Source of the DNA: Phytophthora sp. 'mugwort' | Lineage: Eukaryota > Oomycota > Peronosporomycetes > Peronosporales > Peronosporaceae | NCBI GenBank assembly: GCA_033558025.1 | Contig: JAUCEF010000005.1 | Span: 5,270,001-5,334,000, forward strand | Direction: 5' to 3' | DNA: 64,000 bases | Shown here: positions 1-64,000 of the stretch, one piece after another | How positions within the stretch are numbered: position 1 is the stretch's first letter | Layout: every line of letters starts with the position of its first letter | Translations under genes and position numbers: made by a program | Notes under the pieces: model-generated | Told to the model about the DNA's origin: nothing | The model's database searches: none | What the model saw: only the letters and a program-made list of their open reading frames with translations

Positions 1-1091
1 GTTGGACTCTCCTCAAGCTGCTTATCAGAAGCACTATAGCCAGAGCCGCGCTTAACCTGTTGCACATGTAGCGGAACGAATGAGAGAGTCTTGGGCAGAC
101 CAACCGCCTTATCGTAGTATCGCCAACCAACCAGTTGCGCCAGATACTCGCCATCGACCGTAATGTCCTCGCCCCAAGTAACAGAATGTCACTCGATCAA
201 CGCACCCGTCATCAGATTTAACAAACGGTATCCGAACTGCTCCTGTGCATGACCGAGAAATATTTTCGGATTAGCATGCATCTCCAAATTGTTGCTTCGC
301 CTTCGGAATGTAGTGGAAGTAATGCAGCCGCAAACCCGGAGCTTAGTCACGTCCGGTTTCTCGCCCAACAGTTTCTCGTATGGTGTCATCTCGCCAAGGC
401 TTTCGTGATGCTTCGTTTTTTTAACGTAAACCACCTACGACATGAACTCGTCCAACAAAAAACTGTGGCAGGTTTGGAGATTCCGGAACTGCCATCACCT
501 TGCCTAGCATATTTTCTCCACCAGACAGTTCTCTATTCCGGGGTATAGTGGTCATCGACCGAATCCCGTGATCAGAGAGGAACGCAGAAAGGCTTCGATT
601 CAAATCACCTTCAAATCACCTTTTGAGCAGCCTCGCCCCTCCACTTCAACATAATACCCGTTTGAAGCGAGACGCTCCATCCTGGATAATCTTAAAGTAC
701 GTCGACCCTCCCATGGTGGGCAATCCTACATAACAGACGTCTTACATGAGGTGCTTGTAGCACTGCGTCGACCGATTGTTCCCGCGACGCCTGTACGCCA
801 TGAGTTTGGCCTCGGCTTCTTGACAAGCAATGACCCTTAGTGGGGAATTGCAGTCGCTCGTCGTTAAATCCATACCATTCACCGTGTTGACTGCATCGAC
901 TTCCGCAGAGCCTGCACGTTCATGTGAGCAAACTTCATGTGCCACAACATCAATTCGGTAGGATATTGAACACCCGAGCTCACCATCCACATTACGACGG
1001 GCTTAGCTCTAACCAGTACTGTCCTGACTTCTTCACAAACTCCAGGCGCAAAACCAATTTCCCGGCGTAAACCGGTGCGTTCGATCGTCAC
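1..1091 (-). mobile_element. Ty1/Copia retrotransposon relic (gag-pre-integrase to integrase/linker)
   Basis: Reading leftward on the minus strand, pieces of one Copia polyprotein follow in the expected order. At 879-1091 a frame carries LWHMKFAHMN (H51, H56 of that frame), the zinc-binding start of the gag-pre-integrase domain. At about 742-900, after a frameshift, comes NGMDLTTSDCN and a CQEAEAK segment. At about 640-720 is an integrase-core start with GGSTYF. At 421-603 is the later integrase core (SDHGIRSMTTIP). At 189-434 is the integrase C-terminal part (MTPYEKLLGEKPDVTKLRVCG, then IFLGHAQEQFGYR). The frame continues past a TGA at about 186-188 (ITVDGEYLAQLVG) to the window edge, so the reverse transcriptase would lie outside. 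At least two frameshifts and internal stops show it is dead. No LTR was identified. The family assignment rests on domain order and motifs; the exact Copia lineage is not determined. Confidence 0.82.
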
Positions 1092-2078
1092 AATTATCCG
1101 CGGATGGGTACGAAAGGCGCCATCCCGCCCTCTCGAGGAGCTCTTGGCTTAAGATATTTGTCATCCCGTTCGGAGCTATGTGTTCTGATATTCAATCAGC
1201 GCAATCCCCCCGTAATGGACTAGCGCACTTGCAGCGCGTAAGTGAACGACACCACAGTATTGGACACAACCAACATGGCCTTCCCAGAGAATAAACTGCC
1301 TGCTATGCTACTCCGGTCACACGAATGTTTGAAGGTTGGTGCACACATGCACACCCGACCCGTTTCCATACATCCTTGTGCTGGCATGTTAAAAACCTAG
1401 TTGCGTTGAAGCTGCCGACATGTGGGACCCTTCCGCTCAAATGCCGAAGTCCTTTTGGTACAGCATGCCCAAGACTTGATACAACACACAAAACTTCCAG
1501 TACAAATAAAAAGATATAAAATCAACAGTTTTCAGAAATTAGAGACGGTAGCTTGGTAAAACGACGTTGTCCATGTTAAAACCGGTGAAAAGGATTTCAC
1601 CACCGTCAGTTATATACAGGTATGCTTATTTTACCACAAACAGATTATGTTTACGGGAGGTTAGGAGCTCCGAAAGTAGTAAGTTTGGTCCGGTAGATGT
1701 ATCACCATCCATATCATCACGACTCCGACCGTCGCCGCATTTCCGACTAGCATCCGACCATATCGCAGAATTTTATATCGCACCAAGTTGTGGAGGCTTT
1801 CGTAAAATGACATACAGCCCGTAAAAAATCCCCTCGCAAATGACTGGCTCATTGATAGGTGGCAGGCGTAATTACATCTTGCAATTGAGTGGCACACGTG
1901 CAATTTTGGCTGTGCCATTTTGCCTGCGACCTCAGTGATCGATTGACACCTGGCCTGGTGAATTGAGGGGTTGTGCCCATGGCACTTCTAAGAGGGTTGT
2001 CGCTTCCACAAAGAACCGTGGTCGTTAATTCCCCATCGATCCTCCAGCTTAGTATCCCCCTGCGGTGTTGTTGTCTAA
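1092..2078. other. No gene recognised
   Basis: About 1 kb between the Copia relic and the tRNA-like element. Short open frames occur on both strands (such as 1303-1491 minus and 1567-1824 plus), but none shows a domain or composition I recognise. A 23-bp stretch at 1522-1544 resembles 5787-5809 (20 of 23 matches), which may mark the edge of a dispersed repeat. Confidence 0.5.
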
Positions 2079-2091
2079 CCCCCCCCCCCCC
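2079..2091 (+). repeat. Homopolymer run of 13 C
   Basis: An uninterrupted run of 13 cytosines directly upstream of the tRNA-like element. Length may be unstable in the genome and in sequencing. Confidence 0.9.
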
Positions 2092-2156
2092 ACGATATAG
2101 CTCAATGGAAGAGCTCCCGAAAGGGAAGGAGGTGGTTCGATTCCACCCACCGGTAA
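2091..2156 (+). repeat. tRNA-like element with Pol III A and B boxes (SINE head or degenerate tRNA)
   Basis: An A box TAGCTCAATGG (2098-2108) and a perfect B-box consensus GGTTCGATTCC (2134-2144) lie in the right order. The D arm folds (GCTC/GAGC) and the T arm folds (GGTGG/CCACC around a TTCGATT loop). However, the A-to-B spacing is only 25 nt, the middle is a mini-hairpin TCCC-GAAA-GGGA instead of a 5+7+5 anticodon arm, and the 5' side does not pair with the 3' acceptor strand CACCGGT. It is therefore not a working tRNA. A tRNA-derived SINE head or decayed organelle-type tRNA fits best. No A-rich or T-rich SINE tail is clear. Confidence 0.55.
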
Positions 2157-2204
2157 ATTTCTCTATACTCTATTGACTATGGCAGACCTCCAAGCGAGCG
2201 GCAT

Positions 2205-4250
2205 CTACGGAAGCACCGACCTCAAGGATACGGGTAAATACGGGTGTTGTATTACAGAAGCGGCCTGAGTTGCCTTGGTGGTTGCAAGACGTTGGTGGTA
2301 GGCGCTGATGAGGTCATTAAGGCTTCCCTCGCGATGCAGATGACGAAGCTCCTTGAGCACAGCGTTAGATCCCGTTGACGGTACGTTTCGCGCGCGGAGG
2401 TACGCCACGACTTTGCTTGATGTTATCTCTCCAAGCTGGCGGACATTATCCTTGTAGCTCGGTGACAACTCGTCGAGCGCGTATCCGTCTTCAATGAAGA
2501 GCTTCATGAAGGCCACGAGGTGCTTGGCGTCCGACTTCTTGTGCTTATTAGTACTCAGCCATCCACGCGAAACTGCCGTGGCCACGCAAACCAGGTGTCG
2601 ACGAGAGGTATCGTCTTCGATCTACATCGGCGCTTCACTGGTACGTTTTCATCTTCATCTCTTGGTCGCTTTGCCTGCTCACCGCGGTGTCCTGATGTGT
2701 TCTTTCCAGTGTTGATGCTTGTAGCTTCTAGCAAGTTGACCCGAGCCTCGAGGCGACAGTTGACCGCGATTAACCTTTCTATCAATGCAGTCTGATGATC
2801 GAACGCACTTTGGCCTTCATGTTTCCTTTCGTCAAGTCGTCCGTGGTGGTGTGGGCTGGATCAGCAGACCTCGTGAGTTGCAGTGACCAAGCAAGCAGGT
2901 TCGATGTGGTCACACCAGAGGCCTTGGCGCAGCGCTGGATCGTTGTCATCGCTGGCCCTGCGCGTTGGTCTTCATCAGTGACGGGTAGTGGAGGATGATG
3001 GTTGCTGTCAGCATGTCTCTCACAGCAGCGCAAACGTTGAAGGTCTTGTTACCCAGCGCATGACTCGCGTTGAAGAGCTTGTGGCTAACCTCCCTAATCT
3101 GCTCTTGTGTTGACGAGTCGAAGACTTCCAGCGATGGAAGAACGGAGGCTTGCTTTGGCGCCATTCCGCTCAGTACCTTCGCGACTTGGTGGTCCTTTTT
3201 CGGAGTATTGAAGACGTAGGCGAAGGCTTTGTTCGTCGTGGCCTAGTTCCAGGCTCCGCGATCGAAGATCCACTGCGCCGTCAGCTCTGAGCACGCGTTG
3301 GCATGCTGGGCACCGCCGCGTCGAAGCGAATGAGAGGTTAGCGGCTCTTCGACTTCAGCGGGTCCAGCGACACGATCGAGCAAGCGGTTGACAAGAGTGT
3401 GAATACCAATCGTCGGCGACGTGTGGACTGTGCTGCTTCTCGTCGACGCCCTGAGAAGAACCCAGGGTGCCGGTTTGCTCAAGCAGGTTTAGCAACGGGA
3501 TGGAGTCGGTCAGCTCAACGGGAAGTTTTTTCGACTGCACTGGTAAGTGGTTGAGGAGCGCTGCGCACAGCGACGCCTGGGTGATCAAAGCCAGCGCGAG
3601 CGCCAGCAGCGGACAAGTCGCGAAGTCAGCATCGGGGAAGAGCGACAGTGCCTGCTCTTCGGACGTCTTCATGCGGATGAAACGGATGAAGAACACGCCG
3701 CCAGCACCTATGGAGAGCTGATGTTTCCGAACGAAGGTCAGGTCGAAAGCGCGGCCAAAGAGGTACCACAAGAGGCATAACAGAGCTACATCTTGGTAGT
3801 CTGACGCACAGCTAGCCGTTGAATACAGATACCTTGTCATCTTCTTGAGATCCTCCTTCGTGCATGCAACCGCCTTTTTGACAAATGCACCACTTTCGCG
3901 CTTGATGCAGTGCTGCTCAAGCGTGCGCCCCATGCTCAGCAGCTGCCGTGCTACAGTGCCGCTTTGGACAGGATACTCGTCCAGGAGCTAGCACTTCACC
4001 TGGCGGAAATATTGAGCGACGGAGTGGCGCGACAGGTGCTGCCCTCGTGCTCCTGAGTGAAATGCCAGGTACACGCCAAACTTGTCCATTAGCGTCACTA
4101 GAATACCGCCTGCGCGGCTTGGGTCCGCGACGACCAAAGCCCTAACATGATCCATGTCGTGATCTCGGAGGAGCGGAAGCGCTCGAACGCCTTCATGGCC
4201 GTCGCTCGCGCGCGCTTGGTGTTGGCAGGCTTCAAGTCGTTCAGGCTCAT
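2205..4250 (-). mobile_element. Crypton-like tyrosine recombinase element, degenerate
   Basis: A tyrosine site-specific recombinase read leftward across at least four frameshifts and two in-frame TAG codons. The probable start is the ATG at 4250-4248 (MSLNDLKPANTKRARATAMK). A helical N-terminal DNA-binding part follows (HVRALVVADPSRAGGILVTLMDKFG) up to TAG at about 3989. The catalytic domain has the first arginine in WYLFGRAFDL (about 3753), the beta-hairpin lysine in IRMKTSEEQ (about 3667), the HSLRR box (about 3330) and WIFDRGAW. A TAG at 3243-3245 precedes AFAY, whose TAC at 3216-3218 is the likely nucleophile. Downstream frames (2205-3033) look like the element's C-terminal region, with SDAKHLVAFMKLF and a basic KRR stretch. 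In family terms, Cryptons move DNA with a tyrosine recombinase and lack terminal inverted repeats; none were seen here. It could be another YR element, but the recombinase call is firm. Confidence 0.75.
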
Positions 4251-4581
4251 CGTTATTGGTCGGAGAGGCGGCAAATACGCGAGTGATATGTGGCACACCA
4301 CACGTTTGTAGCACGATACACATATCTGGGCATCAGCTCCGACCAGAAACGTCGGAATCGCTCTGCTTCCGACTGCAACCTCTATTCGCGTTCTTATTGG
4401 ATGAAACTGAAAAATTTTAAGCGATTTGACTCGCCAAAAACTTCGAAGCTGGTTTTCATTGGCAAAATGAATCGGAGAATAACCTCATTGGCTAATATGC
4501 ACTATACTATGATCAAGTTTGGTCGGAGAGATAATGTTATTCGTCCATATCGTGACGGTTCCGACATCCCTACATTCCCCC

Positions 4582-4597
4582 CACACACACACACACA
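4582..4597 (+). repeat. (CA)8 microsatellite
   Basis: Eight uninterrupted CA dinucleotides, preceded by a short C run. Confidence 0.95.
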
Positions 4598-5153
4598 TGG
4601 GATGATACGAAAAAGACAGGACAATAAACCGGTATTACGCGACATTATACTGGTATATTTAGGTTTAGGGAAGTTTTACCTCCCGCCTTTGCATTTCCTG
4701 TCAGCTTACAAAAGGCGCTTAAATCCGCAAGGAAATGGCCTCTAGAGGCCTCTGGGCTAACAAAGTCGCGTTTTTACATACACGCCGTTTTGATCCCGGA
4801 GCAATGTGCACCGGGCCCGGCAAATTCATTAAGGAATGCGAAACGCCAGCAGGGGGGGCACAATTTAAAGCATTTGCCGGCGAGTAACCGTTATGACTCC
4901 CTATTAATAGAAATACACTGACCAATAATACACTGATAAAGAGTGTGTGGCTACTATAGCCTTCGCTATAGGCCTTATATCATCCAATAGCGGCCTGTCC
5001 TATGTCGGTGAATAGACACACCACGCTTTGGTGCCTGGGGAGACAGGGGCTCGCCGACGGAACCACAACGACCTCAGTCTTCGATTTTTGCGAGCTACTG
5101 CACAGGCCTCCGGGCAGAGACATGCTCGCGCTCGCACACCACGACGCCTCCGA

Positions 5154-5169
5154 CCCCCCCCCACCCCCC
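5154..5169 (+). repeat. C-rich tract (C9-A-C6)
   Basis: Nine C, one A and six C in a row within a GC-rich segment. Confidence 0.9.
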
Positions 5170-5365
5170 GCAGCGCCGTAGCACAACAGCCAAGAGCGCA
5201 GATCTTCGGCCCTGAGATGTCTGTTCAGATCAGGCCAGTGATATTGATCCAGATGGGGTTGGAGGCAAGGCCGTCCCGTGTGCTGGGGGGTTGTGTATTC
5301 ATAGGTCGGAAGACCTATGCTTGGCCGCGGCAAAAAGGTTGTAACTTACGTATCGGCACGGGTAC

Positions 5366-5800
5366 TGTAACGGGGTTACACGAAGGTGGTACGAAGTATA
5401 GCCATGCTACGTGTCACTTTGCATCAAGTGGTACTGGGTACCACTTGGATTAACATGATTTCAGTACGTGGCCACAGGGCTACTCGATATCATTTGACTA
5501 GGTTTAACTATGGTAGATAATTAGAGTCATACATTTACGCCACAGGAGGCTTTGCCGCAGATAAGCAAATAAATAACAATTCAGTTTTAGCATCAAAGAG
5601 AGTATCGTCCCAGGTTTAGGAATACTGACTATTTGAGTCTCTAGTGGTATAACTAGAGGGACCTACGCCTCTGCGGAGACCTTAGGGATTAGGAGAATCA
5701 CAGCTAAAACTGGGGGAGTCATACGTCTTCCTCTGACGCACTACGCTACGTAGCCCCGCTGCAGGTACTTTTTTATTATTTAAATGTCAACTGTTTTAAG
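5366..5800. other. LTR-like segment (tentative)
   Basis: Begins TGTAACGGGG, and the next 400 bp have the look of retroelement LTR or leader sequence: no coding potential and several short perfect inverted repeats. These include 10-bp arms CAAGTGGTAC/GTACCACTTG at 5425-5447 and 7-bp arms CTCTAGT/ACTAGAG at 5639-5658. No paired LTR, target-site duplication or clear CA end was found. A solo LTR is possible; an unrelated non-coding repeat is equally possible. Confidence 0.25.
5425..5447 (+). repeat. Inverted repeat, 10-bp arms, 3-nt loop
   Basis: CAAGTGGTAC (5425-5434), TGG, GTACCACTTG (5438-5447): a perfect palindrome that could form a cruciform or RNA hairpin. Confidence 0.9.
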
Positions 5801-5973
5801 AAATTAGGGTGCTGAAGCGGGTATTTATCAACACGTATTTTATCGGGTTCGTAACACACGGCCGGACACTGCTGGATCTCCATTTCCAAACACGAGGTGT
5901 GTGATCTGCAACTGGTGCCAACTTAAATTGGCACTTAGAGAGTCCTCCGTGGTATTGAAAAACCTGAGATTGA

Positions 5974-5996
5974 GCCCCATCCCTCAAATAATGCCC
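5974..5996 (+). repeat. 23-bp repeat, copy 1
   Basis: Begins GCCCCATCCCTC and ends ATGCCC. Matches 6481-6503 at 21 of 23 positions in the same orientation, flanking the pogo-like fragment on its left. Possible terminus of a small DNA transposon. Confidence 0.6.
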
Positions 5997-6241
5997 GACC
6001 CACCCACCCCCCAAAATATGGCGTCTGAGTAACATGCGATAGTACCCCACCTCTGATAGCCAGTCGAACTCAGGGAGCCGCTTTTTACTTTTCGTTGTTA
6101 ATTTTGAGTCGTGACGATAAACGCTAACTTCACGGTGGAAGAGAGCTGTCTGTGTAGTCCAAGGACTGGTGGCTTTTAGCGTCCGGTTGCCAAGAAGCAT
6201 AAGCTCAACAGGAAGACATCGAGCATGTGTAGTAGTTAGCC

Positions 6242-6495
6242 AAGGAGTACAACATCCAGTACTCGAATATTTACAACATGGATGAGACTGCTGTGTTCCT
6301 TAACCACAACCCAACATGACGATCAATTTCCGTGGAGCTAAGGACGTCAACTTGAAGTCGTCCGACTTAAAAAAAAAACGTGTTACCGCTGTCTTTGTGG
6401 CTTCTGCTTCGGGGCGTAAAATGAACCCTATGATATTGACCCCTTCGTCCTCTCTGACGACGAAGGGGTCAAGCTTCAATGCCCCATCCCTCTAA
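6242..6495 (+). mobile_element. pogo/Tigger-type DDE transposase fragment
   Basis: The segment encodes KEYNIQYSNIYNMDETAVF, with the first catalytic aspartate of the DDE_1 (pogo/Tigger/CENP-B-like) family in the YNMDE motif, up to a TGA at 6317-6319. Shifting frame at 6316 it continues INFRGAKDV then KKKRVTAVFVASASGRKMNP, the next conserved block, and ends at TAA 6493-6495. A TAG at 6233-6235 closes the frame upstream. Only about 80 residues of a roughly 400-500-residue family remain, so this is a scrap. A run of 10 A (6369-6378) lies inside. Confidence 0.72.
6436..6472 (+). repeat. Inverted repeat, 14-bp arms, 9-nt loop
   Basis: TTGACCCCTTCGTC (6436-6449) is the exact reverse complement of GACGAAGGGGTCAA (6459-6472). 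It lies at the 3' end of the transposase fragment, immediately before the second 23-bp repeat. Confidence 0.9.
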
Positions 6496-6503
6496 TAGTG
6501 CCC
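6481..6503 (+). repeat. 23-bp repeat, copy 2
   Basis: Begins GCCCCATCCCTC and ends GTGCCC; the partner of 5974-5996. It overlaps the stop of the transposase fragment. Confidence 0.6.
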
Positions 6504-6514
6504 AGGTAAGGCCC

Positions 6515-6535
6515 GGGGCACTACGTTAGTGCCCC
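6515..6535 (+). repeat. Inverted repeat, 9-bp arms, 3-nt loop
   Basis: GGGGCACTA (6515-6523), CGT, TAGTGCCCC (6527-6535). The arm shares TAGTGCCC with the adjacent 23-bp repeat, which suggests terminal-repeat remnants placed close together. Confidence 0.9.
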
Positions 6536-6827
6536 ACAGGGCTGTATCACAGGTTTTGCAGTATGTACCATGCTGATAATGACGATGACAATGACAACCT
6601 TTGGAGAACTACTCGCGGTAAGGATAACTCCTGCTATTCAATGATATAAGTTTGTGTACCCCTTTCGCATTTAGTTATTGCCGGTGTCAATCAAGCTGAT
6701 ATTGACCAAATACTACCGATGTAGTGCTATCCACAACCTCTACATCGTTAAGTCGTAAAGAAACTGCAAAATTTGCCGCCTTCTGTCTTCTTCAGGATCC
6801 AAGTCGTCGCATATATCCTCCTCGTCA
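6536..6827. other. No gene recognised
   Basis: About 290 bp between the pogo-like scrap and the Harbinger relic. An Asp/Asn-rich reading (6570-6603) is the only coding-like hint and is too short to assign. Confidence 0.5.
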
Positions 6828-8060
6828 TTATTTGTCTTCCTCATGCTCGACATTCGGTGGTTCGTCGCCGATCACAAGGTTGTGAATAACAGCCAGTGCA
6901 TCTACGGCTCGAACAAGTCGCTTCATGTCACGTTTTCTAGATTTTAAAATTCTTATACTCTTCAACCACTGAAATCTTCCTTTCAGCTTCCCAATCGTAC
7001 GTTCCGCTTTGATTGTAGCTTGATCGAGCTGGCTATTAAACCATTCCTGTTGCGACGGAAGCGGCTTTTTTTTACCTCTTAAAAGCAAGAACCATCACAG
7101 CCGCAGGCTTTTACGCCGTATCTCCAATGAGGTACTCTTGCTGATTGAAGTGATCATCTCGAGATATGTAAAGTTAGAGTTCTCCCATACTCTGTTGTCA
7201 TGTGCTGAACCCACTCAGCCGGAATTTAGATATGTGATACGACTCTTGTCGTCGCACACTACAAGGCAGCTGATGGCATAGTTCATTTTACGTGAAAAGT
7301 AGTCCTCACCATATAGTGGCGGCTTGAATTCGATGGGCTGCAAGGTTCCATCAATAAAACACACAGTTTGGAAATTTCCACTTCGCCCTGATACCGGGAA
7401 GGTAAATCTCGTCGTTTTTCTTCGTTTGGCCACGCTATCACATTGGCTCGGATGCTAACCAATGCATCTACGTCGAATATATAATGCACAGTCCCAGTCC
7501 CAATCGAAAAGAAGCCGGCGAGTTTATTTGGTGTAGCGCCTTTCCCGCTCGTACCAAAGAACTTCGACGCGACCAGAAGGTGCACCTCCATGCTAACGGC
7601 AAGATGGCGGAACACAATTGTATTCTCGATTTGACGAGGAAGAGTAAGACTGGCTCAGTCGAAAGTGAGTCTTGAATTGGTCGGCTGACATGAAAGAAAT
7701 GTAACACCCGAACCGCGATGCTGCTCGCGATTGCAATTTTCTATCAGCAAGATAGCGTCTGGAGTTGATGTCGAAGAAGTACTGCAGCAACATATCGTCA
7801 AGTTCATTCTTCAGCTCAATTACAACATTTAGATCATTGCGATATTTTCTCCAAGCTAACCTTAGAGACAAACGCTTGCGCAATATCGATAACTCTCGGT
7901 GCCGAAACGATGTTTTGGTCATAGCGCAGTAGTAAGCCACCAACACGACTACGACCAGCACGACCAGCAACACGGAGCCCAGCACGACGTCCAGCAACAC
8001 GGAGCTACAGACCGATAAGCAGTAGGCTGTGAAACACCCAAGCGCGATCGAGAGCACCAT
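6828..8060 (-). mobile_element. PIF/Harbinger-type DDE transposase relic
   Basis: On the minus strand, frames follow the family order. At about 7690-7850 is the N-terminal helical part (RRYLADRK, ADQFKTHFRLS). At about 7430-7560 comes GKGATPNKLAGFFSIGTGTV and NVIAWPNEEKRRDLPSRYQG. At 7215-7433 is the catalytic core with FIDGTLQPI (first Asp), YFSRKMNYAISCLVVCDD and, after a TGA at about 7212-7214 where Trp is expected, VGSAHDNRVWENS (second Asp). At about 7115-7129 in another frame is IGDTAY. At 6828-7088 is IKAERTIGKLKGRFQWL (catalytic Glu) and the C-terminus. The triad survives in pieces, but at least three frame changes and several stops inactivate it. The hydrophobic start of the 8060 frame comes from a short tandem repeat and may not be original. 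Neither terminal inverted repeats nor the partner Myb-like gene were seen. Confidence 0.8.
7956..8006 (-). repeat. Short tandem duplication (24 + 27 bp)
   Basis: Two adjacent copies, CAGCACGACCAGCAACACGG at 7956 and its partner from 7980 with a 3-bp insertion. On the minus strand they read as a Val/Leu-rich, membrane-like stretch that is probably a repeat artefact. Confidence 0.8.
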
Positions 8061-8255
8061 TGACTTGTTAGTTTAGCACTGTTTAGTACATACTGAAGTT
8101 TCTTGCCAACTTACCGGCGCAGATGCCGGACCAGTCAATCGAGCGATAACTCGATGCCAACTCAAAACCGGTCTCACGACTCCTGTTCTCCAGGTGGATC
8201 TGATTGGTAGATATTGCGTAGCTACAAAATGAACTAAAACAAAACCTAACACCCA
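8061..8255. other. No gene recognised (junction between two relics)
   Basis: About 195 bp separating the Harbinger relic from the Gypsy relic. Should contain the edge of one or both, but no terminal repeat was recognised. Confidence 0.4.
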
Positions 8256-8887
8256 CTATTGGCTCCTCACGTACAACTTTTTAGCGATTCTGTTCAGCGT
8301 CCTTAACTCAGGTTTTCGCTCTCCACTGAGTAACACGCGACATGCCTTGTTCTCGAGCGTTTCTGTAACGAGAGAGTCGGCTGCTGTGTTGTAGTATCGA
8401 ACTAAATGCAAATAGCGGACCGAACTCAGCATATCAGTCATTTTATTGTGGCGCGTCAACTCGACTTGCAGCGTCTTCTTCTTGCAGGCGATCCCGCCAT
8501 GGACTGCTGGATTCCAAGCCGGGAATCCCCGACGATTACTAGGTCAGTTGTCCCACGGTCTAATGCCGCTGCCACTCCGTTATTCATGCCAGTGAACTGA
8601 ACTATGTGGACTGTGGTGGACGAGAGGCACGCACTCGCAGCAATCGCAATATCCCATACCGGTACGCGTCACAGAATTAATGGTCAGCTTTCATAGCCGC
8701 CGTTCTTCTCGGTCGTAGGATCCGTCGAAAGACAGCCCGTATCCTTCAAAATAAACGAGGCACGCGAGAGTTTTGGATCGGGCCGTACCGCAGCCGAGTT
8801 CTTCGACGGCGGCGATATGGCGAGTGACTTGAGCTCGCCTTGATCTACGTCATCTAGAGGAGAAAATGGATCGACACGGTCTGTCAC
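8256..8887 (-). mobile_element. Ty3/Gypsy retrotransposon relic (RNase H region)
   Basis: Read leftward. At 8684-8887 is a linker (GELKSLAISPPSKNSAAVRP). At about 8740 in a second frame is GLSFDGSYD, with the first RNase H aspartate. At 8480-8590 is GMNNGVAAALDRGTTDLV then IVGDSRLGIQQSM, the later Asp-containing block. At 8256-8459 is MLSSVRYLHLVRYYNTAADSLVTETLE, the conserved C-terminal block, followed by ELRTLNRIAKKLY and a TAG at the left end. Frameshifts at about 8700-8760 and 8470 and at least two stops break it. RNase H would degrade the RNA of RNA:DNA hybrids during reverse transcription. No integrase follows on the left, where the Harbinger relic lies. Confidence 0.78.
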
Positions 8888-8906
8888 CCCTATCAGGGTG
8901 TAAGGT

Positions 8907-9257
8907 TCACCTGCTGAGTCTACCGACTCGGCTGAGGTTCGTCTGAGGAGCGACGGACGTCGAGTTCATTTCCATAGGCAATAACATTTTTGCCTTCAAA
9001 CGTTCCACGTCAGCAAGTTCCACCTCGCGCGATCTAACACGCGCCATCTTATCGTTCAATCCTTGGTCCGCAACTTGGCTTGGCCGGCCGTTAACCGCTA
9101 ACGGGTGGTCGTCCAAGAGTCGATTGGTGCGGTGGTAACAGGCTAACACCGCCACCGCAACGTTCAGGTAGGGGCAACCAACAGAGGAACCCATCCAGAC
9201 GTTCAGTATGATTGCCGTAATCGTTACCCCCCTTCTATTTGCAGCATGCCTACCCAT
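8907..9257 (-). mobile_element. Possible upstream part of the same Gypsy relic
   Basis: A 116-codon frame whose end (KMARVRSREVELADVERLKA, then APQTNLSRVGRLSR) is in the right place and style to be the acidic/basic linker between reverse transcriptase and RNase H of the neighbouring relic. The first 60 residues match nothing I recognise. No reverse-transcriptase YxDD-type motif was found. Confidence 0.35.
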
Positions 9258-9757
9258 TTCCGTAATTTTTTCTTGAACCCAATGTTCCGCTGTCCATTTC
9301 CTCTTTGTTTCCAGTAGGTTCTTCTGTTGGTCGCTTCGTTGCCAAAAGTCTCATCAGACTCAGGGATATGCAGTATAGGCATTCGCTTAGTGCCTTGGTA
9401 CTCACATTTTCGCCGTACTATCCAGATGTAACTCTCAAGCTAAAAAAACAGCTGTCTTGCCGCGCCGAGTATGGAACGTTGATCCAGGTTTTTAGGGCGA
9501 AGACCGGAAAAAACGTGGTCTGTTGGAACGCCAGGTTGGTCGAAGCCAACGTTGATGTCGACAACGCCGATGTGCTGTTCTTATCGGCGGAAGGCCGAGA
9601 TGGAATGTGCGATAGCCAGAACGTTTCATGGGTTGCTGTGACGACCAAATATTGCAATTCGCTAGCCTCGCCTCATTTCACCACGATATCCATACGGAGC
9701 ATTCTTTCCTCTAATGGCTGTCTCCACACCGCCGAAACCGACGTTCAGTGAAACTCT
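9258..9757. other. Flank of the tRNA array, no gene recognised
   Basis: The last 500 bp before the array. A 148-codon plus-strand frame (9305-9751) and a 79-codon minus-strand frame (9418-9657) overlap, but neither shows a recognisable domain. It could be further retroelement debris. Confidence 0.4.
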
Positions 9758-9792
9758 GTTGTGATTTCGCGGTTGGTTGTGGTCTTCAGCCT
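9758..9792 (+). promoter_or_regulatory. 5' flank of first array copy / left array boundary
   Basis: The array begins here with GTTGTGA, then from 9768 CGCGGTTGG as in every later unit. The only unit sequence left of the first tRNA is thus its immediate 5' flank. Eukaryotic tRNA genes start transcription a few bases upstream of the gene; no TATA-like element is evident. Confidence 0.6.
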
Positions 9793-9799
9793 TCCCATA

Positions 9800-9811
9800 T
9801 AGTCTAGGCGG
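9800..9811 (+). promoter_or_regulatory. Internal Pol III A box (representative, copy 1)
   Basis: TAGTCTAGGCGG fits the A-box pattern TRGYNNANNNG at tRNA positions 8-19 and overlaps the D arm. Present in every copy except 17, which lost the TA at its start. Bound by TFIIIC in eukaryotes. Confidence 0.85.
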
Positions 9812-9843
9812 TTAGGATAGCTGGCTCTCACCCAGCAGACCCG

Positions 9844-9854
9844 GGTTCGAGTCC
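9844..9854 (+). promoter_or_regulatory. Internal Pol III B box (representative, copy 1)
   Basis: GGTTCGAGTCC is a perfect match to the GGTTCGANTCC consensus, in the T arm. Altered to GGCTCGAGTCC in copies 9, 11, 12 and 13. Confidence 0.9.
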
Positions 9855-9869
9855 CGGTGTGGGAACATC

Positions 9870-9873
9870 TTTT
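9870..9873 (+). terminator. Pol III T4 terminator (representative, copy 1)
   Basis: TTTT starts 5 bp after the discriminator base. The same run follows every copy at the same spacing except copy 17, which has only TTT. Confidence 0.85.
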
Positions 9874-10350
9874 GCTCATGTTGCTGCTTCCCCCTTCGCG
9901 TATGGCGATCTTTCAAAGCGTTTGCGCCATGCACGTCACCCGCCTGCTGCACTGCATGCTGTCCGTAAACCACGAGAGCGCATTTCTTATGGTCATCCTG
10001 TTTGTCGGGACATACCTAGGCCAAGGCATAAAGTCCTTGTAACTACTGGCGATAGGGCCGTTCATTGGAACATCGTTCTTCGACGGGTGTGAGTGTATCG
10101 ATCCGCAGTATGGTCAGGTCGTCTCGTTGTGGCGCGTTACGGCGGCAAGATATCGTACCGTATCAGATGCAACAGTGCAGGAAATGGGTTGTGTCGGTGC
10201 GATCGAGGTCTTGGATTCAAGGAAAGGCAATCGACGTGAGAGGATCGGCGGTGTGTGTTTGGAGGCGCGTGGTTCGTGCGTGGCTTCAGCGATTGTGCGA
10301 GTGTGTCTTTGCTGAGTTGTGAGCTCGCGGTTGGTTGTGGTCTTCAGCCT

Positions 10351-10423
10351 TCCCATATAGTCTAGGCGGTTAGGATAGCTGGCTCTCACCCAGCAGACCC
10401 GGGTTCGAGTCCCGGTGTGGGAA
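10351..10423 (+). tRNA. tRNA-Glu(CTC), copy 2
   Basis: Consensus gene. 560 bp to next copy; reference alleles at sites a-g. Confidence 0.97.
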
Positions 10424-10910
10424 CATCTTTTGCTCATGTTGCTGCTTCCCCCTTCGCGTATGGCGATCTTTCAAAGCGTTTGCGCCATGCACGTCACCCG
10501 CCTGCTGCACTGCATGCTGTCCGTAAACCACGAGAGCTCGCATTTCTTATGGTCATCCTGTTTGTCGGGACATACCTAGGCCAAGGCATAAAGTCCTTGT
10601 AACTACTGGCGATAGGGCCGTTCATTGGAACATCGTTCTTCGACGGGTGTGAGTGTATCGATCCGCAGTATGGTCACGTCGTCTCGTTGTGGCGCGTTAC
10701 GGCGGCAAGATATCGTACCGTATCAGATGCAACAGTGCAGGAAATGGGTTGTGTCGGTGCGATCGAGGTCTTGGATTCAAGGAAAGGCAATCGACGTGAG
10801 AGGATCGGCGGTGTGTGTTTGGAGGCGCGTGGTTCGTGCGTGGCTTCAGCGATTGTGCGAGTGTGTCTTTGCTGAGTTGTGAGCTCGCGGTTGGTTGTGG
10901 TCTTCAGCCT

Positions 10911-10983
10911 TCCCATATAGTCTAGGCGGTTAGGATAGCTGGCTCTCACCCAGCAGACCCGGGTTCGAGTCCCGGTGTGGGAA
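10911..10983 (+). tRNA. tRNA-Glu(CTC), copy 3
   Basis: Consensus gene. 560-bp unit, reference alleles. Confidence 0.97.
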
Positions 10984-11470
10984 CATCTTTTGCTCATGTT
11001 GCTGCTTCCCCCTTCGCGTATGGCGATCTTTCAAAGCGTTTGCGCCATGCACGTCACCCGCCTGCTGCACTGCATGCTGTCCGTAAACCACGAGAGCTCG
11101 CATTTCTTATGGTCATCCTGTTTGTCGGGACATACCTAGGCCAAGGCATAAAGTCCTTGTAACTACTGGCGATAGGGCCGTTCATTGGAACATCGTTCTT
11201 CGACGGGTGTGAGTGTATCGATCCGCAGTATGGTCACGTCGTCTCGTTGTGGCGCGTTACGGCGGCAAGATATCGTACCGTATCAGATGCAACAGTGCAG
11301 GAAATGGGTTGTGTCGGTGCGATCGAGGTCTTGGATTCAAGGAAAGGCAATCGACGTGAGAGGATCGGCGGTGTGTGTTTGGAGGCGCGTGGTTCGTGCG
11401 TGGCTTCAGCGATTGTGCGAGTGTGTCTTTGCTGAGTTGTGAGCTCGCGGTTGGTTGTGGTCTTCAGCCT

Positions 11471-11543
11471 TCCCATATAGTCTAGGCGGTTAGGATAGCT
11501 GGCTCTCACCCAGCAGACCCGGGTTCGAGTCCCGGTGTGGGAA
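11471..11543 (+). tRNA. tRNA-Glu(CTC), copy 4
   Basis: Consensus gene. 560-bp unit, reference alleles. Confidence 0.97.
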
Positions 11544-12030
11544 CATCTTTTGCTCATGTTGCTGCTTCCCCCTTCGCGTATGGCGATCTTTCAAAGCGTT
11601 TGCGCCATGCACGTCACCCGCCTGCTGCACTGCATGCTGTCCGTAAACCACGAGAGCTCGCATTTCTTATGGTCATCCTGTTTGTCGGGACATACCTAGG
11701 CCAAGGCATAAAGTCCTTGTAACTACTGGCGATAGGGCCGTTCATTGGAACATCGTTCTTCGACGGGTGTGAGTGTATCGATCCGCAGTATGGTCACGTC
11801 GTCTCGTTGTGGCGCGTTACGGCGGCAAGATATCGTACCGTATCAGATGCAACAGTGCAGGAAATGGGTTGTGTCGGTGCGATCGAGGTCTTGGATTCAA
11901 GGAAAGGCAATCGACGTGAGAGGATCGGCGGTGTGTGTTTGGAGGCGCGTGGTTCGTGCGTGGCTTCAGCGATTGTGCGAGTGTGTCTTTGCTGAGTTGT
12001 GAGCTCGCGGTTGGTTGTGGTCTTCAGCCT

Positions 12031-12103
12031 TCCCATATAGTCTAGGCGGTTAGGATAGCTGGCTCTCACCCAGCAGACCCGGGTTCGAGTCCCGGTGTGG
12101 GAA
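12031..12103 (+). tRNA. tRNA-Glu(CTC), copy 5
   Basis: Consensus gene. 560-bp unit, reference alleles. Confidence 0.97.
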
Positions 12104-12590
12104 CATCTTTTGCTCATGTTGCTGCTTCCCCCTTCGCGTATGGCGATCTTTCAAAGCGTTTGCGCCATGCACGTCACCCGCCTGCTGCACTGCATGCTGT
12201 CCGTAAACCACGAGAGCTCGCATTTCTTATGGTCATCCTGTTTGTCGGGACATACCTAGGCCAAGGCATAAAGTCCTTGTAACTACTGGCGATAGGGCCG
12301 TTCATTGGAACATCGTTCTTCGACGGGTGTGAGTGTATCGATCCGCAGTATGGTCACGTCGTCTCGTTGTGGCGCGTTACGGCGGCAAGATATCGTACCG
12401 TATCAGATGCAACAGTGCAGGAAATGGGTTGTGTCGGTGCGATCGAGGTCTTGGATTCAAGGAAAGGCAATCGACGTGAGAGGATCGGCGGTGTGTGTTT
12501 GGAGGCGCGTGGTTCGTGCGTGGCTTCAGCGATTGTGCGAGTGTGTCTTTGCTGAGTTGTGAGCTCGCGGTTGGTTGTGGTCTTCAGCCT

Positions 12591-12663
12591 TCCCATATAG
12601 TCTAGGCGGTTAGGATAGCTGGCTCTCACCCAGCAGACCCGGGTTCGAGTCCCGGTGTGGGAA
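12591..12663 (+). tRNA. tRNA-Glu(CTC), copy 6
   Basis: Consensus gene. 560-bp unit; first spacer with gcaTgaa. Confidence 0.97.
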
Positions 12664-13150
12664 CATCTTTTGCTCATGTTGCTGCTTCCCCCTTCGCGTA
12701 TGGCGATCTTTCAAAGCGTTTGCGCCATGCACGTCACCCGCCTGCTGCACTGCATGCTGTCCGTAAACCACGAGAGCTCGCATTTCTTATGGTCATCCTG
12801 TTTGTCGGGACATACCTAGGCCAAGGCATAAAGTCCTTGTAACTACTGGCGATAGGGCCGTTCATTGGAACATCGTTCTTCGACGGGTGTGAGTGTATCG
12901 ATCCGCAGTATGGTCACGTCGTCTCGTTGTGGCGCGTTACGGCGGCAAGATATCGTACCGTATCAGATGCAACAGTGCATGAAATGGGTTGTGTCGGTGC
13001 GATCGAGGTCTTGGATTCAAGGAAAGGCAATCGACGTGAGAGGATCGGCGGTGTGTGTTTGGAGGCGCGTGGTTCGTGCGTGGCTTCAGCGATTGTGCGA
13101 GTGTGTCTTTGCTGAGTTGTGAGCTCGCGGTTGGTTGTGGTCTTCAGCCT

Positions 13151-13223
13151 TCCCATATAGTCTAGGCGGTTAGGATAGCTGGCTCTCACCCAGCAGACCC
13201 GGGTTCGAGTCCCGGTGTGGGAA
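13151..13223 (+). tRNA. tRNA-Glu(CTC), copy 7
   Basis: Consensus gene. 560-bp unit; alternative allele at d, plus ttcTttgg. Confidence 0.97.
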
Positions 13224-13710
13224 CATCTTTTGCTCATGTTGCTGCTTCCCCCTTCGCGTATGGCGATCTTTCAAAGCGTTTGCGCCATGCACGTCACCCG
13301 CCTGCTGCACTGCATGCTGTCCGTAAACCACGAGAGCTCGCATTTCTTATGGTCATCCTGTTTGTCGGGACATACCTAGGCCAAGGCATAAAGTCCTCGT
13401 AACTACTGGCGATAGGGCCGTTCTTTGGAACATCGTTCTTCGACGGGTGTGAGTGTATCGATCCGCAGTATGGTCACGTCGTCTCGTTGTGGCGCGTTAC
13501 GGCGGCAAGATATCGTACCGTATCAGATGCAACAGTGCATGAAATGGGTTGTGTCGGTGCGATCGAGGTCTTGGATTCAAGGAAAGGCAATCGACGTGAG
13601 AGGATCGGCGGTGTGTGTTTGGAGGCGCGTGGTTCGTGCGTGGCTTCAGCGATTGTGCGAGTGTGTCTTTGCTGAGTTGTGAGCTCGCGGTTGGTTGTGG
13701 TCTTCAGCCT

Positions 13711-13783
13711 TCCCATATAGTCTAGGCGGTTAGGATAGCTGGCTCTCACCCAGCAGACCCGGGTTCGAGTCCCGGTGTGGGAA
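13711..13783 (+). tRNA. tRNA-Glu(CTC), copy 8
   Basis: Consensus gene. 560-bp unit; alternative allele at d, plus ttcTttgg. Confidence 0.97.
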
Positions 13784-14270
13784 CATCTTTTGCTCATGTT
13801 GCTGCTTCCCCCTTCGCGTATGGCGATCTTTCAAAGCGTTTGCGCCATGCACGTCACCCGCCTGCTGCACTGCATGCTGTCCGTAAACCACGAGAGCTCG
13901 CATTTCTTATGGTCATCCTGTTTGTCGGGACATACCTAGGCCAAGGCATAAAGTCCTCGTAACTACTGGCGATAGGGCCGTTCTTTGGAACATCGTTCTT
14001 CGACGGGTGTGAGTGTATCGATCCGCAGTATGGTCACGTCGTCTCGTTGTGGCGCGTTACGGCGGCAAGATATCGTACCGTATCAGATGCAACAGTGCAG
14101 GAAATGGGTTGTGTCGGTGCGATCGAGGTCTTGGATTCAAGGAAAGGCAATCGACGTGAGAGGATCGGCGGTGTGTGTTTGGAGGCGCGTGGTTCGTGCG
14201 TGGCTTCAGCGATTGTGCGAGTGTGTCTTTGCTGAGTTGTGAGCTCGCGGTTGGTTGTGGTCTTCAGCCT

Positions 14271-14343
14271 TCCCATATAGTCTAGGCGGTTAGGATAGCT
14301 GGCTCTCACCCAGCAGACCCGGGCTCGAGTCCCGGTGTGGGAA
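14271..14343 (+). tRNA. tRNA-Glu(CTC), copy 9, T54C variant
   Basis: T to C at 14324 changes the invariant T54 of the T loop and a core B-box base. Starts a run of 561-bp units; alternative allele at f. Confidence 0.93.
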
Positions 14344-14831
14344 CATCTTTTGCTCATGTTGCTGCTTCCCCCTTCGCGTATGGCGATCTTTCAAAGCGTT
14401 TGCGCCATGCACGTCACCCGCCTGCTGCACTGCATGCTGTCCGTAAACCACGAGAGCTCGCATTTCTTATGGTCAGTCCTGTTTGTCGGGACATACCTAG
14501 GCCAAGGCATAAAGTCCTTGTAACTACTGGCGATAGGGCCGTTCATTGGAACATCGTTCTTCGACGGGTGTGAGTGTATCGATCCGCAGTATGGTCACGT
14601 CGTCTCGTTGTGGCGCATTACGGCGGCAAGATATCGTACCGTATCAGATGCAACAGTGCATGAAATGGGTTGTGTCGGTGCGATCGAGGTCTTGGATTCA
14701 AGGAAAGGCAATCGACGTGAGAGGATCGGCGGTGTGTGTTTGGAGGCGCGTGGTTCGTGCGTGGCTTCAGCGATTGTGCGAGTGTGTCTTTGCTGAGTTG
14801 TGAGCTCGCGGTTGGTTGTGGTCTTCAGCCT

Positions 14832-14904
14832 TCCCATATAGTCTAGGCGGTTAGGATAGCTGGCTCTCACCCAGCAGACCCGGGTTCGAGTCCCGGTGTG
14901 GGAA
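14832..14904 (+). tRNA. tRNA-Glu(CTC), copy 10
   Basis: Consensus gene between variant copies 9 and 11. 561-bp unit; f alternative, ttcTttgg. Confidence 0.97.
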
Positions 14905-15392
14905 CATCTTTTGCTCATGTTGCTGCTTCCCCCTTCGCGTATGGCGATCTTTCAAAGCGTTTGCGCCATGCACGTCACCCGCCTGCTGCACTGCATGCTG
15001 TCCGTAAACCACGAGAGCTCGCATTTCTTATGGTCAGTCCTGTTTGTCGGGACATACCTAGGCCAAGGCATAAAGTCCTTGTAACTACTGGCGATAGGGC
15101 CGTTCTTTGGAACATCGTTCTTCGACGGGTGTGAGTGTATCGATCCGCAGTATGGTCACGTCGTCTCGTTGTGGCGCATTACGGCGGCAAGATATCGTAC
15201 CGTATCAGATGCAACAGTGCATGAAATGGGTTGTGTCGGTGCGATCGAGGTCTTGGATTCAAGGAAAGGCAATCGACGTGAGAGGATCGGCGGTGTGTGT
15301 TTGGAGGCGCGTGGTTCGTGCGTGGCTTCAGCGATTGTGCGAGTGTGTCTTTGCTGAGTTGTGAGCTCGCGGTTGGTTGTGGTCTTCAGCCT

Positions 15393-15465
15393 TCCCATAT
15401 AGTCTAGGCGGTTAGGATAGCTGGCTCTCACCCAGCAGACCCGGGCTCGAGTCCCGGTGTGGGAA
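15393..15465 (+). tRNA. tRNA-Glu(CTC), copy 11, T54C variant
   Basis: T to C at 15446, as in copy 9. 561-bp unit; f alternative. Confidence 0.93.
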
Positions 15466-15953
15466 CATCTTTTGCTCATGTTGCTGCTTCCCCCTTCGCG
15501 TATGGCGATCTTTCAAAGCGTTTGCGCCATGCACGTCACCCGCCTGCTGCACTGCATGCTGTCCGTAAACCACGAGAGCTCGCATTTCTTATGGTCAGTC
15601 CTGTTTGTCGGGACATACCTAGGCCAAGGCATAAAGTCCTTGTAACTACTGGCGATAGGGCCGTTCATTGGAACATCGTTCTTCGACGGGTGTGAGTGTA
15701 TCGATCCGCAGTATGGTCACGTCGTCTCGTTGTGGCGCATTACGGCGGCAAGATATCGTACCGTATCAGATGCAACAGTGCATGAAATGGGTTGTGTCGG
15801 TGCGATCGAGGTCTTGGATTCAAGGAAAGGCAATCGACGTGAGAGGATCGGCGGTGTGTGTTTGGAGGCGCGTGGTTCGTGCGTGGCTTCAGCGATTGTG
15901 CGAGTGTGTCTTTGCTGAGTTGTGAGCTCGCGGTTGGTTGTGGTCTTCAGCCT

Positions 15954-16026
15954 TCCCATATAGTCTAGGCGGTTAGGATAGCTGGCTCTCACCCAGCAGA
16001 CCCGGGCTCGAGTCCCGGTGTGGGAA
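15954..16026 (+). tRNA. tRNA-Glu(CTC), copy 12, T54C variant
   Basis: T to C at 16007. 561-bp unit; f alternative. Confidence 0.93.
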
Positions 16027-16514
16027 CATCTTTTGCTCATGTTGCTGCTTCCCCCTTCGCGTATGGCGATCTTTCAAAGCGTTTGCGCCATGCACGTCAC
16101 CCGCCTGCTGCACTGCATGCTGTCCGTAAACCACGAGAGCTCGCATTTCTTATGGTCAGTCCTGTTTGTCGGGACATACCTAGGCCAAGGCATAAAGTCC
16201 TTGTAACTACTGGCGATAGGGCCGTTCATTGGAACATCGTTCTTCGACGGGTGTGAGTGTATCGATCCGCAGTATGGTCACGTCGTCTCGTTGTGGCGCA
16301 TTACGGCGGCAAGATATCGTACCGTATCAGATGCAACAGTGCAGGAAATGGGTTGTGTCGGTGCGATCGAGGTCTTGGATTCAAGGAAAGGCAATCGACG
16401 TGAGAGGATCGGCGGTGTGTGTTTGGAGGCGCGTGGTTCGTGCGTGGCTTCAGCGATTGTGCGAGTGTGTCTTTGCTGAGTTGTGAGCTCGCGGTTGGTT
16501 GTGGTCTTCAGCCT

Positions 16515-16587
16515 TCCCATATAGTCTAGGCGGTTAGGATAGCTGGCTCTCACCCAGCAGACCCGGGCTCGAGTCCCGGTGTGGGAA
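16515..16587 (+). tRNA. tRNA-Glu(CTC), copy 13, T54C variant
   Basis: T to C at 16568. 561-bp unit with reference a-g alleles and a private change gttgAgagctc near its end. Confidence 0.93.
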
Positions 16588-17075
16588 CATCTTTTGCTCA
16601 TGTTGCTGCTTCCCCCTTCGCGTATGGCGATCTTTCAAAGCGTTTGCGCCATGCACGTCACCCGCCTGCTGCACTGCATGCTGTCCGTAAACCACGAGAG
16701 CTCGCATTTCTTATGGTCAGTCCTGTTTGTCGGGACATACCTAGGCCAAGGCATAAAGTCCTTGTAACTACTGGCGATAGGGCCGTTCATTGGAACATCG
16801 TTCTTCGACGGGTGTGAGTGTATCGATCCGCAGTATGGTCACGTCGTCTCGTTGTGGCGCGTTACGGCGGCAAGATATCGTACCGTATCAGATGCAACAG
16901 TGCAGGAAATGGGTTGTGTCGGTGCGATCGAGGTCTTGGATTCAAGGAAAGGCAATCGACGTGAGAGGATCGGCGGTGTGTGTTTGGAGGCGCGTGGTTC
17001 GTGCGTGGCTTCAGCGATTGTGCGAGTGTGTCTTTGCTGAGTTGAGAGCTCGCGGTTGGTTGTGGTCTTCAGCCT

Positions 17076-17148
17076 TCCCATATAGTCTAGGCGGTTAGGA
17101 TAGCTGGCTCTCACCCAGCAGACCCGGGTTCGAGTCCCGGTGTGGGAA
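17076..17148 (+). tRNA. tRNA-Glu(CTC), copy 14
   Basis: Consensus gene. 561-bp unit, reference alleles. Confidence 0.97.
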
Positions 17149-17636
17149 CATCTTTTGCTCATGTTGCTGCTTCCCCCTTCGCGTATGGCGATCTTTCAAA
17201 GCGTTTGCGCCATGCACGTCACCCGCCTGCTGCACTGCATGCTGTCCGTAAACCACGAGAGCTCGCATTTCTTATGGTCAGTCCTGTTTGTCGGGACATA
17301 CCTAGGCCAAGGCATAAAGTCCTTGTAACTACTGGCGATAGGGCCGTTCATTGGAACATCGTTCTTCGACGGGTGTGAGTGTATCGATCCGCAGTATGGT
17401 CACGTCGTCTCGTTGTGGCGCGTTACGGCGGCAAGATATCGTACCGTATCAGATGCAACAGTGCATGAAATGGGTTGTGTCGGTGCGATCGAGGTCTTGG
17501 ATTCAAGGAAAGGCAATCGACGTGAGAGGATCGGCGGTGTGTGTTTGGAGGCGCGTGGTTCGTGCGTGGCTTCAGCGATTGTGCGAGTGTGTCTTTGCTG
17601 AGTTGTGAGCTCGCGGTTGGTTGTGGTCTTCAGCCT

Positions 17637-17709
17637 TCCCATATAGTCTAGGCGGTTAGGATAGCTGGCTCTCACCCAGCAGACCCGGGTTCGAGTCCCG
17701 GTGTGGGAA
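17637..17709 (+). tRNA. tRNA-Glu(CTC), copy 15
   Basis: Consensus gene. 561-bp unit, reference alleles. Confidence 0.97.
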
Positions 17710-18197
17710 CATCTTTTGCTCATGTTGCTGCTTCCCCCTTCGCGTATGGCGATCTTTCAAAGCGTTTGCGCCATGCACGTCACCCGCCTGCTGCACTGCA
17801 TGCTGTCCGTAAACCACGAGAGCTCGCATTTCTTATGGTCAGTCCTGTTTGTCGGGACATACCTAGGCCAAGGCATAAAGTCCTTGTAACTACTGGCGAT
17901 AGGGCCGTTCATTGGAACATCGTTCTTCGACGGGTGTGAGTGTATCGATCCGCAGTATGGTCACGTCGTCTCGTTGTGGCGCGTTACGGCGGCAAGATAT
18001 CGTACCGTATCAGATGCAACAGTGCAGGAAATGGGTTGTGTCGGTGCGATCGAGGTCTTGGATTCAAGGAAAGGCAATCGACGTGAGAGGATCGGCGGTG
18101 TGTGTTTGGAGGCGCGTGGTTCGTGCGTGGCTTCAGCGATTGTGCGAGTGTGTCTTTGCTGAGTTGTGAGCTCGCGGTTGGTTGTGGTCTTCAGCCT

Positions 18198-18270
18198 TCC
18201 CATATAGTCTAGGCGGTTAGGATAGCTGGCTCTCACCCAGCAGACCCGGGTTCGAGTCCCGGTGTGGGAA
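18198..18270 (+). tRNA. tRNA-Glu(CTC), copy 16
   Basis: Consensus gene. 561-bp unit; a and b alternative; private gtttAgagg. Confidence 0.97.
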
Positions 18271-18758
18271 CATCTTTTGCTCATGTTGCTGCTTCCCCCT
18301 TCGCGTATGGCGCTCTTTCAAAGCGTTTGCGCATTGCACGTCACCCGCCTGCTGCACTGCATGCTGTCCGTAAACCACGAGAGCTCGCATTTCTTATGGT
18401 CAGTCCTGTTTGTCGGGACATACCTAGGCCAAGGCATAAAGTCCTTGTAACTACTGGCGATAGGGCCGTTCATTGGAACATCGTTCTTCGACGGGTGTGA
18501 GTGTATCGATCCGCAGTATGGTCACGTCGTCTCGTTGTGGCGCGTTACGGCGGCAAGATATCGTACCGTATCAGATGCAACAGTGCAGGAAATGGGTTGT
18601 GTCGGTGCGATCGAGGTCTTGGATTCAAGGAAAGGCAATCGACGTGAGAGGATCGGCGGTGTGTGTTTAGAGGCGCGTGGTTCGTGCGTGGCTTCAGCGA
18701 TTGTGCGAGTGTGTCTTTGCTGAGTTGTGAGCTCGCGGTTGGTTGTGGTCTTCAGCCT

Positions 18759-18829
18759 TCCCATAGTCTAGGCGGTTAGGATAGCTGGCTCTCACCCAGC
18801 AGACCCGGGTTCGAGTCCCGGTGTGGGAA
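18759..18829 (+). pseudogene. Degenerate tRNA-Glu(CTC), copy 17 (71 nt)
   Basis: A 2-bp deletion turns CCCATATAGTC into CCCATAGTC, removing the two bases joining acceptor and D stems (T8-A9) and damaging the A box. The downstream T run is reduced to TTT. The rest, including anticodon CTC, is intact. Loss of position 8 and of the terminator makes it the only clearly broken copy. 558 bp to the next gene; f alternative. Confidence 0.9.
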
Positions 18830-18833
18830 CATC

Positions 18834-18836
18834 TTT
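18834..18836 (+). terminator. Weakened terminator (TTT) after copy 17
   Basis: One T lost relative to the T4 after every other copy. Three T residues are usually insufficient for Pol III termination, so any transcript would read into the spacer. Confidence 0.7.
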
Positions 18837-19316
18837 GCTCATGTTGCTGCTTCCCCCTTCGCGTATGGCGATCTTTCAAAGCGTTTGCGCCATGCACGTC
18901 ACCCGCCTGCTGCACTGCATGCTGTCCGTAAACCACGAGAGCTCGCATTTCTTATGGTCAGTCCTGTTTGTCGGGACATACCTAGGCCAAGGCATAAAGT
19001 CCTTGTAACTACTGGCGATAGGGCCGTTCATTGGAACATCGTTCTTCGACGGGTGTGAGTGTATCGATCCGCAGTATGGTCACGTCGTCTCGTTGTGGCG
19101 CATTACGGCGGCAAGATATCGTACCGTATCAGATGCAACAGTGCATGAAATGGGTTGTGTCGGTGCGATCGAGGTCTTGGATTCAAGGAAAGGCAATCGA
19201 CGTGAGAGGATCGGCGGTGTGTGTTTGGAGGCGCGTGGTTCGTGCGTGGCTTCAGCGATTGTGCGAGTGTGTCTTTGCTGAGTTGTGAGCTCGCGGTTGG
19301 TTGTGGTCTTCAGCCT

Positions 19317-19389
19317 TCCCATATAGTCTAGGCGGTTAGGATAGCTGGCTCTCACCCAGCAGACCCGGGTTCGAGTCCCGGTGTGGGAA
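19317..19389 (+). tRNA. tRNA-Glu(CTC), copy 18
   Basis: Consensus gene. 561-bp unit; a, b and f alternative; private gtcgAgac. Confidence 0.97.
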
Positions 19390-19877
19390 CATCTTTTGCT
19401 CATGTTGCTGCTTCCCCCTTCGCGTATGGCGCTCTTTCAAAGCGTTTGCGCATTGCACGTCACCCGCCTGCTGCACTGCATGCTGTCCGTAAACCACGAG
19501 AGCTCGCATTTCTTATGGTCAGTCCTGTTTGTCGAGACATACCTAGGCCAAGGCATAAAGTCCTTGTAACTACTGGCGATAGGGCCGTTCATTGGAACAT
19601 CGTTCTTCGACGGGTGTGAGTGTATCGATCCGCAGTATGGTCACGTCGTCTCGTTGTGGCGCATTACGGCGGCAAGATATCGTACCGTATCAGATGCAAC
19701 AGTGCATGAAATGGGTTGTGTCGGTGCGATCGAGGTCTTGGATTCAAGGAAAGGCAATCGACGTGAGAGGATCGGCGGTGTGTGTTTGGAGGCGCGTGGT
19801 TCGTGCGTGGCTTCAGCGATTGTGCGAGTGTGTCTTTGCTGAGTTGTGAGCTCGCGGTTGGTTGTGGTCTTCAGCCT

Positions 19878-19950
19878 TCCCATATAGTCTAGGCGGTTAG
19901 GATAGCTGGCTCTCACCCAGCAGACCCGGGTTCGAGTCCCGGTGTGGGAA
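19878..19950 (+). tRNA. tRNA-Glu(CTC), copy 19
   Basis: Consensus gene. 561-bp unit; a, b and f alternative. Confidence 0.97.
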
Positions 19951-20438
19951 CATCTTTTGCTCATGTTGCTGCTTCCCCCTTCGCGTATGGCGCTCTTTCA
20001 AAGCGTTTGCGCATTGCACGTCACCCGCCTGCTGCACTGCATGCTGTCCGTAAACCACGAGAGCTCGCATTTCTTATGGTCAGTCCTGTTTGTCGGGACA
20101 TACCTAGGCCAAGGCATAAAGTCCTTGTAACTACTGGCGATAGGGCCGTTCATTGGAACATCGTTCTTCGACGGGTGTGAGTGTATCGATCCGCAGTATG
20201 GTCACGTCGTCTCGTTGTGGCGCATTACGGCGGCAAGATATCGTACCGTATCAGATGCAACAGTGCATGAAATGGGTTGTGTCGGTGCGATCGAGGTCTT
20301 GGATTCAAGGAAAGGCAATCGACGTGAGAGGATCGGCGGTGTGTGTTTGGAGGCGCGTGGTTCGTGCGTGGCTTCAGCGATTGTGCGAGTGTGTCTTTGC
20401 TGAGTTGTGAGCTCGCGGTTGGTTGTGGTCTTCAGCCT

Positions 20439-20511
20439 TCCCATATAGTCTAGGCGGTTAGGATAGCTGGCTCTCACCCAGCAGACCCGGGTTCGAGTCC
20501 CGGTGTGGGAA
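20439..20511 (+). tRNA. tRNA-Glu(CTC), copy 20
   Basis: Consensus gene. 560-bp unit; f alternative. Confidence 0.97.
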
Positions 20512-20998
20512 CATCTTTTGCTCATGTTGCTGCTTCCCCCTTCGCGTATGGCGATCTTTCAAAGCGTTTGCGCCATGCACGTCACCCGCCTGCTGCACTG
20601 CATGCTGTCCGTAAACCACGAGAGCTCGCATTTCTTATGGTCATCCTGTTTGTCGGGACATACCTAGGCCAAGGCATAAAGTCCTTGTAACTACTGGCGA
20701 TAGGGCCGTTCATTGGAACATCGTTCTTCGACGGGTGTGAGTGTATCGATCCGCAGTATGGTCACGTCGTCTCGTTGTGGCGCATTACGGCGGCAAGATA
20801 TCGTACCGTATCAGATGCAACAGTGCATGAAATGGGTTGTGTCGGTGCGATCGAGGTCTTGGATTCAAGGAAAGGCAATCGACGTGAGAGGATCGGCGGT
20901 GTGTGTTTGGAGGCGCGTGGTTCGTGCGTGGCTTCAGCGATTGTGCGAGTGTGTCTTTGCTGAGTTGTGAGCTCGCGGTTGGTTGTGGTCTTCAGCCT

Positions 20999-21071
20999 TC
21001 CCATATAGTCTAGGCGGTTAGGATAGCTGGCTCTCACCCAGCAGACCCGGGTTCGAGTCCCGGTGTGGGAA
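20999..21071 (+). tRNA. tRNA-Glu(CTC), copy 21
   Basis: Consensus gene. 561-bp unit; f alternative; private gtatAgcg and shared gtAcgag. Confidence 0.97.
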
Positions 21072-21559
21072 CATCTTTTGCTCATGTTGCTGCTTCCCCC
21101 TTCGCGTATAGCGATCTTTCAAAGCGTTTGCGCCATGCACGTCACCCGCCTGCTGCACTGCATGCTGTCCGTAAACCACGAGAGCTCGCATTTCTTATGG
21201 TCAGTCCTGTTTGTCGGGACATACCTAGGCCAAGGCATAAAGTCCTTGTAACTACTGGCGATAGGGCCGTTCATTGGAACATCGTTCTTCGACGGGTGTG
21301 AGTGTATCGATCCGCAGTATGGTCACGTCGTCTCGTTGTGGCGCATTACGGCGGCAAGATATCGTACCGTATCAGATGCAACAGTGCATGAAATGGGTTG
21401 TGTCGGTGCGATCGAGGTCTTGGATTCAAGGAAAGGCAATCGACGTGAGAGGATCGGCGGTGTGTGTTTGGAGGCGCGTGGTTCGTGCGTGGCTTCAGCG
21501 ATTGTACGAGTGTGTCTTTGCTGAGTTGTGAGCTCGCGGTTGGTTGTGGTCTTCAGCCT

Positions 21560-21632
21560 TCCCATATAGTCTAGGCGGTTAGGATAGCTGGCTCTCACCC
21601 AGCAGACCCGGGTTCGAGTCCCGGTGTGGGAA
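21560..21632 (+). tRNA. tRNA-Glu(CTC), copy 22
   Basis: Consensus gene. 561-bp unit; b and d alternative. Confidence 0.97.
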
Positions 21633-22120
21633 CATCTTTTGCTCATGTTGCTGCTTCCCCCTTCGCGTATGGCGATCTTTCAAAGCGTTTGCGCATTGCA
21701 CGTCACCCGCCTGCTGCACTGCATGCTGTCCGTAAACCACGAGAGCTCGCATTTCTTATGGTCAGTCCTGTTTGTCGGGACATACCTAGGCCAAGGCATA
21801 AAGTCCTCGTAACTACTGGCGATAGGGCCGTTCATTGGAACATCGTTCTTCGACGGGTGTGAGTGTATCGATCCGCAGTATGGTCACGTCGTCTCGTTGT
21901 GGCGCGTTACGGCGGCAAGATATCGTACCGTATCAGATGCAACAGTGCAGGAAATGGGTTGTGTCGGTGCGATCGAGGTCTTGGATTCAAGGAAAGGCAA
22001 TCGACGTGAGAGGATCGGCGGTGTGTGTTTGGAGGCGCGTGGTTCGTGCGTGGCTTCAGCGATTGTGCGAGTGTGTCTTTGCTGAGTTGTGAGCTCGCGG
22101 TTGGTTGTGGTCTTCAGCCT

Positions 22121-22193
22121 TCCCATATAGTCTAGGCGGTTAGGATAGCTGGCTCTCACCCAGCAGACCCGGGTTCGAGTCCCGGTGTGGGAA
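22121..22193 (+). tRNA. tRNA-Glu(CTC), copy 23
   Basis: Consensus gene. 560-bp unit; a, b and f alternative; gtAcgag shared with units 21 and 27. Confidence 0.97.
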
Positions 22194-22680
22194 CATCTTT
22201 TGCTCATGTTGCTGCTTCCCCCTTCGCGTATGGCGCTCTTTCAAAGCGTTTGCGCATTGCACGTCACCCGCCTGCTGCACTGCATGCTGTCCGTAAACCA
22301 CGAGAGCTCGCATTTCTTATGGTCATCCTGTTTGTCGGGACATACCTAGGCCAAGGCATAAAGTCCTTGTAACTACTGGCGATAGGGCCGTTCATTGGAA
22401 CATCGTTCTTCGACGGGTGTGAGTGTATCGATCCGCAGTATGGTCACGTCGTCTCGTTGTGGCGCATTACGGCGGCAAGATATCGTACCGTATCAGATGC
22501 AACAGTGCATGAAATGGGTTGTGTCGGTGCGATCGAGGTCTTGGATTCAAGGAAAGGCAATCGACGTGAGAGGATCGGCGGTGTGTGTTTGGAGGCGCGT
22601 GGTTCGTGCGTGGCTTCAGCGATTGTACGAGTGTGTCTTTGCTGAGTTGTGAGCTCGCGGTTGGTTGTGGTCTTCAGCCT

Positions 22681-22753
22681 TCCCATATAGTCTAGGCGGT
22701 TAGGATAGCTGGCTCTCACCCAGCAGACCCGGGTTCGAGTCCCGGTGTGGGAA
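22681..22753 (+). tRNA. tRNA-Glu(CTC), copy 24
   Basis: Consensus gene. 561-bp unit; b alternative. Confidence 0.97.
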
Positions 22754-23241
22754 CATCTTTTGCTCATGTTGCTGCTTCCCCCTTCGCGTATGGCGATCTT
22801 TCAAAGCGTTTGCGCATTGCACGTCACCCGCCTGCTGCACTGCATGCTGTCCGTAAACCACGAGAGCTCGCATTTCTTATGGTCAGTCCTGTTTGTCGGG
22901 ACATACCTAGGCCAAGGCATAAAGTCCTTGTAACTACTGGCGATAGGGCCGTTCATTGGAACATCGTTCTTCGACGGGTGTGAGTGTATCGATCCGCAGT
23001 ATGGTCACGTCGTCTCGTTGTGGCGCGTTACGGCGGCAAGATATCGTACCGTATCAGATGCAACAGTGCATGAAATGGGTTGTGTCGGTGCGATCGAGGT
23101 CTTGGATTCAAGGAAAGGCAATCGACGTGAGAGGATCGGCGGTGTGTGTTTGGAGGCGCGTGGTTCGTGCGTGGCTTCAGCGATTGTGCGAGTGTGTCTT
23201 TGCTGAGTTGTGAGCTCGCGGTTGGTTGTGGTCTTCAGCCT

Positions 23242-23314
23242 TCCCATATAGTCTAGGCGGTTAGGATAGCTGGCTCTCACCCAGCAGACCCGGGTTCGAG
23301 TCCCGGTGTGGGAA
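23242..23314 (+). tRNA. tRNA-Glu(CTC), copy 25
   Basis: Consensus gene. 561-bp unit, reference alleles. Confidence 0.97.
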
Positions 23315-23802
23315 CATCTTTTGCTCATGTTGCTGCTTCCCCCTTCGCGTATGGCGATCTTTCAAAGCGTTTGCGCCATGCACGTCACCCGCCTGCTGCA
23401 CTGCATGCTGTCCGTAAACCACGAGAGCTCGCATTTCTTATGGTCAGTCCTGTTTGTCGGGACATACCTAGGCCAAGGCATAAAGTCCTTGTAACTACTG
23501 GCGATAGGGCCGTTCATTGGAACATCGTTCTTCGACGGGTGTGAGTGTATCGATCCGCAGTATGGTCACGTCGTCTCGTTGTGGCGCGTTACGGCGGCAA
23601 GATATCGTACCGTATCAGATGCAACAGTGCATGAAATGGGTTGTGTCGGTGCGATCGAGGTCTTGGATTCAAGGAAAGGCAATCGACGTGAGAGGATCGG
23701 CGGTGTGTGTTTGGAGGCGCGTGGTTCGTGCGTGGCTTCAGCGATTGTGCGAGTGTGTCTTTGCTGAGTTGTGAGCTCGCGGTTGGTTGTGGTCTTCAGC
23801 CT

Positions 23803-23875
23803 TCCCATATAGTCTAGGCGGTTAGGATAGCTGGCTCTCACCCAGCAGACCCGGGTTCGAGTCCCGGTGTGGGAA
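23803..23875 (+). tRNA. tRNA-Glu(CTC), copy 26
   Basis: Consensus gene. 561-bp unit, reference alleles. Confidence 0.97.
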
Positions 23876-24363
23876 CATCTTTTGCTCATGTTGCTGCTTC
23901 CCCCTTCGCGTATGGCGATCTTTCAAAGCGTTTGCGCCATGCACGTCACCCGCCTGCTGCACTGCATGCTGTCCGTAAACCACGAGAGCTCGCATTTCTT
24001 ATGGTCAGTCCTGTTTGTCGGGACATACCTAGGCCAAGGCATAAAGTCCTTGTAACTACTGGCGATAGGGCCGTTCATTGGAACATCGTTCTTCGACGGG
24101 TGTGAGTGTATCGATCCGCAGTATGGTCACGTCGTCTCGTTGTGGCGCGTTACGGCGGCAAGATATCGTACCGTATCAGATGCAACAGTGCATGAAATGG
24201 GTTGTGTCGGTGCGATCGAGGTCTTGGATTCAAGGAAAGGCAATCGACGTGAGAGGATCGGCGGTGTGTGTTTGGAGGCGCGTGGTTCGTGCGTGGCTTC
24301 AGCGATTGTGCGAGTGTGTCTTTGCTGAGTTGTGAGCTCGCGGTTGGTTGTGGTCTTCAGCCT

Positions 24364-24436
24364 TCCCATATAGTCTAGGCGGTTAGGATAGCTGGCTCTC
24401 ACCCAGCAGACCCGGGTTCGAGTCCCGGTGTGGGAA
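24364..24436 (+). tRNA. tRNA-Glu(CTC), copy 27
   Basis: Consensus gene. 560-bp unit; a and f alternative; gtAcgag. Confidence 0.97.
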
Positions 24437-24923
24437 CATCTTTTGCTCATGTTGCTGCTTCCCCCTTCGCGTATGGCGCTCTTTCAAAGCGTTTGCGCCA
24501 TGCACGTCACCCGCCTGCTGCACTGCATGCTGTCCGTAAACCACGAGAGCTCGCATTTCTTATGGTCATCCTGTTTGTCGGGACATACCTAGGCCAAGGC
24601 ATAAAGTCCTTGTAACTACTGGCGATAGGGCCGTTCATTGGAACATCGTTCTTCGACGGGTGTGAGTGTATCGATCCGCAGTATGGTCACGTCGTCTCGT
24701 TGTGGCGCATTACGGCGGCAAGATATCGTACCGTATCAGATGCAACAGTGCATGAAATGGGTTGTGTCGGTGCGATCGAGGTCTTGGATTCAAGGAAAGG
24801 CAATCGACGTGAGAGGATCGGCGGTGTGTGTTTGGAGGCGCGTGGTTCGTGCGTGGCTTCAGCGATTGTACGAGTGTGTCTTTGCTGAGTTGTGAGCTCG
24901 CGGTTGGTTGTGGTCTTCAGCCT

Positions 24924-24996
24924 TCCCATATAGTCTAGGCGGTTAGGATAGCTGGCTCTCACCCAGCAGACCCGGGTTCGAGTCCCGGTGTGGGAA
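24924..24996 (+). tRNA. tRNA-Glu(CTC), copy 28
   Basis: Consensus gene. 561-bp unit, reference alleles. Confidence 0.97.
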
Positions 24997-25484
24997 CATC
25001 TTTTGCTCATGTTGCTGCTTCCCCCTTCGCGTATGGCGATCTTTCAAAGCGTTTGCGCCATGCACGTCACCCGCCTGCTGCACTGCATGCTGTCCGTAAA
25101 CCACGAGAGCTCGCATTTCTTATGGTCAGTCCTGTTTGTCGGGACATACCTAGGCCAAGGCATAAAGTCCTTGTAACTACTGGCGATAGGGCCGTTCATT
25201 GGAACATCGTTCTTCGACGGGTGTGAGTGTATCGATCCGCAGTATGGTCACGTCGTCTCGTTGTGGCGCGTTACGGCGGCAAGATATCGTACCGTATCAG
25301 ATGCAACAGTGCATGAAATGGGTTGTGTCGGTGCGATCGAGGTCTTGGATTCAAGGAAAGGCAATCGACGTGAGAGGATCGGCGGTGTGTGTTTGGAGGC
25401 GCGTGGTTCGTGCGTGGCTTCAGCGATTGTGCGAGTGTGTCTTTGCTGAGTTGTGAGCTCGCGGTTGGTTGTGGTCTTCAGCCT

Positions 25485-25557
25485 TCCCATATAGTCTAGG
25501 CGGTTAGGATAGCTGGCTCTCACCCAGCAGACCCGGGTTCGAGTCCCGGTGTGGGAA
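25485..25557 (+). tRNA. tRNA-Glu(CTC), copy 29
   Basis: Consensus gene. 560-bp unit; a and b alternative. Confidence 0.97.
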
Positions 25558-26044
25558 CATCTTTTGCTCATGTTGCTGCTTCCCCCTTCGCGTATGGCGC
25601 TCTTTCAAAGCGTTTGCGCATTGCACGTCACCCGCCTGCTGCACTGCATGCTGTCCGTAAACCACGAGAGCTCGCATTTCTTATGGTCATCCTGTTTGTC
25701 GGGACATACCTAGGCCAAGGCATAAAGTCCTTGTAACTACTGGCGATAGGGCCGTTCATTGGAACATCGTTCTTCGACGGGTGTGAGTGTATCGATCCGC
25801 AGTATGGTCACGTCGTCTCGTTGTGGCGCGTTACGGCGGCAAGATATCGTACCGTATCAGATGCAACAGTGCATGAAATGGGTTGTGTCGGTGCGATCGA
25901 GGTCTTGGATTCAAGGAAAGGCAATCGACGTGAGAGGATCGGCGGTGTGTGTTTGGAGGCGCGTGGTTCGTGCGTGGCTTCAGCGATTGTGCGAGTGTGT
26001 CTTTGCTGAGTTGTGAGCTCGCGGTTGGTTGTGGTCTTCAGCCT

Positions 26045-26117
26045 TCCCATATAGTCTAGGCGGTTAGGATAGCTGGCTCTCACCCAGCAGACCCGGGTTC
26101 GAGTCCCGGTGTGGGAA
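26045..26117 (+). tRNA. tRNA-Glu(CTC), copy 30
   Basis: Consensus gene. 560-bp unit, reference alleles. Confidence 0.97.
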
Positions 26118-26604
26118 CATCTTTTGCTCATGTTGCTGCTTCCCCCTTCGCGTATGGCGATCTTTCAAAGCGTTTGCGCCATGCACGTCACCCGCCTGCT
26201 GCACTGCATGCTGTCCGTAAACCACGAGAGCTCGCATTTCTTATGGTCATCCTGTTTGTCGGGACATACCTAGGCCAAGGCATAAAGTCCTTGTAACTAC
26301 TGGCGATAGGGCCGTTCATTGGAACATCGTTCTTCGACGGGTGTGAGTGTATCGATCCGCAGTATGGTCACGTCGTCTCGTTGTGGCGCGTTACGGCGGC
26401 AAGATATCGTACCGTATCAGATGCAACAGTGCATGAAATGGGTTGTGTCGGTGCGATCGAGGTCTTGGATTCAAGGAAAGGCAATCGACGTGAGAGGATC
26501 GGCGGTGTGTGTTTGGAGGCGCGTGGTTCGTGCGTGGCTTCAGCGATTGTGCGAGTGTGTCTTTGCTGAGTTGTGAGCTCGCGGTTGGTTGTGGTCTTCA
26601 GCCT

Positions 26605-26677
26605 TCCCATATAGTCTAGGCGGTTAGGATAGCTGGCTCTCACCCAGCAGACCCGGGTTCGAGTCCCGGTGTGGGAA
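26605..26677 (+). tRNA. tRNA-Glu(CTC), copy 31
   Basis: Consensus gene. 560-bp unit, reference alleles. Confidence 0.97.
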
Positions 26678-27164
26678 CATCTTTTGCTCATGTTGCTGCT
26701 TCCCCCTTCGCGTATGGCGATCTTTCAAAGCGTTTGCGCCATGCACGTCACCCGCCTGCTGCACTGCATGCTGTCCGTAAACCACGAGAGCTCGCATTTC
26801 TTATGGTCATCCTGTTTGTCGGGACATACCTAGGCCAAGGCATAAAGTCCTTGTAACTACTGGCGATAGGGCCGTTCATTGGAACATCGTTCTTCGACGG
26901 GTGTGAGTGTATCGATCCGCAGTATGGTCACGTCGTCTCGTTGTGGCGCGTTACGGCGGCAAGATATCGTACCGTATCAGATGCAACAGTGCATGAAATG
27001 GGTTGTGTCGGTGCGATCGAGGTCTTGGATTCAAGGAAAGGCAATCGACGTGAGAGGATCGGCGGTGTGTGTTTGGAGGCGCGTGGTTCGTGCGTGGCTT
27101 CAGCGATTGTGCGAGTGTGTCTTTGCTGAGTTGTGAGCTCGCGGTTGGTTGTGGTCTTCAGCCT

Positions 27165-27237
27165 TCCCATATAGTCTAGGCGGTTAGGATAGCTGGCTCT
27201 CACCCAGCAGACCCGGGTTCGAGTCCCGGTGTGGGAA
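27165..27237 (+). tRNA. tRNA-Glu(CTC), copy 32
   Basis: Consensus gene. 560-bp unit; a and f alternative. Confidence 0.97.
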
Positions 27238-27724
27238 CATCTTTTGCTCATGTTGCTGCTTCCCCCTTCGCGTATGGCGCTCTTTCAAAGCGTTTGCGCC
27301 ATGCACGTCACCCGCCTGCTGCACTGCATGCTGTCCGTAAACCACGAGAGCTCGCATTTCTTATGGTCATCCTGTTTGTCGGGACATACCTAGGCCAAGG
27401 CATAAAGTCCTTGTAACTACTGGCGATAGGGCCGTTCATTGGAACATCGTTCTTCGACGGGTGTGAGTGTATCGATCCGCAGTATGGTCACGTCGTCTCG
27501 TTGTGGCGCATTACGGCGGCAAGATATCGTACCGTATCAGATGCAACAGTGCATGAAATGGGTTGTGTCGGTGCGATCGAGGTCTTGGATTCAAGGAAAG
27601 GCAATCGACGTGAGAGGATCGGCGGTGTGTGTTTGGAGGCGCGTGGTTCGTGCGTGGCTTCAGCGATTGTGCGAGTGTGTCTTTGCTGAGTTGTGAGCTC
27701 GCGGTTGGTTGTGGTCTTCAGCCT

Positions 27725-27797
27725 TCCCATATAGTCTAGGCGGTTAGGATAGCTGGCTCTCACCCAGCAGACCCGGGTTCGAGTCCCGGTGTGGGAA
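27725..27797 (+). tRNA. tRNA-Glu(CTC), copy 33
   Basis: Consensus gene. 560-bp unit; f alternative. Confidence 0.97.
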
Positions 27798-28284
27798 CAT
27801 CTTTTGCTCATGTTGCTGCTTCCCCCTTCGCGTATGGCGATCTTTCAAAGCGTTTGCGCCATGCACGTCACCCGCCTGCTGCACTGCATGCTGTCCGTAA
27901 ACCACGAGAGCTCGCATTTCTTATGGTCATCCTGTTTGTCGGGACATACCTAGGCCAAGGCATAAAGTCCTTGTAACTACTGGCGATAGGGCCGTTCATT
28001 GGAACATCGTTCTTCGACGGGTGTGAGTGTATCGATCCGCAGTATGGTCACGTCGTCTCGTTGTGGCGCATTACGGCGGCAAGATATCGTACCGTATCAG
28101 ATGCAACAGTGCATGAAATGGGTTGTGTCGGTGCGATCGAGGTCTTGGATTCAAGGAAAGGCAATCGACGTGAGAGGATCGGCGGTGTGTGTTTGGAGGC
28201 GCGTGGTTCGTGCGTGGCTTCAGCGATTGTGCGAGTGTGTCTTTGCTGAGTTGTGAGCTCGCGGTTGGTTGTGGTCTTCAGCCT

Positions 28285-28357
28285 TCCCATATAGTCTAGG
28301 CGGTTAGGATAGCTGGCTCTCACCCAGCAGACCCGGGTTCGAGTCCCGGTGTGGGAA
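28285..28357 (+). tRNA. tRNA-Glu(CTC), copy 34
   Basis: Consensus gene. 561-bp unit through an extra T (TTTT at 28802-28805); also gcaGcagtg. Both recur in unit 41. Confidence 0.97.
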
Positions 28358-28845
28358 CATCTTTTGCTCATGTTGCTGCTTCCCCCTTCGCGTATGGCGA
28401 TCTTTCAAAGCGTTTGCGCCATGCACGTCACCCGCCTGCTGCACTGCATGCTGTCCGTAAACCACGAGAGCTCGCATTTCTTATGGTCATCCTGTTTGTC
28501 GGGACATACCTAGGCCAAGGCATAAAGTCCTTGTAACTACTGGCGATAGGGCCGTTCATTGGAACATCGTTCTTCGACGGGTGTGAGTGTATCGATCCGC
28601 AGTATGGTCACGTCGTCTCGTTGTGGCGCGTTACGGCGGCAAGATATCGTACCGTATCAGATGCAGCAGTGCATGAAATGGGTTGTGTCGGTGCGATCGA
28701 GGTCTTGGATTCAAGGAAAGGCAATCGACGTGAGAGGATCGGCGGTGTGTGTTTGGAGGCGCGTGGTTCGTGCGTGGCTTCAGCGATTGTGCGAGTGTGT
28801 CTTTTGCTGAGTTGTGAGCTCGCGGTTGGTTGTGGTCTTCAGCCT

Positions 28846-28918
28846 TCCCATATAGTCTAGGCGGTTAGGATAGCTGGCTCTCACCCAGCAGACCCGGGTT
28901 CGAGTCCCGGTGTGGGAA
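28846..28918 (+). tRNA. tRNA-Glu(CTC), copy 35
   Basis: Consensus gene, preceded 41 bp upstream by the extra-T run. 560-bp unit, reference alleles. Confidence 0.97.
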
Positions 28919-29405
28919 CATCTTTTGCTCATGTTGCTGCTTCCCCCTTCGCGTATGGCGATCTTTCAAAGCGTTTGCGCCATGCACGTCACCCGCCTGC
29001 TGCACTGCATGCTGTCCGTAAACCACGAGAGCTCGCATTTCTTATGGTCATCCTGTTTGTCGGGACATACCTAGGCCAAGGCATAAAGTCCTTGTAACTA
29101 CTGGCGATAGGGCCGTTCATTGGAACATCGTTCTTCGACGGGTGTGAGTGTATCGATCCGCAGTATGGTCACGTCGTCTCGTTGTGGCGCGTTACGGCGG
29201 CAAGATATCGTACCGTATCAGATGCAACAGTGCATGAAATGGGTTGTGTCGGTGCGATCGAGGTCTTGGATTCAAGGAAAGGCAATCGACGTGAGAGGAT
29301 CGGCGGTGTGTGTTTGGAGGCGCGTGGTTCGTGCGTGGCTTCAGCGATTGTGCGAGTGTGTCTTTGCTGAGTTGTGAGCTCGCGGTTGGTTGTGGTCTTC
29401 AGCCT

Positions 29406-29478
29406 TCCCATATAGTCTAGGCGGTTAGGATAGCTGGCTCTCACCCAGCAGACCCGGGTTCGAGTCCCGGTGTGGGAA
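29406..29478 (+). tRNA. tRNA-Glu(CTC), copy 36
   Basis: Consensus gene. 560-bp unit, reference alleles. Confidence 0.97.
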
Positions 29479-29965
29479 CATCTTTTGCTCATGTTGCTGC
29501 TTCCCCCTTCGCGTATGGCGATCTTTCAAAGCGTTTGCGCCATGCACGTCACCCGCCTGCTGCACTGCATGCTGTCCGTAAACCACGAGAGCTCGCATTT
29601 CTTATGGTCATCCTGTTTGTCGGGACATACCTAGGCCAAGGCATAAAGTCCTTGTAACTACTGGCGATAGGGCCGTTCATTGGAACATCGTTCTTCGACG
29701 GGTGTGAGTGTATCGATCCGCAGTATGGTCACGTCGTCTCGTTGTGGCGCGTTACGGCGGCAAGATATCGTACCGTATCAGATGCAACAGTGCATGAAAT
29801 GGGTTGTGTCGGTGCGATCGAGGTCTTGGATTCAAGGAAAGGCAATCGACGTGAGAGGATCGGCGGTGTGTGTTTGGAGGCGCGTGGTTCGTGCGTGGCT
29901 TCAGCGATTGTGCGAGTGTGTCTTTGCTGAGTTGTGAGCTCGCGGTTGGTTGTGGTCTTCAGCCT

Positions 29966-30038
29966 TCCCATATAGTCTAGGCGGTTAGGATAGCTGGCTC
30001 TCACCCAGCAGACCCGGGTTCGAGTCCCGGTGTGGGAA
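29966..30038 (+). tRNA. tRNA-Glu(CTC), copy 37
   Basis: Consensus gene. 560-bp unit, reference alleles. Confidence 0.97.
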
Positions 30039-30525
30039 CATCTTTTGCTCATGTTGCTGCTTCCCCCTTCGCGTATGGCGATCTTTCAAAGCGTTTGCGC
30101 CATGCACGTCACCCGCCTGCTGCACTGCATGCTGTCCGTAAACCACGAGAGCTCGCATTTCTTATGGTCATCCTGTTTGTCGGGACATACCTAGGCCAAG
30201 GCATAAAGTCCTTGTAACTACTGGCGATAGGGCCGTTCATTGGAACATCGTTCTTCGACGGGTGTGAGTGTATCGATCCGCAGTATGGTCACGTCGTCTC
30301 GTTGTGGCGCGTTACGGCGGCAAGATATCGTACCGTATCAGATGCAACAGTGCATGAAATGGGTTGTGTCGGTGCGATCGAGGTCTTGGATTCAAGGAAA
30401 GGCAATCGACGTGAGAGGATCGGCGGTGTGTGTTTGGAGGCGCGTGGTTCGTGCGTGGCTTCAGCGATTGTGCGAGTGTGTCTTTGCTGAGTTGTGAGCT
30501 CGCGGTTGGTTGTGGTCTTCAGCCT

Positions 30526-30598
30526 TCCCATATAGTCTAGGCGGTTAGGATAGCTGGCTCTCACCCAGCAGACCCGGGTTCGAGTCCCGGTGTGGGAA
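30526..30598 (+). tRNA. tRNA-Glu(CTC), copy 38
   Basis: Consensus gene. 561-bp unit; f alternative. Confidence 0.97.
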
Positions 30599-31086
30599 CA
30601 TCTTTTGCTCATGTTGCTGCTTCCCCCTTCGCGTATGGCGATCTTTCAAAGCGTTTGCGCCATGCACGTCACCCGCCTGCTGCACTGCATGCTGTCCGTA
30701 AACCACGAGAGCTCGCATTTCTTATGGTCAGTCCTGTTTGTCGGGACATACCTAGGCCAAGGCATAAAGTCCTTGTAACTACTGGCGATAGGGCCGTTCA
30801 TTGGAACATCGTTCTTCGACGGGTGTGAGTGTATCGATCCGCAGTATGGTCACGTCGTCTCGTTGTGGCGCATTACGGCGGCAAGATATCGTACCGTATC
30901 AGATGCAACAGTGCATGAAATGGGTTGTGTCGGTGCGATCGAGGTCTTGGATTCAAGGAAAGGCAATCGACGTGAGAGGATCGGCGGTGTGTGTTTGGAG
31001 GCGCGTGGTTCGTGCGTGGCTTCAGCGATTGTGCGAGTGTGTCTTTGCTGAGTTGTGAGCTCGCGGTTGGTTGTGGTCTTCAGCCT

Positions 31087-31159
31087 TCCCATATAGTCTA
31101 GGCGGTTAGGATAGCTGGCTCTCACCCAGCAGACCCGGGTTCGAGTCCCGGTGTGGGAA
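31087..31159 (+). tRNA. tRNA-Glu(CTC), copy 39
   Basis: Consensus gene. 561-bp unit; private cagTgattg. Confidence 0.97.
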
Positions 31160-31647
31160 CATCTTTTGCTCATGTTGCTGCTTCCCCCTTCGCGTATGGC
31201 GATCTTTCAAAGCGTTTGCGCCATGCACGTCACCCGCCTGCTGCACTGCATGCTGTCCGTAAACCACGAGAGCTCGCATTTCTTATGGTCAGTCCTGTTT
31301 GTCGGGACATACCTAGGCCAAGGCATAAAGTCCTTGTAACTACTGGCGATAGGGCCGTTCATTGGAACATCGTTCTTCGACGGGTGTGAGTGTATCGATC
31401 CGCAGTATGGTCACGTCGTCTCGTTGTGGCGCGTTACGGCGGCAAGATATCGTACCGTATCAGATGCAACAGTGCATGAAATGGGTTGTGTCGGTGCGAT
31501 CGAGGTCTTGGATTCAAGGAAAGGCAATCGACGTGAGAGGATCGGCGGTGTGTGTTTGGAGGCGCGTGGTTCGTGCGTGGCTTCAGTGATTGTGCGAGTG
31601 TGTCTTTGCTGAGTTGTGAGCTCGCGGTTGGTTGTGGTCTTCAGCCT

Positions 31648-31720
31648 TCCCATATAGTCTAGGCGGTTAGGATAGCTGGCTCTCACCCAGCAGACCCGGG
31701 TTCGAGTCCCGGTGTGGGAA
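31648..31720 (+). tRNA. tRNA-Glu(CTC), copy 40
   Basis: Consensus gene. 560-bp unit; b and f alternative (last unit in the window with f = A). Confidence 0.97.
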
Positions 31721-32207
31721 CATCTTTTGCTCATGTTGCTGCTTCCCCCTTCGCGTATGGCGATCTTTCAAAGCGTTTGCGCATTGCACGTCACCCGCCT
31801 GCTGCACTGCATGCTGTCCGTAAACCACGAGAGCTCGCATTTCTTATGGTCATCCTGTTTGTCGGGACATACCTAGGCCAAGGCATAAAGTCCTTGTAAC
31901 TACTGGCGATAGGGCCGTTCATTGGAACATCGTTCTTCGACGGGTGTGAGTGTATCGATCCGCAGTATGGTCACGTCGTCTCGTTGTGGCGCATTACGGC
32001 GGCAAGATATCGTACCGTATCAGATGCAACAGTGCATGAAATGGGTTGTGTCGGTGCGATCGAGGTCTTGGATTCAAGGAAAGGCAATCGACGTGAGAGG
32101 ATCGGCGGTGTGTGTTTGGAGGCGCGTGGTTCGTGCGTGGCTTCAGCGATTGTGCGAGTGTGTCTTTGCTGAGTTGTGAGCTCGCGGTTGGTTGTGGTCT
32201 TCAGCCT

Positions 32208-32280
32208 TCCCATATAGTCTAGGCGGTTAGGATAGCTGGCTCTCACCCAGCAGACCCGGGTTCGAGTCCCGGTGTGGGAA
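32208..32280 (+). tRNA. tRNA-Glu(CTC), copy 41
   Basis: Consensus gene. 561-bp unit with the extra T (32725-32728) and gcaGcagtg, as in unit 34. Confidence 0.97.
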
Positions 32281-32768
32281 CATCTTTTGCTCATGTTGCT
32301 GCTTCCCCCTTCGCGTATGGCGATCTTTCAAAGCGTTTGCGCCATGCACGTCACCCGCCTGCTGCACTGCATGCTGTCCGTAAACCACGAGAGCTCGCAT
32401 TTCTTATGGTCATCCTGTTTGTCGGGACATACCTAGGCCAAGGCATAAAGTCCTTGTAACTACTGGCGATAGGGCCGTTCATTGGAACATCGTTCTTCGA
32501 CGGGTGTGAGTGTATCGATCCGCAGTATGGTCACGTCGTCTCGTTGTGGCGCGTTACGGCGGCAAGATATCGTACCGTATCAGATGCAGCAGTGCATGAA
32601 ATGGGTTGTGTCGGTGCGATCGAGGTCTTGGATTCAAGGAAAGGCAATCGACGTGAGAGGATCGGCGGTGTGTGTTTGGAGGCGCGTGGTTCGTGCGTGG
32701 CTTCAGCGATTGTGCGAGTGTGTCTTTTGCTGAGTTGTGAGCTCGCGGTTGGTTGTGGTCTTCAGCCT

Positions 32769-32841
32769 TCCCATATAGTCTAGGCGGTTAGGATAGCTGG
32801 CTCTCACCCAGCAGACCCGGGTTCGAGTCCCGGTGTGGGAA
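32769..32841 (+). tRNA. tRNA-Glu(CTC), copy 42
   Basis: Consensus gene. 560-bp unit, reference alleles. Confidence 0.97.
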
Positions 32842-33328
32842 CATCTTTTGCTCATGTTGCTGCTTCCCCCTTCGCGTATGGCGATCTTTCAAAGCGTTTG
32901 CGCCATGCACGTCACCCGCCTGCTGCACTGCATGCTGTCCGTAAACCACGAGAGCTCGCATTTCTTATGGTCATCCTGTTTGTCGGGACATACCTAGGCC
33001 AAGGCATAAAGTCCTTGTAACTACTGGCGATAGGGCCGTTCATTGGAACATCGTTCTTCGACGGGTGTGAGTGTATCGATCCGCAGTATGGTCACGTCGT
33101 CTCGTTGTGGCGCGTTACGGCGGCAAGATATCGTACCGTATCAGATGCAACAGTGCATGAAATGGGTTGTGTCGGTGCGATCGAGGTCTTGGATTCAAGG
33201 AAAGGCAATCGACGTGAGAGGATCGGCGGTGTGTGTTTGGAGGCGCGTGGTTCGTGCGTGGCTTCAGCGATTGTGCGAGTGTGTCTTTGCTGAGTTGTGA
33301 GCTCGCGGTTGGTTGTGGTCTTCAGCCT

Positions 33329-33401
33329 TCCCATATAGTCTAGGCGGTTAGGATAGCTGGCTCTCACCCAGCAGACCCGGGTTCGAGTCCCGGTGTGGGA
33401 A
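33329..33401 (+). tRNA. tRNA-Glu(CTC), copy 43
   Basis: Consensus gene. 560-bp unit, reference alleles. Confidence 0.97.
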
Positions 33402-33888
33402 CATCTTTTGCTCATGTTGCTGCTTCCCCCTTCGCGTATGGCGATCTTTCAAAGCGTTTGCGCCATGCACGTCACCCGCCTGCTGCACTGCATGCTGTCC
33501 GTAAACCACGAGAGCTCGCATTTCTTATGGTCATCCTGTTTGTCGGGACATACCTAGGCCAAGGCATAAAGTCCTTGTAACTACTGGCGATAGGGCCGTT
33601 CATTGGAACATCGTTCTTCGACGGGTGTGAGTGTATCGATCCGCAGTATGGTCACGTCGTCTCGTTGTGGCGCGTTACGGCGGCAAGATATCGTACCGTA
33701 TCAGATGCAACAGTGCATGAAATGGGTTGTGTCGGTGCGATCGAGGTCTTGGATTCAAGGAAAGGCAATCGACGTGAGAGGATCGGCGGTGTGTGTTTGG
33801 AGGCGCGTGGTTCGTGCGTGGCTTCAGCGATTGTGCGAGTGTGTCTTTGCTGAGTTGTGAGCTCGCGGTTGGTTGTGGTCTTCAGCCT

Positions 33889-33961
33889 TCCCATATAGTC
33901 TAGGCGGTTAGGATAGCTGGCTCTCACCCAGCAGACCCGGGTTCGAGTCCCGGTGTGGGAA
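33889..33961 (+). tRNA. tRNA-Glu(CTC), copy 44
   Basis: Consensus gene. 560-bp unit, reference alleles. Confidence 0.97.
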
Positions 33962-34448
33962 CATCTTTTGCTCATGTTGCTGCTTCCCCCTTCGCGTATG
34001 GCGATCTTTCAAAGCGTTTGCGCCATGCACGTCACCCGCCTGCTGCACTGCATGCTGTCCGTAAACCACGAGAGCTCGCATTTCTTATGGTCATCCTGTT
34101 TGTCGGGACATACCTAGGCCAAGGCATAAAGTCCTTGTAACTACTGGCGATAGGGCCGTTCATTGGAACATCGTTCTTCGACGGGTGTGAGTGTATCGAT
34201 CCGCAGTATGGTCACGTCGTCTCGTTGTGGCGCGTTACGGCGGCAAGATATCGTACCGTATCAGATGCAACAGTGCATGAAATGGGTTGTGTCGGTGCGA
34301 TCGAGGTCTTGGATTCAAGGAAAGGCAATCGACGTGAGAGGATCGGCGGTGTGTGTTTGGAGGCGCGTGGTTCGTGCGTGGCTTCAGCGATTGTGCGAGT
34401 GTGTCTTTGCTGAGTTGTGAGCTCGCGGTTGGTTGTGGTCTTCAGCCT

Positions 34449-34521
34449 TCCCATATAGTCTAGGCGGTTAGGATAGCTGGCTCTCACCCAGCAGACCCGG
34501 GTTCGAGTCCCGGTGTGGGAA
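34449..34521 (+). tRNA. tRNA-Glu(CTC), copy 45
   Basis: Consensus gene. 561-bp unit; b alternative, gcaGcagtg, and cgacCtgag at 34895, which recurs in unit 52. Confidence 0.97.
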
Positions 34522-35009
34522 CATCTTTTGCTCATGTTGCTGCTTCCCCCTTCGCGTATGGCGATCTTTCAAAGCGTTTGCGCATTGCACGTCACCCGCC
34601 TGCTGCACTGCATGCTGTCCGTAAACCACGAGAGCTCGCATTTCTTATGGTCAGTCCTGTTTGTCGGGACATACCTAGGCCAAGGCATAAAGTCCTTGTA
34701 ACTACTGGCGATAGGGCCGTTCATTGGAACATCGTTCTTCGACGGGTGTGAGTGTATCGATCCGCAGTATGGTCACGTCGTCTCGTTGTGGCGCGTTACG
34801 GCGGCAAGATATCGTACCGTATCAGATGCAGCAGTGCATGAAATGGGTTGTGTCGGTGCGATCGAGGTCTTGGATTCAAGGAAAGGCAATCGACCTGAGA
34901 GGATCGGCGGTGTGTGTTTGGAGGCGCGTGGTTCGTGCGTGGCTTCAGCGATTGTGCGAGTGTGTCTTTGCTGAGTTGTGAGCTCGCGGTTGGTTGTGGT
35001 CTTCAGCCT

Positions 35010-35082
35010 TCCCATATAGTCTAGGCGGTTAGGATAGCTGGCTCTCACCCAGCAGACCCGGGTTCGAGTCCCGGTGTGGGAA
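35010..35082 (+). tRNA. tRNA-Glu(CTC), copy 46
   Basis: Consensus gene. 561-bp unit; b alternative, gcaGcagtg. Confidence 0.97.
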
Positions 35083-35570
35083 CATCTTTTGCTCATGTTG
35101 CTGCTTCCCCCTTCGCGTATGGCGATCTTTCAAAGCGTTTGCGCATTGCACGTCACCCGCCTGCTGCACTGCATGCTGTCCGTAAACCACGAGAGCTCGC
35201 ATTTCTTATGGTCAGTCCTGTTTGTCGGGACATACCTAGGCCAAGGCATAAAGTCCTTGTAACTACTGGCGATAGGGCCGTTCATTGGAACATCGTTCTT
35301 CGACGGGTGTGAGTGTATCGATCCGCAGTATGGTCACGTCGTCTCGTTGTGGCGCGTTACGGCGGCAAGATATCGTACCGTATCAGATGCAGCAGTGCAT
35401 GAAATGGGTTGTGTCGGTGCGATCGAGGTCTTGGATTCAAGGAAAGGCAATCGACGTGAGAGGATCGGCGGTGTGTGTTTGGAGGCGCGTGGTTCGTGCG
35501 TGGCTTCAGCGATTGTGCGAGTGTGTCTTTGCTGAGTTGTGAGCTCGCGGTTGGTTGTGGTCTTCAGCCT

Positions 35571-35643
35571 TCCCATATAGTCTAGGCGGTTAGGATAGCT
35601 GGCTCTCACCCAGCAGACCCGGGTTCGAGTCCCGGTGTGGGAA
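35571..35643 (+). tRNA. tRNA-Glu(CTC), copy 47
   Basis: Consensus gene. 561-bp unit; aaccGcgag at 35750, shared with units 54 and 82. Confidence 0.97.
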
Positions 35644-36131
35644 CATCTTTTGCTCATGTTGCTGCTTCCCCCTTCGCGTATGGCGATCTTTCAAAGCGTT
35701 TGCGCCATGCACGTCACCCGCCTGCTGCACTGCATGCTGTCCGTAAACCGCGAGAGCTCGCATTTCTTATGGTCAGTCCTGTTTGTCGGGACATACCTAG
35801 GCCAAGGCATAAAGTCCTTGTAACTACTGGCGATAGGGCCGTTCATTGGAACATCGTTCTTCGACGGGTGTGAGTGTATCGATCCGCAGTATGGTCACGT
35901 CGTCTCGTTGTGGCGCGTTACGGCGGCAAGATATCGTACCGTATCAGATGCAACAGTGCATGAAATGGGTTGTGTCGGTGCGATCGAGGTCTTGGATTCA
36001 AGGAAAGGCAATCGACGTGAGAGGATCGGCGGTGTGTGTTTGGAGGCGCGTGGTTCGTGCGTGGCTTCAGCGATTGTGCGAGTGTGTCTTTGCTGAGTTG
36101 TGAGCTCGCGGTTGGTTGTGGTCTTCAGCCT

Positions 36132-36204
36132 TCCCATATAGTCTAGGCGGTTAGGATAGCTGGCTCTCACCCAGCAGACCCGGGTTCGAGTCCCGGTGTG
36201 GGAA
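36132..36204 (+). tRNA. tRNA-Glu(CTC), copy 48
   Basis: Consensus gene. 560-bp unit; first unit with the alternative g allele (36491). Confidence 0.97.
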
Positions 36205-36691
36205 CATCTTTTGCTCATGTTGCTGCTTCCCCCTTCGCGTATGGCGATCTTTCAAAGCGTTTGCGCCATGCACGTCACCCGCCTGCTGCACTGCATGCTG
36301 TCCGTAAACCACGAGAGCTCGCATTTCTTATGGTCATCCTGTTTGTCGGGACATACCTAGGCCAAGGCATAAAGTCCTTGTAACTACTGGCGATAGGGCC
36401 GTTCATTGGAACATCGTTCTTCGACGGGTGTGAGTGTATCGATCCGCAGTATGGTCACGTCGTCTCGTTGTGGCGCGTTACGGCGGCAAGGTATCGTACC
36501 GTATCAGATGCAACAGTGCATGAAATGGGTTGTGTCGGTGCGATCGAGGTCTTGGATTCAAGGAAAGGCAATCGACGTGAGAGGATCGGCGGTGTGTGTT
36601 TGGAGGCGCGTGGTTCGTGCGTGGCTTCAGCGATTGTGCGAGTGTGTCTTTGCTGAGTTGTGAGCTCGCGGTTGGTTGTGGTCTTCAGCCT

Positions 36692-36764
36692 TCCCATATA
36701 GTCTAGGCGGTTAGGATAGCTGGCTCTCACCCAGCAGACCCGGGTTCGAGTCCCGGTGTGGGAA
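36692..36764 (+). tRNA. tRNA-Glu(CTC), copy 49
   Basis: Consensus gene. 560-bp unit, reference alleles. Confidence 0.97.
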
Positions 36765-37251
36765 CATCTTTTGCTCATGTTGCTGCTTCCCCCTTCGCGT
36801 ATGGCGATCTTTCAAAGCGTTTGCGCCATGCACGTCACCCGCCTGCTGCACTGCATGCTGTCCGTAAACCACGAGAGCTCGCATTTCTTATGGTCATCCT
36901 GTTTGTCGGGACATACCTAGGCCAAGGCATAAAGTCCTTGTAACTACTGGCGATAGGGCCGTTCATTGGAACATCGTTCTTCGACGGGTGTGAGTGTATC
37001 GATCCGCAGTATGGTCACGTCGTCTCGTTGTGGCGCGTTACGGCGGCAAGATATCGTACCGTATCAGATGCAACAGTGCATGAAATGGGTTGTGTCGGTG
37101 CGATCGAGGTCTTGGATTCAAGGAAAGGCAATCGACGTGAGAGGATCGGCGGTGTGTGTTTGGAGGCGCGTGGTTCGTGCGTGGCTTCAGCGATTGTGCG
37201 AGTGTGTCTTTGCTGAGTTGTGAGCTCGCGGTTGGTTGTGGTCTTCAGCCT

Positions 37252-37324
37252 TCCCATATAGTCTAGGCGGTTAGGATAGCTGGCTCTCACCCAGCAGACC
37301 CGGGTTCGAGTCCCGGTGTGGGAA
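37252..37324 (+). tRNA. tRNA-Glu(CTC), copy 50
   Basis: Consensus gene. 560-bp unit, reference alleles. Confidence 0.97.
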
Positions 37325-37811
37325 CATCTTTTGCTCATGTTGCTGCTTCCCCCTTCGCGTATGGCGATCTTTCAAAGCGTTTGCGCCATGCACGTCACCC
37401 GCCTGCTGCACTGCATGCTGTCCGTAAACCACGAGAGCTCGCATTTCTTATGGTCATCCTGTTTGTCGGGACATACCTAGGCCAAGGCATAAAGTCCTTG
37501 TAACTACTGGCGATAGGGCCGTTCATTGGAACATCGTTCTTCGACGGGTGTGAGTGTATCGATCCGCAGTATGGTCACGTCGTCTCGTTGTGGCGCGTTA
37601 CGGCGGCAAGATATCGTACCGTATCAGATGCAACAGTGCATGAAATGGGTTGTGTCGGTGCGATCGAGGTCTTGGATTCAAGGAAAGGCAATCGACGTGA
37701 GAGGATCGGCGGTGTGTGTTTGGAGGCGCGTGGTTCGTGCGTGGCTTCAGCGATTGTGCGAGTGTGTCTTTGCTGAGTTGTGAGCTCGCGGTTGGTTGTG
37801 GTCTTCAGCCT

Positions 37812-37884
37812 TCCCATATAGTCTAGGCGGTTAGGATAGCTGGCTCTCACCCAGCAGACCCGGGTTCGAGTCCCGGTGTGGGAA
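37812..37884 (+). tRNA. tRNA-Glu(CTC), copy 51
   Basis: Consensus gene. 560-bp unit, reference alleles. Confidence 0.97.
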
Positions 37885-38371
37885 CATCTTTTGCTCATGT
37901 TGCTGCTTCCCCCTTCGCGTATGGCGATCTTTCAAAGCGTTTGCGCCATGCACGTCACCCGCCTGCTGCACTGCATGCTGTCCGTAAACCACGAGAGCTC
38001 GCATTTCTTATGGTCATCCTGTTTGTCGGGACATACCTAGGCCAAGGCATAAAGTCCTTGTAACTACTGGCGATAGGGCCGTTCATTGGAACATCGTTCT
38101 TCGACGGGTGTGAGTGTATCGATCCGCAGTATGGTCACGTCGTCTCGTTGTGGCGCGTTACGGCGGCAAGATATCGTACCGTATCAGATGCAACAGTGCA
38201 TGAAATGGGTTGTGTCGGTGCGATCGAGGTCTTGGATTCAAGGAAAGGCAATCGACGTGAGAGGATCGGCGGTGTGTGTTTGGAGGCGCGTGGTTCGTGC
38301 GTGGCTTCAGCGATTGTGCGAGTGTGTCTTTGCTGAGTTGTGAGCTCGCGGTTGGTTGTGGTCTTCAGCCT

Positions 38372-38444
38372 TCCCATATAGTCTAGGCGGTTAGGATAGC
38401 TGGCTCTCACCCAGCAGACCCGGGTTCGAGTCCCGGTGTGGGAA
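38372..38444 (+). tRNA. tRNA-Glu(CTC), copy 52
   Basis: Consensus gene. 561-bp unit repeating unit 45 (b alternative, cgacCtgag at 38818). Confidence 0.97.
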
Positions 38445-38932
38445 CATCTTTTGCTCATGTTGCTGCTTCCCCCTTCGCGTATGGCGATCTTTCAAAGCGT
38501 TTGCGCATTGCACGTCACCCGCCTGCTGCACTGCATGCTGTCCGTAAACCACGAGAGCTCGCATTTCTTATGGTCAGTCCTGTTTGTCGGGACATACCTA
38601 GGCCAAGGCATAAAGTCCTTGTAACTACTGGCGATAGGGCCGTTCATTGGAACATCGTTCTTCGACGGGTGTGAGTGTATCGATCCGCAGTATGGTCACG
38701 TCGTCTCGTTGTGGCGCGTTACGGCGGCAAGATATCGTACCGTATCAGATGCAGCAGTGCATGAAATGGGTTGTGTCGGTGCGATCGAGGTCTTGGATTC
38801 AAGGAAAGGCAATCGACCTGAGAGGATCGGCGGTGTGTGTTTGGAGGCGCGTGGTTCGTGCGTGGCTTCAGCGATTGTGCGAGTGTGTCTTTGCTGAGTT
38901 GTGAGCTCGCGGTTGGTTGTGGTCTTCAGCCT

Positions 38933-39005
38933 TCCCATATAGTCTAGGCGGTTAGGATAGCTGGCTCTCACCCAGCAGACCCGGGTTCGAGTCCCGGTGT
39001 GGGAA
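38933..39005 (+). tRNA. tRNA-Glu(CTC), copy 53
   Basis: Consensus gene. 561-bp unit repeating unit 46. Confidence 0.97.
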
Positions 39006-39493
39006 CATCTTTTGCTCATGTTGCTGCTTCCCCCTTCGCGTATGGCGATCTTTCAAAGCGTTTGCGCATTGCACGTCACCCGCCTGCTGCACTGCATGCT
39101 GTCCGTAAACCACGAGAGCTCGCATTTCTTATGGTCAGTCCTGTTTGTCGGGACATACCTAGGCCAAGGCATAAAGTCCTTGTAACTACTGGCGATAGGG
39201 CCGTTCATTGGAACATCGTTCTTCGACGGGTGTGAGTGTATCGATCCGCAGTATGGTCACGTCGTCTCGTTGTGGCGCGTTACGGCGGCAAGATATCGTA
39301 CCGTATCAGATGCAGCAGTGCATGAAATGGGTTGTGTCGGTGCGATCGAGGTCTTGGATTCAAGGAAAGGCAATCGACGTGAGAGGATCGGCGGTGTGTG
39401 TTTGGAGGCGCGTGGTTCGTGCGTGGCTTCAGCGATTGTGCGAGTGTGTCTTTGCTGAGTTGTGAGCTCGCGGTTGGTTGTGGTCTTCAGCCT

Positions 39494-39566
39494 TCCCATA
39501 TAGTCTAGGCGGTTAGGATAGCTGGCTCTCACCCAGCAGACCCGGGTTCGAGTCCCGGTGTGGGAA
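39494..39566 (+). tRNA. tRNA-Glu(CTC), copy 54
   Basis: Consensus gene. 561-bp unit repeating unit 47 (aaccGcgag at 39673). Confidence 0.97.
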
Positions 39567-40054
39567 CATCTTTTGCTCATGTTGCTGCTTCCCCCTTCGC
39601 GTATGGCGATCTTTCAAAGCGTTTGCGCCATGCACGTCACCCGCCTGCTGCACTGCATGCTGTCCGTAAACCGCGAGAGCTCGCATTTCTTATGGTCAGT
39701 CCTGTTTGTCGGGACATACCTAGGCCAAGGCATAAAGTCCTTGTAACTACTGGCGATAGGGCCGTTCATTGGAACATCGTTCTTCGACGGGTGTGAGTGT
39801 ATCGATCCGCAGTATGGTCACGTCGTCTCGTTGTGGCGCGTTACGGCGGCAAGATATCGTACCGTATCAGATGCAACAGTGCATGAAATGGGTTGTGTCG
39901 GTGCGATCGAGGTCTTGGATTCAAGGAAAGGCAATCGACGTGAGAGGATCGGCGGTGTGTGTTTGGAGGCGCGTGGTTCGTGCGTGGCTTCAGCGATTGT
40001 GCGAGTGTGTCTTTGCTGAGTTGTGAGCTCGCGGTTGGTTGTGGTCTTCAGCCT

Positions 40055-40127
40055 TCCCATATAGTCTAGGCGGTTAGGATAGCTGGCTCTCACCCAGCAG
40101 ACCCGGGTTCGAGTCCCGGTGTGGGAA
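40055..40127 (+). tRNA. tRNA-Glu(CTC), copy 55
   Basis: Consensus gene. 560-bp unit repeating unit 48 (g alternative at 40414). Confidence 0.97.
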
Positions 40128-40614
40128 CATCTTTTGCTCATGTTGCTGCTTCCCCCTTCGCGTATGGCGATCTTTCAAAGCGTTTGCGCCATGCACGTCA
40201 CCCGCCTGCTGCACTGCATGCTGTCCGTAAACCACGAGAGCTCGCATTTCTTATGGTCATCCTGTTTGTCGGGACATACCTAGGCCAAGGCATAAAGTCC
40301 TTGTAACTACTGGCGATAGGGCCGTTCATTGGAACATCGTTCTTCGACGGGTGTGAGTGTATCGATCCGCAGTATGGTCACGTCGTCTCGTTGTGGCGCG
40401 TTACGGCGGCAAGGTATCGTACCGTATCAGATGCAACAGTGCATGAAATGGGTTGTGTCGGTGCGATCGAGGTCTTGGATTCAAGGAAAGGCAATCGACG
40501 TGAGAGGATCGGCGGTGTGTGTTTGGAGGCGCGTGGTTCGTGCGTGGCTTCAGCGATTGTGCGAGTGTGTCTTTGCTGAGTTGTGAGCTCGCGGTTGGTT
40601 GTGGTCTTCAGCCT

Positions 40615-40687
40615 TCCCATATAGTCTAGGCGGTTAGGATAGCTGGCTCTCACCCAGCAGACCCGGGTTCGAGTCCCGGTGTGGGAA
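40615..40687 (+). tRNA. tRNA-Glu(CTC), copy 56
   Basis: Consensus gene. 560-bp unit, reference alleles. Confidence 0.97.
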
Positions 40688-41174
40688 CATCTTTTGCTCA
40701 TGTTGCTGCTTCCCCCTTCGCGTATGGCGATCTTTCAAAGCGTTTGCGCCATGCACGTCACCCGCCTGCTGCACTGCATGCTGTCCGTAAACCACGAGAG
40801 CTCGCATTTCTTATGGTCATCCTGTTTGTCGGGACATACCTAGGCCAAGGCATAAAGTCCTTGTAACTACTGGCGATAGGGCCGTTCATTGGAACATCGT
40901 TCTTCGACGGGTGTGAGTGTATCGATCCGCAGTATGGTCACGTCGTCTCGTTGTGGCGCGTTACGGCGGCAAGATATCGTACCGTATCAGATGCAACAGT
41001 GCATGAAATGGGTTGTGTCGGTGCGATCGAGGTCTTGGATTCAAGGAAAGGCAATCGACGTGAGAGGATCGGCGGTGTGTGTTTGGAGGCGCGTGGTTCG
41101 TGCGTGGCTTCAGCGATTGTGCGAGTGTGTCTTTGCTGAGTTGTGAGCTCGCGGTTGGTTGTGGTCTTCAGCCT

Positions 41175-41247
41175 TCCCATATAGTCTAGGCGGTTAGGAT
41201 AGCTGGCTCTCACCCAGCAGACCCGGGTTCGAGTCCCGGTGTGGGAA
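41175..41247 (+). tRNA. tRNA-Glu(CTC), copy 57
   Basis: Consensus gene. 560-bp unit; g alternative. Departs here from the 7-unit repetition. Confidence 0.97.
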
Positions 41248-41734
41248 CATCTTTTGCTCATGTTGCTGCTTCCCCCTTCGCGTATGGCGATCTTTCAAAG
41301 CGTTTGCGCCATGCACGTCACCCGCCTGCTGCACTGCATGCTGTCCGTAAACCACGAGAGCTCGCATTTCTTATGGTCATCCTGTTTGTCGGGACATACC
41401 TAGGCCAAGGCATAAAGTCCTTGTAACTACTGGCGATAGGGCCGTTCATTGGAACATCGTTCTTCGACGGGTGTGAGTGTATCGATCCGCAGTATGGTCA
41501 CGTCGTCTCGTTGTGGCGCGTTACGGCGGCAAGGTATCGTACCGTATCAGATGCAACAGTGCAGGAAATGGGTTGTGTCGGTGCGATCGAGGTCTTGGAT
41601 TCAAGGAAAGGCAATCGACGTGAGAGGATCGGCGGTGTGTGTTTGGAGGCGCGTGGTTCGTGCGTGGCTTCAGCGATTGTGCGAGTGTGTCTTTGCTGAG
41701 TTGTGAGCTCGCGGTTGGTTGTGGTCTTCAGCCT

Positions 41735-41807
41735 TCCCATATAGTCTAGGCGGTTAGGATAGCTGGCTCTCACCCAGCAGACCCGGGTTCGAGTCCCGGT
41801 GTGGGAA
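41735..41807 (+). tRNA. tRNA-Glu(CTC), copy 58
   Basis: Consensus gene. 560-bp unit; g alternative. Confidence 0.97.
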
Positions 41808-42294
41808 CATCTTTTGCTCATGTTGCTGCTTCCCCCTTCGCGTATGGCGATCTTTCAAAGCGTTTGCGCCATGCACGTCACCCGCCTGCTGCACTGCATG
41901 CTGTCCGTAAACCACGAGAGCTCGCATTTCTTATGGTCATCCTGTTTGTCGGGACATACCTAGGCCAAGGCATAAAGTCCTTGTAACTACTGGCGATAGG
42001 GCCGTTCATTGGAACATCGTTCTTCGACGGGTGTGAGTGTATCGATCCGCAGTATGGTCACGTCGTCTCGTTGTGGCGCGTTACGGCGGCAAGGTATCGT
42101 ACCGTATCAGATGCAACAGTGCAGGAAATGGGTTGTGTCGGTGCGATCGAGGTCTTGGATTCAAGGAAAGGCAATCGACGTGAGAGGATCGGCGGTGTGT
42201 GTTTGGAGGCGCGTGGTTCGTGCGTGGCTTCAGCGATTGTGCGAGTGTGTCTTTGCTGAGTTGTGAGCTCGCGGTTGGTTGTGGTCTTCAGCCT

Positions 42295-42367
42295 TCCCAT
42301 ATAGTCTAGGCGGTTAGGATAGCTGGCTCTCACCCAGCAGACCCGGGTTCGAGTCCCAGTGTGGGAA
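42295..42367 (+). tRNA. tRNA-Glu(CTC), copy 59, G64A variant
   Basis: G to A at 42358 gives a C50-A64 mismatch in the T stem. 561-bp unit with ttcTttgg; starts a 3-unit block repeated at copy 62. Confidence 0.92.
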
Positions 42368-42855
42368 CATCTTTTGCTCATGTTGCTGCTTCCCCCTTCG
42401 CGTATGGCGATCTTTCAAAGCGTTTGCGCCATGCACGTCACCCGCCTGCTGCACTGCATGCTGTCCGTAAACCACGAGAGCTCGCATTTCTTATGGTCAG
42501 TCCTGTTTGTCGGGACATACCTAGGCCAAGGCATAAAGTCCTTGTAACTACTGGCGATAGGGCCGTTCTTTGGAACATCGTTCTTCGACGGGTGTGAGTG
42601 TATCGATCCGCAGTATGGTCACGTCGTCTCGTTGTGGCGCGTTACGGCGGCAAGATATCGTACCGTATCAGATGCAACAGTGCAGGAAATGGGTTGTGTC
42701 GGTGCGATCGAGGTCTTGGATTCAAGGAAAGGCAATCGACGTGAGAGGATCGGCGGTGTGTGTTTGGAGGCGCGTGGTTCGTGCGTGGCTTCAGCGATTG
42801 TGCGAGTGTGTCTTTGCTGAGTTGTGAGCTCGCGGTTGGTTGTGGTCTTCAGCCT

Positions 42856-42928
42856 TCCCATATAGTCTAGGCGGTTAGGATAGCTGGCTCTCACCCAGCA
42901 GACCCGGGTTCGAGTCCCGGTGTGGGAA
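42856..42928 (+). tRNA. tRNA-Glu(CTC), copy 60
   Basis: Consensus gene. 560-bp unit; d and g alternative. Confidence 0.97.
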
Positions 42929-43415
42929 CATCTTTTGCTCATGTTGCTGCTTCCCCCTTCGCGTATGGCGATCTTTCAAAGCGTTTGCGCCATGCACGTC
43001 ACCCGCCTGCTGCACTGCATGCTGTCCGTAAACCACGAGAGCTCGCATTTCTTATGGTCATCCTGTTTGTCGGGACATACCTAGGCCAAGGCATAAAGTC
43101 CTCGTAACTACTGGCGATAGGGCCGTTCTTTGGAACATCGTTCTTCGACGGGTGTGAGTGTATCGATCCGCAGTATGGTCACGTCGTCTCGTTGTGGCGC
43201 GTTACGGCGGCAAGGTATCGTACCGTATCAGATGCAACAGTGCATGAAATGGGTTGTGTCGGTGCGATCGAGGTCTTGGATTCAAGGAAAGGCAATCGAC
43301 GTGAGAGGATCGGCGGTGTGTGTTTGGAGGCGCGTGGTTCGTGCGTGGCTTCAGCGATTGTGCGAGTGTGTCTTTGCTGAGTTGTGAGCTCGCGGTTGGT
43401 TGTGGTCTTCAGCCT

Positions 43416-43488
43416 TCCCATATAGTCTAGGCGGTTAGGATAGCTGGCTCTCACCCAGCAGACCCGGGTTCGAGTCCCGGTGTGGGAA
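43416..43488 (+). tRNA. tRNA-Glu(CTC), copy 61
   Basis: Consensus gene. 560-bp unit; a and g alternative. Confidence 0.97.
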
Positions 43489-43975
43489 CATCTTTTGCTC
43501 ATGTTGCTGCTTCCCCCTTCGCGTATGGCGCTCTTTCAAAGCGTTTGCGCCATGCACGTCACCCGCCTGCTGCACTGCATGCTGTCCGTAAACCACGAGA
43601 GCTCGCATTTCTTATGGTCATCCTGTTTGTCGGGACATACCTAGGCCAAGGCATAAAGTCCTTGTAACTACTGGCGATAGGGCCGTTCATTGGAACATCG
43701 TTCTTCGACGGGTGTGAGTGTATCGATCCGCAGTATGGTCACGTCGTCTCGTTGTGGCGCGTTACGGCGGCAAGGTATCGTACCGTATCAGATGCAACAG
43801 TGCAGGAAATGGGTTGTGTCGGTGCGATCGAGGTCTTGGATTCAAGGAAAGGCAATCGACGTGAGAGGATCGGCGGTGTGTGTTTGGAGGCGCGTGGTTC
43901 GTGCGTGGCTTCAGCGATTGTGCGAGTGTGTCTTTGCTGAGTTGTGAGCTCGCGGTTGGTTGTGGTCTTCAGCCT

Positions 43976-44048
43976 TCCCATATAGTCTAGGCGGTTAGGA
44001 TAGCTGGCTCTCACCCAGCAGACCCGGGTTCGAGTCCCAGTGTGGGAA
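43976..44048 (+). tRNA. tRNA-Glu(CTC), copy 62, G64A variant
   Basis: Same T-stem change as copy 59 (A at 44039), 1681 bp away. 561-bp unit with ttcTttgg. Confidence 0.92.
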
Positions 44049-44536
44049 CATCTTTTGCTCATGTTGCTGCTTCCCCCTTCGCGTATGGCGATCTTTCAAA
44101 GCGTTTGCGCCATGCACGTCACCCGCCTGCTGCACTGCATGCTGTCCGTAAACCACGAGAGCTCGCATTTCTTATGGTCAGTCCTGTTTGTCGGGACATA
44201 CCTAGGCCAAGGCATAAAGTCCTTGTAACTACTGGCGATAGGGCCGTTCTTTGGAACATCGTTCTTCGACGGGTGTGAGTGTATCGATCCGCAGTATGGT
44301 CACGTCGTCTCGTTGTGGCGCGTTACGGCGGCAAGATATCGTACCGTATCAGATGCAACAGTGCAGGAAATGGGTTGTGTCGGTGCGATCGAGGTCTTGG
44401 ATTCAAGGAAAGGCAATCGACGTGAGAGGATCGGCGGTGTGTGTTTGGAGGCGCGTGGTTCGTGCGTGGCTTCAGCGATTGTGCGAGTGTGTCTTTGCTG
44501 AGTTGTGAGCTCGCGGTTGGTTGTGGTCTTCAGCCT

Positions 44537-44609
44537 TCCCATATAGTCTAGGCGGTTAGGATAGCTGGCTCTCACCCAGCAGACCCGGGTTCGAGTCCCG
44601 GTGTGGGAA
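44537..44609 (+). tRNA. tRNA-Glu(CTC), copy 63
   Basis: Consensus gene. 560-bp unit; d and g alternative, as unit 60. Confidence 0.97.
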
Positions 44610-45096
44610 CATCTTTTGCTCATGTTGCTGCTTCCCCCTTCGCGTATGGCGATCTTTCAAAGCGTTTGCGCCATGCACGTCACCCGCCTGCTGCACTGCA
44701 TGCTGTCCGTAAACCACGAGAGCTCGCATTTCTTATGGTCATCCTGTTTGTCGGGACATACCTAGGCCAAGGCATAAAGTCCTCGTAACTACTGGCGATA
44801 GGGCCGTTCTTTGGAACATCGTTCTTCGACGGGTGTGAGTGTATCGATCCGCAGTATGGTCACGTCGTCTCGTTGTGGCGCGTTACGGCGGCAAGGTATC
44901 GTACCGTATCAGATGCAACAGTGCATGAAATGGGTTGTGTCGGTGCGATCGAGGTCTTGGATTCAAGGAAAGGCAATCGACGTGAGAGGATCGGCGGTGT
45001 GTGTTTGGAGGCGCGTGGTTCGTGCGTGGCTTCAGCGATTGTGCGAGTGTGTCTTTGCTGAGTTGTGAGCTCGCGGTTGGTTGTGGTCTTCAGCCT

Positions 45097-45169
45097 TCCC
45101 ATATAGTCTAGGCGGTTAGGATAGCTGGCTCTCACCCAGCAGACCCGGGTTCGAGTCCCGGTGTGGGAA
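45097..45169 (+). tRNA. tRNA-Glu(CTC), copy 64
   Basis: Consensus gene. 560-bp unit; a alternative as unit 61, but g reference, so the duplicated block ends inside this unit. Confidence 0.97.
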
Positions 45170-45656
45170 CATCTTTTGCTCATGTTGCTGCTTCCCCCTT
45201 CGCGTATGGCGCTCTTTCAAAGCGTTTGCGCCATGCACGTCACCCGCCTGCTGCACTGCATGCTGTCCGTAAACCACGAGAGCTCGCATTTCTTATGGTC
45301 ATCCTGTTTGTCGGGACATACCTAGGCCAAGGCATAAAGTCCTTGTAACTACTGGCGATAGGGCCGTTCATTGGAACATCGTTCTTCGACGGGTGTGAGT
45401 GTATCGATCCGCAGTATGGTCACGTCGTCTCGTTGTGGCGCGTTACGGCGGCAAGATATCGTACCGTATCAGATGCAACAGTGCATGAAATGGGTTGTGT
45501 CGGTGCGATCGAGGTCTTGGATTCAAGGAAAGGCAATCGACGTGAGAGGATCGGCGGTGTGTGTTTGGAGGCGCGTGGTTCGTGCGTGGCTTCAGCGATT
45601 GTGCGAGTGTGTCTTTGCTGAGTTGTGAGCTCGCGGTTGGTTGTGGTCTTCAGCCT

Positions 45657-45729
45657 TCCCATATAGTCTAGGCGGTTAGGATAGCTGGTTCTCACCCAGC
45701 AGACCCGGGTTCGAGTCCCGGTGTGGGAA
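45657..45729 (+). tRNA. tRNA-Glu(CTC), copy 65, C32T variant
   Basis: C to T at 45689 changes the first anticodon-loop base (position 32). A pyrimidine is kept and the anticodon is unchanged, so function is probably retained. 560-bp unit; a alternative. Confidence 0.95.
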
Positions 45730-46216
45730 CATCTTTTGCTCATGTTGCTGCTTCCCCCTTCGCGTATGGCGCTCTTTCAAAGCGTTTGCGCCATGCACGT
45801 CACCCGCCTGCTGCACTGCATGCTGTCCGTAAACCACGAGAGCTCGCATTTCTTATGGTCATCCTGTTTGTCGGGACATACCTAGGCCAAGGCATAAAGT
45901 CCTTGTAACTACTGGCGATAGGGCCGTTCATTGGAACATCGTTCTTCGACGGGTGTGAGTGTATCGATCCGCAGTATGGTCACGTCGTCTCGTTGTGGCG
46001 CGTTACGGCGGCAAGATATCGTACCGTATCAGATGCAACAGTGCATGAAATGGGTTGTGTCGGTGCGATCGAGGTCTTGGATTCAAGGAAAGGCAATCGA
46101 CGTGAGAGGATCGGCGGTGTGTGTTTGGAGGCGCGTGGTTCGTGCGTGGCTTCAGCGATTGTGCGAGTGTGTCTTTGCTGAGTTGTGAGCTCGCGGTTGG
46201 TTGTGGTCTTCAGCCT

Positions 46217-46289
46217 TCCCATATAGTCTAGGCGGTTAGGATAGCTGGCTCTCACCCAGCAGACCCGGGTTCGAGTCCCGGTGTGGGAA
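46217..46289 (+). tRNA. tRNA-Glu(CTC), copy 66
   Basis: Consensus gene. 560-bp unit; g alternative. Confidence 0.97.
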
Positions 46290-46776
46290 CATCTTTTGCT
46301 CATGTTGCTGCTTCCCCCTTCGCGTATGGCGATCTTTCAAAGCGTTTGCGCCATGCACGTCACCCGCCTGCTGCACTGCATGCTGTCCGTAAACCACGAG
46401 AGCTCGCATTTCTTATGGTCATCCTGTTTGTCGGGACATACCTAGGCCAAGGCATAAAGTCCTTGTAACTACTGGCGATAGGGCCGTTCATTGGAACATC
46501 GTTCTTCGACGGGTGTGAGTGTATCGATCCGCAGTATGGTCACGTCGTCTCGTTGTGGCGCGTTACGGCGGCAAGGTATCGTACCGTATCAGATGCAACA
46601 GTGCAGGAAATGGGTTGTGTCGGTGCGATCGAGGTCTTGGATTCAAGGAAAGGCAATCGACGTGAGAGGATCGGCGGTGTGTGTTTGGAGGCGCGTGGTT
46701 CGTGCGTGGCTTCAGCGATTGTGCGAGTGTGTCTTTGCTGAGTTGTGAGCTCGCGGTTGGTTGTGGTCTTCAGCCT

Positions 46777-46849
46777 TCCCATATAGTCTAGGCGGTTAGG
46801 ATAGCTGGCTCTCACCCAGCAGACCCGGGTTCGAGTCCCGGTGTGGGAA
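46777..46849 (+). tRNA. tRNA-Glu(CTC), copy 67
   Basis: Consensus gene. 560-bp unit; d alternative. Confidence 0.97.
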
Positions 46850-47336
46850 CATCTTTTGCTCATGTTGCTGCTTCCCCCTTCGCGTATGGCGATCTTTCAA
46901 AGCGTTTGCGCCATGCACGTCACCCGCCTGCTGCACTGCATGCTGTCCGTAAACCACGAGAGCTCGCATTTCTTATGGTCATCCTGTTTGTCGGGACATA
47001 CCTAGGCCAAGGCATAAAGTCCTCGTAACTACTGGCGATAGGGCCGTTCTTTGGAACATCGTTCTTCGACGGGTGTGAGTGTATCGATCCGCAGTATGGT
47101 CACGTCGTCTCGTTGTGGCGCGTTACGGCGGCAAGATATCGTACCGTATCAGATGCAACAGTGCATGAAATGGGTTGTGTCGGTGCGATCGAGGTCTTGG
47201 ATTCAAGGAAAGGCAATCGACGTGAGAGGATCGGCGGTGTGTGTTTGGAGGCGCGTGGTTCGTGCGTGGCTTCAGCGATTGTGCGAGTGTGTCTTTGCTG
47301 AGTTGTGAGCTCGCGGTTGGTTGTGGTCTTCAGCCT

Positions 47337-47409
47337 TCCCATATAGTCTAGGCGGTTAGGATAGCTGGCTCTCACCCAGCAGACCCGGGTTCGAGTCCCG
47401 GTGTGGGAA
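47337..47409 (+). tRNA. tRNA-Glu(CTC), copy 68
   Basis: Consensus gene. 519-bp unit: its spacer lacks 41 bp immediately before the next gene; d alternative. Confidence 0.97.
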
Positions 47410-47855
47410 CATCTTTTGCTCATGTTGCTGCTTCCCCCTTCGCGTATGGCGATCTTTCAAAGCGTTTGCGCCATGCACGTCACCCGCCTGCTGCACTGCA
47501 TGCTGTCCGTAAACCACGAGAGCTCGCATTTCTTATGGTCATCCTGTTTGTCGGGACATACCTAGGCCAAGGCATAAAGTCCTCGTAACTACTGGCGATA
47601 GGGCCGTTCTTTGGAACATCGTTCTTCGACGGGTGTGAGTGTATCGATCCGCAGTATGGTCACGTCGTCTCGTTGTGGCGCGTTACGGCGGCAAGATATC
47701 GTACCGTATCAGATGCAACAGTGCATGAAATGGGTTGTGTCGGTGCGATCGAGGTCTTGGATTCAAGGAAAGGCAATCGACGTGAGAGGATCGGCGGTGT
47801 GTGTTTGGAGGCGCGTGGTTCGTGCGTGGCTTCAGCGATTGTGCGCCTCCAGCCT

Positions 47856-47928
47856 TCCCATATAGTCTAGGCGGTTAGGATAGCTGGCTCTCACCCAGCA
47901 GACCCGGGTTCGAGTCCCGGTGTGGGAA
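47856..47928 (+). tRNA. tRNA-Glu(CTC), copy 69
   Basis: Consensus gene whose normal 5' flank is replaced by gtgcgcctccagcct. 519-bp unit again; d alternative. Confidence 0.96.
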
Positions 47929-48374
47929 CATCTTTTGCTCATGTTGCTGCTTCCCCCTTCGCGTATGGCGATCTTTCAAAGCGTTTGCGCCATGCACGTC
48001 ACCCGCCTGCTGCACTGCATGCTGTCCGTAAACCACGAGAGCTCGCATTTCTTATGGTCATCCTGTTTGTCGGGACATACCTAGGCCAAGGCATAAAGTC
48101 CTCGTAACTACTGGCGATAGGGCCGTTCTTTGGAACATCGTTCTTCGACGGGTGTGAGTGTATCGATCCGCAGTATGGTCACGTCGTCTCGTTGTGGCGC
48201 GTTACGGCGGCAAGATATCGTACCGTATCAGATGCAACAGTGCAGGAAATGGGTTGTGTCGGTGCGATCGAGGTCTTGGATTCAAGGAAAGGCAATCGAC
48301 GTGAGAGGATCGGCGGTGTGTGTTTGGAGGCGCGTGGTTCGTGCGTGGCTTCAGCGATTGTGCGCCTCCAGCCT

Positions 48375-48447
48375 TCCCATATAGTCTAGGCGGTTAGGAT
48401 AGCTGGCTCTCACCCAGCAGACCCGGGTTCGAGTCCCGGTGTGGGAA
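48375..48447 (+). tRNA. tRNA-Glu(CTC), copy 70
   Basis: Consensus gene with the shortened 5' flank. 560-bp unit; d and g alternative. Confidence 0.96.
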
Positions 48448-48934
48448 CATCTTTTGCTCATGTTGCTGCTTCCCCCTTCGCGTATGGCGATCTTTCAAAG
48501 CGTTTGCGCCATGCACGTCACCCGCCTGCTGCACTGCATGCTGTCCGTAAACCACGAGAGCTCGCATTTCTTATGGTCATCCTGTTTGTCGGGACATACC
48601 TAGGCCAAGGCATAAAGTCCTCGTAACTACTGGCGATAGGGCCGTTCATTGGAACATCGTTCTTCGACGGGTGTGAGTGTATCGATCCGCAGTATGGTCA
48701 CGTCGTCTCGTTGTGGCGCGTTACGGCGGCAAGGTATCGTACCGTATCAGATGCAACAGTGCAGGAAATGGGTTGTGTCGGTGCGATCGAGGTCTTGGAT
48801 TCAAGGAAAGGCAATCGACGTGAGAGGATCGGCGGTGTGTGTTTGGAGGCGCGTGGTTCGTGCGTGGCTTCAGCGATTGTGCGAGTGTGTCTTTGCTGAG
48901 TTGTGAGCTCGCGGTTGGTTGTGGTCTTCAGCCT

Positions 48935-49007
48935 TCCCATATAGTCTAGGCGGTTAGGATAGCTGGCTCTCACCCAGCAGACCCGGGTTCGAGTCCCGGT
49001 GTGGGAA
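48935..49007 (+). tRNA. tRNA-Glu(CTC), copy 71
   Basis: Consensus gene. 560-bp unit; d alternative. Confidence 0.97.
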
Positions 49008-49494
49008 CATCTTTTGCTCATGTTGCTGCTTCCCCCTTCGCGTATGGCGATCTTTCAAAGCGTTTGCGCCATGCACGTCACCCGCCTGCTGCACTGCATG
49101 CTGTCCGTAAACCACGAGAGCTCGCATTTCTTATGGTCATCCTGTTTGTCGGGACATACCTAGGCCAAGGCATAAAGTCCTCGTAACTACTGGCGATAGG
49201 GCCGTTCTTTGGAACATCGTTCTTCGACGGGTGTGAGTGTATCGATCCGCAGTATGGTCACGTCGTCTCGTTGTGGCGCGTTACGGCGGCAAGATATCGT
49301 ACCGTATCAGATGCAACAGTGCATGAAATGGGTTGTGTCGGTGCGATCGAGGTCTTGGATTCAAGGAAAGGCAATCGACGTGAGAGGATCGGCGGTGTGT
49401 GTTTGGAGGCGCGTGGTTCGTGCGTGGCTTCAGCGATTGTGCGAGTGTGTCTTTGCTGAGTTGTGAGCTCGCGGTTGGTTGTGGTCTTCAGCCT

Positions 49495-49567
49495 TCCCAT
49501 ATAGTCTAGGCGGTTAGGATAGCTGGCTCTCACCCAGCAGACCCGGGTTCGAGTCCCGGTGTGGGAA
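49495..49567 (+). tRNA. tRNA-Glu(CTC), copy 72
   Basis: Consensus gene. 519-bp unit (41-bp deletion before the next gene); d alternative. Confidence 0.97.
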
Positions 49568-50013
49568 CATCTTTTGCTCATGTTGCTGCTTCCCCCTTCG
49601 CGTATGGCGATCTTTCAAAGCGTTTGCGCCATGCACGTCACCCGCCTGCTGCACTGCATGCTGTCCGTAAACCACGAGAGCTCGCATTTCTTATGGTCAT
49701 CCTGTTTGTCGGGACATACCTAGGCCAAGGCATAAAGTCCTCGTAACTACTGGCGATAGGGCCGTTCTTTGGAACATCGTTCTTCGACGGGTGTGAGTGT
49801 ATCGATCCGCAGTATGGTCACGTCGTCTCGTTGTGGCGCGTTACGGCGGCAAGATATCGTACCGTATCAGATGCAACAGTGCAGGAAATGGGTTGTGTCG
49901 GTGCGATCGAGGTCTTGGATTCAAGGAAAGGCAATCGACGTGAGAGGATCGGCGGTGTGTGTTTGGAGGCGCGTGGTTCGTGCGTGGCTTCAGCGATTGT
50001 GCGCCTCCAGCCT

Positions 50014-50086
50014 TCCCATATAGTCTAGGCGGTTAGGATAGCTGGCTCTCACCCAGCAGACCCGGGTTCGAGTCCCGGTGTGGGAA
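50014..50086 (+). tRNA. tRNA-Glu(CTC), copy 73
   Basis: Consensus gene with the shortened 5' flank. 519-bp unit; d alternative. Confidence 0.96.
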
Positions 50087-50532
50087 CATCTTTTGCTCAT
50101 GTTGCTGCTTCCCCCTTCGCGTATGGCGATCTTTCAAAGCGTTTGCGCCATGCACGTCACCCGCCTGCTGCACTGCATGCTGTCCGTAAACCACGAGAGC
50201 TCGCATTTCTTATGGTCATCCTGTTTGTCGGGACATACCTAGGCCAAGGCATAAAGTCCTCGTAACTACTGGCGATAGGGCCGTTCTTTGGAACATCGTT
50301 CTTCGACGGGTGTGAGTGTATCGATCCGCAGTATGGTCACGTCGTCTCGTTGTGGCGCGTTACGGCGGCAAGATATCGTACCGTATCAGATGCAACAGTG
50401 CAGGAAATGGGTTGTGTCGGTGCGATCGAGGTCTTGGATTCAAGGAAAGGCAATCGACGTGAGAGGATCGGCGGTGTGTGTTTGGAGGCGCGTGGTTCGT
50501 GCGTGGCTTCAGCGATTGTGCGCCTCCAGCCT

Positions 50533-50605
50533 TCCCATATAGTCTAGGCGGTTAGGATAGCTGGCTCTCACCCAGCAGACCCGGGTTCGAGTCCCGGTGT
50601 GGGAA
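50533..50605 (+). tRNA. tRNA-Glu(CTC), copy 74
   Basis: Consensus gene with the shortened 5' flank. 560-bp unit; d alternative. Confidence 0.96.
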
Positions 50606-51092
50606 CATCTTTTGCTCATGTTGCTGCTTCCCCCTTCGCGTATGGCGATCTTTCAAAGCGTTTGCGCCATGCACGTCACCCGCCTGCTGCACTGCATGCT
50701 GTCCGTAAACCACGAGAGCTCGCATTTCTTATGGTCATCCTGTTTGTCGGGACATACCTAGGCCAAGGCATAAAGTCCTCGTAACTACTGGCGATAGGGC
50801 CGTTCATTGGAACATCGTTCTTCGACGGGTGTGAGTGTATCGATCCGCAGTATGGTCACGTCGTCTCGTTGTGGCGCGTTACGGCGGCAAGATATCGTAC
50901 CGTATCAGATGCAACAGTGCATGAAATGGGTTGTGTCGGTGCGATCGAGGTCTTGGATTCAAGGAAAGGCAATCGACGTGAGAGGATCGGCGGTGTGTGT
51001 TTGGAGGCGCGTGGTTCGTGCGTGGCTTCAGCGATTGTGCGAGTGTGTCTTTGCTGAGTTGTGAGCTCGCGGTTGGTTGTGGTCTTCAGCCT

Positions 51093-51165
51093 TCCCATAT
51101 AGTCTAGGCGGTTAGGATAGCTGGCTCTCACCCAGCAGACCCGGGTTCGAGTCCCGGTGTGGGAA
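51093..51165 (+). tRNA. tRNA-Glu(CTC), copy 75
   Basis: Consensus gene. 560-bp unit, reference alleles. Confidence 0.97.
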
Positions 51166-51652
51166 CATCTTTTGCTCATGTTGCTGCTTCCCCCTTCGCG
51201 TATGGCGATCTTTCAAAGCGTTTGCGCCATGCACGTCACCCGCCTGCTGCACTGCATGCTGTCCGTAAACCACGAGAGCTCGCATTTCTTATGGTCATCC
51301 TGTTTGTCGGGACATACCTAGGCCAAGGCATAAAGTCCTTGTAACTACTGGCGATAGGGCCGTTCATTGGAACATCGTTCTTCGACGGGTGTGAGTGTAT
51401 CGATCCGCAGTATGGTCACGTCGTCTCGTTGTGGCGCGTTACGGCGGCAAGATATCGTACCGTATCAGATGCAACAGTGCATGAAATGGGTTGTGTCGGT
51501 GCGATCGAGGTCTTGGATTCAAGGAAAGGCAATCGACGTGAGAGGATCGGCGGTGTGTGTTTGGAGGCGCGTGGTTCGTGCGTGGCTTCAGCGATTGTGC
51601 GAGTGTGTCTTTGCTGAGTTGTGAGCTCGCGGTTGGTTGTGGTCTTCAGCCT

Positions 51653-51725
51653 TCCCATATAGTCTAGGCGGTTAGGATAGCTGGCTCTCACCCAGCAGAC
51701 CCGGGTTCGAGTCCCGGTGTGGGAA
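51653..51725 (+). tRNA. tRNA-Glu(CTC), copy 76
   Basis: Consensus gene. 560-bp unit; g alternative. Confidence 0.97.
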
Positions 51726-52212
51726 CATCTTTTGCTCATGTTGCTGCTTCCCCCTTCGCGTATGGCGATCTTTCAAAGCGTTTGCGCCATGCACGTCACC
51801 CGCCTGCTGCACTGCATGCTGTCCGTAAACCACGAGAGCTCGCATTTCTTATGGTCATCCTGTTTGTCGGGACATACCTAGGCCAAGGCATAAAGTCCTT
51901 GTAACTACTGGCGATAGGGCCGTTCATTGGAACATCGTTCTTCGACGGGTGTGAGTGTATCGATCCGCAGTATGGTCACGTCGTCTCGTTGTGGCGCGTT
52001 ACGGCGGCAAGGTATCGTACCGTATCAGATGCAACAGTGCAGGAAATGGGTTGTGTCGGTGCGATCGAGGTCTTGGATTCAAGGAAAGGCAATCGACGTG
52101 AGAGGATCGGCGGTGTGTGTTTGGAGGCGCGTGGTTCGTGCGTGGCTTCAGCGATTGTGCGAGTGTGTCTTTGCTGAGTTGTGAGCTCGCGGTTGGTTGT
52201 GGTCTTCAGCCT

Positions 52213-52285
52213 TCCCATATAGTCTAGGCGGTTAGGATAGCTGGCTCTCACCCAGCAGACCCGGGTTCGAGTCCCGGTGTGGGAA
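52213..52285 (+). tRNA. tRNA-Glu(CTC), copy 77
   Basis: Consensus gene. 560-bp unit; a alternative. Confidence 0.97.
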
Positions 52286-52772
52286 CATCTTTTGCTCATG
52301 TTGCTGCTTCCCCCTTCGCGTATGGCGCTCTTTCAAAGCGTTTGCGCCATGCACGTCACCCGCCTGCTGCACTGCATGCTGTCCGTAAACCACGAGAGCT
52401 CGCATTTCTTATGGTCATCCTGTTTGTCGGGACATACCTAGGCCAAGGCATAAAGTCCTTGTAACTACTGGCGATAGGGCCGTTCATTGGAACATCGTTC
52501 TTCGACGGGTGTGAGTGTATCGATCCGCAGTATGGTCACGTCGTCTCGTTGTGGCGCGTTACGGCGGCAAGATATCGTACCGTATCAGATGCAACAGTGC
52601 AGGAAATGGGTTGTGTCGGTGCGATCGAGGTCTTGGATTCAAGGAAAGGCAATCGACGTGAGAGGATCGGCGGTGTGTGTTTGGAGGCGCGTGGTTCGTG
52701 CGTGGCTTCAGCGATTGTGCGAGTGTGTCTTTGCTGAGTTGTGAGCTCGCGGTTGGTTGTGGTCTTCAGCCT

Positions 52773-52845
52773 TCCCATATAGTCTAGGCGGTTAGGATAG
52801 CTGGCTCTCACCCAGCAGACCCGGGTTCGAGTCCCGGTGTGGGAA
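52773..52845 (+). tRNA. tRNA-Glu(CTC), copy 78
   Basis: Consensus gene. 560-bp unit; a, d and g alternative. Confidence 0.97.
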
Positions 52846-53332
52846 CATCTTTTGCTCATGTTGCTGCTTCCCCCTTCGCGTATGGCGCTCTTTCAAAGCG
52901 TTTGCGCCATGCACGTCACCCGCCTGCTGCACTGCATGCTGTCCGTAAACCACGAGAGCTCGCATTTCTTATGGTCATCCTGTTTGTCGGGACATACCTA
53001 GGCCAAGGCATAAAGTCCTCGTAACTACTGGCGATAGGGCCGTTCTTTGGAACATCGTTCTTCGACGGGTGTGAGTGTATCGATCCGCAGTATGGTCACG
53101 TCGTCTCGTTGTGGCGCGTTACGGCGGCAAGGTATCGTACCGTATCAGATGCAACAGTGCAGGAAATGGGTTGTGTCGGTGCGATCGAGGTCTTGGATTC
53201 AAGGAAAGGCAATCGACGTGAGAGGATCGGCGGTGTGTGTTTGGAGGCGCGTGGTTCGTGCGTGGCTTCAGCGATTGTGCGAGTGTGTCTTTGCTGAGTT
53301 GTGAGCTCGCGGTTGGTTGTGGTCTTCAGCCT

Positions 53333-53405
53333 TCCCATATAGTCTAGGCGGTTAGGATAGCTGGCTCTCACCCAGCAGACCCGGGTTCGAGTCCCGGTGT
53401 GGGAA
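53333..53405 (+). tRNA. tRNA-Glu(CTC), copy 79
   Basis: Consensus gene. 560-bp unit; a alternative. Confidence 0.97.
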
Positions 53406-53892
53406 CATCTTTTGCTCATGTTGCTGCTTCCCCCTTCGCGTATGGCGCTCTTTCAAAGCGTTTGCGCCATGCACGTCACCCGCCTGCTGCACTGCATGCT
53501 GTCCGTAAACCACGAGAGCTCGCATTTCTTATGGTCATCCTGTTTGTCGGGACATACCTAGGCCAAGGCATAAAGTCCTTGTAACTACTGGCGATAGGGC
53601 CGTTCATTGGAACATCGTTCTTCGACGGGTGTGAGTGTATCGATCCGCAGTATGGTCACGTCGTCTCGTTGTGGCGCGTTACGGCGGCAAGATATCGTAC
53701 CGTATCAGATGCAACAGTGCATGAAATGGGTTGTGTCGGTGCGATCGAGGTCTTGGATTCAAGGAAAGGCAATCGACGTGAGAGGATCGGCGGTGTGTGT
53801 TTGGAGGCGCGTGGTTCGTGCGTGGCTTCAGCGATTGTGCGAGTGTGTCTTTGCTGAGTTGTGAGCTCGCGGTTGGTTGTGGTCTTCAGCCT

Positions 53893-53965
53893 TCCCATAT
53901 AGTCTAGGCGGTTAGGATAGCTGGCTCTCACCCAGCAGACCCGGGTTCGAGTCCCGGTGTGGGAA
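53893..53965 (+). tRNA. tRNA-Glu(CTC), copy 80
   Basis: Consensus gene. 560-bp unit; g alternative. Confidence 0.97.
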
Positions 53966-54452
53966 CATCTTTTGCTCATGTTGCTGCTTCCCCCTTCGCG
54001 TATGGCGATCTTTCAAAGCGTTTGCGCCATGCACGTCACCCGCCTGCTGCACTGCATGCTGTCCGTAAACCACGAGAGCTCGCATTTCTTATGGTCATCC
54101 TGTTTGTCGGGACATACCTAGGCCAAGGCATAAAGTCCTTGTAACTACTGGCGATAGGGCCGTTCATTGGAACATCGTTCTTCGACGGGTGTGAGTGTAT
54201 CGATCCGCAGTATGGTCACGTCGTCTCGTTGTGGCGCGTTACGGCGGCAAGGTATCGTACCGTATCAGATGCAACAGTGCAGGAAATGGGTTGTGTCGGT
54301 GCGATCGAGGTCTTGGATTCAAGGAAAGGCAATCGACGTGAGAGGATCGGCGGTGTGTGTTTGGAGGCGCGTGGTTCGTGCGTGGCTTCAGCGATTGTGC
54401 GAGTGTGTCTTTGCTGAGTTGTGAGCTCGCGGTTGGTTGTGGTCTTCAGCCT

Positions 54453-54525
54453 TCCCATATAGTCTAGGCGGTTAGGATAGCTGGCTCTCACCCAGCAGAC
54501 CCGGGTTCGAGTCCCGGTGTGGGAA
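54453..54525 (+). tRNA. tRNA-Glu(CTC), copy 81
   Basis: Consensus gene. 560-bp unit, reference alleles. Confidence 0.97.
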
Positions 54526-55012
54526 CATCTTTTGCTCATGTTGCTGCTTCCCCCTTCGCGTATGGCGATCTTTCAAAGCGTTTGCGCCATGCACGTCACC
54601 CGCCTGCTGCACTGCATGCTGTCCGTAAACCACGAGAGCTCGCATTTCTTATGGTCATCCTGTTTGTCGGGACATACCTAGGCCAAGGCATAAAGTCCTT
54701 GTAACTACTGGCGATAGGGCCGTTCATTGGAACATCGTTCTTCGACGGGTGTGAGTGTATCGATCCGCAGTATGGTCACGTCGTCTCGTTGTGGCGCGTT
54801 ACGGCGGCAAGATATCGTACCGTATCAGATGCAACAGTGCATGAAATGGGTTGTGTCGGTGCGATCGAGGTCTTGGATTCAAGGAAAGGCAATCGACGTG
54901 AGAGGATCGGCGGTGTGTGTTTGGAGGCGCGTGGTTCGTGCGTGGCTTCAGCGATTGTGCGAGTGTGTCTTTGCTGAGTTGTGAGCTCGCGGTTGGTTGT
55001 GGTCTTCAGCCT

Positions 55013-55085
55013 TCCCATATAGTCTAGGCGGTTAGGATAGCTGGCTCTCACCCAGCAGACCCGGGTTCGAGTCCCGGTGTGGGAA
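55013..55085 (+). tRNA. tRNA-Glu(CTC), copy 82
   Basis: Consensus gene. 560-bp unit; aaccGcgag as in units 47 and 54. Confidence 0.97.
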
Positions 55086-55572
55086 CATCTTTTGCTCATG
55101 TTGCTGCTTCCCCCTTCGCGTATGGCGATCTTTCAAAGCGTTTGCGCCATGCACGTCACCCGCCTGCTGCACTGCATGCTGTCCGTAAACCGCGAGAGCT
55201 CGCATTTCTTATGGTCATCCTGTTTGTCGGGACATACCTAGGCCAAGGCATAAAGTCCTTGTAACTACTGGCGATAGGGCCGTTCATTGGAACATCGTTC
55301 TTCGACGGGTGTGAGTGTATCGATCCGCAGTATGGTCACGTCGTCTCGTTGTGGCGCGTTACGGCGGCAAGATATCGTACCGTATCAGATGCAACAGTGC
55401 ATGAAATGGGTTGTGTCGGTGCGATCGAGGTCTTGGATTCAAGGAAAGGCAATCGACGTGAGAGGATCGGCGGTGTGTGTTTGGAGGCGCGTGGTTCGTG
55501 CGTGGCTTCAGCGATTGTGCGAGTGTGTCTTTGCTGAGTTGTGAGCTCGCGGTTGGTTGTGGTCTTCAGCCT

Positions 55573-55645
55573 TCCCATATAGTCTAGGCGGTTAGGATAG
55601 CTGGCTCTCACCCAGCAGACCCGGGTTCGAGTCCCGGTGTGGGAA
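55573..55645 (+). tRNA. tRNA-Glu(CTC), copy 83
   Basis: Consensus gene. 560-bp unit; a alternative. Confidence 0.97.
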
Positions 55646-56132
55646 CATCTTTTGCTCATGTTGCTGCTTCCCCCTTCGCGTATGGCGCTCTTTCAAAGCG
55701 TTTGCGCCATGCACGTCACCCGCCTGCTGCACTGCATGCTGTCCGTAAACCACGAGAGCTCGCATTTCTTATGGTCATCCTGTTTGTCGGGACATACCTA
55801 GGCCAAGGCATAAAGTCCTTGTAACTACTGGCGATAGGGCCGTTCATTGGAACATCGTTCTTCGACGGGTGTGAGTGTATCGATCCGCAGTATGGTCACG
55901 TCGTCTCGTTGTGGCGCGTTACGGCGGCAAGATATCGTACCGTATCAGATGCAACAGTGCATGAAATGGGTTGTGTCGGTGCGATCGAGGTCTTGGATTC
56001 AAGGAAAGGCAATCGACGTGAGAGGATCGGCGGTGTGTGTTTGGAGGCGCGTGGTTCGTGCGTGGCTTCAGCGATTGTGCGAGTGTGTCTTTGCTGAGTT
56101 GTGAGCTCGCGGTTGGTTGTGGTCTTCAGCCT

Positions 56133-56205
56133 TCCCATATAGTCTAGGCGGTTAGGATAGCTGGCTCTCACCCAGCAGACCCGGGTTCGAGTCCCGGTGT
56201 GGGAA
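56133..56205 (+). tRNA. tRNA-Glu(CTC), copy 84
   Basis: Consensus gene. 560-bp unit; d and g alternative. Confidence 0.97.
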
Positions 56206-56692
56206 CATCTTTTGCTCATGTTGCTGCTTCCCCCTTCGCGTATGGCGATCTTTCAAAGCGTTTGCGCCATGCACGTCACCCGCCTGCTGCACTGCATGCT
56301 GTCCGTAAACCACGAGAGCTCGCATTTCTTATGGTCATCCTGTTTGTCGGGACATACCTAGGCCAAGGCATAAAGTCCTCGTAACTACTGGCGATAGGGC
56401 CGTTCTTTGGAACATCGTTCTTCGACGGGTGTGAGTGTATCGATCCGCAGTATGGTCACGTCGTCTCGTTGTGGCGCGTTACGGCGGCAAGGTATCGTAC
56501 CGTATCAGATGCAACAGTGCAGGAAATGGGTTGTGTCGGTGCGATCGAGGTCTTGGATTCAAGGAAAGGCAATCGACGTGAGAGGATCGGCGGTGTGTGT
56601 TTGGAGGCGCGTGGTTCGTGCGTGGCTTCAGCGATTGTGCGAGTGTGTCTTTGCTGAGTTGTGAGCTCGCGGTTGGTTGTGGTCTTCAGCCT

Positions 56693-56765
56693 TCCCATAT
56701 AGTCTAGGCGGTTAGGATAGCTGGCTCTCACCCAGCAGACCCGGGTTCGAGTCCCGGTGTGGGAA
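56693..56765 (+). tRNA. tRNA-Glu(CTC), copy 85
   Basis: Consensus gene. 560-bp unit; a alternative. Confidence 0.97.
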
Positions 56766-57252
56766 CATCTTTTGCTCATGTTGCTGCTTCCCCCTTCGCG
56801 TATGGCGCTCTTTCAAAGCGTTTGCGCCATGCACGTCACCCGCCTGCTGCACTGCATGCTGTCCGTAAACCACGAGAGCTCGCATTTCTTATGGTCATCC
56901 TGTTTGTCGGGACATACCTAGGCCAAGGCATAAAGTCCTTGTAACTACTGGCGATAGGGCCGTTCATTGGAACATCGTTCTTCGACGGGTGTGAGTGTAT
57001 CGATCCGCAGTATGGTCACGTCGTCTCGTTGTGGCGCGTTACGGCGGCAAGATATCGTACCGTATCAGATGCAACAGTGCATGAAATGGGTTGTGTCGGT
57101 GCGATCGAGGTCTTGGATTCAAGGAAAGGCAATCGACGTGAGAGGATCGGCGGTGTGTGTTTGGAGGCGCGTGGTTCGTGCGTGGCTTCAGCGATTGTGC
57201 GAGTGTGTCTTTGCTGAGTTGTGAGCTCGCGGTTGGTTGTGGTCTTCAGCCT

Positions 57253-57325
57253 TCCCATATAGTCTAGGCGGTTAGGATAGCTGGCTCTCACCCAGCAGAC
57301 CCGGGTTCGAGTCCCGGTGTGGGAA
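57253..57325 (+). tRNA. tRNA-Glu(CTC), copy 86
   Basis: Consensus gene. 560-bp unit; d alternative. Confidence 0.97.
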
Positions 57326-57812
57326 CATCTTTTGCTCATGTTGCTGCTTCCCCCTTCGCGTATGGCGATCTTTCAAAGCGTTTGCGCCATGCACGTCACC
57401 CGCCTGCTGCACTGCATGCTGTCCGTAAACCACGAGAGCTCGCATTTCTTATGGTCATCCTGTTTGTCGGGACATACCTAGGCCAAGGCATAAAGTCCTC
57501 GTAACTACTGGCGATAGGGCCGTTCTTTGGAACATCGTTCTTCGACGGGTGTGAGTGTATCGATCCGCAGTATGGTCACGTCGTCTCGTTGTGGCGCGTT
57601 ACGGCGGCAAGATATCGTACCGTATCAGATGCAACAGTGCATGAAATGGGTTGTGTCGGTGCGATCGAGGTCTTGGATTCAAGGAAAGGCAATCGACGTG
57701 AGAGGATCGGCGGTGTGTGTTTGGAGGCGCGTGGTTCGTGCGTGGCTTCAGCGATTGTGCGAGTGTGTCTTTGCTGAGTTGTGAGCTCGCGGTTGGTTGT
57801 GGTCTTCAGCCT

Positions 57813-57885
57813 TCCCATATAGTCTAGGCGGTTAGGATAGCTGGCTCTCACCCAGCAGACCCGGGTTCGAGTCCCGGTGTGGGAA
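57813..57885 (+). tRNA. tRNA-Glu(CTC), copy 87
   Basis: Consensus gene. 560-bp unit; g alternative. Confidence 0.97.
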
Positions 57886-58372
57886 CATCTTTTGCTCATG
57901 TTGCTGCTTCCCCCTTCGCGTATGGCGATCTTTCAAAGCGTTTGCGCCATGCACGTCACCCGCCTGCTGCACTGCATGCTGTCCGTAAACCACGAGAGCT
58001 CGCATTTCTTATGGTCATCCTGTTTGTCGGGACATACCTAGGCCAAGGCATAAAGTCCTTGTAACTACTGGCGATAGGGCCGTTCATTGGAACATCGTTC
58101 TTCGACGGGTGTGAGTGTATCGATCCGCAGTATGGTCACGTCGTCTCGTTGTGGCGCGTTACGGCGGCAAGGTATCGTACCGTATCAGATGCAACAGTGC
58201 AGGAAATGGGTTGTGTCGGTGCGATCGAGGTCTTGGATTCAAGGAAAGGCAATCGACGTGAGAGGATCGGCGGTGTGTGTTTGGAGGCGCGTGGTTCGTG
58301 CGTGGCTTCAGCGATTGTGCGAGTGTGTCTTTGCTGAGTTGTGAGCTCGCGGTTGGTTGTGGTCTTCAGCCT

Positions 58373-58445
58373 TCCCATATAGTCTAGGCGGTTAGGATAG
58401 CTGGCTCTCACCCAGCAGACCCGGGTTCGAGTCCCGGTGTGGGAA
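58373..58445 (+). tRNA. tRNA-Glu(CTC), copy 88
   Basis: Consensus gene. 560-bp unit; a alternative. Confidence 0.97.
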
Positions 58446-58932
58446 CATCTTTTGCTCATGTTGCTGCTTCCCCCTTCGCGTATGGCGCTCTTTCAAAGCG
58501 TTTGCGCCATGCACGTCACCCGCCTGCTGCACTGCATGCTGTCCGTAAACCACGAGAGCTCGCATTTCTTATGGTCATCCTGTTTGTCGGGACATACCTA
58601 GGCCAAGGCATAAAGTCCTTGTAACTACTGGCGATAGGGCCGTTCATTGGAACATCGTTCTTCGACGGGTGTGAGTGTATCGATCCGCAGTATGGTCACG
58701 TCGTCTCGTTGTGGCGCGTTACGGCGGCAAGATATCGTACCGTATCAGATGCAACAGTGCATGAAATGGGTTGTGTCGGTGCGATCGAGGTCTTGGATTC
58801 AAGGAAAGGCAATCGACGTGAGAGGATCGGCGGTGTGTGTTTGGAGGCGCGTGGTTCGTGCGTGGCTTCAGCGATTGTGCGAGTGTGTCTTTGCTGAGTT
58901 GTGAGCTCGCGGTTGGTTGTGGTCTTCAGCCT

Positions 58933-59005
58933 TCCCATATAGTCTAGGCGGTTAGGATAGCTGGCTCTCACCCAGCAGACCCGGGTTCGAGTCCCGGTGT
59001 GGGAA
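58933..59005 (+). tRNA. tRNA-Glu(CTC), copy 89
   Basis: Consensus gene. 560-bp unit; d and g alternative (same allele set as unit 84). Confidence 0.97.
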
Positions 59006-59492
59006 CATCTTTTGCTCATGTTGCTGCTTCCCCCTTCGCGTATGGCGATCTTTCAAAGCGTTTGCGCCATGCACGTCACCCGCCTGCTGCACTGCATGCT
59101 GTCCGTAAACCACGAGAGCTCGCATTTCTTATGGTCATCCTGTTTGTCGGGACATACCTAGGCCAAGGCATAAAGTCCTCGTAACTACTGGCGATAGGGC
59201 CGTTCTTTGGAACATCGTTCTTCGACGGGTGTGAGTGTATCGATCCGCAGTATGGTCACGTCGTCTCGTTGTGGCGCGTTACGGCGGCAAGGTATCGTAC
59301 CGTATCAGATGCAACAGTGCAGGAAATGGGTTGTGTCGGTGCGATCGAGGTCTTGGATTCAAGGAAAGGCAATCGACGTGAGAGGATCGGCGGTGTGTGT
59401 TTGGAGGCGCGTGGTTCGTGCGTGGCTTCAGCGATTGTGCGAGTGTGTCTTTGCTGAGTTGTGAGCTCGCGGTTGGTTGTGGTCTTCAGCCT

Positions 59493-59565
59493 TCCCATAT
59501 AGTCTAGGCGGTTAGGATAGCTGGCTCTCACCCAGCAGACCCGGGTTCGAGTCCCGGTGTGGGAA
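59493..59565 (+). tRNA. tRNA-Glu(CTC), copy 90
   Basis: Consensus gene. 560-bp unit; a alternative (as unit 85). Confidence 0.97.
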
Positions 59566-60052
59566 CATCTTTTGCTCATGTTGCTGCTTCCCCCTTCGCG
59601 TATGGCGCTCTTTCAAAGCGTTTGCGCCATGCACGTCACCCGCCTGCTGCACTGCATGCTGTCCGTAAACCACGAGAGCTCGCATTTCTTATGGTCATCC
59701 TGTTTGTCGGGACATACCTAGGCCAAGGCATAAAGTCCTTGTAACTACTGGCGATAGGGCCGTTCATTGGAACATCGTTCTTCGACGGGTGTGAGTGTAT
59801 CGATCCGCAGTATGGTCACGTCGTCTCGTTGTGGCGCGTTACGGCGGCAAGATATCGTACCGTATCAGATGCAACAGTGCATGAAATGGGTTGTGTCGGT
59901 GCGATCGAGGTCTTGGATTCAAGGAAAGGCAATCGACGTGAGAGGATCGGCGGTGTGTGTTTGGAGGCGCGTGGTTCGTGCGTGGCTTCAGCGATTGTGC
60001 GAGTGTGTCTTTGCTGAGTTGTGAGCTCGCGGTTGGTTGTGGTCTTCAGCCT

Positions 60053-60125
60053 TCCCATATAGTCTAGGCGGTTAGGATAGCTGGCTCTCACCCAGCAGAC
60101 CCGGGTTCGAGTCCCGGTGTGGGAA
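60053..60125 (+). tRNA. tRNA-Glu(CTC), copy 91
   Basis: Consensus gene. 560-bp unit; g alternative. Confidence 0.97.
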
Positions 60126-60612
60126 CATCTTTTGCTCATGTTGCTGCTTCCCCCTTCGCGTATGGCGATCTTTCAAAGCGTTTGCGCCATGCACGTCACC
60201 CGCCTGCTGCACTGCATGCTGTCCGTAAACCACGAGAGCTCGCATTTCTTATGGTCATCCTGTTTGTCGGGACATACCTAGGCCAAGGCATAAAGTCCTT
60301 GTAACTACTGGCGATAGGGCCGTTCATTGGAACATCGTTCTTCGACGGGTGTGAGTGTATCGATCCGCAGTATGGTCACGTCGTCTCGTTGTGGCGCGTT
60401 ACGGCGGCAAGGTATCGTACCGTATCAGATGCAACAGTGCAGGAAATGGGTTGTGTCGGTGCGATCGAGGTCTTGGATTCAAGGAAAGGCAATCGACGTG
60501 AGAGGATCGGCGGTGTGTGTTTGGAGGCGCGTGGTTCGTGCGTGGCTTCAGCGATTGTGCGAGTGTGTCTTTGCTGAGTTGTGAGCTCGCGGTTGGTTGT
60601 GGTCTTCAGCCT

Positions 60613-60685
60613 TCCCATATAGTCTAGGCGGTTAGGATAGCTGGCTCTCACCCAGCAGACCCGGGTTCGAGTCCCGGTGTGGGAA
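60613..60685 (+). tRNA. tRNA-Glu(CTC), copy 92
   Basis: Consensus gene. 560-bp unit; g alternative. Confidence 0.97.
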
Positions 60686-61172
60686 CATCTTTTGCTCATG
60701 TTGCTGCTTCCCCCTTCGCGTATGGCGATCTTTCAAAGCGTTTGCGCCATGCACGTCACCCGCCTGCTGCACTGCATGCTGTCCGTAAACCACGAGAGCT
60801 CGCATTTCTTATGGTCATCCTGTTTGTCGGGACATACCTAGGCCAAGGCATAAAGTCCTTGTAACTACTGGCGATAGGGCCGTTCATTGGAACATCGTTC
60901 TTCGACGGGTGTGAGTGTATCGATCCGCAGTATGGTCACGTCGTCTCGTTGTGGCGCGTTACGGCGGCAAGGTATCGTACCGTATCAGATGCAACAGTGC
61001 AGGAAATGGGTTGTGTCGGTGCGATCGAGGTCTTGGATTCAAGGAAAGGCAATCGACGTGAGAGGATCGGCGGTGTGTGTTTGGAGGCGCGTGGTTCGTG
61101 CGTGGCTTCAGCGATTGTGCGAGTGTGTCTTTGCTGAGTTGTGAGCTCGCGGTTGGTTGTGGTCTTCAGCCT

Positions 61173-61245
61173 TCCCATATAGTCTAGGCGGTTAGGATAG
61201 CTGGCTCTCACCCAGCAGACCCGGGTTCGAGTCCCGGTGTGGGAA
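61173..61245 (+). tRNA. tRNA-Glu(CTC), copy 93
   Basis: Consensus gene. 560-bp unit; d alternative. Confidence 0.97.
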
Positions 61246-61732
61246 CATCTTTTGCTCATGTTGCTGCTTCCCCCTTCGCGTATGGCGATCTTTCAAAGCG
61301 TTTGCGCCATGCACGTCACCCGCCTGCTGCACTGCATGCTGTCCGTAAACCACGAGAGCTCGCATTTCTTATGGTCATCCTGTTTGTCGGGACATACCTA
61401 GGCCAAGGCATAAAGTCCTCGTAACTACTGGCGATAGGGCCGTTCTTTGGAACATCGTTCTTCGACGGGTGTGAGTGTATCGATCCGCAGTATGGTCACG
61501 TCGTCTCGTTGTGGCGCGTTACGGCGGCAAGATATCGTACCGTATCAGATGCAACAGTGCATGAAATGGGTTGTGTCGGTGCGATCGAGGTCTTGGATTC
61601 AAGGAAAGGCAATCGACGTGAGAGGATCGGCGGTGTGTGTTTGGAGGCGCGTGGTTCGTGCGTGGCTTCAGCGATTGTGCGAGTGTGTCTTTGCTGAGTT
61701 GTGAGCTCGCGGTTGGTTGTGGTCTTCAGCCT

Positions 61733-61805
61733 TCCCATATAGTCTAGGCGGTTAGGATAGCTGGCTCTCACCCAGCAGACCCGGGTTCGAGTCCCGGTGT
61801 GGGAA
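61733..61805 (+). tRNA. tRNA-Glu(CTC), copy 94
   Basis: Consensus gene. 560-bp unit; d alternative. Confidence 0.97.
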
Positions 61806-62292
61806 CATCTTTTGCTCATGTTGCTGCTTCCCCCTTCGCGTATGGCGATCTTTCAAAGCGTTTGCGCCATGCACGTCACCCGCCTGCTGCACTGCATGCT
61901 GTCCGTAAACCACGAGAGCTCGCATTTCTTATGGTCATCCTGTTTGTCGGGACATACCTAGGCCAAGGCATAAAGTCCTCGTAACTACTGGCGATAGGGC
62001 CGTTCTTTGGAACATCGTTCTTCGACGGGTGTGAGTGTATCGATCCGCAGTATGGTCACGTCGTCTCGTTGTGGCGCGTTACGGCGGCAAGATATCGTAC
62101 CGTATCAGATGCAACAGTGCATGAAATGGGTTGTGTCGGTGCGATCGAGGTCTTGGATTCAAGGAAAGGCAATCGACGTGAGAGGATCGGCGGTGTGTGT
62201 TTGGAGGCGCGTGGTTCGTGCGTGGCTTCAGCGATTGTGCGAGTGTGTCTTTGCTGAGTTGTGAGCTCGCGGTTGGTTGTGGTCTTCAGCCT

Positions 62293-62365
62293 TCCCATAT
62301 AGTCTAGGCGGTTAGGATAGCTGGCTCTCACCCAGCAGACCCGGGTTCGAGTCCCGGTGTGGGAA
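62293..62365 (+). tRNA. tRNA-Glu(CTC), copy 95
   Basis: Consensus gene. 561-bp unit (gtcaGtcc returns after a long run of 560s); d alternative. Confidence 0.97.
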
Positions 62366-62853
62366 CATCTTTTGCTCATGTTGCTGCTTCCCCCTTCGCG
62401 TATGGCGATCTTTCAAAGCGTTTGCGCCATGCACGTCACCCGCCTGCTGCACTGCATGCTGTCCGTAAACCACGAGAGCTCGCATTTCTTATGGTCAGTC
62501 CTGTTTGTCGGGACATACCTAGGCCAAGGCATAAAGTCCTCGTAACTACTGGCGATAGGGCCGTTCATTGGAACATCGTTCTTCGACGGGTGTGAGTGTA
62601 TCGATCCGCAGTATGGTCACGTCGTCTCGTTGTGGCGCGTTACGGCGGCAAGATATCGTACCGTATCAGATGCAACAGTGCATGAAATGGGTTGTGTCGG
62701 TGCGATCGAGGTCTTGGATTCAAGGAAAGGCAATCGACGTGAGAGGATCGGCGGTGTGTGTTTGGAGGCGCGTGGTTCGTGCGTGGCTTCAGCGATTGTG
62801 CGAGTGTGTCTTTGCTGAGTTGTGAGCTCGCGGTTGGTTGTGGTCTTCAGCCT

Positions 62854-62926
62854 TCCCATATAGTCTAGGCGGTTAGGATAGCTGGCTCTCACCCAGCAGA
62901 CCCGGGTTCGAGTCCCGGTGTGGGAA
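62854..62926 (+). tRNA. tRNA-Glu(CTC), copy 96
   Basis: Consensus gene. 560-bp unit; d alternative. Confidence 0.97.
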
Positions 62927-63413
62927 CATCTTTTGCTCATGTTGCTGCTTCCCCCTTCGCGTATGGCGATCTTTCAAAGCGTTTGCGCCATGCACGTCAC
63001 CCGCCTGCTGCACTGCATGCTGTCCGTAAACCACGAGAGCTCGCATTTCTTATGGTCATCCTGTTTGTCGGGACATACCTAGGCCAAGGCATAAAGTCCT
63101 CGTAACTACTGGCGATAGGGCCGTTCTTTGGAACATCGTTCTTCGACGGGTGTGAGTGTATCGATCCGCAGTATGGTCACGTCGTCTCGTTGTGGCGCGT
63201 TACGGCGGCAAGATATCGTACCGTATCAGATGCAACAGTGCATGAAATGGGTTGTGTCGGTGCGATCGAGGTCTTGGATTCAAGGAAAGGCAATCGACGT
63301 GAGAGGATCGGCGGTGTGTGTTTGGAGGCGCGTGGTTCGTGCGTGGCTTCAGCGATTGTGCGAGTGTGTCTTTGCTGAGTTGTGAGCTCGCGGTTGGTTG
63401 TGGTCTTCAGCCT

Positions 63414-63486
63414 TCCCATATAGTCTAGGCGGTTAGGATAGCTGGCTCTCACCCAGCAGACCCGGGTTCGAGTCCCGGTGTGGGAA
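63414..63486 (+). tRNA. tRNA-Glu(CTC), copy 97
   Basis: Consensus gene. 561-bp unit; d alternative. Confidence 0.97.
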
Positions 63487-63974
63487 CATCTTTTGCTCAT
63501 GTTGCTGCTTCCCCCTTCGCGTATGGCGATCTTTCAAAGCGTTTGCGCCATGCACGTCACCCGCCTGCTGCACTGCATGCTGTCCGTAAACCACGAGAGC
63601 TCGCATTTCTTATGGTCAGTCCTGTTTGTCGGGACATACCTAGGCCAAGGCATAAAGTCCTCGTAACTACTGGCGATAGGGCCGTTCATTGGAACATCGT
63701 TCTTCGACGGGTGTGAGTGTATCGATCCGCAGTATGGTCACGTCGTCTCGTTGTGGCGCGTTACGGCGGCAAGATATCGTACCGTATCAGATGCAACAGT
63801 GCATGAAATGGGTTGTGTCGGTGCGATCGAGGTCTTGGATTCAAGGAAAGGCAATCGACGTGAGAGGATCGGCGGTGTGTGTTTGGAGGCGCGTGGTTCG
63901 TGCGTGGCTTCAGCGATTGTGCGAGTGTGTCTTTGCTGAGTTGTGAGCTCGCGGTTGGTTGTGGTCTTCAGCCT

Positions 63975-64000
63975 TCCCATATAGTCTAGGCGGTTAGGAT
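63975..64000 (+). tRNA. tRNA-Glu(CTC), copy 98, cut by window edge
   Basis: The first 26 nt (acceptor 5' strand and D arm) match the consensus; the rest lies outside the window, showing the array continues. Confidence 0.9.

Follow-up and report, generated by a model that had tools for sequence, protein, structure and literature searches.

Why does a Phytophthora chromosome carry one tRNA gene, with a single anticodon, in a head-to-tail row of well over a hundred copies, and what sets the number of these copies? The window, i.e. the whole stretch of 64,000 nucleotides that was analysed, holds a large part of this row, and the remainder was followed on the same contig and throughout the 86-Mb assembly.

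Extent of the array and anatomy of the unit

ARAGORN found 97 complete tRNA-Glu(CTC) genes in the window, all on the + strand from position 9793 to 63487, and these are the only tRNAs that it detected there; a 98th gene starts at 63975 and is truncated by the window edge. The start-to-start spacing of the 96 pairs in the window is 560 bp in 62 cases and 561 bp in 28, the others being 519 bp (four), 559 bp (one) and 558 bp (one). To the right of the window genes reach C5:5,373,834, and the whole array comprises 169 genes over 94 kb within one 8.27-Mb contig, ends on the right in a broken copy and keeps to 560 or 561 bp in 158 of its 168 intervals. The preliminary description had counted at least 98 tandem copies of a ~560-bp unit, a number that is correct if the edge-cut copy is included; its further statements, that one isoacceptor is repeated head to tail and that the array runs on at the edge, are borne out. 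In the 3.2-kb stretch that was scanned, each of 4 genes matched the Rfam tRNA model with 61.1 bits (E 4e-12), and the reversed-pattern control gave 0 matches genome-wide, which places the array far above chance expectation.

Table 1. Features of the tRNA-Glu(CTC) array (window coordinates unless a contig is given)
Feature	Position	Strand	Remarks
Left flank	9640..9757	+	Unit homology starts abruptly at ~9758, 35 bp ahead of the first gene
Array portion within the window	9758..64000	+	Full array: C5:5,279,758 to about 5,374,360
Representative 560-bp unit	10316..10875	+	35 bp 5' flank, 73-nt tRNA gene, 452 bp downstream spacer
tRNA-Glu(CTC) gene of the representative unit	10351..10423	+	ARAGORN; Rfam RF00005 61.1 bits
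Internal Pol III A box, tagtctaggcgg	10358..10369	+	From sequence
Internal Pol III B box, ggttcgagtcc	10402..10412	+	From sequence
TTTT, likely Pol III terminator	10428..10431	+	Bases 5 to 8 past the gene
Stretch holding four T54C copies	14271..16588	+	Genes at 14271, 15393, 15954 and 16515
Copy with 2-nt acceptor-stem deletion	18757..18830	+	Gene positions 5-6
Seven-unit block, units 42-48	32734..36656	+	Exact duplicate follows directly
Second copy of the block, units 49-55	36657..40579	+	
Region of four 519-bp units	47302..50497	+	Units 68, 69, 72 and 73

The gene of the representative unit (Table 1) forms a complete cloverleaf with the anticodon CTC at gene positions 35-37. The two segments listed as A box and B box are so named by the general definition of the two motifs. 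The TTTT behind the gene is found in 168 of the 169 units, the remaining one having TTT. Nearly every unit contains a complete tRNA gene with A and B boxes and its own TTTT, and in the representative unit the gene is followed by a 452-bp spacer. Tandem Repeats Finder (score of at least 50, periods up to 500) returned 0 rows for the window.

Two ideas on the content of the spacer were set aside. As to a hidden non-coding RNA, the tRNA alone exceeded the Rfam cut-off in the 3.2 kb scanned, in which a group II intron match of 13.5 bits, located in the left flank, stays far under the cut-off of 49. As to a protein, the two spacer ORFs that were tested have no Pfam match. The forward one measures 85 aa in 153 of the 168 units examined; the antisense one, which reads across the tRNA gene itself, measures 107 aa in 155 of the 167 units with a start found (168 looked at). 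Many of the variants in both ORFs are amino-acid changes.

A single recognisable source of tRNA-Glu(CTC)

The array is confined to one locus, as the genome-wide counts equal those within the array. This holds for the exact 73-mer of the gene (158 forward, 0 reverse), for a 40-nt piece of the gene body and a spacer 40-mer with at most 3 mismatches (169 forward and 0 reverse each) and for a loose pattern of anticodon loop and B box (164 and 0). The rest of the assembly yielded neither a tRNA-Glu(CTC) nor a further match to the spacer 40-mer, within the reach of these searches, which would miss a Glu(CTC) gene too altered for the 40-nt body piece and for the loose pattern alike. The array is therefore the only recognisable source of this tRNA. 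Since GAG could also be decoded by a wobble-pairing Glu(TTC) tRNA, this status is no proof of essentiality.

These counts also bear on a possible transposable nature of the unit, as a SINE-like element headed by a tRNA-like sequence. PMC11540230 proposes this for the clusters of Peronospora effusa, on the grounds that they expand and contract rapidly and that their spacers contain ORFs. A tRNA sequence with a 452-bp body does fall within the size range given there. However, a dispersed SINE should have left copies outside the array, and none were seen; moreover, the tRNA is complete and the sole Glu(CTC) found, no Rfam family besides tRNA reached the cut-off in the scanned 3.2 kb, and the tested ORFs lack a Pfam match and vary in amino acids. 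We therefore regard a SINE-like origin as highly improbable.

Variation between units and homogenisation

Identity to the 73-nt gene is exact for 89 of the 97 genes in the window, and the eight variants carry T54C (four), G64A (two), C33T (one) or a 2-nt deletion (one). For the whole array 158 of the 169 genes are identical, and the 11 variant genes lie in units 9, 11, 12, 13, 17, 59, 62, 65, 151, 154 and 166. T54C alters both the B box and the T-loop. The copy at 18757, with its deletion in the acceptor stem, is, as judged from its sequence, probably non-functional.

The mean identity of the units is 99.3% (165 units, the four 519-bp units being excluded), and the 169 units represent 71 distinct sequences in a structured order. 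Neighbouring units are more alike than distant ones: with the 519-bp units again excluded, adjacent units differ on average at 2.70 positions, versus 3.78 after shuffling (the lowest of 2000 shuffles being 3.43). Seven consecutive units recur exactly, and none of 300 shuffles gave a run longer than 4. In the four genes downstream of the 519-bp units the 60-bp 5' flank differs from the usual one.

Purifying selection on the gene was considered as well and was undetectable within the array. Variable sites number 6 among the 73 positions of the gene and 51 among the remaining 487 of the unit (Fisher p 0.68); when the genes behind the 519-bp units are also left out, the figures are 6/73 and 35/487 (p 0.81). 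The nucleotide diversity is 0.0016 in the gene and 0.0060 in the rest, but 87 of the 565 sliding 73-nt windows are equally low.

An exact multi-unit duplication such as that of units 42-48 can also stem from misassembly, and the authors of PMC9584435 caution about such artefacts in their study of P. infestans. Nevertheless, that the copy number is an artefact of the assembly appears very unlikely, given the many distinct units in structured order, the presence of other sequence on both sides and the size of the contig. In addition, PMC9584435 reports for representative families of P. infestans that the read depth fits the assembled copy numbers; the number given here is that of the assembly.

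We consider it probable that the array is a single recognisable Glu(CTC) locus of 169 self-contained Pol III genes, subject to unequal exchange, whose copy number owes far more to recombination than to need. The array would have grown, and would stay uniform, through unequal crossing-over and gene conversion. Some of the copies may be transcribed and supply tRNA for GAG; their number would be mostly set by recombination and lie above the need, so that many copies would be redundant and possibly silent. Of the neutral satellite that had been proposed earlier, the neutral expansion is thus the best supported part; the satellite detached from function is not upheld, because the units hold the only Glu(CTC) genes found.

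Other arrays in the same genome and the question of dosage

The same assembly contains further arrays, of Glu(TTC), Ile(AAT) and Gly(CCC/TCC), the first of which lies on the same contig as the Glu(CTC) array. Two B-box patterns were counted genome-wide: GGTTCGANTCC gave 1073+921 matches versus 63+71 for the reversed pattern, and GGTTCGANCCC gave 384+794 versus 96+79. As far as such patterns can tell, the counts indicate a large total number of tRNAs, without fixing an exact total. For RF00005, 63 of 9329 genome-wide candidates were scored (62 of them at 66.2 bits), all on contigs C15 or higher, and they form no census of the nuclear tRNAs.

In this neighbouring Glu(TTC) array 199 copies carry a 9-nt deletion (GGAT...TCACC), compared with 130 that match the intact pattern, an excess that was unexpected. 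It takes away the anticodon stem's 5' strand and, depending on how a shared T is assigned, possibly an anticodon base as well. The deleted copies that were read retain the A and B boxes. The majority of deleted copies in this array implies that homogenisation can spread broken genes, and makes homogenisation that is blind to function testable.

The alternative that selection for dosage keeps the array large, i.e. that the demand for tRNA-Glu(CTC) or its fragments is very high, finds some ground in codon use: GAG is the more common Glu codon in nine hand-chosen flanking ORFs (GAG 290, GAA 125, of 415). In addition, 169 CTC genes stand alongside 130 intact-pattern Glu(TTC) matches, and PMC5177647 describes a regulatory small RNA derived from tRNA-Glu(CTC), tsRNA-GluCTC, in P. 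sojae, which implies that this tRNA is expressed in the genus. In P. infestans, however, the correlation between gene number and codon use is only modest (R = 0.41) and the most expanded tRNA families read infrequent codons, according to PMC9584435. Moreover, selection for dosage should oppose an excess of deleted over intact Glu(TTC) copies. We therefore hold dosage to be an unlikely explanation of the array size.

Flanks and host

The two flanks differ in character. One contains transposon remnants, with matches to DDE_Tnp_4 (6828-7088) and to a retroviral SH3-like domain (189-434), and the other has many long ORFs, among which aconitase and ribosomal protein L3. For a flanking 619-aa ORF (7993 candidates scored), Phytophthora species take the first five places, with 73-77% over 96-99%. 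The values are 80% over 68% of the query for P. sojae, which is therefore not supported as the host, 80% over 87% for one JGI protein, and 43-48% for Globisporangium, Pythium and Lagenidium. On the strength of this protein similarity the host is placed within the Phytophthora / downy mildew family, in line with the oomycete origin suggested before.

Since the array separates the transposon-remnant flank from the ORF-rich one, its main role could lie in chromosome structure or in forming a boundary, by binding TFIIIC and regardless of the tRNA product. The persistence of A and B boxes in those deleted Glu(TTC) copies that were read would fit such a role, and a link to chromatin organisation is posed as a question by the authors of PMC9584435. 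Nevertheless, the B box is changed in 4 of the 169 copies and is thus not strictly kept, and the contrast between the flanks concerns one array; we consider a boundary role decidedly improbable. The same reasoning can be widened to all arrays, which would then be kept for a purpose other than decoding (chromosome organisation by TFIIIC, or non-tRNA transcripts of Pol III), with the 199 deleted Glu(TTC) units, which retain both boxes but are unable to form an anticodon stem, as a selected product and not as decay. To this we assign a very low probability.

Comparison with known systems

The array provides a fully bounded case in an oomycete, with its variants read out, that can be set beside the tandem tRNA arrays of other lineages. 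On human chromosome 1q23.3 tRNA-bearing units also form a tandem repeat of variable number, but there the units measure 7.3 kb, occur in 9-43 copies and bind CTCF (PMC4041453). The Arabidopsis SYY (PMC12308677) and tRNA-Cys (PMC10701932) clusters share with the present array the duplicated tandem units and the redundancy of copies; in contrast, the former combines Ser with Tyr genes and stays silenced in the majority of tissues, and the latter consists of four genes. In Entamoeba histolytica almost all tRNA genes lie in tandem arrays of mostly uniform units, some of which hold one tRNA (His, Gly), and Glu(CTC) is arrayed too (PMC2652664). In that different lineage, however, Glu(CTC) occurs in mixed units such as [VME5], and in the units of E. 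histolytica and E. dispar the genes are separated by short tandem repeats, of which none were reported in the window.

Among the oomycetes, PMC11540230 lists 33-39 clusters per isolate of Peronospora effusa, with 10-970 genes each, which resemble the present array in their cluster-specific units, large tandem blocks and near-identical tRNA genes per cluster. In its Arg cluster the spacer is more variable than the gene, whereas the proportions of variable sites in gene and spacer are similar here. The authors term these clusters SINE-like, and the present locus thus bears on a published disagreement, whether oomycete clusters are tRNA genes or SINE-like elements. That the array is the sole Glu(CTC) source found, and that no dispersed copies were seen, favours tRNA genes.

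In P. infestans about 64% of the tRNA genes lie in single-gene tandem arrays and 36% in arrays whose units hold two or three genes, an example of the former being 271 tRNA-Cys(GCA) genes in a 513-nt unit (PMC9584435). Since P. infestans and P. effusa hold many arrays and the genome studied here several more, the earlier view of such an array as something unusual in oomycetes is not supported. In the literature searched (figures and supplements being outside its scope) no oomycete Glu(CTC) array was found named; the monomeric examples in PMC9584435 include Cys(GCA), Leu(AAG) and Met(CAT), which differ from ours in anticodon and unit sequence. The likeness extends to one anticodon head to tail in a unit of ~0.5 kb, copies that number in the hundreds on a single chromosome, and near-identity of these copies with few variants that are grouped, often near an edge. 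One anticodon on one strand, a regular sub-kb unit, one locus, homogenised units and a host of this family are the marks of a monomeric array of the Peronosporaceae type; the array shows each of them and is a well-delimited example of the tandem tRNA arrays already known from oomycetes.

Extent and spacing of the array

ARAGORN identified 97 complete tRNA-Glu(CTC) genes in the window, all on the forward strand between 9793 and 63487, together with one more that starts at 63975 and is truncated by the window edge; no other tRNA was found in these 64 kb. The preliminary description, which had placed at least 98 tandem copies of a unit of about 560 bp at 9758 to 64000, was thus right in both copy count and coordinates. 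Of the 96 intervals between consecutive gene starts, 90 measure 560 or 561 bp, the others being 519 bp (four times), 558 bp (once) and 559 bp (once). When 30 kb on the left side and 100 kb on the right side were added to the window (194 kb in all), ARAGORN identified 169 genes, all tRNA-Glu(CTC) and all forward. The array begins 35 bp upstream of the first gene and ends in a 170th copy that is interrupted within the gene, in the anticodon arm. Since both ends are seen, the array measures 94 kb and is bounded on both sides within one 8.27-Mb contig of the assembly (86.26 Mb, 154 contigs).

The first five matches of a flanking 619-aa ORF are to Phytophthora species (73-77% identity over 96-99%), the match to P. 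sojae is 80% over 68% and that to a JGI protein 80% over 87%, while none of the 54 matches exceeds 80% identity (7993 candidates scored). These matches identify the host as a Phytophthora relative, its own protein being absent from the candidates scored. The left flank carries transposon remnants, and the right flank (C5:5,374,001-5,434,000) contains many long ORFs, including aconitase and ribosomal protein L3 (Pfam).

Coordinates of the array and of other features in the assembly (C5, contig JAUCEF010000005.1; C1 and C4, other contigs)
Feature	Location	Strand	Basis or spacing
tRNA-Glu(CTC) array, 169 genes	C5:5,279,793 to 5,373,834	+	ARAGORN
Retroviral SH3-like domain match, transposon remnant	window 189-434	-	Pfam
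DDE_Tnp_4 match, transposon remnant	window 6828-7088	-	Pfam
519-bp units (four)	window 47302-50497	+	ARAGORN
tRNA-Glu(TTC) array	C5 from 5,084,622	mostly opposite to Glu(CTC) array	pattern search and reading
tRNA-Ile(AAT) array	C5:1,702,083 to at least 1,746,690	-	steps mostly 540 or 544 bp
Mixed tRNA-Gly(CCC) and Gly(TCC) array	C1 near 3.74 Mb		six genes read
Regular B-box series	C4:184,611-227,682	-	step mostly 1164 bp
Regular B-box series	C4:279,010 to at least 315,109	+	step mostly 1164 bp

The repeat unit

In the 560-bp unit the tRNA gene is complete, scoring 61.1 bits with the Rfam tRNA model, and has an A box and a B box, both read in the sequence. A TTTT run lies closely 3' of the gene in 168 of the 169 units. 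A scan of 3.2 kb, covering the left flank and the units next to it, revealed no RNA family besides tRNA that reached the Rfam cut-off. Two ORFs in the spacer were rejected as genes, considering that many of their variants alter amino acids and that the antisense ORF passes through the tRNA gene; neither has a Pfam match.

Variation and homogenisation

The 169 units comprise 71 distinct sequences. Among 165 units (the four 519-bp units set aside) the average difference is 3.8 of 561 positions. Adjacent units differ by 2.70, versus 3.78 in shuffled order (2000 shuffles, lowest 3.43). Moreover, units 49-55 are an exact repeat of units 42-48, whereas 300 shuffles produced no comparable run of more than 4 units. 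The units are thus homogenised locally, and judged from the sequences the likeness of neighbours and the exact block repeat form the pattern expected of local unequal crossing-over or gene conversion, although misassembly could be another source of the seven-unit duplication.

The genes themselves are identical in 158 of the 169 copies. The 11 variants (units 9, 11, 12, 13, 17, 59, 62, 65, 151, 154 and 166) are altered at one of six single sites or have lost 2 nt. Variable sites are not significantly scarcer in the gene than elsewhere in the unit (6/73 versus 51/487, p 0.68). Part of the 51 sites arises because units behind a 519-bp unit have an altered 5' flank; with these set aside (163 units) the comparison is 6/73 versus 35/487 (p 0.81). 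Nucleotide diversity is lower in the gene than in the rest, yet 87 of 565 stretches of equal length have values as low. Selection on the gene within the array is therefore not demonstrated. The 519-bp units lack about 41 bp ahead of the next gene, so that the 5' flank is changed at the genes starting at 47856, 48375, 50014 and 50533, which offers a natural test of the importance of that flank.

A single recognisable tRNA-Glu(CTC) locus

Searches of the whole assembly on both strands, which listed the first positions but counted every match, gave the same totals as the array itself. The exact gene occurs 158 times, all forward, which equals the array's own count. A 40-nt part of the gene and a 40-nt piece of the spacer, with at most 3 mismatches, each gave 169 forward and 0 reverse matches, against 169 within the array. 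A loose pattern, made of the anticodon loop CTCTCAC and the B box with 12 free bases between them, gave 164 forward and 0 reverse, again the number found in the array; the five copies missed are four with T54C and one with C33T, both single-base variants of the gene. Barring a strongly divergent gene, the array is the sole tRNA-Glu(CTC) locus of the genome. The units might alternatively be SINE-like elements, as the authors of a study on P. effusa proposed for its tRNA clusters (PMC11540230). Against this, the 40-nt searches found no dispersed copies in the genome, and the genome searches found no other Glu(CTC) gene.

In nine flanking ORFs of our choice, GAG (290) outnumbers GAA (125), and in these ORFs tRNA-Glu(CTC) thus serves the commoner Glu codon.

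Other tRNA arrays in the assembly

The neighbouring Glu(TTC) array mixes steps of 353 bp, with an intact gene, and of 344 bp, with a gene that has lost 9 nt, namely the anticodon stem's 5' strand with neighbouring bases. In C5:5,084,001-5,090,000, 3 of 16 copies are intact, interleaved with deleted ones, and ARAGORN calls just these three. Genome-wide, the intact anticodon-to-B-box pattern occurs 130 times (129 reverse and one forward, at C5:5,209,067), versus 199 exact occurrences of a 36-nt piece spanning the deletion; among the roughly 100 matches listed for each, both fall in one common stretch of C5. A broken gene is thus able to become the majority form, which argues that homogenisation in this array is not steered by need for the product.

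Four tRNA-Ile(AAT) genes were read in C5:1,700,001-1,704,000, and four tRNA-Gly(CCC) and two tRNA-Gly(TCC) genes in C1:3,737,001-3,743,000. The two B-box series on C4 may be a pair of inverted arrays built from one tRNA unit. Of the 63 scored tRNA matches, 62 share 66.2 bits and are spread, one or two per contig, over many contigs in the range C15 to C115; these are possibly organelle fragments or a repeat.

Proposed mechanism and comparison with published arrays

The sequence shows intact genes, one locus and local homogenisation. We consider it likely that these are real Pol III genes, of which at least some are active and supply tRNA-Glu(CTC). Unequal exchange would enlarge the array and keep its units uniform, and recombination would yield the copy number mostly as a by-product, the copies being presumably redundant and their number neutral.

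A P. sojae study describes a regulatory small RNA from tRNA-Glu(CTC) (PMC5177647), which shows expression of this tRNA in the genus, though not of the present array. The Entamoeba arrays form a parallel in another lineage, with Glu(CTC) in mixed units (PMC2652664). P. effusa is reported to have 33-39 tRNA clusters per isolate, of 10-970 genes each, with sizes that vary among isolates (PMC11540230). For P. infestans, a published analysis gives 7,519 tRNA genes on chromosomes and 3,537 on unplaced contigs, about 64% of them in single-gene tandem arrays (e.g. 271 Cys(GCA), unit 513 nt), an assembly borne out by read depth and a modest correlation between gene number and codon use (R 0.41) (PMC9584435). 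Variants in its monomeric single-chromosome arrays are described there as few, grouped and often close to one edge. The Glu(CTC) array fits this description (PMC9584435) and belongs to an already known kind.
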